Source: Glandiceps talaboti (taxonomy: Eukaryota > Hemichordata > Enteropneusta > Spengelidae). Taken from it: a stretch of 64,000 nt of DNA. The stretch lies in contig NC_135561.1 in the NCBI RefSeq assembly GCF_964340395.1, positions 21,087,740 to 21,151,739 on the forward strand, written 5' to 3'. The notes beneath the pieces were generated by a model, which saw nothing but the letters and a program-made list of their open reading frames with translations, had not been told where the DNA came from and searched no databases. Position numbers and translations under genes: made by a program. Below are positions 1-64,000 of this stretch, one piece after another. Numbering within the stretch: the stretch's first letter is position 1; the number at the start of each line of letters is the position of its first letter.

Positions 1-8471
<8,471 letters not shown>

Positions 8472-9977
8472 TGTAAATGTAGTAGTTGAATTGTGAAAGG
8501 TGCTGTTAGAATGTTTGGAGAAGTAGATTGTGGTCGTAGTAAACTACAACCACAACTGAATTGGTTCACGTGAACATACCATCATGAAAGCCGAGGGAAA
8601 TTTTTGCTGATATGAAAGCAGAAAGGGGCTCTTGGTCCCGTAACTGAAAAGTTTGAGTTTCTCTAGATCTCTTCAAACGTGCAAGGTGTGTCTTCCCATG
8701 ATATTGTCCTCAAAAGTAGATAACCTATGCACATGCACATACCAATGACATATTCAGACGTGCCAAATCATCACTTTTATTTACAATCCGCGTGAAATAT
8801 AACCGCTAGAGACGTCGTGTAAAGATGTATACGAGTTTAAAATGTGTAAATAGTTGAAGCTGAATTGCTATGACAATGATAACGTTTGGTGCTGTATTAT
8901 AACGATCGTTTCAAATGTAGAATACGAGACATTCTTTATTTCCCTGTATATAGAATAATTTCTTTCCAGTTGACATGGTTTTATTCAAGTGACGACTTTG
9001 TGAGTGTTATTTCTCTTTCTACCATGACTAAATTAAATGTAAGTTTCTTCTCAGCTGACCGTAATCGTAACACTAGTAATCAAACTCCTACGCATATTTA
9101 ACATAAAAATCCATGGTTTTCATAGTTTATTAAAATAGACTGGCTTAATTCTGAAATATATTCCGTTTAATTACGATTATGTACAATTCCACCAAATGCT
9201 AGTGCAGCGTATACATACAAAGTTAGTAGTTGGTATGTCAACCAGCGACCAGTGTTCCTTTACATGAATTAAAGTCATTTAATAGTGCGTACATTTCAAA
9301 GAAATTATGATAATACATCTGGTCAAGACCACAAACATAGTTCAGTATGAACTAGTCGAGTCTGTGGCCCTAACAAAAAAAATTGTTCTATAAATTTATA
9401 AATTTCGTCTAACAGAAAAGGTCATTCATATTTGAATAGTTTATGATGAACTAATCTGCCCTTTAATAGAAGTGTTTGTTGTTATTATTTGAATACTATG
9501 GTTTTACGACAAAATCCAATATGGCCCTCACTGATTGCAGGGCTACTTGGAACAGTTTGACCGGAAGTTGTGAAGGTCGACTTTTTACGGTAGCGCTGTG
9601 TAGGAGCTTGTCTAGTAATTAGATATATAACATAATATATGCCAACATTTATAGTGCAGTGTGTATATGACGAAGCAGAATATGATCAATTAAAGTGGAA
9701 ATTGTTGGTATCGCGTTCGTGTTATCGATTTATTTAAAAGCTACTGTTTCAAGGTTTTTGTTTTGAAATGGACACGCAAATCGTAAGATTAATTTACATT
9801 TTATGGCTAAACTCGGTATTGAATAAGTATATTAAAATAGGGGCACGGTGCAAATCTTGTTATTATTTTATGTACCAGATTTAACTTAATCACAACCTTA
9901 AGTTAACCATAAGCAAAAGTTTTAAATTTTGTGATTACGATGTAAAAAGTGCACTTTCTTATAAGTAAATAAACACT
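8472..9977. other. 3' flank of the TRPM gene, no gene seen
   Basis: About 1.5 kb of AT-rich sequence with no long reading frame, no splice-compatible coding block and no obvious repeat. The TRPM 3' UTR must start here. I could not place a polyadenylation site with confidence. Confidence 0.5.
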
Positions 9978-10191
9978 GTTTTTTGGTAATTAGGCGATAT
10001 CTTAAGTATGCAATCATCATATTTTACATAATTACTTTATTTTAGCAAAACTATCAGTAAATGGAGGCTAATACATTTATCTGATTCAGATTCTGCCAGT
10101 TTGCATTTACACTGTTAGTGTTGCTAAAATAAATTGATTATCTAAAATTTGATGATGGCATACCCAAGATATCGCCTAATTACCAAAAAAC
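9978..10191. mobile_element. Foldback element / MITE with ~71-bp inverted arms
   Basis: The left arm begins GTTTTTTGGTAATTAGGCGA and the right arm ends with its exact complement. The arms match over about 71 bp with around nine mismatches and enclose about 72 bp. There is no coding capacity. The transcript would form a long hairpin. The terminal motif GGTAATTAGGC(G/T)ATATCTTAAG is shared with the dispersed repeats at 6.5, 11.2 and 55 kb. Confidence 0.8.
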
Positions 10192-10234
10192 ATTGAAAGT
10201 TAAAAACGACATCAACATGCTCTATAGTGTGCTT

Positions 10235-11172
10235 TGTTATCGTCAATGAATGTGTTGAACTATCGTCAATGAATTCGAATGTGTTGAATTATTGTCAATG
10301 AATGTGTTGAACTATCGTCAATGAATGTGTTGAACTATCGTCAATGAATGTGTTGAACTATCGTCAATGAATGTGTTGAACTATCGTCAATGAATGTGTT
10401 GAATTATTGTCAATGAATGTGTTGAACTATCGTCAATGAATGTGTTGAACTATCGTCAATGAATGTGTTGAACTATCGTCAATGAATGTGTTGAACTATC
10501 GTCAATGAATGTGTTGAACTATCGTCAATGAATGTGTTGAACTATCGTCAATGAATGTGTTGAACTATCGTCAATGAATGTGTTGAATTATTGTCAATGA
10601 ATGTCTTGAACTATCGTCAATGAATGTCTTGAACTATTGTCAATGAATGTGTTGAACTATCGTCAATGAATGTGTTGAACTATCGTCAATGAATGTATTG
10701 AACTATCGTCAATGAATGTGTTGAACTATCGTCAATGAATGTGTTGAACTATCGTCAATATGAATGTGTTGAACTATCGTCAATGAATGTGTTGAACTAT
10801 CGTCAATGAATGTGTTGAATTATTGTCAATGAATGTATTGAACTATCGTCAATGAATGTGTTGAACTATCGTCAATGAATGTGTTGAACTATCGTCAATG
10901 AATGTGTTGAACTATTGTCAATGAATGTGTTGAACTATCGTCAATGAATGTGTGGAACTATCGTCAATGAATGTGTTGAACTATCGTCAATGAATGTGTT
11001 GAACTATCGTCAATATGAATGTATTGAACTATCGTCAATGAATGTATTGAACTATCGTCAATGAATGTGTTGAACTATCGTCAATGAATGTGTTGAACTA
11101 TGGTCAATGAATGTGTTGAATTATCGTCAATGAATGTGTTGAACTATCGTCAATATGAATGTGTTGAACTAT
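10235..11172. repeat. 23-bp minisatellite, ~40 copies
   Basis: The unit is TATCGTCAATGAATGTGTTG plus AAC. Variants are shared by several units (ATTATTG, ATGTATTG, ATGTCTTG, and an AT insertion giving CAATATGAATG), which indicates amplification of groups of units. Stops occur in all frames, so the array is non-coding. Confidence 0.97.
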
Positions 11173-11640
11173 ACGAAATATAAACCGTCCATTCTTAAGA
11201 TATTGCATAATTTCCATTACGGAAATAACTCATTAAAATTAAAGACTACATCAGTAAGTTGTATATTATAGTACATATGTACCGTGTCAAGATCATTGTA
11301 TGAAATTGGAAGCATTCTTAAGATATTACCTACAATAAAAAATCATTACTTATGCATGATTTGTTATCGTCAACTTATAACTAAATTATATGAAATTTGA
11401 AGCTTCCATTTTTATGACATCGCCTGGCATCAAATTTATCAATTATGCAAATAACTCTTAAAAGTATAAGATCCATCAATTCATCAACAAACTTGGCATG
11501 TATCGTTGATGTATAAACTAAACTACATGAAATTTGTAGTTAGGGTTATTACTAAGATAGTCTAATGACTGAAAATGGTTAATTAAGCAAATGACGCATT
11601 TTTAAATATCAATAGGATGTTTATCAAAATCTAATCAGTT
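11173..11640. repeat. Degenerate ~110-bp repeats after the minisatellite
   Basis: Successive blocks share 'CATGAAATTTG(A/T)AG...TTCTTAAGATATT(G/A)C...AATTA(T)GCAAAT...'. They belong to the TTTGCATAATTA family seen at 6.4 and 55 kb. No coding sequence is visible. Confidence 0.6.
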
Positions 11641-11684
11641 CCCAGTCAGCACACGAACAGATAGACAAGCAGCCTGCAAGTCAG

Positions 11685-11696
11685 ACATACAGACAT

Positions 11697-11754
<58 letters not shown>

Positions 11755-11875
11755 TGACTGACTGACTGACTGACTGACTGACTGACTGACTGACTGACTG
11801 ACTGACTGACTGACTGACTGACTGACTGACTGACTGACTGACTGACTGACTGACTGACTGACTGACTGACTGACT

Positions 11876-11909
<34 letters not shown>

Positions 11910-11945
11910 TAAACAGACAGTCAGACAGACATACAGTTAAACAGG

Positions 11946-11991
<46 letters not shown>

Positions 11992-12026
11992 GCCCAACAC
12001 AGACAGACCGACCTACCGATCGACCA

Positions 12027-12077
<51 letters not shown>

Positions 12078-12090
12078 AACAGACAGACAA
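11685..12090. repeat. (GACA)n/(GACT)n/(GACA)n microsatellite cluster
   Basis: About 60 bp of GACA, about 125 bp of GACT, then GACA interrupted by short unique spacers and a CCGACCTACCGATCGACC island. All reading frames here are repeat artefacts. Confidence 0.97.
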
Positions 12091-12239
12091 AAGCATAACA
12101 TAACCTTCCCATAAAAGGACAACAGAAAAACAGGGTAAATCATTGCGCATTGGTAGAGAAGTGATATAACTTATACTAGCAAATTTTCACATACACCCCC
12201 ACCACAAAACACATGGGCTTGCACACACCCAAATACACA

Positions 12240-12270
<31 letters not shown>

Positions 12271-12320
12271 CATACATACATACATACATACATACATACA
12301 TACGTACGTACGTACGTACA
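12240..12320. repeat. (CATA)n with (CGTA)n end
   Basis: About 15 CATA units followed by four CGTA units, probably derived by point change within the same array. Confidence 0.97.
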
Positions 12321-12399
12321 TGCCATTGCGAAAATGATGGTAGTATAGGGAATTGTATGGTGGCCCATATATGACACTGTGCACTATGATGTTATTCCC

Positions 12400-12960
12400 T
12401 ATAGAAATATTTGTGTGTTCAAATATTGTACAATTTCTGATTTTTGTTCAAAATGTTGAAATTTTGATGGGGATTTATCATCCATATGAACTGACAAAAA
12501 TATCCCTTCGTGCATGTGTGTGTTCCAATAGTGTACAATTTCATATGATTTTTGTTCCAAAAAGTTGACATTTTGAATATTATTAGCACTTTGGCATATG
12601 GAGAAACAAATAAACCCCACATATGAATAGTTCAGTTGATTTTTCATACATATGAACTGACAGAAATATCCTTTGATGCATGTGTGTTCCAATATTGTAC
12701 AATTTCTTGTGAATTTTGATCCAAAAATGTTGAAATTTTGATTGGGTGGGGTCACATTTTTACTGGCATTTTCAAGTTAGCATACACACAATGATTTTTG
12801 TTGTATAATATGACGGGGCGTTAGTACATTATACATGTGCAAAGATAAACAAGCTCATCTTAATTTTTGTCTAAATTCAACAAAATTCCATAAGATATTT
12901 CTGTTGAAAATGTCAAAATTAAGATGGGGTGTGGGGTAACAATTTCAATTCTAGAATTTA
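12400..12960. repeat. Degenerate ~130-170-bp tandem repeat
   Basis: Three or four units share 'CATATGAACTGACA(A/G)AAATAT', 'GTGTGTTCCAATA(G/T)TGTACAATTTC' and 'TTTTGTTCCAAAAAGTTGA'. All strands carry stops, so the short frames seen here are not genes. Confidence 0.7.
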
Positions 12961-14360
12961 AATGGAATGGTGATGTCATATTTTTTTAGTCATTGATAAA
13001 TTGCTGGAGTAATACAATGTACACATACAGTGTATAACAAATCTGGATTTGTATCCTTTTTTGCAATTTTCATACATTTTTCTTTAAAAAAGTAGTAAAA
13101 CGACTGGAGATAAAATGATATAGTATTTTATGAAATAATGAAAAGAAATTAAAAAAAATTTTGGCTTGACCTACTATACATTGCACTTAAATATATAAGT
13201 TCATTTGGTGTTCTGGGGATAATCTTTAACGGCCAAAAATCATGTCGTAGTTACTTTTTGTAAATCTATTTGTTTTGACCAAAAATATACATGTACATAC
13301 AAGAAATGGTCATTATGTTCAAAACAATGGTGGTGACATATAGTAATTGCTCTGCATTGTTTACATATTCATATATGAATGATTTGATATGCAAAGTATA
13401 AGAAAGATCTATCGATATATTTGAATTTGACGTCTCCTACTTTAAAGTTGGACGTTCGAAAATAACTTTCATTCACCAATGACGTAATATTCACCAATTC
13501 ACCATTCATGCATTTAAACAAAGTGCATGCTCACTATTCACACATTAAACTATTAACAAATTTCAGTAAGCATTAAGGGTTTGCTAGAGGAGCCACATAC
13601 ACTCTTGCATAACATTGGAATGTTATGTCATGTCACCAATCTTTACGTACAAAATGTAGTGTGATCAAATTTCACTTGAACTGTGGTATCTCAAGGATCT
13701 GTCCTGCTTGGTGAACTTCACACAAAATGTTGGAGTGAATATTCAGCTAACTACACGCGAAATACACTTATATCTAGCTCCAAAACCCTTCTCTATCTTG
13801 GTCTTGATTGTTCAAACACTTATTTTAAGAAAGTGTTTGCATTTCTATTAGGGGTCATGTCATCTTAAAACTGATGCACGCCAAGCGTAATTCCTTCATT
13901 TAGGGGGCAGGGATTGATAAGATTGATCTTGTTATGCGTGCATTAAAGTCGTAATAAGGATTTTTAATTCTTATCAAAATATAATAAAAAAAGGCAATGC
14001 CATTGTTCTTGTCTTGAAGAATTGACAGAAATGTTGCCGACAGACACTGAAAGAGAAAATAACCATATGACCAAGTAACCCCCTAGCCAGTTTTGTACAA
14101 TAAACGAATGACAAAAACAATCACTTGAATGCTGCGAAAACATTTGGCTGAAATTTTACGGAAAAAAAATTGTCCGGCTTGAAGTACAAATTTTGGCAGT
14201 ATATTTGGTTAGAGTAACATCTGGGCCTTCAGAAAACTGATGTTGCCCTTCTGGATTCTCTTGCGCAAACTCACAGGAGACGGATTCCATGGTAACATTG
14301 ACATCATTTTGAAGGATGCTAAAACATTAAAAACGTCATATCTCGCGACCCAGAAATGAT
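12961..14360. other. Intergenic, nothing recognised
   Basis: AT-rich single-copy-looking sequence. No domain, splice-compatible coding block or RNA gene was identified. Confidence 0.5.
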
Positions 14361-14372
14361 ATGATGTATACA

Positions 14373-14700
<328 letters not shown>

Positions 14701-17662
14701 GATTCTCTCGAAAGATTAAGGCATTATTAATACACATTAATATAATATTAAACACCGAGTAGATTTTATTTGTGATAACAAAAAACACCTGCAACATTGG
14801 TAGCACAATATCACAATCCGAACATACCAATGTCAAGAGAAATAGTAAGGTACAAAAATTAAATTATTATAGTAAAATACAAAAATAAACATTACTAATG
14901 AACACACTTTATGTGAAATTCAACGAATGAATAAACAACTTTACCCGACTATTTGTGCAAAAATGTATACAAAAATGGCCCCAACCATTTAATCTATTAG
15001 TTTCTCAGTCATCCCAGTGGGCTTTTAAAAAAGGAAAGTGCTATTTTGGACACTGAAAAGACGCCAATGTTATGAGTTTGTTGAAAGACAGAATTCCTGC
15101 CAACTTTGCAAAGATTTCGAATTACCATCTATCGATACCCTAAAAATGAAATCACCTAGTTTTAACATAACTTGATAGCGTACATTGTGTATTTGTCCCT
15201 GATCATTCTGATCTGTAGACAATCTCTCCCTGTGTTGCTTCACGATTTTTTCCGAAGCAATTTTAATAATCCGTCATTAAAGTGATATACATCGTTAAAA
15301 CGTGAATCATAAAATATTAAAATGCGTTGTTTTAGAAATAGTCCGTTGTCACGGAAAATGTCCATTTGATGACGTCACTGTAGATCTTCAATGTTAATCC
15401 CTTTCTTACGTAATACCTTTGGAATCTGTAAAACAGATAAACACATAACTCTCCTTGTAACGGTGGAACAGAAGCTACTGTTATGATCACAACGTTGTTT
15501 GATATGTAGTGTACAATAAAAAAAACTCGCTTTAAAGGTGATAAGAAGTATTATCCTTATCACACGGGTCAAACTTTATCACACGGGTCAAACTTTTTAA
15601 AAATTAGCGTACACATACACACATGCTAATAGCATACAGCAGGATGTATGCATATTGTTCAATTCTGCAGATAGGGTTAGATTCTACGTGTGCAAAATGG
15701 TTATTTGACACAGCTATAGAAAAAGATGGTCCAGAACAAAAGAATACCAATCCCTTGTAGTCCTTATTAGGACAACACTAAAGCGATGGCCGGATATTCA
15801 AATATACCCCTTTAACAACGTTAATCACCACAAATTGCATTCTGTCGTTTGTTGAGGTCAAGTGTATATGAACGAGACATTTTATCCATTTCATAGTGTG
15901 ATAAGGATATTTTCCGACACCTCCAAAGTCAGTTTTAATTGTTACTCTTGACACAATATTCTGATCACAACCATTTATAAGATTCAACAGCTTTACTGGT
16001 TATAAAAAAGGTCAAGACATGTCTATATCTCAACCTAAATTGGCTCTTCTTGGTCGCCATGCAAATGAATTACTTATAATCATATTAAAGTTTGCCAAGA
16101 TGAAAGATGTGACTGTGAGTACTGTTCACACTAACAATCAGCTCAATGACTTTGAACCCGACTTTGACTTTGCTTAACGTCAGCTTGTAATATATTTACT
16201 CTGACTTATTACAGTTAAAACAGGCAGAGTTTGCAAGATGGCTATATGTAACACACACAGGTACAATCAAAGTTGATCATTTTGCAAAATTAGTTTTGTT
16301 GTGTTACTTGATATATAATAACACTTTTGTTACTGAACACAGCATGGTTGTTATGGAAGGGAGTTTCAAATGCCAAGTAAACGTAAACAAAACTCCGTTG
16401 TGTTCAGCAATATACTATTTATCTAGCGAGTAAAACAACAATCTCAACAATTGACAATTACATTATATTGTTATGTACAGTCTTCTAGTGAATATTCCCT
16501 ATTTTATCTGTAAGAAAGATATTTCTGTTAAATAATTCTTAGCAATTAGAACAATAACAACCAATACTTTGCAATGCATTGTTTGCATTGTTTCAGTAAT
16601 CAGTGGTAAGCTGTAATTAATTCTCATATCGATCATCACCCCAAAACCCTATTTATTTGCACGACACCTAGGCTACCAATTCAAGTCATCTCTACATGGA
16701 AATTTCGAATCCAGTTTGAACATGCTTTTACATTACATTTGTTCATAACTGAGCACTTTTGGGACTCTTGATCAAATCTAGTGCCACGAATGACTTTTTG
16801 TGGTATAAGTATATTCGTAACATCGTATCACTTATCATAACCTCTATTTTCTATAGTGGTCTGAACCCTAAATGAGTAACTCATTATTTGAATCATAACT
16901 TCTCAGTCAGTACAAAAATGTATATTTACATATACGTTATGGTCGGCCAATCGGTAACCTTGCCAATGCATTCACTAGCCCAAGGGTAGTATATGGAAAC
17001 CTACCTTTAAAGTTACTAATAAACTCCCCTTCACACCCCCACCACCACCACCACCACCACCACCGACTTTGCATATTGGTCGATAAATTTGGATAAATGG
17101 ACAATATATTTTGAGTCAAACTCAGGATGTGTTTATTTATTTTACCCTGTACCAAAATGCTGACAAGAAGGTATGTCATTGGAATAAGTGATGAAACTTA
17201 TTTATTAGGCGACGTATTGAACGACAGGCTACTCTTCAGGTGTACAATCAAAATGCTGTTACCTGTCTTCTTATTTGTGGTAAGCAACAGTGACAAAAAA
17301 CAAGCAGTTGGTAGAGAGACCAGGATTTGCCGACTGAAGGGAATAGTATCTGGATAGATTAGTTAACATCCCTTTTCCATGGGAAAGAGAATATCTTAGT
17401 GGTAAACCACGCTTCAATGTTCTCTTGTCTTGGCCACATCTGAAGAAGAGCCTGGCGTTAGAAACGTCGTGTAATAAATACAAGGGGAGTCTCAAGTTTT
17501 TGGTGGCATCTGGATCTTTAAGACTGTCACGGCTTTCCATATGAACTAATTTGACATGTAGCGGTGTGGATTATTCTACACGTACCTGTGCAAGGTTTTG
17601 ATTATTCTACACGTACCTGTGCAATGGCTGATCTTACTGGACCTATTTGCAGACAAGTTCAC
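14701..17662. other. Region downstream of the basigin-like gene, no exon confirmed
   Basis: No repeat or coding block stands out except a (CCA)n tract at 17036-17063 and a 21-bp direct duplication at about 15555-15595. The cytoplasmic-tail exon of the - strand Ig gene should lie here. One possible piece, in - strand order, has acceptor ctgttttacag before 15423 and would give only a five-residue tail, so I do not call it. Confidence 0.4.
17440..17471 (+). other. CTGAAGA...GAAACGTC motif (degenerate ribozyme-like repeat)
   Basis: The order CTGAAGA, spacer, GAAAC resembles the conserved core of hammerhead motifs in retroelements (CTGANGA...GAAAC). However, the expected helix II between the two core segments is poor. 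Function is doubtful; it may be the relic of a repeat. Confidence 0.2.
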
Positions 17663-17755
17663 CAGTCTGGTATCTTTCCACGGCAAGAATTATTACTATT
17701 AAACCAATTACTTCACACATTATGCCAAGGAACGGCCACACTGCTGCCATTCGAT
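17663..17755 (-). CDS. Basigin-like exon: transmembrane segment
   Basis: 93 nt, with acceptor acattgtag|ATCGAA in phase 1 and probable donor GACTG|GTGAAC. The membrane helix contains the buried Glu in MCEVIGLIVI, a hallmark of basigin, embigin and neuroplastin. If the donor is not used, the frame stops after GELVCK, giving a very short tail. Confidence 0.8.
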
Positions 17756-20700
17756 CTACAATGTAAGTGTTACATAACAGAATGGTCAGTGCAAAGATAG
17801 AAATATTCAATGCGTATTTATAAAACGCCTTCAAAATGGATGTCGTGATAATATTGCTGTACAGTTAGTACCCTGACATGGATCTATTTCGGCACAACGA
17901 CCCTGTATTATAACTTCCTCAACTTCTTGGGAGCATGCAATACATTGCATCTTCTGTGAGCACACATGGTCATGTTATAGTTCAATAGGAGAGAGAGTGA
18001 GTTTATAGTTTGATATGCAGCAGTGTTAGCAAAACATTCGTTGTTAGCACCTCAGTGTTTTGGGAAGGTCGTGGAGCGGAAGCCATTGTTCAGCGTGTAA
18101 GACGTTTCCTTCACGAAATAGAAAAAATGTAGCAACTGGGTATGGAAGATCTTCTAGAGTTCTATTGGTCACAGCAGTTGACTTCTAAATAAAACATTAT
18201 TTACATCCTTGGCATAGATTCAGACTAATGGATCAAATCTGTCCCACTCTTGTTGTACGACAGATTCGTGCTGCCAGGGATGTAAAAACACAAATACATA
18301 CCTATAATACGTAGTTCGTATTCCTTATTCCCAGAGTTATGACTCGTAGTAGCATTACAGGTGTATGCACCACGGTCTTCAAATGTTATTGCCCTTAAAG
18401 TGAGAGTCGACATGACTACATTGCTTTTGTCGTCTTCGACAACAGTGACGACAAAACGCTCAGCAGCCGATGTATTTTCCATCAGTGCATGGTCTTTCAT
18501 CCAAATTATCGTCGGCATGGGGTAGCTAGTAGCACTGCATGTGATATGTATGGTCTCACCTTCCTCGCGGCGTATGTTGTCTTCTGAGATTGTCACGTTA
18601 ACATCATCTACAGAGAAACAGGATGTAGAGAAAAAAATGAATGGTTGTTAGGAATGGTGTTGTCAACACAACATTGCATGGCCGGGAAATGAATCAACAC
18701 TGTACCATCATACATATTGAAGACGTAGCAGGTCGTGAACTTCCTAGACTGTAAAACCAAACTACTATCGGTTATATTAAACTATGACTTCGCATTTATA
18801 TCATGCTTTAATTCTGCCTTCAAAGGACTTCTGGTCTTCTAAGGTGTTGATCTGTGACGTCATATAGTCATAGGTCATCATTGTCGATACACTAAAAGCA
18901 CTTCCACAACATAATAATATATACTGCACAACGTAAACCTTTCCTGGTGAAATGTTCATTACATGTGTACGAAGCGTACATATCAGCATGTACCTCTGCA
19001 GTAAGTGAGACCAAAAACACGGCTGTAGAAATACATAACAAATAACATTCTAAGACCTTGTTGTGCTTTTCATTGGAGAATTTATTTAGTACAGAGTTTG
19101 TGAAAGCAATCGTCGAACATGCAGACCATAGACTCAATACAGTACCCCGTCGCTGGTGGCGCTAATATTACAAGACTGTATAATTGATAGAAATGTGGTC
19201 ATGTTGCTAGGTGTGTATATATATAAGGCATATCATATCATAAAAACACTCTGCTAACACTTATAATTGTACCTTTATACTCTACGACCGTCGCTACTAA
19301 TGCCATGTAAAAGGTTAGAATTTTTTGGATGGGGGAGGGGGGGGGTTTCACCCTATTTTTGAAATTGGCAGTAGGAGGTCCTGGTTTGAAAAAAATTAAT
19401 GGGGGGGGGGTCGTCGTGTTTTGGATCGTGATAGAAAGAAAAAAATCCATTCTACAATGGCATGACTTTGTCGGAATTGTGGTATTCGGTTTTCTCCCTG
19501 TTTCTTACCCATATTCTTTAATATTACTTTACCTAGAGTGACGTTCAAACATAAGTAGATATACACATGCCTACCATTACAGAACGAACATGTACATGTT
19601 ATGTAAATACTCGGCTGTTCCACAGTTAATGGCCAATGTTAATGATTAACATATTTTTTGCACTTTGGGGCAAAAGTTGAATGTTCCGTAATCTTCATGA
19701 AAAGTTTATAAAAGAAGTTAATCTAAACTGATCTACACTTCAGTTTGAAGGTATTAATTTGCATTGTATACTTTCTATTTCGGACACTACATCATCACAT
19801 ACTATCAGATTCCAGTTTCTGTTATACATAGTAGGGATGACCACGTAAAGTTCTCTAACATATCACTGACTTTGCTATATCTCCAATAGTAATGCAACTA
19901 TACCAATGTTACGAACACTACCTGGCCGATTTTTATGTGAAATGCTAAACTCATTTAAAAGTCATATTAACTTCAGTTTTTTGATGCTGTGAAATATTAC
20001 CTTATAGGCTATGAATAGCTTTTAAAAACATTGCCTTGATAGAGCCTAATAACTCCGCAATGGAGGAACTCCTAGGACTCCCTAACCCGGCCCCAGATGA
20101 TATTCATGCAGTCAACCAACAATCAGATACTCCAACCCTTTACTCGTCATAATGGTATGAATTTTTTCTTAAACATTTTAACCCTATGACTAATGAGTAA
20201 TTGCTAATTTTAGATGATACTTTAAATTATTGCCAGGAGTCTAGGAATTGCCTTTAAAAAGAAAAAGATTCTTAAAGTAATGAAACTCTCCAACTCTCCC
20301 CTACCAATGATACAACCATTAGATGTGCTGACTTTTACTATATAATGATGCCATTTAATTTTTTAGGAACATATTTCAACCGTATGTATAAACTATAGTT
20401 TCTGATACTTGATGGTGCTGTCTTGTTAAGTTTGAAAATTATTGCCCGGAAGGGTCTGAATAGAGATCCAAGGGGAGATCCCACCCCACCCATAAGAGGT
20501 GGAAATATCCCAGTTTCAAGCCCTCCCCTTTTACTGTCAAAATGCTATGTAAAGTTTCACAAATTATTTCAATCTCATGTAGATGCTGATTAAATGTTGG
20601 TACTGTCTTATCAGTTATAGCCTAACAATTGACTTTAAGTGTGAGAACCCCCCCCCCCCATGCTCGTGGGGAGACCCCTTGGGACCCCTCCCCATGAGAG

Positions 20701-21414
20701 GTGTACATTTTCACATCCTAAGCTTTTCTCCTTACCTTTTACTGTCAAGATGTTATTAAACTTAATTTTGAATATATTTACCCTCACCTGTGTAGTCACT
20801 AATTACATTATGGTGCTATCTTCTAAAGTATTTGCAAGAAATAGTCAAACAGACCACTCCGAGTCACGATGAAATACCTGTCATGTAAATATGATATATG
20901 GGGGTGGTGTGTCATCAAGTTTTAGAATTAAGTGACAGGCCTAGGGGGTCAGCCTGTTTTCAGTTTCATAGAGATAGGGATCAGTGACTTTTCATCAGCC
21001 CGATGGAACAATCCACAGTCAACTCCCCCCCCCCCCGACCGGAGAAAGTGACCGGTCCCTAAAGTTTTTATTTGCTATTTTACCTATACAAAAATATACC
21101 AAGTAGGTTCTGATTATGATGGTACTACATACTCATGAACAGAATACTGTCCAAGGCCTTTATCCAGTCTTCACGGCCTACGTCATCAGTTATATCGACA
21201 ATACATTGATAGGTACCGGCATCAGTGAAGTTGCTTTCCATAATCGTCAGTGTATTGCTATCTATATCGACCTTGCTGTTTCCACTGCCAAGGTCTTGAC
21301 CATCTTTGGACCATTTCACCTTTTCTTTGTAGTTTGTATTGCATGTCAGCTTAATGGAATTCCCACGTGTAATCCGTGTGTCTGTAGGATTGCTGGTTAT
21401 CTCAACGAATGGTG
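17663..21414 (-). CDS. Basigin/neuroplastin-like Ig membrane protein (partial, 3 exons)
   Basis: Basigin-group proteins are type I membrane glycoproteins with two Ig domains and a TM helix carrying a conserved Glu. They act as chaperones or partners for transporters and pumps. In - strand order, exons 21414-21133, 18607-18302 and 17755-17663 are all flanked by phase-1 introns, the usual arrangement for Ig domains. Domain 1 shows Cys (KLTC), Trp (VKWSKDG) and DAGTYQC. Domain 2 shows HITC, IIWMKD and DRGAYTC. The TM exon reads MAAVWPFLGIMCEVIGLIVI, very close to the WPFLGI.AEV segment of basigin and neuroplastin. Sequons NFT, NVT, NTS and NAT are visible. The signal-peptide exon and cytoplasmic exon were not identified. 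Seen: exons and motifs. Known: the basigin TM signature. Inferred: orthology. Confidence 0.8.
18302..18607 (-). CDS. Basigin-like exon: second Ig domain
   Basis: 306 nt, phase 1 in and out. The acceptor is ctctgtag|ATGATG and the donor is ATAG|GTATGT. It encodes an I-set-like domain (GETIHITCSATSYPMP, then WMKD, then FEDRGAYTCNATT). Confidence 0.87.
19320..21059 (-). mobile_element. Non-autonomous Harbinger-like element, copy 1 (in the basigin-like gene intron)
   Basis: The right end is GTGACCGGTCCC followed by TAA at 21060-21062. The interior matches, in inverse orientation, the element at 61563-62888, for example GAAACTCTCCAACTCTCCCC, GATGGTGCTGTCTT and GAAATTGGCAGTAG. G/C runs of 8-13 bases lie near both ends. 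The left terminus is eroded, so the boundary near 19320 is approximate. There is no coding capacity. Confidence 0.65.
21133..21414 (-). CDS. Basigin-like exon: first Ig domain
   Basis: 282 nt, phase 1 in and out. The acceptor is tttgacag|CACC and the donor is ATGA|GTATGT. It encodes PFVEITSNPTDTRITRGNS and a complete I/V-set-like domain with the two Cys, Trp and the YQC motif. Confidence 0.82.
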
Positions 21415-21448
21415 CTGTCAAATATAGACCAAATCACAATGTATGAGT

Positions 21449-21522
21449 GTATGTATGTATGTATGTATGTATGTATGTATGTATGTATGTATGTATGTAT
21501 GTATGTATGTGTGTGTGTGTGT
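21449..21522. repeat. (GTAT)n(GT)n microsatellite
   Basis: About 16 GTAT units followed by GTGTGT, placed just upstream of the first Ig exon of the - strand gene. Confidence 0.97.
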
Positions 21523-21929
21523 ATGTTTGGACATCGCAATGAGAGGTGGCTCCAGCATATCGACACTTTCACTTGTTGGTGGAACCTTTTTTCTTGGTGG
21601 TGCATATATCCGGAGCCACTAAAGAATAAACCACATAAGGCCCTCTTTAGGCATAAATAGTTGATCCTGTGAGTTTCAGCTGGAGTCTACATTGACACTT
21701 TCCTACGGATTGCATACTGCGCGGGTGTATCTCAGGTAGAAAACTTGCCCAGAGACTATACACACGGTCGATCGCCACCCTGGGATGAAATGTTGCATAG
21801 GACGAGTGTATACATTCTGATTGGCTGTTGTTTAGCGCACGTCTGATGACCGCGTCCCGACTTTGGCTACAAAGTTACCATATCTAATTTGCATACAGAC
21901 AGCAAATTAGTGCGTCGTCGCATGCGCAA

Positions 21930-21995
21930 ACTCTTTGAAGTATTTTTCCCCACTGCACAGTTGATGTGGATTTACATCAAGAAATCTAGAAAAAG
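21930..21995 (+). promoter_or_regulatory. Candidate non-coding first exon, copy A
   Basis: The sequence ends ...CTAGAAAAAG|GTTAGT, a good donor, and matches copy B. It lies upstream of the first coding exon (24730) of the SET-kinase-recombinase gene, so it may be its 5' UTR exon. The start is not defined; no TATA box is evident. Confidence 0.4.
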
Positions 21996-22849
21996 GTTAG
22001 TTTTTCGAAAACTACACATGTTTCTACCATGTTCGCTTCATTAATTGTGTATATTATATATGGTATGATGTGAAAGAGCGTATTGGTGTAGTTGGGAGAA
22101 TAAAGGTTTGAGAAGTTCGAAATCTCAGATAGTTTTCCTCAAAATCACTGATATGGGACCATAGGGGCTTGTAATATTTCTTAGATTGTTGTTTTCCTGG
22201 TCTATAGGCTAAATATAACAACACTTTGACTATATAGTCCTACCTGTATATTTTTTGAAGTATACAGATTGATACAGTTGTAGCAGCAGGATTCGTACCA
22301 TATTTTATTAATAATAAGACGACAATCTAAGCAATAATACACGCCCCTGTGCATCACATGCACAGTTGTTTCGTCGTTAATTACGAATGCATGATGATAA
22401 TTTTTTCTTTAGGGTATTAGTGTATGAAAACAGAAATCATGTCACTTTATACTTCCATTCTTTATGTATGTGTTGATCGAGCAGTGAGAGGGGGGGGGGT
22501 GCGTTAGTAACTTTATAAACTAATTTATAAATTCAGTCACATGTATGATACACACATCATGGCGGAGAAGTTTTGAAAAGGTTTTAAATTAAAATCATGA
22601 TTCACTGACTTGTGTAAATATCTCGACATTCTGCTTGATTGTCTTGCCAATATTTTTCTTCCTACATGAAGCAGATTTGTCATGTACTTGTAACTTCTAA
22701 GGCTGACGTGAAGGGAAAGAAAGTTTTCTAGTCGATCGATCGTCTGAACTATCCCTGTCACGTCCCGTTGGTTACCGTCCCATATATCTAATTTGCATAG
22801 ATCTAGACAGTGAAATCTCAGTGCGTCATCAAACTCTTTGAAGTGTCTG

Positions 22850-22929
22850 GCGCCGTGACATGGAGGATTTTTCCCCCACTGCTGTTGGTGGAAGTTGGAC
22901 GTGTATTTACATCTACAAACATCCAAACG
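22850..22929 (+). promoter_or_regulatory. Candidate non-coding first exon, copy B
   Basis: Duplicate of copy A, with donor CAAACG|GTTAGT. Either copy could start transcription of the downstream gene, and both could serve as alternative promoters. Confidence 0.4.
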
Positions 22930-23530
22930 GTTAGTTTCTCGAAAACTACACTTGTTTCTACCATGTTCGCGTCATTAATTTTGTATATTATGTATGATTG
23001 TGTATGGTATGATGTGAAAGAGCGTATGGATGTAATTGGGAGAATGAAGTGTTTGAGACGTTCGAAATCTCAGATTGTTTTCACCGAAATCACTGATAGG
23101 GACTCGGCATCACACAGTTGTTTCATCATTAAGTACGAATGCAAGATGACAAGTATTTTCTTTAGGGTATTGGCGTATGCAACCAGAAATCATGTCACTT
23201 TATACTTCCATGCTTTATGTACAAATGTAAGTGGTGGAGTCGAGCAGTGAGAGATGTGGAAATGCGTTAGTAACTTTATAAACTAATATTATAAATCACA
23301 GTCACGTGTAAACAAACATCATGGCGGAGAAGTTTTGATAAGGTTTTAAAACCACGATTCACTGACTCGTTGTCATTATACATCTCAACATTCAGTTTTA
23401 TTGTCTTTGGCAATGTTTTTCGTCCTACATGAAGCAGACTTTTCATTTACAAAAATGTACTCGTAACGTCTGAGACTGATGTGAAGGGGGGGGGGGGGTC
23501 TAGTCGATCGTCTGAACTCTCTCGCGGTCC

Positions 23531-24729
23531 CGTTTCGATCACAGTCTCAAGTTCACCGTCGCGTCGTGTAACAACTGCAGTCAGTTTGTTCATACAGTTC
23601 AGTCTCAAATTTTCTGACCTTTGCTAGATTTTGACCAAAATATCGTATATGTGGCAAGTTACAAGGTTAAACCCTCGCACACCAAAAATGTTGCTCGGTT
23701 CATAATATCGCGCCGGACTCAAATATATTTGAATTTCATCCCTATATATGGCTAATCTTCAAATCAGATATTGTCACATGACATAAAACAATAATTTCAC
23801 AACTTACAGTATTGTTTTCAGAGGTTGTGCATAAGTTTTGGCGACGTTAAAGTTTGTGTTAGAAATGTCTCAGGACACTTCATATTTTGTGTCTAAGATG
23901 TACATTGTTTGATATTGGATGACACAACTCAAGTAACTGCTATTGCAATTTACTCTATCTGTCACAGAGTGTGACACACTATGACTGCATCCATATATTG
24001 GCATACTGTATCAATTTTGGTTTCAACATGCTGGCTGACCATCAACCAGGTTTTACTTGCATCATGCCTTGATACATGAACTGATGTAATTGCTTGACAA
24101 ACTACATAGTGGTGCAAAAAGACTTTCATAGACATGCAGATTCCTATACATCTACAATTTATATTCCTATACACCTGATTGGCAGACAGAGCCACAATGT
24201 GTTGTAATGTTTAGATTTGGTCAACCATAACTCAAATCTTGTTTTTATTGAATGCTGTCAAAAACATCTGAGAGACTGAGATGGCATGTACACTACAATT
24301 TGATATGTCAGCTGTTATCTGTTTAAATTTATCTGTATGGTAATAGCATGTCCCACCCTTTCAAAATTTTGGCATATTTTGAAATCAGTGTTGGTAAAGT
24401 GAAGTACAAACTTGAATTTTTGCTTTAAGCCAGTCATCTGCTAAGTTTCTACATTTAGTAGGCTTCCGCCTTTTGATTTCCCAGTCAAAAAGTTGTCAAA
24501 GCTTGGGGGTCATTGCAGTTCAGTCATGGAAAATCCTGTTCTATCAACACTATCTTAGAATGAAAGCCTATCAGCTTCATGAGGCAAACTTAATTTGATT
24601 GGACAATCATTGAACATATGCTGGTCAATATAGAAGCTTAGATTGCAGAGTTCTTTTAATAGTTGAGATTATTGATATTAATGATTTCCTCTCTCTTTTC
24701 CATGATCTGTCACTAGTATCAGAGCAGAA
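23531..24729. other. Intron between candidate first exons and exon 1
   Basis: AT-rich; no domain, repeat array or RNA gene was recognised. Confidence 0.45.
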
Positions 24730-24753
24730 ATGTCTGTCAAGTCATTTATAATG
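24730..24753 (+). CDS. Exon 1 (start): MSVKSFIM
   Basis: ATG at 24730 follows acceptor ctgtcactag at 24716. The donor is AATG|GTAAGT, phase 0. I chose this start because it is the first ATG of a spliced exon and the next exon has no in-frame ATG before the domain. It is short, so less certain than the downstream exons. Confidence 0.55.
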
Positions 24754-27700
24754 GTAAGTAGTTTTCTCTTAGTGATTGTGAAACATTTACAATTTGCAAC
24801 AACTTTCCTGCCAAAATTTTTCCAACAAAGTTCTTGTTAATTTGTATTATTTGGACATATATCAACTTTATTTTAGACTGGAATGAAAGAAATGTTATTT
24901 ACTAATGAAGAGTCTTACACGTACATTTGCGAAAAACATTCATGAATTAAAGTTAATTCTGTGTATAATTTGTCTGTAGTAACAAAAGGAATACAGTATA
25001 TGATTATTTTCTCTTTGTTGTCCTGTAAATCATTGGTATTTTTATAGTACACCTTGGTGTACATTAGGCTCAAGTATCAAGCTTGTAAACACAACCTATG
25101 TATTAGATACATTGTTGTGTATAAGTGACTGGTCGATACACAATCAACTGTTTTCCCAACTCATATCAGCTATATGACAAGAATTTCCATTCTGGTTCAT
25201 GTCTAACGGTTTAAGAGGGATAATCAACTGTAACTTTGTCTCCACCCTTTTGGTCCCCATAGTGTGTGGAAAAAAGGTCAGATAGATACCTAAATAAATG
25301 TATGTGATGTGTGTACAATCTCATTCTGCACAAATTATATAAGTATGTGACTAAATGCAGCACCAGTCAGACAAAAATGGGATACTCTGTTATGTTTTTC
25401 AAATATCTTAATTTCACAGTGTAATTCATGTACTTTTAAAAATAATTCACAGACAAGGCAGAGGAGAGGGTCTCCTGCAATCTCTCCCAGAGAAGTAGCA
25501 AAGAAATGTGTTACAGAAGGTATTGATATACCTAAGGAAGGCCGGTTTGAGATACGCTTTATCAACAGTTTTAAAGGTGAGACAACTGTAAACTTTTTAA
25601 ATTAATGAAAGAACCAAAAAATATGGGAGCATAGGAGGTGTGTTTCTGCCATATGTACTTACATGTGAGCATTACTTCAGAGTTTACATATCTGTATAAC
25701 CAGATTCAGAAGTATACTGTTTACATAAATTTGTATTAAATGTATGTTAAAGGTTGGCGGTCGTCTAATGCGCATGTGTGAGTTTTCGCAATGTTCGAGT
25801 GTTTACAAACAAGTTGAATTGTTCCCTCTCCAGTCTGCAATGAGGTGTCCTTCAGCATTCAAAGTTTCTGTCAGTGTTATAAACCATTTCCCATTTCGTC
25901 TGTTGCACATCTGAGGGACCCACCGCCACACATGTGCTACAGATGACCACCAACATTTAAGATGATGTACAAGATGTACACTATGTTAAATAGTATGAAA
26001 GGACTTTTCTCATTTTAGTAAATTATTGAACTTCCATGGAAAGGAACAGTCTCTGACATACTATTGAATACATTGTCCATCAGTTGCCCTTGTATGCATC
26101 CTGCACTTTTCTCTGTATTAAAGTGTTTTTACTAATATTTTATTTGAATGATTGGGATTTGGAGTGGTAAATAAATTATTATTATTTTGTATTATCTTCA
26201 TGCAGTGGTGTTTAAAGTCATCATATGTAATACGGATCCCCCTTCCTACCCCTACCCCACCCCCATGACAATACATGTCAAGTTAGGGATCATTATGCAG
26301 TGTCATGTTATAATGTAGAGATTGAAACTGTGGGAGCCTTCAGTAATTGCAAGGAGGGGCAGAGCAAATCACCCTTGGTTTGTCACAACCACTGACCCCT
26401 CCCAAAATTCTCCACTTTTAAAACCTGACCCTCTCCTTGTTTCCTTTAGTTAAAAATGACCCCCCCCCCCCCCTCCCCAAGCCACTGCATGGGTACAAGA
26501 TTTACAGCTACTGAATATCTTTTCATGAAATGTTAGTGACCAAATTGTTCTGATTTTTGATTTTTGTGTGTGTGGGGGGGGGGGGGGGGGGGGGCACAAA
26601 AAAACCCTAAATGGAATGTCGAGATGAACAAGTGCCAGATATGTAAAATAAAATATATATAAGCAAAATGGTACACATTCTTGACTTTGTGCACAATAAC
26701 CTTCAGAAGGTTTGTTAGCATTATGGCTCGATGACAAAGCAGTGCAGTTATTATTAGTTCCTGTCGTACATAGTCCGGGACGGGGATTTATAGATTGGGC
26801 TCTGTGTGTCCGTGCATCCGGAGTCATTTCTCAGACATAACTGAACCGATTTCTCTCAAACTTGGCACAAGGACAACACACTATGGGGAGCATATATGCA
26901 TGTGATTTTCTTTTGAAAATGATTACATCAGAGATGGAGATTTTGGGTCAAAAAATGTGATTTTTGGTTTTAAAAAAAGCTTAACTCCAAAACTACTGGG
27001 TAGATTGGCATGACATTTGGTGGGAACATTCTTAGGGGTGAGGGTATTGGGATTTATTTATGACATGATGAGATTTCCCCAATAATATGCAAAATAGGGC
27101 TAAAAATGTGTCTTTTTGGTCAAAAATGTATAATTCCAAAACTACTCATCATATTATGACTGAAATTTGGGTGGAACATTCTTCAGGGGGTTAATACTAA
27201 GAGTTGTTCATGGTATGATGGTCCCATCAGTGATATGCAAATTATGGCTAAAAATGTGTCTTTTTGGTAAAAAATCTACAATTCCAAAACCACTGAACAG
27301 ATTGGACTGAAATTTAATGGGCATGCATCTAGGGATGTATGGACGAAGAAATAGTAAGCATACAACGATACCATTAGTGATATGCAAATTAGGTGTGAAA
27401 ATGTTCATTTTTGGTAAAAACTTACATCTCCAAAAGTACTTGGTCAGTAAGTCTTAGTCTGAAACTTGGCGAGATATTTCTGAAAGTGTTATTCTGCAGA
27501 TTTTCTTCAAATAATTTGGCAAAATTGGCCCTAGCAACCATGAGACACCCTTAGCAACAAACAAATGGCAGTATATTTTGGTCAAATAATAACATCATCT
27601 GGTGGGCAATTCAATAAACATTCAAAAAATGTATGCAAATACCATATCAACCATGGCCACACCCATAGCAACAGCCAAACATTGCTGTATTTCACAAAGA

Positions 27701-30700
27701 TAATGGGGATTCTTAGACAAGTGAACAATCATTCCAAAAGTGTATGCAAATATGCCTAGCAACCATGACCACGGCCTTAGCAGCAAGAAAACGGGAGTAC
27801 ATTCTTGTCAAATAATGCTTTCTTTTGTGATGCAGTCTAAGATGGTTACCAGGCAGCCATTTTGTTATGATCATAATACATGTACAAAGTTATTACACAG
27901 CAACAGCCAAACATTGCTGTATTTCACAAAGATAATGGGGATTCTTAGACAAGTGAACAATCATTCCAAAAGTGTATGCAAATATGCCTAGCAACCATGA
28001 CCACAGCCTTAGCAGCAAGAAAACGGGAGTACATTCTTGTCAAATAATGCTTTCTTTTGTGATGCAGTCTAAGATGGTTACCAGGCAGCCATTTTGTTAT
28101 GATCATAATACATGTACAAAGTTATTACACAGATACAGCAGCTATCGTGTTACAAAAACTCATGTTGGAACCCAATTGGTAGACATGAATTACCAGTAGC
28201 ATGTCATTTGTCAATTTGTGATTGCACCTATCCCAGATGAAAACTGATACAATCAAAACGGTAACCAACACCACCACAAGAGTGGGGACTGTGTTATCTA
28301 TGATGACTTGTTCACTTAAATCTTTTCCATAGGTAGTGGATAGAACACATAAGTTGACAAGCTTATTATATTTCCTAAAAATCCAGCAGAAACCTACTGC
28401 AATGATCATGATCAAAGTCTGACTAGAGACCATCTGACTTAGCGAGCTAGGCACTGTGCTGAAAGATGCTCTAAAGTCAAACTCAATCATACAAATTTCA
28501 CTTCCTAACTGACAATAAAGGGAACCGGAGTCCAAAATTTAAGGAACAAATTATTGATAAATTTATGATTTTATCAAAACTACAATGACTTGTATAAAAG
28601 TTAAAACAATAAGGGGTCATACCAAACAATGCCCAGTGCACTGAAGGACAGGTAGATGCAAAATCCACAATTTGGTGTATTGTACAGAAGTAAAGGCAAG
28701 ATCAACCACAACTCAATTTTGCCCATGTACCTGCCCCTCAGCCCGTCAGTTTAGTACATTCTCTTGGAATATTCCAGAAGGGTTTATTTTGCATAGAGAT
28801 AATATGAATACTATAATACAGGAAGGGTCTTAATCCTTATCTTATGTGTCTTATATAGCACATAATGATGTGATCAATCACTGCAAATTACTCCTAAAGT
28901 TATGGATTTGTTGACACAGAGAAAGTTTTCCCAACAGTGCAATTTTGCATTTATTTTTCAATCCCACGATTCATAAGTGACATATATATTTACTTGTTCA
29001 GCTAATTAAATATGTCAGTAATGGCATGAAAAAAAGATAATGAAAATTGTAGCCAAACAAGCATTCTGTTCTATTCTGTCAGCCCATTTAACTTTGTGTT
29101 AATTGGTGATTTTATGAATGTACACGGTCAACAACTTTGTGCACAGGTAGAACTCTGTAGTAATTAATATGGAATACGTTTACAGCAACTGTTGGCTTTT
29201 CTATCATATGTGTTGTTGTATCTGTGTTTCATCTGTGTATGTATCTGTGGGGTGCAGGGGGTCTAAGAAAAAAAAGAAATCATAGGGGTGCCAGATAATT
29301 TATATAAGGTTTAGTGGGGGGGGGGGGGCAAATAAAAAAAACATCGCTTGATTAGAAATCCCCCCCCCCCCCCCACCACGAATTAAACAACACAATTAAT
29401 GTACACTCCCTAAGTGGTACACTGGTTCAGATGTCATGAGGCCATATAATCTCTGGAGCCAATGTTTGACAGATATGTATGGGCAGATAGCATTCAGTTA
29501 GCATCATAATGTCAATTGTCAATTTGTAATATTACATCCATTCCATACAAGAAGTAGTACCATTTAAATGGGACTGAACACTTCCCCAATGGGATGTTAC
29601 ATGTATGATTACTTGTTCATATCATGATGTGTAATGCTGTCATTATTAAAATGGTCCTTCAATTTACTAGTCTGATCTATAATATGGTTCTTCTCTACAG
29701 GCAAAGGTGTGTTTGCGGCAAAAGAGTATACAAAAGGGGACTATTTAATGTGGTACGAAGGTGAAAGACTTTCCGGAAAAGAGGCATCTGAAAAGGAAAA
29801 TGAATATGATGAAACAGGAGATGGGTCTTATATTTTCTTTTTTAAAGACAAGGGTAAACCTGTGGCGTAAGTAGGGATATTCTTTTATTGTTTTTAAGAG
29901 TCTCTTAATTTGTCTGTGCTCTCATTTTTTAGCACAACTGAACTGGTTCAGTACCCTAGTGCTATAGGCATTACAAAGTATGTCTGTCTGTGTGTATGTA
30001 TGTGTGTAAACAACTTAAAGTCAAAAAACTGTGGGACCGATTGCTTTGATATTTGGTGGTTATGTTACCTGTGGTGTATAGTTGAGAAATTGTTCAAATG
30101 AAAATGATCACATCAACAAACTTAAATTCCAAAACTACCGGGTAGATTGGCCTGAAATTTGGTGGGAACATGCTTAGGGGTGAGTAAATGAAGATATGTT
30201 CATGACATAATAATTTCCCCCAAAATATGCAAATTAGGTCTATAAATGTGTCTTTTTGGTCAGTAATGTATAATTCCAAAACCACTCAGCAGATTAGCCT
30301 GAAATTTGGGTGGAACATTCTTCATGGTGTTTATCCTGAGAAATATCCATGATATAATGGTCCCATCAGTGACATGCAAATTAGGTGGATAAATGTTAAT
30401 TTTTGGTCAAAAATGTATCTCTAAATAGTAGTGGGTCAATTAGGGACCGGTCAGAATTTACGGCAGGGGGGGGGGGGCTGGGGAGAAATTATTTTGGTCC
30501 AAAAAAATTTTGCAGCCCCCCTTCGCGCTCTCAAAAAATTTCATGGCCCCCTAAATGAACCCATATAACTTTTAATTCAGAGATAATTTGGCAGACATAC
30601 GCTTTCTTGGCTATTGACTGCCTCATAATTAAACGAGAAAGAGTGAGAGAGATACAGAGAGACAGAGAGAGAGACAGATACAGAGACAGAGAGAGACAGA

Positions 30701-33700
30701 TACAGAGACAGAGACAGACAGAGAGAGAGAGAGACAGACAAACAGACAGACAGACAGATAGACAGCGACATGTAGTCAGAGACCGAGACCGTGAGAGACA
30801 GAAGTGACAGAGACTGAGACAAGAGAGAAATATATATACATACAGACAGATAGCGACAGAAAGACAGAAGAAGACAAACACAAATACATTCGCCTGGCTG
30901 TCACAAACTCATCATTGAATATAGGTATTAGAGGTTATTGCGGCAAAGCCGCAATAAATTTTTAAATTTACATGGTAAACGACGCTACTGAGGTTTAATT
31001 TGGTACATATTATGAGCAAAATATTTCATGGCCCCCCCTCTTTCAGACCATCGGAATTTTCATGGGCCCCCCCTTCAAGGATCCCATTTTTTTCATGCCC
31101 CCCCCCCCCCCCAATTTCTCCCCAGCCCCCCCCCCCCCCCCCCCTGCCGTAAATACTGACCGGTCCCTTATACTGAAACTTGGTGAGATGTTTCTGAAGT
31201 GTTTTTGTACAAAGTTTCTTCAAAACTTATGACAAAATTGGCCCTAGCAACCATGACCACGCCCTTAGCATCAACCAAATTGCAGTATATTTCAGCGAAA
31301 TAACAATATCATCTGGTAGGCAAGTGAGTAAACATTCAAAAAAAATATGCAAATACCCTAGCAACCATGACCACGCCCATGGCAGGGATCACTTTGGGGC
31401 GCGATAACGTCAAAATGGACATGTCGCGTCCAGAAAACTCAATTGGGAAAAAAAATTGCACTGTCGACACTAACAGTGCCTCAGTGATAAACGCGATCTA
31501 AAAACAATCCTCTAAAATAAAAGCTTTTGTATAGTGACTAAATACAAGTGATTTCTAAGTACCAGTAGTTCAAACGACTATTCAAACTGATCTGATCAAA
31601 TTTGCCGTATTGTTTTCAATATGAATAAATGCGTAAACCCGCTAATGCTAGTAATGGAATGCATGATAGTAATACTAATAGTTACCGGTGTGATTCGCAC
31701 TATGGTATAAACTTCCAGTAAATCAATGGCAAAACCACCGTGAAAAAGAGTTTACCTGACTAATATACCTTTTGAAAAAGTGATGATGTTATCTCTGATT
31801 ATCGGTTTCATATTCAATTTTACTCTGAAAATATCGTTTAGTTTGTAGTTTTTCGTTGTCTGATCGTCGACTCGCAACATCACACGACGAATGCATGGAT
31901 ACTAAATATGACAGCCATTACGTCATATACTATAGCGAATTTTCAGTAAGTCTCGTGTATCATGAGTTTTCGGACTACACGATGTGTAGCTAGCCTACAT
32001 ACAAATATTTGGTGTTTCAAAAGTCTGATTTATCTTTGGACATTTAGCTTTTCTAAGAAAAATAATTAAAAAACTCGTTTTAAAAATCAATAACTGAACT
32101 TGTGATTTTGTTATTGGTTTCAACTCGTTTTTATTTCTTTACCAAGTTATGTATAGTCCAAGTTATTTTATAAGTCACAATATGTCGGGGGTCAGACTAG
32201 ACTAACTGTTGCTATTTCTCGATCCCCATTTTAATACTCATCTCATTTATTTGGTTATTTTTGTTACAATGGTTTTGTAATCATTTAATATATGTTTGAA
32301 TAAATAAAACAATTATTAAGTTAATCACAGCATGCCTTTACATGTAGGAAGCTGGAATGACATCTATAAACTACTTCCAGTACCAACAAATTTTATGCAT
32401 ATCGTTATGCAAATGATATGTAAATATATATGCAAATTAGCCACCTGCCATATTTTGACTTCCGTCCCACACAGTTTTCAAATTCTCTCACTCGTTTTCT
32501 TCATATGGGATTTTATCTCATGCAGTTCTTGCGCCAGGGTAATACCTGCCATGGCAACAGCCAAATGGCAGTGTATTTCACAAAGTTAACAACAGGGATT
32601 CTTAGATACATGTACATGTAATTGAATAAATATTTAAAAAAAATATGTAAATATGCATAGCAACAAGGCCATGCCCATAGCAACAGCCAAATGATTGTGA
32701 TTCATATATAACAACAGGGATCAATAGATAAACGAATAAACATTTAAAAGGAATGTAAATATACCTAGGAACACGACCACGCCCATAGTAACATGCAAAT
32801 GACCACATATACTACAAAGCTGACATTGGGGGTTCAAAGACGAGTGAACGAACAACAAAAAGTGTATGCAAATATATCCAGCAACATGACCGTGTGAATA
32901 GCAAATATTGCAAAGATAACAACAGGGTTGGATACGCAACTAGATATGCATTCAGCAAATTAGTACTTAATATACTTAGCATGGATAATATGGGTTATCA
33001 TTTTTATAAACTGTAAAGTTGTGCTACAATGCCATTGGCGGTATTTTTGTATTTTCCTGTCATATCTCGATATCGGTGAATGTAGGCGCTAGATGTTACA
33101 GATGATGAGACAGGGTAGTTGGGGAATATGTGTACTTCAATCAGTAGCCATGATCAGAATGATAGAGTATATGATCAAATACAGATTCTGACAAGTATTA
33201 ATTACTATAAAGTTATCTGCTTGCATAATGTGATGGCACTGTTCATACAGCAATGGTACGGATATGTGACTGCTTTTTCTTTCAAACCTTGTATGCAGGT
33301 ACATAATATACCATATACAGTGTCTTGCATATACTTGTCGATTTGATGCAATATTTTAGGCAGTCATAATGTTTTAAACTTTACATTCCCTTATCAGCCA
33401 TATAACTAAGTAGTTCCAGAATGCCTCTGCATGTACCATATATATTCTGAAATTTTTGTTTTCTCAGAGATTCCACTTCCCAAATTTGATGTTATTTTGA
33501 TGAAGTTTTACACAAAGACTGTATATATGTACACCATGGTTTACATTTTTAGTTCAAGTACTTCCAAAACATGATCTAAACCCAACCCCCCTTCTGCCAG
33601 CTGATACCTGTAAATAAATGATTACCAGCAGGGACTGTATGATATCCTGATTCTTCCATTGTAGGTGATCTGCGAATGAAATGGTAACCTGAAAGGTAAA

Positions 33701-36700
33701 ATAGCTCATCAAATGTATTCTGTGTTGGACCTAGATGAAACATTAACACAATGTACATATCTCTGTTGGGCTCTTTCATTTTCAGTATTGATGCCACCAG
33801 AATAGAGACAATTGCCAAATATGTCAATGATGACCACGTCAAGCCAAACAGCACGATGAAAAAAGTTGTTGATCAATCTGGAACCAATCATCTCTGTTTA
33901 TTTGCTATAAGAGACATCGCTGTCAATGAAGAAATACTATACAACTATGGAGAAGGGTTAGACTTGCCATGGAGAAAGGTATATAATTTCATACATACAC
34001 AGTGACCAATTTCATGTGATTTCATACTCTCAACTCGCCAATTTGTCGATCCTTTGTAAAATGATTATTACTTATCAGCATACGTAGGATTACTGCGACA
34101 CAACTGACAACATATATCATTCTCAGCATCGTATTAAAGGAAAGGTCCCAACTTTTCCCACTGGTCTTTAAAAATGTCTCAATCTTTCCTGATTATTTCT
34201 GGTTATTTACTTCATTTTTAGTGTTCAATCATGGATAAACAGGGTGCAAAGGAAAAGCGACTCAGATGCAACTTTTGTGACAAAGAGTGTACTGATGAAG
34301 GTGAAAAAGAAATATGTCGGCAGTGGCATTTACAAGGTATGTGATATTAATAATTGTTTAATCAGAACTTTGGGGTTTGCTATTCAAACTAAAATTTAGT
34401 CTAGTGTATGTATTCTGAATAAATTATCCATGTATATAAAAATATAAAGATTTTTAAATGGTTAAAAACAATGCATGTAGGAAACATTGCTATACACAGG
34501 GAATGGTAACATGATGTGAAAATGTCATCATAAGAATACTAGAAATGATCAATGTTATGGAATTGTCAACCTGATGATGCAAGTCCGTGAATGGAAGATT
34601 GAAAAGCGTATAATTTTGAAAATGAGGTCCTATACAATTGTCAATAAGCTTTTGGTAGGAGAGAAACGATAATACCAAACGCTTGTGGATAGGCTAAGTA
34701 TTCACTTAAATTTACATAGAAATATCACACAAAAATTTGTGTGCTGAAAATATCTTCTTATTTTATCCCCGAAAATGTCCTTTATATGTTTCACTTTGCC
34801 GATCAAACTTGCATGCTATTTGAAAATCTGCCATAATAACATCACAAGTTTGTCACCCAACTCAAATGAAATGTAATAGCATAGGGCTGACTTCATCAAC
34901 TGGATACCTTGAAGTCATCCAGTTTAAACTACATGCAATAACATCGCTCTCAGTACTCTTATCAACTTGGATACCTTGAAGTCATCCAGCTTTTAAAAAC
35001 TACATGTACATGCAAAAGTTGCATAAATCTGACTCTATCAACATGGATACCTTGAAGTCATCCAATGCAATAGATGCCTTGAAGTCATAAAGTTCAAAAT
35101 ACATGCAATAGCTGCATAGATCTGATTTTATCAGCGTGGAAACCTTGAAGTCATCCAACTCAAACTACAGGCAATAGTTGCATGGATCTAACTTTATCAG
35201 CTTTGATACCTTGAAGTCATCCAACTCCAACTACAACAACATACAATTATAGAATAGATCTGACTTTATGAACTTGGATAGCTTGATGTCATCCAATGCA
35301 ATGGATGGCTAGCTTGAAGTAATCCAGTTCAAACTACATGTAATAGTTGTATAGATTTAACTTTATCAAAACATCTAGTGGACTGAGCAATGGATGCCTT
35401 GACTCATCCAGTTCAAACTTCATGTTACAGTAAAAGTTGCATAGGTCTGACTTTATCAACTTGGATACCTTGAAGTCATCCAACCCTTACCAAACTGAAA
35501 GCTCAGACCCAAGCTGGCAAAGAGCTTTTTCAGAGCTTTTCAGCTCTGTGGCACACTACCAACAGCTCTATTGCACACATTCAAAAATGTGTTGAGCTGC
35601 TGAATGTCTGCAACAGACTTCTAGGGTTTATGTCTGTTAGGAAAAAAATTCTTAAGCTTACTGACAGCTGTCTGCATCTCACTGACAGCTGTCTGCAGTT
35701 CACCAACAGCTACTTGCAGTTTACTGGCAGCTGTCTTCAGCCACAGGAGTTAATTTCTAAATAATGTCTGTCAGGAGTGTTTACACTTTGCTCTGTCATG
35801 GGCAAAACGACTAGCAGCAGACTTTTAGCAGCTTTTGTGGTAGTTTCCAGAATATTTTAAAGTTACCTGGACAGTGGCAATGTGGAAGGGCATACCAATC
35901 CAAGGGTTCTCTGTTAATATGCTTCTGTGTTATAATAAATATTGCTTGGAATTAAACTTGCCTAAATACTTATTCACTAAAACATACATCAAATGTATGC
36001 AGGTGAATGTAGGTAATATTTATAAGAATGCCTGCAACACCATCAAATGACCAATAACTACAGTACATTTACATGTTAAAATATATTTATTAAGTTTCAT
36101 TGTTAAGTATAAACACCGGAATCTGTTCTTGTTAAAACGTAAACCAGCTGCATGAACAACAAAATCAATCCTTACAGAATACCTCTGATATAAAATGTAC
36201 ATGTATTGTTGTATGCATTTATTATTTGCATCATTCACCCTCACAACTTACCGAGATTTAATGTAACTGTTTTCTCAAATTATTTGTAATATGTCACCTA
36301 CATAACAAACATCCATTTTAAAATCATTTGCCAGATTTAGTATTCTGGGTTTGTGATAGCCATGCACGTATATTAGTGTGGAATTTGTTTACTATGCTTC
36401 AACTTGGGACTAGCAATTACTGGTTACATATGCAGAAACACGGCCCATTTTCAAGGGTACTACAGGAAATGTCCCCTGCAGTATATTTCTTGACTTGGGC
36501 CGGTCGTGTAGCGTATAGGCATTGAAAAGAGTGGTTCATTTTGGGCCGCATATGATCGGCCTCGCCAATATCTGAGTTTTCAGTTTCACTATAGTCAGTC
36601 ATATTCAGGGTTGTCATACCCATCATCAACGCCGTCTGATAAATCTCGACAGTCGGATGTCAACAAGGGATTTTTTTTTTTTTTTTGACTCCCCTCTTCA

Positions 36701-39700
36701 TTGTCAAATAACTCACAGTTGTCTTCATTTCCTCCGTTATGTTATAACATGAATAAATATGATGCTCGCCATCTCCTTCCTGTCGATCATCTCATTAGTC
36801 TACCAAACTCGCTTGAAACGGTATCGGTATTGTCTGTGTACGTGTTCGTGTGTTGTTGATGTCGAGGGACATCACCCGGAAGTGATGGGAGTCCATCGTT
36901 TGTGGGCCAATGATCGCAAAGTTGTCCTCAGAACTGGAATGGCCACTTTTCGCTTCCATCTCTCATGATTGCCATTTTGCTTCAACTTTTGGAGATTACA
37001 AGTATACTGCTCTGTTTTGAGTCGATACGTAACGTGAACGTACGGTGTAAACAAACCCCTCGATCGTCGATCGCTGGCTAAGGTTATATCCACAATATGG
37101 CGTCACAGGCTCGTTCAAAGCTCGTGGAAAAACTGCTAGGAACAAACATTTTGTTTATGGCTAATAACAGCGCAAACATGGATAATATGAGAAACAAAAC
37201 AATAAACAAAAATATATTTTTTCAAAATTGAATCAACGACTGCTGTAAAGTTTACAACGCATTGAAGTTTTGAAATTATTGTGAACGAGGCTATGACGTA
37301 TCAGCCAATCAAATCAACGCGCGCAATCTCCCCAGTACTTCAAATGTGAAACGGAAGATGGCGGCCATGATTCACAAAGGCAAAGAAAATCGTTTTCGAC
37401 AACTGATCATGAGAAGAGGTATACATCAAGACCTACTCATTTTGGTGATGAAGGTATGTTAATTTAACTGACGCTTTCAGAGCACATTATAGGCTCTGGT
37501 ATTTTTTTTAAACGATAGAATCCAGGTCGTCTATGTGTAGACGTTATATCTTATTTATATTATAGTACTTGTGGCCGTACGATCGGAGCCTTTTCAGACA
37601 TAGACCTAGACCTCGGTCCACGGTTGCATACATAGACTTCTACAACTGTTTGAAACTTCCGAAAGTTGTTTTTAAAGTACATCTGATATACATGTAATAT
37701 TCAAGTTGGAGTGTCCACTTTGTCGATTGAAAGTAGGAAAGAATGCACTGCTTGCCTGGTGCCGTGTGTAAACTGGAATTAGATTACACCCCCCCCCCCC
37801 ATGATTTATCGTGTAAAAAATATTAGTTTCTCGTCGAAAGAGTTCCTATGTACCGCACTGAGTCTTGTTAGAAAACAGTGGCAAATTAATTTATTCAATT
37901 AAGATATGGAATGGAACAATGTTGGAGTGTTTTGTAGAAACCAGTGTGTCACAAATCATTTAGTAGTAGTACTAGTACACCCCATGGTCACAGCCACATT
38001 TACACAGTGCTCTGTCATGTACATGCAGAACACTTTTCACCAACTTGATGTATGTCATTGAGGTCTGTCCGTATGTATGTATGTATGTATGTATGTATGT
38101 ATGTGTGTGTGTGTGTATATATATATATATACGTACATGTATGTATGTATTTATTTAATAAGGGTATGGACTTTCATTTTAATCAAAGATTGTCATGTTT
38201 AAAATGCTTCATATTGATGTATTTGTGTATTCATTACGTTATAGTGCAAATTATAGAACACAACACCTATTTAGTTGTAAGGAGAGAGTAAGAATATGGA
38301 ACTCTTGTTGAGGCATTGTGGCCATCAGACAAGCAATATTAATTATCCTTGTCTTATTCTAAGTAGAAATGTTAAGTGTTAAGTGAGACAATGTGGGAAG
38401 ACTGCGAGTTCATTATTTTTTTATAAAGTTTTTATAAAGCTGTTCCTTAATTATGGCTGCTCAGCCTCTGATGTACTTTTGGGAAGTCTGATAAAATGTA
38501 TTCACCTAGGGTGTACCACTGTTAACACACTACAAGAATATACATTTTGTAGATTCTATTTACCAGTTGATAATTTTTGTTTTGCCAAAATTAGTGTTAC
38601 TTACATGCATGTTTTTATTTGTTGCATCTTAGAGTAGAAACTCAAGATGACTTTAGAAAAAGCAGTGTCAACATAAAAGTACAAAAAACAGAAAGTGGAC
38701 AAAGAAAGCAAACTCCAGCAGGACAAAAAATGGAACACATGCAGCACAGCAAAGCAATAAAGCAAAGACTGACAAAGATAGAGAAATTGCTGAAGAGAAG
38801 CAAGCCAAACGCCTAGCAAAGTTGTATGGCAACTTTAAAAAGGATGAAGGAACAGGCCTACTTTCAAAGGTACTAGTAACTTTTTTAATCTGTTAGTGTA
38901 TAAAAACAAAACAGAGCAATATAATTGCCCAAGAGGAGCAAATAGTAAAAAGACACAAGACAGTTGGCATTTCTATAGGGACAAACAATAGATTCTTTGT
39001 TTGTAGCATGTAACTGTTTATTAGAAACAAAAGATAAAATGAACTGTGTACCTCTCCCTTCACATTCATAACAAACATTTCTTTTGTTAATTGATTGCTC
39101 TTGGTTCTTTCTTTGCAGTGACTTTCAGGAACCAATGGATATTGATTGATCTGATTCTGATCCTGATTCTGCCAAACTGATGATGTAAACTGCCAAAGTG
39201 ATGATGTAAACTGCCGAAGTGATGATGCTAATGATGAACACAATGGCTTTAGCTTATATAATGACTGAAAGTGAAATAATGTCAGACTCTGAAACTCCAG
39301 CAACTGTTGAAAGCCAAACTCAAATTGCCAGAGCTCTTTCACATGTATGATGTAGGTGATTCTTTAGATTTGATTTGAAGAACCCCATCATTAAGGGACA
39401 TATATTTTTTGTCTTCTAATCAATGGATGAATACAGGTACTATTGTTAAACTCAGGTATGTTGGTACTGTCATTTCACTACAGACATGTCTCAAGCCTTT
39501 TAGTTATTTTGGAAAAAAGCAATAAAGTTGCTTCTTGTTTTCATTTAATTCTTCTTCTGCATGATTTACTGGTTGCAAAAGTATGTGCCTGTGTGTGTAG
39601 TATGTACATACATACATATATGTATGTGTATCCCCTAAAACATGTAAGTGAACAAACTTTGTGAGTTTGTGAAACTGACATTTTTTAAATATGTTTCAGT

Positions 39701-42700
39701 GGGAACAAGCATTCAAATCAAATATGGTCAGTCCTGATATACATTTGTATGTCAAATATATTTCCCCAACGTGTATAAGCATGTTTTAAGTGTCAAAATT
39801 AATATGGTTTAAAACATGTTTAAAACTAGTTTCAAATGAGTTGACTAAGGACTTCTGACAAGTTTAAAACATGAATGAAACACTCAAAACTGATCAGACT
39901 TCTTTTGAATTAGTATAGAACACTTTTTAAACTAGTGGATTTTTAGTAAGGAATTCCCCTTTTGCAGTGTGCCAATGATACCTGTCAGAAGTCTGCTTAT
40001 AGTCTTTCAGCAGTTTGTCACAATGCTGTCAGAAGGCTGTTGTTAGTCTGTCAGGTCTGTTAGTGGTCTTTCAGATGTCTGACGATAGTCTTACATAAGT
40101 CTGTTATAAAGCAGTTGAATGTCTGTCAGGTATTTACCTGAGCTGTTGAGAGCTGTTCTCTGCAGCTCAAATCTAATTATGTATGCACAAAAATCAGCCT
40201 TCCGGCAGCTAACTGTCAGAAGTCTTTTTGAGAGCTGCTGCAGCTCAAAAACAGCTGTCTCATTTCGGTAAGGGAATGCAATGGATGCGCCTTGAAGAAG
40301 TCCAGTTCAAACTTCATGTTACAGTAAAAGTTGCAATGACCTGACTTTATCAACTTGGATACCTTGAAGTCATCCAGTTCAAACTATGTGCAATATGTAG
40401 TTGTATTGATCTGACTTTATAAGCTTGGATACCTTGAAGTCATCCAATGAAATGGATGCCTTGAAGTCATCCAGTTCAAACTATATGCAATATTTGCACT
40501 GAACTGACCTTATCGAAACCATGTTAGACAATAGGATTTTAAACGTACAGTACCGTATCCATACCGTACTGGAGCATAGTGTACAGTACTTCAACCATAC
40601 TGCACAGTGTCAGTACATTACTGTTTCATTTTTGTGGCTTGTACTGTATAACCTCTCAATTTCAAACATCATGATTTAAATGCATGAGTTTAATAGTTAC
40701 GTACTTGACAAAAGGTTTCAAAAACTGCAACCTGAAAAGTTAGCTATAGTTGACATGTTGACAGGCAACAGCCTGTTTATGTGTATTTATGTAATGCACA
40801 ATATGACGATGTAATTACCCGATCACCTCGAGTCATCAATAAGACAGCTGTTATACAAATTCAATCAACCATTCTTTAACTTTGACTTTGACTTTGACAT
40901 AATTTCTGGCTCAACTTTATGATTGAATCAACATAATTGTAACAGTTAACAAGGAGAACTTGAATAGCAGCAGTCCACTCTATTACAGGGTAGACTGATG
41001 TCCGTGTGTGACTATATTCATATCTTGTGCGCCTTGAAGGTGTTGCTGAGTAATCCTTCAGGAGACACTTTAGTACTTAGCGACTTTCCCCATAGGGTCC
41101 TGATGTGTGTAAGCTATACCTTAAAAATGGTAGTAATACTAGGTACTGATCACACACCATATTTCAAAGTAGTAATTTTATTACCTTAGTTGCTAAAAGC
41201 AAAGTAGCTGTATATGTAGTATGTACAACAAATATTATACTTCACCATTTAAATAGATTTCAGAGTGGAAAGGTAATGCTATGTCTTCCAAAATGCTTCA
41301 TAAAGAATCTTTAGTTTGTTTGGCATGTGCATGTATAGTTATATATAACATTATTTGTTTTCATTTTATTAGGTTATCACATTTTGCCTAGCGGGCCATA
41401 CCCTGTGAAGGTAAGTTCTCTCTGACAATTTGAAGTTTTCTATACTGTAATACTCAAACATGGGTAATTGCTGGCTTTATCATGAATTATGTAATAGTCC
41501 AGGCTTTTTCCCCACACATTATCATATAGAACTATGAATTAAGTAGTAAATTTTGAGTGATATAAATACTTATTCACTCACTATAAAATCTTCGAAATTT
41601 TCTTGAACATTTGATAATGTATTGTGGGTATGATTTTTTTTTTCTGACTAGTTTTATGTTTGAAAGACTTAAAAGGTGTCAGGAGTTGAACTAGGGTTTT
41701 GTCACTGTTTGGGAAGTTAATGTATCAAAGCAATATTTTAGGGAGGTAATTCAACCTGTCACATGGCAGATCTTAAATAAAAGTAAATATTGATTACAAA
41801 GTAGATATGACAGCTAGTATGTCCTTATATATTAATGTATCTATAGATTTGTAGACCATTAGAAAATGATTAATTAAATTTATGTAGGCTTTAACTTCAT
41901 TTGGCACAGAATACATAATAATAAGGTGTTCAATAGCTACAATGCATCCACACACTTAATGGCTGGGTATTCACCTACTGTGGTGTTTGCAATATTTAGC
42001 ACATAATCAATTAACAGTGAAATCAACCATGATATATCACATGGTACATGACATTTTGTGGTCCTTTAAAACTGTGTTTTCTTCTTTTGATTTATTGCAG
42101 GGTGGAAGATGGAGTGAAAAAATCACATTTCTTCGAAAAGTTTCAAGTTTGAAAGAAGTAAATACAATTAAATATTGCAAAAGCAGTCTCATTGCAGCTG
42201 GAAGGGCAAAAGTCTTCCTGGGATTATACAAAAATGAACATGCAGTGGCCATCAAACGAATTGAGAGTGATGTAGTTCAATGTGATGAATTGGCAATTTT
42301 CAGACTGTTATCTGACAAAAGTGTACCTGCTCTTGACAATGTTTTGCCACAGATTCATGTAGAAGAAGATGATGATTTCACTTATCTAATTACTCCATTG
42401 TGTGAAGGCAATGTGTGCGAGTTAATAGAGAAGAAATTTTCAAGTGACTTGCCAATCACTGATCTGACCACAGTCAAATGTCTATCATTATGTAAGGACT
42501 TCTTGACTGGTTTGAATGAGCTGCACAGAATTGGAATTATACACAGAGATATAAAACCAGAGAATCTTCTAATAGGTGAGTAAAAAGCTGTCCTAGCTAT
42601 GCTAGTTATCAGAAGCCACAAAGTGACTTGGTAGACTTATAGATTGGGCTCTGTCCGTCCATCCGTGTGTGCGTGTGTCTGTGCGTCTGGTGTCATTTCT

Positions 42701-45700
42701 CAGACATGACTGAACTGATTCATCTCAAACTTGACACAAGAACAATACACTGCGGCTTACACTTGCATAACAAATAATTTCATGATACGATCCAATATGG
42801 CCACCAGTCGGCTATTTTGTCATGATTTTTTCATGTACACTGCAGAGGCAGCATTTGGATATGAGTGGACTGATTTCTTTCAAACTTGTGCCATTGATTT
42901 AATGCAGTTTTTTAGTGACACGTTTGTATACTTGTCTAGTACCATCATATACAATACCATAAAGTGTTAAACTTAGCAGTTTTTGATTTTCAATATTATT
43001 GTAAAGTTTACACTCATTGGTCTGCAAGGTTGTTTTCAAATGATGGGACAGTATTTATAATTGTACATTGTCACATTAATGTTTGCCACAGTAAGAGTAC
43101 AAAATAATGGTTGTAGTTTCTTACAGCTAACTGTTTTTCAAAATGTTTTGTCTCTGTAGATATTTCTGGGAAGTTAAATATCAGTGATTTTGGTATAAGC
43201 AAACGTCTTAACTTTGGGAGAACAACACTGACAACATGCATTGCAGGTACATGTGCATGGATGGCTTCTGAAACATGTTTATCATTCCTCTCTGGATGCG
43301 CCTTTCAATACAGGAAATCAACCGATATCCAGGTAATACATTATTCATGTTTGAATACAATTCTTAAATGTGATGTACAACATTTTTTAATTTCCACCAG
43401 ACTTGATGTACTGGTAGACTGGAACCCAGGCATATATGTATCAATTTGGTGCTGAAATTTTGTTAGTCCACGCCAGACAAAGTCCGGAATTCAGACTTAT
43501 GGATTGGGTTCCATCCATCCATCCGTCTGTCTGTGCATGCATGTGTTTGTCCAGAGCCATAAATTTCTCAGACATGCCTGGAATGATTTGTTTCAAATTT
43601 GGTACAAGGATAACCCACAATGGCATACATATGTAGTCACTTAGTTTCGTTGAACATTTATATATTCCATATTGTATCAATACATTTTCTTCTTCTAGTT
43701 GAGTAAGTATATCTTCAAACAAGAGTATTTTTAGTTCTCAGCATAAAATGGTATGATTATTACTTAAATCAAGCTAATTAAGTTCACATCTCTGTCAGGT
43801 TGCTGGCTGTGTGTTGTACTACATTATGACCAGAGGACATCACCCTTTCCAGTCGACTTCCCCTTATAGTGAAGATTTAAATGGCCTCAGAGAAAACATC
43901 ATAAAAGGCTGCTACAACATTGAACGTGTTTGTGCATTTCCAGAGTTCAAGGTATTGATTGATAAAATGCTTGCTGCTGACCCAAAAGAAAGACCTCTGA
44001 GTGGAGAGTGCCTTCAAAACTTCCTTCATATTCAATCATTATATGAACACACAGCAACAGTGGTGAGTCACAGAAATTTTAGCATTTTCATGTCTTTTCA
44101 AATCAAATCAAATGGATAGTTTATTTGAAATGATTTGCCTAGGGGAAAATAATTTGCACTGAACTGGTTTTAGTGAAGCCTGTTATAAGCTTTTCTATAT
44201 TTAGGGTATTTAAAGGGCATCTAGGACGTGACTTAAGTATGATCTGAATCTTGGTCAGATATAAGTTTCAAAGTGTTTATATGTTAATGCTTGAAAGAGT
44301 AGTCATGTGATGTTTATCAGATCTGTCTGAATGGGTTGTGTGTAAAAGTTTTTTGTAAGGCATTTGATATTCACTGCAAATTAGGTTGGTACTATGAATG
44401 GAAAATCAGAAAAGTTCTTAAAATATCATTTTTCTGAAACATGGCATCACCTTGCCATCTTGGCACTAATTACATGACTTGTGTGCATTGTACGTTTTGA
44501 TGGGGGGGGGGGGGGGGGGGGGGGGGTAAGTACTGTGTGCGAGGATTCTAGGACAATTGCACAACTGCCCCCAGACAATTGCCCCCATGAAAAAAACACT
44601 TCAATGCATATAGAAAAATGTGACAGCAAGTATTATAGATTAACCGAGTTTGTCGTATCATTCTGTTTCACTTAGACATAGTCATCATAAATCAACTTGG
44701 TTTTTCTTCTCTCGCTTTGAACAAACTCAATAATGACTGACAAGACGATGCAGAACACTCTGACCATGTTGGTGACTGGCAAGCAATATATATCATTTAG
44801 GTGTGAAAAACTAAAAAAGTATGTGAATTATGGCGGTAAGTTAAATCATCATGTCGGCTTTTATAATTGTCGTAACAATAATCACAGACAATAGAGTAGA
44901 ACGTGTTAATGTGAGTATAAAGTACGTGAATTACGGCAGTAAGTTAAAGCATCATGCCGACTTTTATAATTGTCATAACAAGTATCACAGATGACAATAG
45001 AGTAAAACATGTGAATGTAGTGAGTATAATCATAGACAATCCTTTGTCTATGGTATAATGTACGCAAATTGCGGCGGTAAGTTGTTGACTGTGACTTTTA
45101 TGAATGACAAACTCGGTTAATCTGTAATGCTTGCTGTCACATATTTCTAAATGTATTTAGAAGTTTTTTTCATTCGGGGGCAGTGGTATGGGGGCAGTTG
45201 TCCTGTTACCATGCACAAGGAAATGGAAACAAATATTTGTGTGTGTGTGCAATTCCAATGGTTTACTTGATGAGTGACCCTTTACAGACAGTGCTGTAGC
45301 TTAAAAAGATAATTCTTCATTGACTTTGAATCTTTTTCAGAACACTTGTGATGTAGTGGGTGATTCAGGCCTTGACACAGCTAGTTGTACCACTGGTATT
45401 ATAACAGAATGTAATGAAGACAGGAAAAATGATGCCTTGGCTGCCTTAGAAATGTCCAATACTGTTAAGGAACGTCTTGATATTACTGAAGATGCTGTCT
45501 CTTCAGAAGAATTAACATATTCTCCTCCTGAAAGCAGTTCATCAAATTCTGACAATTCTCTACTTTCATCATTCTGTGACTCGTCAAAGAGTGGATCACC
45601 AGTGGGAGAAGCCCAGTTCTGTGGCAAAAATATGACAGTGACTTTCTCTGGAAAAGAGCTTACAGATGAGCTAGCTGATCCAGAATGTGTAACCATGGAT

Positions 45701-48700
45701 TCAAATGAGAGGGAAAATGCTGTCACTGTGGAAATGGATACCTATATACAGAGCACATCAGTTATCTCCCATAATTCTAGGAAGACAAACCATGGTACCA
45801 TTACTGAAGCAGTCTCTTCTGTGTTTCAAAAAGACAGACTGAATATAGAAGATCCAGTTCATCCACTACCACAATCAAACAGCTCAGAAATTGAATCACA
45901 GTTGTGGGAAATGGTGACTACCTGTAGCAACGAAGTCACTGGTATAGTGCCAGCTGATACAGAATGTGTAACCATGGATTCAAATAAGAATGAAAATGCT
46001 ATGGAGATACTAAAGTGCCTGTCTGTGGGGGTAGTTCATCCCTATGATGATGCCACTAATTGTGATGAAAACCTGGTGAATTCAGTGATATTGAGCAGCG
46101 ATGGTGACACTGGTACTGTTCACAATAGCCTGTATCCTACCGTTATTGTAGCCAATGATATCTACAGTGATGGTGATCACATCTTCAGTGACCATGATGG
46201 TGATGACAGTGTCAATGACCCAGATTATCATCCACCTCAATCAGATTCAGAAGACATAGTGAGTGACTCTTCAGAATCACTGCAAGATCAGATGTCCACA
46301 CCAGCCTTAAAGAATATAATTGATCAAGTTTGCAGTAAGTTGGATGGTGACAGTGTCGGTGACCCAGATTATCATCCATCTACATCAGAAGGAAATATGC
46401 AGAGTGACTGTTCAGAATCATTGCAAGGAGAATTATTCACACCAAGTGTAAAAAGGAAAAACGAAGGGACTCGCAGTGCATTGACAGTAAAGCATGCCAA
46501 AGCTAAAACAATGTCAGGAAAGAGAATATGGGACAGAAAGCACTTTTGCGTGTACTGCCATAAGGAAATGGGAAATCTTTATCGCCACTTTACACGCATA
46601 CATTCTAAGGAAACTGATGTGGCCCATGCTCTGAGTTTTCCTTGTGATTCCTTTGAGCGTGTGAAAATGTTGAGAAAACTCAAATATAAAGGTAACTTTC
46701 ACCATAACTACCAAGTGGCAAAATCTGGAAGAGGGGAAGTAGTGCCATTCAAAAGACCATCCCAAAACTCTAAAAAAAATGGCACAGACTACTTACCTTG
46801 TAAAGCATGTCTTGGATATTATTCAAAAAAAGTGATAGGAAAACACTGGCAAAACTGTGAGTTTGCCAAAGAAAAGACCAATGAAATGGTAGGGAGAAAA
46901 AGGTTCCAGAAAGCAGCATCATACTTACTTCCTGTAGCAGACAGTGCAAGTAAACTAATGCTTGAAAATGTTTTGCCCAACATGAGACAAGATGATGTCA
47001 CTTTGGTTGCCAGAAATGACCGGTTGATTATGGATTTTGCTACAAGGACATATGAACGAAATGCTCATCTGAAGAAGAACAAGACATTTGTGTCTGAACG
47101 AATCAGAACATTAGGCCGACTATTAATCAAGATGCGGCAGATAGATAGCAGTATTTTGCAGTTGGATGACTGCATACATCCAGCAAAGTTTCAAACAGTT
47201 GTACAAGCAGTACGATCTATGGCTGGTTATGACGAAGAGGCAGCAACATATACCACACCCTCCCTTGGGTTAAAAGTTGGATATTACCTTAAAGATTGTG
47301 CCCAGATTGTTATAAGTCATTCAATCCAAAGTGAGTCCAAATCAGATGAAGACAGGGCCACCAGATTCATGGATCTCTATCGGCTTGAGTGGGAAAACAA
47401 AGTCTCGAGCCATGCTGGACATACCCTTCAAGCAAGGAGAGCAAACAACACTAAACTGTTACCATTAACAGAAGATATTGTGAAACTCACGAATCGGTTA
47501 CAGGACATTATGCAAAACACTGCCAAAAATCTGAGAGAGAAAACCTTGATTGAGGGATCATGGTCGTCGTTGTGCAAGGCAACCCTGGCACAAGTGATCT
47601 TGTTCAACAGACGTCGTGAAGGGGAGGTCTCACGGATGCTATTGACCACATATGTAAAGAACAAAAATCAGTCAGCTGGTGAAGATGAGGAAATAACTGC
47701 AAGTCTGTCTCCACTAGAGAGGAAACTATTGAATCATTTCACCAGGATAGAAATTCCAGGGAAAAGAGGTCGAAATGTGCCAGTTTTGTTAACTCCTGAG
47801 ATTAAAACCTGTGTTGACCTGCTTTGTCAAACAAGGTCTGAAGCAGGTGTACACCCAAACAACCCATATCTGTTTGCAAGGCAGTACGATTCCCTCGAGT
47901 GTCACAGAGGAAGTCATTGTCTTCGACTTTATGCATTTAGTTGTGGTGCCAGAAGTCCAGAGAGATTGACCTCAACTAATCTTCGAAAACATGTGGCCAC
48001 AGTCTCACAGTTCCTTAATCTAAATGACACTGAATTGGAAATTCTTGCTGGCTTTCTTGGACATCGTATAGGTGTCCATAGAGAATACTACCGCCTACCT
48101 CAAGCAACGCTACAGGTGTGTAAAATCAGCAGACTCCTTCTGTCACTGGAACAAGGAGATCAGAACATATTTAAAGGAAAAACACTAGATGAAATAGGAA
48201 CAGATGGTAAGCTGATGTTGATTTCATTGCAGTTACTGGACATGTTTAATTAACCTTTAAAATTTACTAAATATGTACTTAGACTGTTTACTTCACACAC
48301 ACACACACACACACAATGTTGATTTTGCTGCTATAGTGGGCTTCATGAGTAATACAAGTCAGTTGCAATAATTGTTTTAGATTTTTTTGTGTTGCTTTGT
48401 TTCTGTACACAGAAACTATATTTGGCGAACTCAGTGTAGGGATTTAAAAATCTCAATCTCATCACTGGAAATTAATGTTATATTTGGGATTCCCAGGTGG
48501 CATTGCATGCATGACTTTAACCTTCAAAATTAACACTTTCAGGAGTAAAAACCTTCCCACCAAAATTTCTTGAACGAATTTATTGTGTTCTCACAGTTTT
48601 AATGAATTGGAAACTCTAGTTAGCCTAAAATAAATGATTTTTTTGTGTCTGTTTCTTCTGTTGACATCTACTTATACTTATTTCATATATCAATTCTTAT

Positions 48701-51700
48701 TTACAGTTGTGTTGAATGAAAATGAACTAGGTGAAGCTTCTCAACAGGAAAGCATGACTGAGAATGACCCACCAGTGCTGATGGACAACAATTATGCAAA
48801 GCCACATGCATGTAAGTTATATCAGTTCAGTCGTTATTTTTCTACATTAAAGCTCAGTGGTTATCTGTTATGCAGTTTGCCAGTTTTCCACATGTTTAAA
48901 ACAAGTATATAACTTATAATCAGCAACTTAACAATTTCTCTCTCTCCATTGTTCATTCTGTCTCATTTTTTCCACTTGCATGCTGCAGATATTTGAGGTA
49001 GATATTTTGGTCCATTTTAGTTCATCCCAAGATTCTACATTTGAAACCAACATTATGGTGGTAGTCCAATCTGTTACATTCATTGTACTGTGTCCACAAC
49101 CATGGTAGTTTTGACAAATACAACCCCTGTGTAGCGTGTGGTAGTTTTGACAAATACAACCACTGTGTAGCGTGTGATAGTTTTAACAAATACAACCACT
49201 GTGTAGTGTGTGATAGTTTTAACAAATACAACCACTGTGTAGTATGTGGTAGTTTTAACAAATACAACCACTGGGATGTGTAGTGTGTGATAGTTTTGAC
49301 AAATACAACCACTGTGTAGTGTGTGGTAGTTTTGACAAATACAACCACTGTGTAGCGTGTGATAGTTTTAACAAATACAACCACTGTGTAGTGTGTGATA
49401 GTTTTAACAAATACAACCACTGTGTAGTGTGTGATAGTTTTAACAAATACAACCACTGTGTAGCGTGTGATAGTTTTAACAAATACAACCATTGTGTAGC
49501 GTGTGGTAGTTTTGACAAATACAACCACTGTGTAGTGTGTGGTAGTTTTAACAAATACAACCGGTGTAGCGTGCGTTAGTTTTGACAAATACAACCACTG
49601 TGTAGTGTGTGGTAGTTTTGACAAATGCAACCACTGTGTAGCGTGTGATAGTTTTGACAAATACAACCACTGTGTAGTGTGTGGTAGTTTTAACAAATAC
49701 AACCGGTGTAGCATGTGGTAGTTTTGACAAATACAACCACTGTGTAGCGTGTTGTAGTTTTGACATATACAACCACTGTGTAGCGTGTGATAGTTTTGAC
49801 AAATACAACCACTGTGTAGTGTGTGGTAGTTTTAACAAATAAAACCGGTGTAGCGTGTGGTAGTTTTGACAAATACAACCACTGTGTAGCGTGTGGTAGT
49901 TTTGACAAATACAACCACTGTGTAGTGTGATAGTTTTGACAAATACAACCACTGTGTAGCGTGTGGTAGTTTTGACAAATACAACCACTGTGTAGCATGT
50001 GGTAGTTTTGACAAATACAACCACTGTGTAGTGTGTGGTAGTTTTGACAAATACAACCACTGTGTAGTGTGTGGTAGTTTTGACAAATAAAGCCACTGTG
50101 TAGCGTGTGGTAGTTTTGACAAATACAACCACTGTGTAGCGTGTGATAGTTTTGACAAATACAACCACTGTGTAGTGTGTGGTAGTTTTAACAAATACAA
50201 CTGGTGTAGCATGTGGTAGTTTTGACAAATACAACCACTGTAGTGTGTGGTAGTTTTGACAAATACAACCACTGTGTAGTGTATGATAGTTTTAACAAAT
50301 ACAACCACTGTGTAGTGTGTGATAGTTTTAACAAATGCAACCACTGTGGTAGTGTATGGTAGTTTTGACAAATAAAGCCACTGTGTAGCGTGTGGTAGTT
50401 TTGACAAATACAACCACTGTGTAGTGTGTGATAGTTTTGACAAATATAACCATTGTGTAGTGTATGGTCGTTTTAACAAATACAACCGGTGTAGCGTGTG
50501 GTAGTTTTGACAAATACAACCACTGTGTAGTGTGTGATAGTTTTGACAAATACAACCATTGTGTAGTGTATGGTAGTTTTAACAAATACAACCGGTGTAG
50601 CGTGTGGTAGTTTTGACAAATACAACCACTGTAGTGTGTGATAGTTTTGACAAATACAACCACTGTAGTGTGTGGTAGTTTTGACAAATACAATCACTGT
50701 AGTGTGTGGTAGTTTTGACAATTACAACCACTGTGTAGTGTGTGGTAGTTTTAACAAATACAACCACTGTGTAGTGTGTGGTAGTTTTGACAATTACAAC
50801 CACTGTGTAGTGTGTGGTAGTTTTAACAAATACAACCACTGTGTAGTGTGTGATAGTTTTGACAAATACAACCATTGTGTAGTGTATGGTAGTTTTAACA
50901 AATACAACCACTGTGTAGTGTGTGGTAGTTTTGAGAAATACAACCACTGTGTAGTGTGTGGTAGTTTTGACAAATACAACCACTGTGTAGTGTGTGGTAG
51001 TTTTGACAAATACAACCACTGTGTAGTGTGTGGTAGTTTTAACAAATACAACCACTGTAGTGTGTGATAGTTTTGACAAATACAACCACTGTGTAGTGTG
51101 TGATAGTTTTGACAAATACAACCACTGTGTAGTGTGTGGTAGTTTTGACAAATACAACCACTGTGTAGTGTGTGGTAGTTTTGACAATTACAACCACTGT
51201 GTAGTGTGTGGTAGTTTTAACAAATACAACCACTGTGTAGCGTGTGGTAGTTTTGACAAATACAACCACTGTGTAGTGTGTGGTAGTTTTAACAAATACA
51301 ACCACTGTGTAGCGTGTGATAGTTTTGACAAATACAATCACTGTGTAGTGTGTGGTAGTTTTAACAAATACAACCAGTGTAGCATGTGGTAGTTTTGACA
51401 AATACAACCACTGTGTAGCGTGTGGTAGTTTTGACATACAACCACTGTGTAGCGTGTGATAGTTTTGACAAATACAACCACTGTGTAGTGTGTGGTAGTT
51501 TTAACAAATACAACCGGTGTAGCATGTGGTAGTTTTGACAAATACAACCACTGTGTAGTGTGTGGTAGTTTTGACAAATACAACAACTGTGTAGTGTGTG
51601 ATAGTTTTGACAAATACAACCACTGTGTAGTGTGGTAGTTTTGACAAATACAACCACTGTGTAGTGTGTGGTAGTTTTGACAAATACAACCACTGTGTAT

Positions 51701-54700
51701 TGTGTGATAGTTTTGACAAATACAACCACTGTGTAGTGTGTGGTAGTTTTAACAAATACAACCGGTGTAGCGTGTGGTAGTTTTGACAAATACAACCACT
51801 GTGTAGTGTGTGATAGTTTTGACAAATAAAGCCACTGTGTAGTGTGTGATAGTTTTGACAAATACAACCACTGTGTAGCGTGTGGTAGTTTTGACAAATA
51901 CAACCACTGTGTAGTGTGATAGTTTTGACAAATACAACCACTGTGTAGCGTGTGGTAGTTTTGACAAATACAACCACTGTGTAGCATGTGGTAGTTTTGA
52001 CAAATACAACCACTGTGTAGTGTGTGGTAGTTTTGACAAATACAACCACTGTGTAGTGTGTGGTAGTTTTGACAAATAAAGCCACTGTGTAGCGTGTGGT
52101 AGTTTTGACAAATACAACCACTGTGTAGCGTGTGATTGTTTTGACAAATACAACCACTGTGTAGTGTGTGGTAGTTTTATCAAATACAACCGGTGTAGTG
52201 TGTGGTAGTTTTGACAAATACAACCACTGTGTAGTGTGTGGTAGTTTTGACAAATACAACCACTGTGTAGTGTGTGGTAGTTTTGACAAATACAACCACT
52301 GTGTAGTGTGTGGTAGTTTTGACAAATACAACCACTGTGTAGTGTATGATAGTTTTAACAAATACAACCACTGTGTAGTGTGTGATAGTTTTAACAAATG
52401 CAACCACTGTGCTAGTGTATGGTAGTTTTGACAAATAAAGCCACTGTGTAGCGTGTGGTAGTTTTGACAAATACAACCACTGTGTAGTGTGTGATAGTTT
52501 TGACAAATATAACCATTGTGTAGTGTATGGTCGTTTTAACAAATACAACCGGTGTAGCGTGTGGTAGTTTTGACAAATACAACCACTGTGTAGTGTGTGA
52601 TAGTTTTGACAAATACAACCATTGTGTAGTGTATGGTAGTTTTAACAAATACAACCGGTGTAGCGTGTGGTAGTTTTGACAAATACAACCACTGTGTAGT
52701 GTGTGATAGTTTTGACAAATACAACCACTGTGTAGTGTGTGGTAGTTTTGACAAATACAACCACTGTGTAGTGTGTGGTAGATTTGACAATTACAACCAC
52801 TGTGTAGTGTGTGGTAGTTTTAACAAATACAACCACTGTGTAGTGTGTGGTAGTTTTGACAATTACAACCACTGTGTAGTGTGTGGTAGTTTTAACAAAT
52901 ACAACCACTGTGTAGTGTGTGATCGTTTTGACAAATACAACCACTGTGTAGTGTGTGATAGTTTTGACAAATACAACCACTGTGTAGTGTGTGGTAGTTT
53001 TGACAAATACAACCACTGTGTAGTGTGTGGTAGTTTTGACAAATACAACCACTGTGTAGTGTGTGGTAGTTTTGACAAATACAACCACTGTGTAGTGTGT
53101 GGTAGTTTTAACAAATACAACCACTGTGTAGTGTGTGATAGTTTTGACAAATACAACCACTGTGTAGTGTGTGGTAGTTTTGACAAATACAACCACTGTG
53201 TAGTGTGTGGTAGTTTTGACAATTACAACCACTGTGTAGTGTGTGGTAGTTTTAACAAATACAACCACTGTGTAGTGTGTGGTAGTTTTGACAATTACAA
53301 CCACTGTGTAGTGTGTGGTAGTTTTAACAAATACAACCACTGTGTAGTGTGTGATAGTTTTGACAAATACAACCACTGTGTAGTGTGTGATAGTTTTGAC
53401 AAATACAACCACTGTGTAGTGTGTGGTAGTTTTGACAAATACAACCACTGTGTAGTGTGTGGTAGTTTTGACAAATACAACCACTGTGTAGTGTGTGGTA
53501 GTTTTAACAAATACAACCACTGTGTAGTGTGTGGTAGTTTTAACAAATACAACCACTGTGTAGTGTGTGATAGTTTTGACAAATACAACCACTGTGTAGT
53601 GTGTGATAGTTTTGACAAATACAACCACTGTGTAGTGTGTGATAGTTTTGACAAATACAACCACTGTGTATGTGTGATAGTTTTAACAAATACAACCACT
53701 GTGTAGTATGTGGTAGTTTTGAACAATACAACCACTGTGTAGTGTGTGATAGTTTTGAACAATACAACCACTGTGTAGTGTGTGGTAGTTTTGACAAATA
53801 CAACCACTGTGTAGTGTGTGATAGTTTTGAACAATACAACCACTGTGTAGTATGTGGTAGTTTTGACAAATACAACCACTGTGTGTGTGGTAGTTTTGAA
53901 CAATACAACCACTGTGTAGTGTGTGATAGTTTTGACAAATACAACCACTGTGTAGTGTGTGGTAGTTTTGAACAATACAACCACTGTGTAGTATGTGGTA
54001 GTTTTGACAAATACAACCACTGTGTGTGTGGTAGTTTTGACAAATACAACCACTGTGTAGTGTGTGATAGTTTTGAACAATACAACCACTGTGTAGTATG
54101 TGGTAGTTTTGAACAATACAACCACTGTGTAGTGTGTGGTAGTTTTGAACAATACAACCACTGTGTAGTATGTGGTAGTTTTGACAAATACAACCACTGT
54201 GTAGTGTGTGATAGTTTTGAACAATACAACCACTGTGTAGTATGTGGTAGTTTGGAACAATACAACCACTGTGTAGTATGTGGTAGTTTTGAACAATACA
54301 ACCACTGTGTAGTACTACAAAATGTTTCTCTTTGGGCTACCAAATGATGCAAGTGGTAGTCCAATGTACTGGGGCTACTGGGTACAAAATTATATTCCTG
54401 TGTCCACAAACTACAAATAATTTTCTTTGGGCTACCAAATGAAGCAAGTGATAGTCCGGTCTGTTAGATACATTCATACCATGATAATTTAGATTAGAGT
54501 AGCCCATTTTGCTATCAAAATAATGAAAAATTGAGCCCTGATGTTTCTTGCTATAATTGGTAGTATATCCATCACACTGAGAAAACAGTTGTGCAAATTA
54601 TAAATGGGGTGTTTTTAAAAAAATATAATTTTGGAAATATTGCATTTGGCTTTTGATATCGATACTTAGGTACTACTTAGTAAGTTTATTCTATGCAAAT

Positions 54701-57700
54701 AAAGTTGGTGTGTTCATTTATATGCAAATTGGGCAGTTTAAATATGAAAAATCTAGGAAAATGCCATAGTGTCACTTGACAGATTAAAGTTTGTGGAATT
54801 CAGAAATGATTTCACCAATTGAGGTTACAGATTGTTCGCCTAAAATTTGTGTTTTTTGTCAAAAATTTATATTTTGAGATATATTAGTGTTAATGAATAA
54901 TTTGCATAATTAATGAGTTTCAGTAATTAGGCTATATCTTAAGACTGCATACTTCAATTCCAATACCATTCGTTCATGAATACATTAACCATAACAAATT
55001 GTCTGTGTCCTATAAAGTTTGTTGATGTACCTAACATGTTAATAAATAATTTTTATAATTAATGAGTCTTGGTAATTAGGCTATAACTTTAGACTGCATA
55101 CAATAAATTAGTACATACGTTAAACGTAACAGAGTGCACATCATGTGACATGTACTATAAAAGCTGTTGATTCCACCTAAAGAGCAAGTGAACAATTCAC
55201 ATAATTATTGTCGATACTTGGGCTGTGTCCAAAAAAGTTCATTACAATATTTTTTCATACAGTTTCAATGGGTAATTTGCGTAATTAGTGATTCCCTTAC
55301 GGAAGGCATTCAGTTTAAATCTGGTTTTCATTACGTTTAATGAGGAGAGGATAATTCTAATGACAATAGGTTTTAGAACTGAAGTTTGGGCATAAGATTA
55401 TATATTTATATTCCGAGGCTCATTCTACCTTGATAGATAATACAGTAATTGTACAATAACATGACACCTCTCTATCATTACCTTACTGACTGGTAGAAAT
55501 TCTAGTTCTGTTTAACCCCTTCAGGACTAGAAACTTTCCCGCCAAACTTTTTGAACAAAAATTCTTGTTTCTCTGTAATTTTCAGACATGTATCAACTTT
55601 ATATTGGATCAAAATTCAAGATATATTACTTCCTACTAAAGTAATATTCTTAAATTTCCCAAAATGTTCATGAAAATCAAGTTTTCGTATTATTTCATAT
55701 TTCTTTAGGAATGGAAGGGTTAAACATTCAATCAAGGCTTTGATATATATATTGCTTCCTTTTTTGAGGAGCAAAAGGATCAAAACTTAAACGTTTCTAG
55801 TGTACGTGGTGTCTAATGCTATCAATGCACGAAGGACCTTCAAATGTGATTGAATTCATGTCTAATGTGATGTCAGCTACAGATACAGCCAAAACCAATG
55901 GCTTTTTATTGATATAATAGTCATTCAATATTAAGAAAATGTTTTATGTTTTTTTAGGTGGTTATATTTACAACAGGCATCATCAAGGAAGGCAGCTAGA
56001 GGAGGAAAACCCTTGGTGTCTCTGTATAATCATTTTTGTTGTGTTGAATTTCCTGACTTTGCTTCTTTTATCATTATTTTTCTTCTAATTTTTTTCACTA
56101 GCTTTGTTTTCAACTTTATTTTACAAAATTTTACATCTAAACCATTCTCACTTGATGACTTTAAATTTAATTGTTACCAGATGAAACAAAAAGGTATCTT
56201 AACATGTTGATAGGTGAGCCTTCAATTAGACCATTGTTTTCCCCTGATATATTTCCCATCACTTTATATCTTATGATAGTTACAGAAAGAGTAGTTCCAA
56301 GTGCAAAAAATATACCTTTGATTACATGCATTGTTTGGGTTTATGTGCTGTATTTAAAGATAGAAGTTTATACTGATTGACTATTTTACATGTCAAACTT
56401 GCAGTCAGCAAGGAAGTAAGTAAGTACAGCTATTTCCACAGAGTTAATATTAAATTCTGGCCATATGGTTGTCATTTTGCTGTAAATTTTACACAGTTCA
56501 GTTATTGTGTACCGATACAACTGCATCTCTCTGAAAGGTTGTGTGTGTGGTCATAAATTGAACAAAATTTGTAAAATTATATACTTCATAACAGAACATT
56601 GGCCATCCAAGCACTATGTCTGTCTACAGATTTTAATAACGATTGGTGTATAACTTTGGGTAGATAAATGTTTGTAGAGTATAAGTGATAATGTGAAGTC
56701 GTTTGAATGTAAGGCCAAAAATTTGACTTTTGATGAAAAATGTATATTTTGTGCATTTATTCATTGTTGCTAGCACTGTGTTATATTAAAATTAGGCATT
56801 CATGCCTATACTGTTTTTGACAATGTTTTTAAAACCCTGATACATGTTATGTACAAATGTACTGTACTTGTTTGGGACAGACCTCATAAGTAGCTGAGTG
56901 CCTGCTATCTACACTAAATATAAATTCTGCTTTTCATAGGGAGCAACTCACAATGACAATCGGAAAGAACTATAAAATCTGAATTTTGTTAAAAAAACAT
57001 AGCCTTAATCAAGAATTTGGAGGTAATTGCACAATCTTCCTCAGCTGTCATTCTGAGTTGATCCCAAATTTTTATGAACTAGACTGCAGAATTTACACTA
57101 TATGGGTGGGTATATTTACACTCAGTTTAAACTTGTTTCCATCAATTAGACCTTCCCTTGTTTTTGTACCTATCCTGGAAAGGTAATTTAAACCAATAAC
57201 AATTCACCTATACATGTCAATGTCCTTGGTGAGTTCCGGTCATTTGGTACATAAATTGACAGAGTCATTACACTCAAAATGTATTTCGTAGTGTCTTTTA
57301 GGAGGCATATTAATGTCATAACAATGAAGTTATTATAAAAAGAAGCCATTCACAGTGGCCTGTTTTCTTGCTACTTGAAGGAAATTCTGCTAAAAGTACC
57401 GGTAGAAGATATTGAATCTCCCCCCCCCCCTCCCCCCTAATTATCAAGATTTTGTTTTCAGAAGTAAGGATCTTTAATTGTTTTGCATACTGGTTGGTCC
57501 ATCTGTCCTTTTTATGATATGTTTCTCTTCTATTTTCAGTTGCTACTAGACAATTCAACATTAGAAAACCTAAACAAAACAGAAAGTGGACCCCTGAAGA
57601 AGAAGATGCTATACATAGATCTTTGGAGAAAAATTATGCAGAAAGAAGAGTACCGTTGAAAGATGAGTGCTTGCGAGCAATTGAACTTGAACCCTCTCTT

Positions 57701-57778
57701 AGTGGGCGCTCATGGCGCATTATTAAAGATCATGTTCGAAATTGGCTGGTCAAAAATGAAGAAACTCAATACCACTGA
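24730..57778 (+). CDS. SET - kinase - tyrosine recombinase - SANT fusion gene (12 coding exons)
   Basis: Exons 24730-24753, 25453-25576, 29701-29866, 33786-33978, 34222-34336, 41373-41410, 42101-42575, 43160-43332, 43799-44062, 45341-48206, 48707-48811 and 57540-57778 all join in phase. They give 4,782 nt, a 1,593-residue protein ending at TGA 57776-57778. Domains: SET (about 36-165), Cys cluster (185-201), IRE1-like kinase (about 240-515), acidic disordered linker (525-920), two zinc-finger-like motifs (927-945, 1011-1030), tyrosine recombinase (about 1270-1450) and Myb/SANT-like (about 1525-1585). Tyrosine recombinases of this kind belong to Crypton-type DNA transposons and genes derived from them. 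Inferred role: a chromatin- or DNA-associated protein; substrate unknown. Alternatives: two or more adjacent genes, or splice variants. The SET-to-kinase and kinase-to-recombinase joins rest on phase only. Confidence 0.75.
25453..25576 (+). CDS. Exon 2: basic N-terminus and SET start
   Basis: The acceptor is attcacag|ACAAGG, phase 0. It encodes a basic lead (TRQRRGSPAISPREVAKKCV) and the start of the SET fold (GRFEIRFINSFKG). The donor AAAG|GTGAGA leaves phase 1. Confidence 0.8.
26450..26600. repeat. Poly-C and poly-G runs flanking a short fragment
   Basis: A C-run at 26461-26473 and a G-run at 26573-26594 surround about 100 bp. Such C/G runs mark the Harbinger-like elements elsewhere, so this may be an eroded relative. 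No inverted termini were found. Confidence 0.45.
26830..27668. repeat. Dispersed intronic repeat family, large copy
   Basis: Tandem degenerate units of about 110 bp with 'AATTCCAAAACTACT...AGATTGG..TGAAATTTGG(T/G)GGGAACATTCTTAGGGGTG...ATGACATGATG...CCCATCAGTGATATGCAAATTAGG...AAAATGTGTCTTTTTGGT'. The same family occurs at 4.8-5.3, 30.1-30.4, 31.2, 32.4-32.9 and 42.7 kb. Confidence 0.75.
27669..28132. repeat. Exact 232-bp tandem duplication
   Basis: The block starting CAACAGCCAAACATTGCTGT at 27669 is repeated at 27901 with almost no differences through TGTACAAAGTTATTACACAG. It is a recent duplication inside the dispersed repeat. Confidence 0.9.
28125..28535 (-). CDS. Unrecognised 136-residue reading frame with two hydrophobic segments
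   Basis: I do not recognise it. Two stretches (SSQTLIMIIAVGFCWIF and TLVVVLVTVLIVSVFIWD) could be membrane spans. It lies antisense inside an intron of the large gene, and I found no clear splice partners. It may be chance or a decayed membrane-protein gene. Confidence 0.2.
   Translation of the reverse strand: MDSGSLYCQLGSEICMIEFDFRASFSTVPSSLSQMVSSQTLIMIIAVGFCWIFRKYNKLVNLCVLSTTYGKDLSEQVIIDNTVPTLVVVLVTVLIVSVFIWDRCNHKLTNDMLLVIHVYQLGSNMSFCNTIAAVSV
28536..29700. other. Intron remainder before exon 3
   Basis: No gene is seen. G-run 29316-29328 and C-run 29361-29374 bound a short segment, like the eroded element at 26.5 kb. Confidence 0.45.
29701..29866 (+). CDS. Exon 3: SET domain core, first half
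   Basis: The acceptor is ttctctacag|GCAAAGG, phase 1. The sequence GKGVFAAKEYTKGDYLMWYE fits the opening G.G..A...f..GdfvveY.G strand pattern of KMT5A-like SET domains. The donor GTGGC|GTAAGT leaves phase 2. Confidence 0.88.
30090..30442. repeat. Dispersed repeat family copy, left part
   Basis: Units 'AAACTTAAATTCCAAAACTACCGGGTAGATTGG' and 'TCCCATCAGTGACATGCAAATTAGG' match the 26.8-kb copy. The copy is interrupted by the element at 30443 and resumes at 31168. Confidence 0.75.
30443..31167. mobile_element. Non-autonomous Harbinger-like element (MITE), copy 2, 725 bp
   Basis: The termini GGGACCGGTCAGAATTTACG and CGTAAATACTGACCGGTCCC are inverted repeats of about 20 bp. They are followed inside by G/C runs and a shared GGGGAGAAATT / AATTTCTCCCC pair. 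The flanks are TTA on both sides (30440-30442, 31168-31170), the 3-bp target duplication typical of PIF/Harbinger. The element interrupts a dispersed repeat. Inside lies a GAGA/GACA-rich stretch (30640-30870). It encodes no protein. Confidence 0.8.
31171..31390. repeat. Dispersed repeat family copy, right part
   Basis: It begins ACTGAAACTTGGTGAGATGT, which continues the unit cut by the MITE, and passes to CCTAGCAACCATGACCACGCCC units. Confidence 0.75.
31391..32335. other. Intronic, nothing recognised
   Basis: No coding block, array or element was identified. Confidence 0.4.
32336..32960. repeat. Dispersed repeat family, further degenerate units
   Basis: Repeated 'GCAAATATNCCTAGCAACANGACCACGCCCATAGCAACAGCCAAATG...AACAACAGGGATTC(T/A)TAGA' at ~110-bp spacing. 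Confidence 0.7.
33786..33978 (+). CDS. Exon 4: SET domain core, second half
   Basis: The acceptor is attttcag|TATTGA, phase 2. It encodes IDATRIETIAKYVNDDHVKP and later LFAIRDIAVNEEILYNYGEG, matching the R.iNHS...PN and R.I..geEl.ydYG motifs. The NHS His is replaced (Asn119-Asp120-Asp121). The catalytic-side Tyr of the YNYG motif is present (Tyr157, Tyr159). The donor AAAG|GTATAT leaves phase 0. Confidence 0.88.
34222..34336 (+). CDS. Exon 5: Cys-rich (zinc-binding-like) segment
   Basis: The acceptor is attttag|TGTTCA, phase 0. It encodes RLRCNFCDKECTDEGEKEIC, with Cys185, 188, 192 and 201 and His205 near the end, suggesting a small treble-clef-like zinc site. The donor CAAG|GTATGT leaves phase 1. 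Confidence 0.75.
34890..35483. repeat. Tandem array of 'GATACCTTGAAGTCATCCA' unit, left half
   Basis: Degenerate units of about 60-70 bp contain TTGGATACCTTGAAGTCATC, CAGTTCAAACTACATGCAAT and TGCATAGATCTGACTTTATC. The array is cut at 35483 and resumes at 40275. Confidence 0.88.
36417..36640 (-). pseudogene. Acidic reading-frame fragment within the element
   Basis: On the - strand the text MTDYSETENSDIGEADHMRP precedes a short Cys-containing tail and a stop. An overlapping frame upstream (DLSDGVDDGYDNPEYD) is similarly acidic, as if a frameshift separates them. I do not recognise the family. It could be the N-terminal relic of an element-encoded protein. Confidence 0.22.
37358..39149 (+). CDS. 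Candidate small nested gene inside the 4.79-kb element (3 exons, 109 aa)
   Basis: Exons 37358-37453, 38657-38869 and 39129-39149 join in phase 0. The start is ATGGCGGCCATG in a locally GC-richer stretch with CpGs (37270-37400). The product begins MAAMIHKGKENRFRQLIMRR, has a Lys-rich middle ending AKRLAKLYGNFKKDEGTGLL and ends EPMDID. I recognise no domain. The acceptor of the middle exon (ACTTTAG) is weak. It may be a captured host-gene fragment, an element gene, or an artefact. Confidence 0.28.
38078..38155. repeat. (GTAT)n(GT)n(TA)n microsatellite inside the element
   Basis: GTAT units, then GTGTGT, TATATA and GTAT again. Confidence 0.95.
40275..40512. repeat. Tandem array of 'GATACCTTGAAGTCATCCA' unit, right half
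   Basis: Continuation of the array at 34890-35483, with the same CCAGTTCAAACT and CTTGGATACCTTGAAGTCAT motifs. Confidence 0.88.
40513..41372. other. Intron remainder before exon 6
   Basis: A short imperfect cluster of GTACAGTAC-type words (40550-40640) and nothing else recognised. Confidence 0.4.
41373..41410 (+). CDS. Exon 6: micro-exon GYHILPSGPYPVK
   Basis: 38 nt, phase 1 in and phase 0 out, with acceptor ttttattag|GTTATC and donor GAAG|GTAAGT. Only this reading links exon 5 to the kinase exon without a stop; exon 5 joined straight to exon 7 would be out of phase. Confidence 0.68.
42101..42575 (+). CDS. Exon 7: protein kinase N-lobe and catalytic loop
   Basis: The acceptor is ttattgcag|GGTGGA, phase 0. 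It encodes a weak Gly loop (AAGRAKVFLGLYKNEHAVAIK, with the VAIK Lys at 272) and the catalytic loop HRDIKPENLLI (Asp370, Lys372, Asn375). The donor ATAG|GTGAGT leaves phase 1. Confidence 0.9.
42640..42790. repeat. Dispersed repeat family head segment
   Basis: 'ATAGATTGGGCTCTGTCCGT' then 'GTCATTTCTCAGACATGACTGAACTGATTC' and 'AAACTTGACACAAGAACAA' match 26790-26885 and, more weakly, 43500-43620. It is apparently the conserved left end of the family. Confidence 0.7.
43160..43332 (+). CDS. Exon 8: kinase activation segment
   Basis: The acceptor is tctctgtag|ATATTT, phase 1. It encodes LNISDFGISKRL (Asp388 of DFG), then GTCAWMASE in place of the GT.GWIAPE motif of IRE1, and STDIQ before the intron. 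The donor CCAG|GTAATA leaves phase 0. Confidence 0.88.
43799..44062 (+). CDS. Exon 9: kinase C-lobe
   Basis: The acceptor is tctgtcag|GTTGCT, phase 0. VAGCVLYYIMTRGHHPFQS closely follows the IRE1/RNase L pattern SAGCVFYY(V/I)...G.HPFG. The later LIDKMLAADPKERPLSGECL closes the domain. No KEN ribonuclease domain follows. The donor AGTG|GTGAGT leaves phase 0. Confidence 0.88.
44063..45340. other. Intron between kinase and exon 10
   Basis: A G-run of ~24 bases (44503-44526) is followed by GTGTGCGAGG...GACAATTGC(C/A)CCC, with a partial inverse at 45170-45210 (GGGGGCAGTTGTCC). Degenerate units 'AAGTACGTGAATTACGGCGGTAAGTTAA' recur at about 44820, 44930 and 45060. The opposing GGGGGCA/TGCCCCC ends suggest another small inverted-end element (about 44500-45210). 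Confidence 0.4.
45341..48206 (+). CDS. Exon 10: acidic linker, zinc-finger-like motifs and tyrosine recombinase
   Basis: A 2,866-nt exon with acceptor ctttttcag|AACACT (phase 0) and donor AGATG|GTAAGC (phase 1). The first ~390 residues are acidic, with two duplicated motifs (ECVTMDSN twice, DPDYHP twice). Zinc-like motif 1 has Cys927, Cys930, His940 and His945. Motif 2 has Cys1011, Cys1014, His1026 and Cys1030. The recombinase shows RRREGE (Arg1281-1283, the first catalytic Arg), Lys1332 in PGKRGR, Arg1406 in TNLRKH, His1432 in FLGH and Tyr1440/1441 in HREYYRLP. The His of the usual HxxR motif is Thr here (TNLR). A read-through of the donor would stop at 48251. Confidence 0.92.
48707..48811 (+). 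CDS. Exon 11: short acidic exon
   Basis: 105 nt, phase 1 in and out, with acceptor cttatttacag|TTGTG and donor GCAT|GTAAGT. It encodes VLNENELGEASQQESMTEND and a short end. There is no domain; it is a linker between recombinase and SANT. Confidence 0.7.
49100..54318. repeat. 5.2-kb array of a 36-bp unit, ~145 copies
   Basis: The unit is GGTAGTTTTGACAAATACAA followed by CCACTGTGTAGTGTGT. Because 36 is a multiple of three, long frames stay open and encode a 12-mer such as CGSFDKYNHCVV. These frames are artefacts of the repeat. Unit variants are GA(C/A)AAATAC, AACAATAC (confined to 53700-54310), CAATTAC and ACCGGTGTAG. Blocks around 49.7-50.6 and 51.7-52.7 kb carry the same order of variants (AATAAAGCC, ACCGGTGTAG), about 2 kb apart, so a large segment was duplicated. 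The array lies in the intron between exons 11 and 12. Confidence 0.96.
54319..54890. other. Array edge and unique intron
   Basis: Two copies of TCTTTGGGCTACCAAATGA(T/A)GCAAGTG(G/A)TAGTCC (54329, 54423) flank the array end. This motif's TAGTCCAATCTGTTACATTC version also sits at the left edge (49060), so the array expanded inside a pre-existing sequence. Confidence 0.6.
54890..55310. repeat. TTTGCATAATTA family repeats
   Basis: Three units of ~120-140 bp with AATTTGCATAATTAATGAGT and GTAATTAGGCTATATCTTAA match the repeats at 6.4 and 11.2 kb. Confidence 0.75.
55311..57539. other. Intron remainder before exon 12
   Basis: No convincing exon. A C-run (57421-57436) precedes the last exon. Short in-phase stretches at 55956 and 56182 were considered and left out. 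Confidence 0.45.
57540..57778 (+). CDS. Exon 12 (terminal): Myb/SANT-like DNA-binding domain
   Basis: The acceptor is tctattttcag|TTGCTA and the phase is 1. It encodes NRKWTPEEEDAIHRSLEKNY, then VPLKDECLRAIELEP and GRSWRIIKDHVRNWLV, a three-helix Myb/SANT-like pattern with spaced Trp residues, and ends at TGA 57776-57778. It lies 8.7 kb from exon 11, across a satellite array. Phase and domain logic support the join, but a separate gene is possible. Confidence 0.72.
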
Positions 57779-58191
57779 ATTTTCCAGTTTTGTACCTTGG
57801 ATATTCCGAAACTGGGCTGTTACTACTAGTTTTGCTAAAATACTGACCATTCACTTTCATGGATCCGGAGTCCTATTAATTCCTATTAATTAACTCATAT
57901 GACAAGTAGTATAATGTCTAGCTGGAGACTACAGTCTTCTAGTGTGTGATATTTTACAACATGTCTAGGTTTTGACTACAGTCTTCTTGTGAGTGACATT
58001 TTAGTACTGTATATGTTTTTGTTTGAATCATGATTTCACTTGCATTGGATCATATTTTTGCTTTGGTCTTCAGTGTGCTATAGTATTGGTATACTCAGAT
58101 ACTTTTATGTGATGTTGACTGAAAGTTATTTATTACACCTTTCTTACATTACTGTTGTCACATTTAGTGTTCAGTTTGTGGGTTTATGATC

Positions 58192-58197
58192 AATAAA
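58192..58197 (+). terminator. Polyadenylation signal AATAAA
   Basis: AATAAA lies about 415 bp after the stop of the SANT exon, in GATCAATAAAAAACG. It is the first clear signal downstream and is a plausible end of the gene. Confidence 0.5.
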
Positions 58198-58534
58198 AAA
58201 CGTTACAATTCAGAGTGGCATTAACCAAGAAAGAGTGTCTTTGGTACTCATTGATTGGATGTGTGTGTAATATTGCATATTGCAATTATAGTGAATGAGT
58301 TGAAATGTCAGGTAATATAAATCGTAGTTTTTTCAAAAACCAGGTTTGAATTATTGAATATACACATATTTATATAATTTGTAAGTATTATGTGTGTGCG
58401 TGTGAACATGTCCCACTGTACAAGACTGTGTCATCATTTGCATAATGTATTATTGGTTAATTAGACCTGACATTACCAATTTAATGCAAATAAACAATAA
58501 ATCCCTTCCCGGAACACTATACATATGTATGTAT

Positions 58535-59290
58535 ATAACTCTTTATAGATATGTGAATGGTACAACCTAGTGTATGTAAAACTATACAGAGATGAGATGG
58601 TGAGCCTTTGTGTGTGTATACAACTCTTTATAGATATGTGAATATCTATTATACCATTCACATATATATGTGTGTACATATATATAAGTTTGTATACACA
58701 AGGGCTCACCATCTCATCTCTGACGGGCTTTACATACACTAGGGTGCACCATTCACATATCTATATGGCATTATATAGTTACATACACAAGGGCACACCA
58801 TGTCATCTCTGTAGAGTTTTACATACACAAGGGCACACCATGTCATCTCTGTAGAGTTTTACATACACAAGGGCACACCATGTCATCTCTGTAGAGTTTT
58901 ACATACACAAGGGCACACCATGTCATCTCTGTAGAGTTTTACATACACAAGGGCACACCATGTCATCTCTGTAGAGTTTTACATACACAAGGGCACACCA
59001 TGTCATCTCTGTAGAGTTTTACATACACAAGGGCACACCATGTCATCTCTCTAGAGTTTTACATACACAAGGGCGCACCATGTCATCTCTGTAGAGTTTT
59101 ACATACACAAGGGCACACCATGTCATCTCTGTAGAGTTTTACATACACAAGGGCACACCATGTCATCTCTGTAGAGTTTTACATACACAAGGGCACACCA
59201 TGTCATCTCTGTAGAGTTTTACATACACAAGGGCGCACCATGTCATCTCTAGAGTTTTACATACACAAGGGCACACCATTCACATATTAT
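58535..59290. repeat. 40-bp minisatellite with an inverted copy at its left
   Basis: The unit ACATACACAAGGGCACACCA plus TGTCATCTCTGTAGAGTTTT repeats about 12 times at 58781-59260. At 58545-58640 the same words occur in reverse (AAACTATACAGAGATGAGAT, GTGAATGGTACAACCTAGTG), meeting the direct copies near 58660. Further single copies lie at 59905-60160 on the far side of a LINE remnant. Confidence 0.92.
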
Positions 59291-59327
59291 CTATAAAGAG
59301 TTAAATACATACACACATATATGTATT

Positions 59328-59368
<41 letters not shown>
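59328..59368. repeat. (TA)n microsatellite
   Basis: About 20 TA units at the junction of the minisatellite and the LINE fragment. Confidence 0.95.
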
Positions 59369-59369
<1 letters not shown>

Positions 59370-59370
<1 letters not shown>

Positions 59371-59885
59371 AAATGTTCTTGAAAAGGTATACAAGAGCCT
59401 TATAGAAAGTGTGGTATGGCATCTTGAATGTTAAAAATAGAACTAAACTGACATGAGTTGTACATTTGGCCCGGAAAATAATTGGTAAGAAGCAGAGTCA
59501 GCTCCATGACCTCTACAAACTCTCCGTCCGCAGGAAAGCCCAAGCAATTGTTAATGATACCTCACATCCTTTATACTTACAGTTTGAATTGTTGCCCTCA
59601 GGAAGACGATACAGAGTACCTTTAACTCGCAAGAACATTTTTTAAAAATCATTTATTCCAAGTGCAATAATCATACTGAATTCAAACCTGTCATTTTCAA
59701 AGAACTACATTGAAGATATATATTTTTACTGTTTCTAATTCTGTGTTTGTGTTTAATACTGTAATTATTTTTAGTGTGTGTTTGTAACTGTAATGTGCCT
59801 TTTATTTTATTTTTTGGTGAAGCGGAAGAAAAATTTCCAAATCGACAATAAAATTATGTTATATTCTATTCTATTCTAATCAATT
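59370..59885 (+). mobile_element. 5'-truncated non-LTR retrotransposon (LINE), 3' end
   Basis: The frame 59457-59645 encodes KKQSQLHDLYKLSVRRKAQA and ELLPSGRRYRVPLTRKNIF, the C-terminal extension seen after the reverse transcriptase of CR1/L2/Rex-like LINEs. It is followed by about 240 bp of 3' UTR ending in a TTCTA-type repeat (ATTCTATTCTATTCTA). Everything upstream of the C-terminal end is missing, so it is inactive. It sits inside the 40-bp repeat family. Confidence 0.75.
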
Positions 59886-59889
59886 CTAT

Positions 59890-60170
59890 TCTATATACAT
59901 ATATATAAGTTTGAATACACAAGGGCACACCATGTCATCTCTGTAGAGTTTTACATACACTAGGGTGCACCATTCATATATCTATAGAGAGTTATATACA
60001 CACACAAGGGCTCACCATCTCATCTCTGTAGAGTTTTACATACACAAGGGTGCACCATTCACACATATATATAAAGAGTTGTATACATAGACAAGGGCTC
60101 ACCATCTCATCTCTGTAGAGCTTCACATACACTAGGGTGCACCATTCATATATCTCTAGGGAGTTACATA
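59890..60170. repeat. Diverged copies of the 40-bp repeat
   Basis: Alternating CACAAGGGCTCACCATCTCATCTCTGTAGAG and CACTAGGGTGCACCATTCA(T/C)ATAT units make a compound ~110-bp period. Confidence 0.85.
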
Positions 60171-60670
60171 CACAAGCTTTCACGTTTTGACTTTTCACCT
60201 TGGACACCCTGTCATTGATGTTAACCTGGCCTAAACATCTCATAAGCTGTTTATAAGTTTGCTAAAAACAATGTCATCAGTTAGCAATGTGCATACATGG
60301 CTGTGGTTTAGTGACAGAACGTAATGGTTCACCATGCTCAATGCCTTGCAAGTTTGCATACACAAAGTTTCACAATTGTCATCTGTAAACGAGTGGCATA
60401 CACCATGATTCACCATGATCATCTCTGCGAGTTGCATACACAAGGGTTCACTATACACATCTCTATACGTATAAGGTTCCACAATATAATGGAAATAACG
60501 AAAAGTAGAAGCAATAACATTTCAAGGAATCCATTGTGACAGAAATATTTATTAGCTTGTCTTCATGATGTTTTCCATATTTGTTTGTTTCTATCTCCCT
60601 CGGAAATCATGGTTCCACCAAGGGGGGTTTATAGGGGTGTGACATTTAGGGTCCACCTTTGGCAACTAAG
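60171..60670. other. Intergenic, nothing recognised
   Basis: Weak echoes of the 40-bp repeat (CACCATGATCATCTCTGCGAG, 60410) and no gene. Confidence 0.4.
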
Positions 60671-60671
60671 C

Positions 60672-60698
60672 TCGTATGTATGTATGTATGTATGTATG

Positions 60699-60729
<31 letters not shown>

Positions 60730-60816
60730 GTATGTATGTATGTATGTATGTATGTATGTATGTATGTATGTATGTATGTATGTATGTATGTATGTATGTA
60801 TGTATGTGTGTGTGTA

Positions 60817-60859
<43 letters not shown>

Positions 60860-61090
60860 ATGTGTGTGTGTCTGTATGTATGTATGTATGTATGTCTGTC
60901 TGTCTGTATGTATGTATGTATGTATGTATGTATGTATGTATGTATGTGTGTGTGTGTGTGTATGTGTGTGCGTGCGTGCGTGCGTGCGTGCATGCATGCA
61001 TGCATGTATGTATGTATGTTATGTATGTATGTATGTATGTATATATGGATGGATGGATGGATGGATGGATGGATGTACATGATGGATGTA
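60672..61090. repeat. Compound tetranucleotide array (GTAT, GTCT, GTGC, GGAT)
   Basis: Long GTAT runs alternate with GTCT, GTGT, GTGC/ATGC and GGAT blocks over about 400 bp. All the long frames on both strands here are repeat products. Confidence 0.97.
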
Positions 61091-61562
61091 TAGATGAATA
61101 ACAACATAAAAATAAAAGAAAATAGCTTTTCTTCCAATGTTAATGTAAGAGAAGATGTGAGTAAACAGACGAGCAGTACTGGTGAGTAGAATGTGTTATT
61201 ATTGCATATACCAGCAGGTTGGTTTAACAAGAACAGTGGTCTTCGTATAAAGGTATAGCCTCCTATGTATGTGAATATACTGTAGTTACAACAAACTTTC
61301 GCAGTTTCTTCACAATGACTATAACACACGTGTCACTTTTCACAGATTTTGGAATTGGGGTACATAGTATACATGTATTCATACAGAAGAGGGGTGACAA
61401 CAATGCCGAAATCTTGGATATACTATACACAAACGACTATACAAGCTAAAACAAAGGGGATGGTATCAAACAACTAAAAGTCCTGCCTAAACTCTCAGAC
61501 AACTATATAAAGTGGTCTAAGCTAAACCCAATTGTTGCAGCTGTATACGTGTTTGTGTATTG

Positions 61563-62888
61563 GGGACCGCTCAGTTTCTGCGGCCGTGGGGAGGGGGCGG
61601 GGTCTGTGGATTTTTCCATCGGGCCGACGAAAGGTCACTGACCCCTATCTGTAAAACCGAAAACAGGATGACCCCTCCATCTAAGACATAGTGACCCCCC
61701 CCCCCCATATATAACATTTGCATGACAGGTATTTGATCATGACTCAGAGTTGACTGCTTGACTAAATACTTTATAAGACAGCGTCATGCTAGATTAGTGA
61801 CTACACAGGGGCAAATACATTGAAAAGGAATTTGATAGCATCTTGACTGCAAAAGGTAGGGGGAAAGTTTGGGATAAGAATATGTAGACCTCTCGTGGGG
61901 TCCCAAGGAGTCTCCCCCTGGAAGCTCTGGAGGATTTCTGACACCTAAAGTCAAATTTTTAGGGTATTCATGCCCTCTAGGGCAATAACTTCAAGACAGC
62001 ACCATCAAGTATCTGAAATCAAACTATATCCTTTATATATATGGTTGAAATATGTTCTATTAAAATTAAATGGCATCATTATAGTGAAGGTCAGCACATC
62101 TGCTGGTTGTATCATTGGTAGGGGAGAGTTGGAGAGTTTCTTTTAGAGAGTCTGTTATGGCAAGCTTTAGTCTATCTTGGCATTAATTTCACATCTCTAA
62201 AAGACAGCACATCTAAAATTAGCAATTAATGTTTAAGAAAATTAAGTTTAATACCATTATGACAGAAAAATATTGGTGTATCTGATTGTTGGTTGACTTC
62301 ATGAGTGACCTCTGGGGTGAGGTAGTCCTAGCAGGTCTCCCCATATTAGATATGGATATGTTTTGCCTGTATTAAGGCATTTTTAGGTTATTCATAGCCT
62401 TTACATGTAAGATAATATTTTACAGCTTCGAAAAGCTTAAGTTACGGTAAGTTGTAAATGAGTTATGCTTGAAAATGGGTCAGGTAGTGTCCGTACCATT
62501 CATTGATATCGTGGCATTACTGTTGCAGATATAGTAAACTCACTGCTATGTTAGAGAATGTAAAGTCCTCATACCTATTACAAGTACTACTAGTATGTAT
62601 AACACAAACTGAAATCTGATGAGGTGTGATGATTTGTAGTGTTGATAACATGTAGTGTCCGAAATAGAAAGCATTCAATGCGTATAAATCCCTAGAAGAA
62701 TTCAGATTAACTCTTCAAGTTGGAACTTTCAAAGTCCATTACACAATGACCCCCCCCCCCGTCCGAAATTTTCTAAATTGGATGACCCAGCTACTGCCAA
62801 TTTCGAAAACAGGATGATTCCCCCCCCCCCCCCCCACACCTACTAATCCACCGCCCCTCCCTTCTGGCCAAAGAAACTGATCGGTCCC
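61563..62888. mobile_element. Non-autonomous Harbinger-like element, copy 3, 1,326 bp
   Basis: The left end GGGACCGCTCAGTTTCTGCG and right end AGAAACTGATCGGTCCC form inverted termini. The flanks are TTG (61560-61562) and TTA (62889-62891), a near-matching 3-bp target duplication. Subterminal C runs lie at 61686-61696, 62750-62760 and 62820-62835. It shares its interior with the element at 19.3-21.06 kb in opposite orientation. No protein is encoded. Confidence 0.75.
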
Positions 62889-62891
62889 TTA

Positions 62892-63911
62892 CAACAAAAT
62901 AAGTTTCTCGATGAATAAATATGTTGTCACCCAAGGTTAAAATCTTAGCTTAAACTGGACAATTACTCATTACCCTCGCATATTAAGTGAGTGTGTGTGT
63001 GTGTGTGTGGACGATGCTGAAGTTGTCTGCAAAAACGAATTGGAAAACACATTCAAAAACGTAATCGTAAACGGGTTCGGGTAACTGACCGCAACTGACC
63101 TTTTTCAGTTCAAATTTCGAAAACAACTTTTAAATCGTAAATGTTAATAAACAGTAGTGTACTTTTATCGTAATCACTGTGACTAAATCATTTTAATAAT
63201 GTAGACAATTCACTAAAAGATTATTCCTTTTATGAGTTATTATGAAAGCGAGTTATTTTTTCATTGATTGGAGGAAAGATCATAAACACACAAACATTTG
63301 TCCTGTCGACATTCGTGAATTTGCTATACATGATGGAAACGTTGTTTAAAAAGGAATTAGTCACAAAAGAAGTTTACCGACCCCTCAGACCTCTTTTTAG
63401 TGGTCTGAGACGACCCCACGTTGGAAGGTTAGGAATCGTATATGTACATAGGTCGTAAGTTAGTACAACTTTAGCTCTGGAATATGCGATCAGTGCTCCG
63501 TCACGTATTCGTCAATGGACTGATGATAGCTTATGCGTCTGATGAGATCTGAAGTAGCGAAGTCTTCGTACCTCAGTATATACTAGGATTTTTACGTATT
63601 CTTTTGTAACATCTCTGGCAACTTTTTCCAACAATTAATATTTTTGTCGCAAATAAATATGAATCATACACAAGACACAAGGCAAAGATTGCAATGTCAT
63701 GGATGTATGTATGTAAGGGAGTGTCCATATTTTACTTCCAGGGGGTCCGGAGGATTTTCGGGGGGGGGGCATCACTGAACTTTTCACTGGAAAAATTAGA
63801 GGGTGGCTAAAATAAAAATTCACAATTTTTTACGCGGGGTCATGGAAAAAAAATAACGATTATTTAATATAATATCAATCGATCTGCAATTCTGGCACTT
63901 CTCAAAGTAAC
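62892..63911. other. Intergenic; small hairpin and G-run only
   Basis: CTCAGACC...GGTCTGAG forms an 8-bp stem at about 63386-63411. A CA/GT tract lies at 62992-63009. A G-run at 63760-63768 is preceded by AGGGGGTCCGGAGGATTTTC, typical of the G-rich repeats above. No gene was recognised. Confidence 0.4.
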
Positions 63912-64000
63912 TTATCCCTGAGGATGTGCAAGACTTGTTTCATCACAATCACTATCAGTGTTATCATCAGTACATGAATTTTCTGAGCTATCAGTATCAC
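63912..64000 (-). CDS. Possible C-terminal end of an acidic protein (partial, window edge)
   Basis: On the - strand an open frame from the window edge reads DTDSSENSCTDDNTDSDCDE, then TSLAHPQG and TAA (63914-63912). It is too short to identify. It may be a real terminal exon from a gene starting beyond the window, or chance. Confidence 0.2.
   Translation of the reverse strand, partial: DTDSSENSCTDDNTDSDCDETSLAHPQG

What the first reader, a model, noticed from the sequence alone, without database searches (positions are those of the whole stretch)
24730..57778. One gene appears to fuse a histone-methyltransferase-type SET domain, an IRE1-like kinase, a transposon tyrosine recombinase and a SANT domain
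Seen: twelve exons on one strand with canonical splice sites whose phases chain exactly (0-1-2-0-1-0-1-0-0-1-1) into 1,593 codons with one stop. Known: SET, protein kinase, Crypton-type recombinase and Myb/SANT are separate families, and recombinase-derived host genes exist. Inferred: a single polypeptide pairs two signalling or modifying enzymes with a DNA-recognition module of transposon origin. I do not know a named protein with this full order.
Basis: partly seen in the sequence, partly recalled or inferred. Interest (0 to 1): 0.93.

Follow-up and report, generated by a model that had tools for sequence, protein, structure and literature searches.

The report
Giant acorn-worm transposon with methyltransferase, kinase
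The odd fused gene is real, but it is the gene of a roughly 39-kb jumping element present in nine nearly identical copies in the acorn worm genome, whose DNA-recombining protein also carries a histone-methyltransferase-like domain and a protein kinase.

The parts
21526..60674 (+). whole mobile element, 39,149 bp in this copy; TATG abuts it on both sides
21448..21525 (.). left flanking TGTA/TATG microsatellite (insertion target)
60675..61077 (.). right flanking (TATG)n microsatellite with variant units (insertion target)
21544..21553 (+). outer subterminal site AGGTGGCTCC, left
21576..21586 (+). inner subterminal site TTGGTGGAACC, left
60611..60621 (-). inner subterminal site, right (inverted copy of TTGGTGGAACC)
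60649..60658 (-). outer subterminal site, right (AGGTGGACCC read inwards)
24730..24753 (+). exon 1, start codon
25453..25576 (+). exon 2, N-terminal part leading into SET
29701..29866 (+). exon 3, SET
33786..33978 (+). exon 4, SET with ND motif and YNYG
34222..34336 (+). exon 5, Cys/His-rich linker (by eye)
41373..41410 (+). exon 6, linker with GPYPVK; similar linker in P0111
42101..42575 (+). exon 7, IRE1-like kinase (VAIK, HRD)
43160..43332 (+). exon 8, kinase (DFG)
43799..44062 (+). exon 9, kinase C-lobe
45341..48206 (+). exon 10: acidic linker, zinc-finger-like segment and tyrosine recombinase (modelled part 46946-48205)
48707..48811 (+). exon 11, linker
57540..57778 (+). exon 12, three-helix homeodomain/Myb-like domain and stop
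35484..40274 (.). nested insertion inside intron 5 with CCCTTACC-type inverted ends, absent from three other copies
49103..54313 (.). 36-bp tandem array (146 units) in intron 11, length differs between copies

Best explanation
21526-60674 is a recently mobile giant DNA transposon of the tyrosine recombinase (YR) kind, with one intron-rich gene. SHOWN: nine near-identical dispersed copies; sharp ends; TATG microsatellite at every end read; unrelated DNA beyond in the flanks compared; inverted subterminal sites; YR fold with R, K, R, H, Y kept; SET exon, kinase exon and YR exon at all nine places. INFERRED: the protein binds the paired GGTGG-type subterminal sites (through YR, zinc-finger segment or the C-terminal three-helix domain), excises the element as a circle joined through one TATG, and recombines that TATG with one in a host (TATG)n repeat, leaving TATG on both sides. 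INFERRED: the KMT5A-like SET methylates a lysine (histone or the protein itself) to keep the element or its target usable, and the IRE1-like kinase acts as a switch on the same polypeptide or on host silencing proteins.
Against: No circle, excision event, empty site or transcript was seen. Two of nine copies could not be read at one or both ends (C5 left, C11a both; N runs). That the element brings part of the TATG repeat with it is not fully excluded. The His of HxxR is Thr in 38 of 40 and the SET NH is ND, so catalysis of either is unproven. One of nine copies (C11a) has a frameshift in exon 10. Nonsynonymous:synonymous codon changes against three copies are 8:7, 9:9 and 9:6, not independent, against 2.5-3.4:1 expected without selection: suggestive but few, and purifying selection would also fit a host gene. 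SET modules may also be swapped: the SET of P. flava P0112, which has BRCT and no kinase, is 71% identical to the window's, more than the matched SET-kinase stretches of the kinase-bearing P. flava proteins, 57% and 51%.
Confidence: 0.85

Rival explanations
1. A domesticated host gene: a Crypton-like recombinase recruited long ago into a chromatin/signalling protein, later copied by segmental duplication.
For: Twelve exons over 33 kb; same order in a second acorn worm; fewer amino acid changes among copies than expected without selection.
Against: Nine copies whose readable ends are identical and all abut TATG repeats at the same phase, with unrelated flanks where compared; YR active site kept, whereas DUF3504 proteins lost it (PMC3212892, passages).
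Confidence: 0.07
2. A mis-joined model: separate SET, kinase and recombinase genes that lie side by side inside one mobile element.
For: No RNA was examined; intron 5 is 7 kb and intron 11 is 8.7 kb; P. flava also has predictions with only part of the order (P0110 SET-kinase; P0002, whose start matches the kinase C-end and runs to the last domain).
Against: Phases chain exactly; splice sites kept in three copies; P0111 has the whole order in one prediction; 45 of 119 recombinase proteins fetched also match SET, isoforms included. All these are predictions.
Confidence: 0.08
3. A decayed endogenous large DNA virus that inserts into simple repeats by a tyrosine recombinase, like endogenous nimaviruses.
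For: Telomere-repeat insertion with YR and intron-bearing host-like genes occur in endogenous nimaviruses (PMC10871703, passages).
Against: Frames of 120 or more residues in 21.5-60.7 kb are exons 7 and 10, tandem or low-complexity arrays, and frames under 160 residues, of which the five tested have no Pfam match; copies are nearly identical, not decayed. Shorter frames were not scanned.
Confidence: 0.02

Closest known systems
Crypton DNA transposons (Kojima and Jurka 2011, PMC3212892, passages seen)
   Same: YR-encoding DNA element; short direct repeat (here TATG) at both ends as in fungal Cryptons with 4-6 bp repeats; most CryptonS share TATGG termini; circular intermediate proposed.
   Different: Size 35-46 kb; 12 exons; SET, kinase and C-terminal three-helix domain; microsatellite targeting; the passages say that animal Cryptons have no C-terminal domain and no terminal repeats; HxxR His is Thr here; no DUF3504 (PF12012) among the families matched at E 0.01 by 40 aligned sequences.
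Starship giant transposons of fungi (search listing only)
   Same: Giant eukaryotic element with a tyrosine recombinase.
   Different: Starships carry many cargo genes; here one gene fuses the extra enzymes to the recombinase. Relationship of the recombinases was not tested.
SET-carrying HarbingerS and MuDR transposons of oomycetes (cited in PMC12730594, passage)
   Same: Transposons that encode a SET histone methyltransferase.
   Different: Other transposon classes (DDE type, from my own knowledge) and other hosts.
Endogenous nimaviruses (PMC10871703, passages)
   Same: YR-associated insertion into simple repeats; some host-like genes with introns.
   Different: Those are large viral genomes with many genes; no viral gene was noted here.
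KMT5A/SETD8 and IRE1
   Same: Closest solved relatives by sequence of the SET (1.2e-19) and kinase (6.4e-27).
   Different: SET motif ND in place of NH; kinase without a KEN match and without the luminal part (from the domain order).
SET-recombinase proteins of fish, frog, coral and clam (uncharacterised predictions)
   Same: N-terminal SET and YR, often with the zinc-finger-like segment and the same C-terminal domain.
   Different: No kinase match; one clam protein has BRCT after SET instead (P0051).

Membership tests
Tyrosine recombinase superfamily | YR catalytic fold | tested here: met
Tyrosine recombinase superfamily | catalytic R, K, R, H, Y | tested here: met
   40/40, 39/40, 40/40, 40/40, 40/40 in the window piece and 39 chosen relatives
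Crypton | R-H-R-Y tetrad with His in HxxR | tested here: not met
   Thr in 38 of 40 at the His position, by motif spacing; R, R and Y are kept
Crypton | short terminal direct repeat as recombination core | tested here: met
   TATG abuts both ends, but it lies in a microsatellite, so its length is not defined
Crypton | YR groups with Crypton groups in a tree | not tested
   no Crypton reference proteins were at hand
Crypton-derived host gene (DUF3504) | loss of the YR active site | tested here: not met
   active site kept
Crypton-derived host gene (DUF3504) | single locus conserved in position | tested here: not met
   nine dispersed copies
KMT5A-like SET methyltransferases | SET domain closest to KMT5A | tested here: met
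   among solved structures
KMT5A-like SET methyltransferases | NH motif | tested here: not met
   ND in 15 of 17 proteins printed, this one included; NH in P0111; no pattern match in P0062
KMT5A-like SET methyltransferases | H4K20 methylation | not testable with these tools
   needs an assay
IRE1/RNase L | kinase closest to IRE1 with VAIK, HRD, DFG | tested here: met
IRE1/RNase L | KEN ribonuclease domain | tested here: not met
   no PF06479 among families reported up to E 1 for the window protein or up to 0.01 for P0110 and P0111
SANT/Myb | three-helix fold | tested here: met
   model pLDDT 84.2, helices 18-34 (broken at 28), 40-49, 58-76
SANT/Myb | closer to SANT/Myb than to homeodomains | tested here: inconclusive

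The most novel reading that the evidence does not exclude
A self-licensing transposon: one polypeptide that finds the element's ends, recombines them into microsatellites, writes a lysine methyl mark at the donor or target chromatin through its SET domain, and gates the reaction by phosphorylation through its own kinase. That would be a recombinase, chromatin writer and signalling switch in one mobile-element protein, in a SET-recombinase lineage spread through corals, molluscs, acorn worms, fishes and frogs.
Probability: 0.3. Interest if true: 0.93.

Novelty: new variant of a known kind. Interest (0 to 1): 0.82.

Why it matters
The passages I saw describe animal Cryptons as YR elements without C-terminal domain or terminal repeats (PMC3212892). 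This one is 35-46 kb, split by introns, sits in a microsatellite at every end read, and carries a chromatin-modifier-like and a kinase domain on the recombinase itself. If the SET domain works, it gives a direct test of whether animal transposons encode their own histone writers to avoid or use silencing, as discussed for epigenetic enzymes in fungal and oomycete transposons (PMC12730594, passages). It also warns that KMT5A-like and IRE1-like 'genes' in animal annotations can be transposon genes.

Tried and rejected
Rejected: domesticated host gene (copies, ends, active site); chance exon chaining (RefSeq model, kept splice sites, P. flava); segmental duplication (shared sharp ends in TATG repeats with unrelated flanks). 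Led nowhere: Pfam on the recombinase piece of the window (0 hits; 4 of 40 aligned sequences hit Phage_integrase) and profile searches of solved structures with whole-length alignments (no recombinase among the hits shown; they come from other columns, among them SET in 71). Paper searches on SET with Crypton or tyrosine recombinase, KMT5A-like, Glandiceps, giant transposons and hemichordates showed no SET- or kinase-bearing YR transposon in the titles, abstract starts and passages that I saw; lists were capped, and bioRxiv and most subscription papers are not held. The viral structure library was not searched. A tree against Cryptons was not made. The protein search scored only the 7,998 candidates sharing most words, and one search listed 120 of 972, so absence of the kinase elsewhere is not shown.

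Full report
What was claimed. The exon chain is exactly as described: 12 exons, GT-AG introns, phases 0-1-2-0-1-0-1-0-0-1-1, 1,593 residues and one stop.

Whose DNA it is. The protein search named the source: P0001, an uncharacterised RefSeq protein of the acorn worm Glandiceps talaboti (1607 aa, LOC144433636), with 10 substitutions and one 14-residue stretch against the window model. The held genome G000 (590 Mb, 47 contigs) contains the window at C14:21087740-21151739. P0001 is on a contig of 29,028,597 bases, the length of G000 C5, so the RefSeq gene is a different copy.

What it is. A SET scan of the genome first showed the window's SET exon at eight other places, several with the same score and even the same stop pattern in the adjoining intron. 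The recombinase exon DNA has nine matches at about 100% on eight contigs (C14, C17, C11 twice, C6, C5, C4, C18, C9), one at 68% over half the query on C15, and three short ones at 70%. Three copies fetched at length match the window across introns, with several insertions and deletions: C4 and C9 from 21,448 to beyond 60.7 kb, C11a from 22,969 to 58,649. Noncoding differences to the window are 124 of 22,833, 121 of 22,838 and 81 of 19,210 aligned bases, arrays masked; coding differences are 15, 18 and 15 of 4,782. All 12 exons and splice sites are present in all three; insertions were ignored in that count. The exon 10 frame is open in 8 of 9 copies; in C11a it is split by a frameshift.

The ends. 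The left junction reads TATG|TTTGGACATCGCAATG in the window, C4 and C9 and in C17, C11b, C6 and C18, 7 of 7 read. C5 and C11a run into N there. The right junction reads AAGCTCG|TATG in 8 of 8 read; C11a is N. The left-end DNA has 9 matches, 8 at known copies (C5 from base 106 of the query on) and one on contig C27, which I did not read. Beyond the repeats, distal left flanks of the five copies compared (window, C4, C9, C6, C18) share no 15-mers, and TATG runs of four or more units cover only 0.152% of 81,493 host bases. In C17 the microsatellite carries a TATTAATG interruption on both sides. The simplest reading is insertion into existing (TATG)n repeats, always at the same phase. Inverted sites sit at equal depth: AGGTGGCTCC and TTGGTGGAACC at offsets 19 and 51 on the left, AGGTGGACCC and TTGGTGGAACC at 16 and 53 on the right; each 11-mer orientation occurs once in the window. 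Spans between the end queries are 34,874 to 45,591 bases in eight copies, that of C5 with its left end extrapolated by 105 bases. Lengths differ partly through a 36-bp array in intron 11 and through nested insertions.

Relatives. Of 228 proteins fetched, 119 match the recombinase; 45 of these also match SET, 46 the last domain, 15 both, and two the kinase, P0001 and Ptychodera flava P0111, isoforms counted separately. Some had been fetched with the SET-kinase query, so these are not unbiased shares. P0111 (2049 aa) has SET, the short linker, kinase, zinc-finger segment, recombinase and last domain in that order. P0110 has SET and kinase at 57% to the window protein, and the start of P0002 matches the kinase C-end (33% over 110 columns, E 8.7e-6) and goes on to the last domain. 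In one search (972 proteins at E up to 0.001, 120 listed) only P0001, P0110 and P0111 carry both SET and kinase. SET and recombinase distances of 17 proteins correlate, r 0.83, none of 5000 permutations as high, so the two mostly travelled together. Against a strict reading, the SET of P. flava P0112, followed by BRCT domains and no kinase, is 71% identical to the window's, so modules may be exchanged. Shad (Alosa) has five such loci on five contigs, 90.3-98.8% alike; a cichlid two loci at 94%; Acropora millepora two at 99% on one contig length.

In the same genome. The recombinase protein finds 49 matches. Besides the nine, four with near-equal scores (C8, C6, C11 twice) each have a SET match 7.2-7.3 kb upstream on the same strand, and three more (C22, C4, C11) have one 15-19 kb upstream. 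Kinase exon 7 is 100% identical in protein in all nine copies and has one further match at 39%, on C14, in the neighbourhood of recombinase-like hits. So SET-recombinase units form several families here, and the kinase marks this one and perhaps one diverged relative; kinase search counts are lower bounds.

How it most likely works. The protein recognises the paired subterminal sites, cuts and joins at TATG, releases a circle, and integrates it into a TATG repeat. This is inferred from the ends and the recombinase fold, by analogy with the circle model proposed for Cryptons (PMC3212892, passages). The SET and kinase roles are inferred from family knowledge only. Simple repeats as targets have a precedent in endogenous nimaviruses with YR enzymes (PMC10871703, passages). 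SET enzymes inside transposons have a precedent in oomycete HarbingerS and MuDR (PMC12730594, passage).

Novelty. I found no description of a YR transposon with SET or kinase, of which I saw listings and, for four papers (PMC3212892, PMC6431247, PMC10871703, PMC12730594), passages. I file it as a new variant of a known kind, a YR DNA transposon that works like a Crypton, without filing it as a Crypton, because the HxxR His is not met and no tree was made.

Limits. No transcript, no activity, no excision product, no population data. End counts omit unread copies. Genome match counts are lower bounds by the tool's own statement.

Noticed in passing
window 35484-40274: Nested 4.8-kb insertion in intron 5 with CCCTTACC-type inverted ends, absent from C4, C9 and C11a; it looks like another DNA transposon.
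   Followed up: partly
window 49103-54313: 36-bp tandem array of about 146 units in intron 11, about 14 kb in the C4 copy against 5.2 kb here.
   Followed up: partly
G000 C8:11568975, C6:13754472, C11:3739457, C11:17034828: Second SET-recombinase family: four units with near-equal scores and SET 7.2-7.3 kb upstream.
   Followed up: partly
G000 SET matches of the 108-residue frame: A further SET exon occurs in about a dozen places with the same score (C1, C4, C6, C13, C15, C17, C20, C21, C23), probably another mobile family.
   Followed up: no
G000 C14:19961184 with C14:19942404 and C14:19993180: Diverged kinase (39%) within some 20-30 kb of recombinase-like matches, perhaps a relative of P. 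flava P0111.
   Followed up: no
P0051 and P0112: A clam SET-recombinase protein and an acorn worm SET protein carry BRCT domains after SET, where this element has the kinase, so that slot may take different modules.
   Followed up: partly
window 18225-18647 minus strand: Immunoglobulin domain exon, probably of a host gene (PF13927, 3.7e-15).
   Followed up: no
G000 C27:13558-14018: A further left end on contig C27, possibly the missing end of the C11a copy.
   Followed up: no
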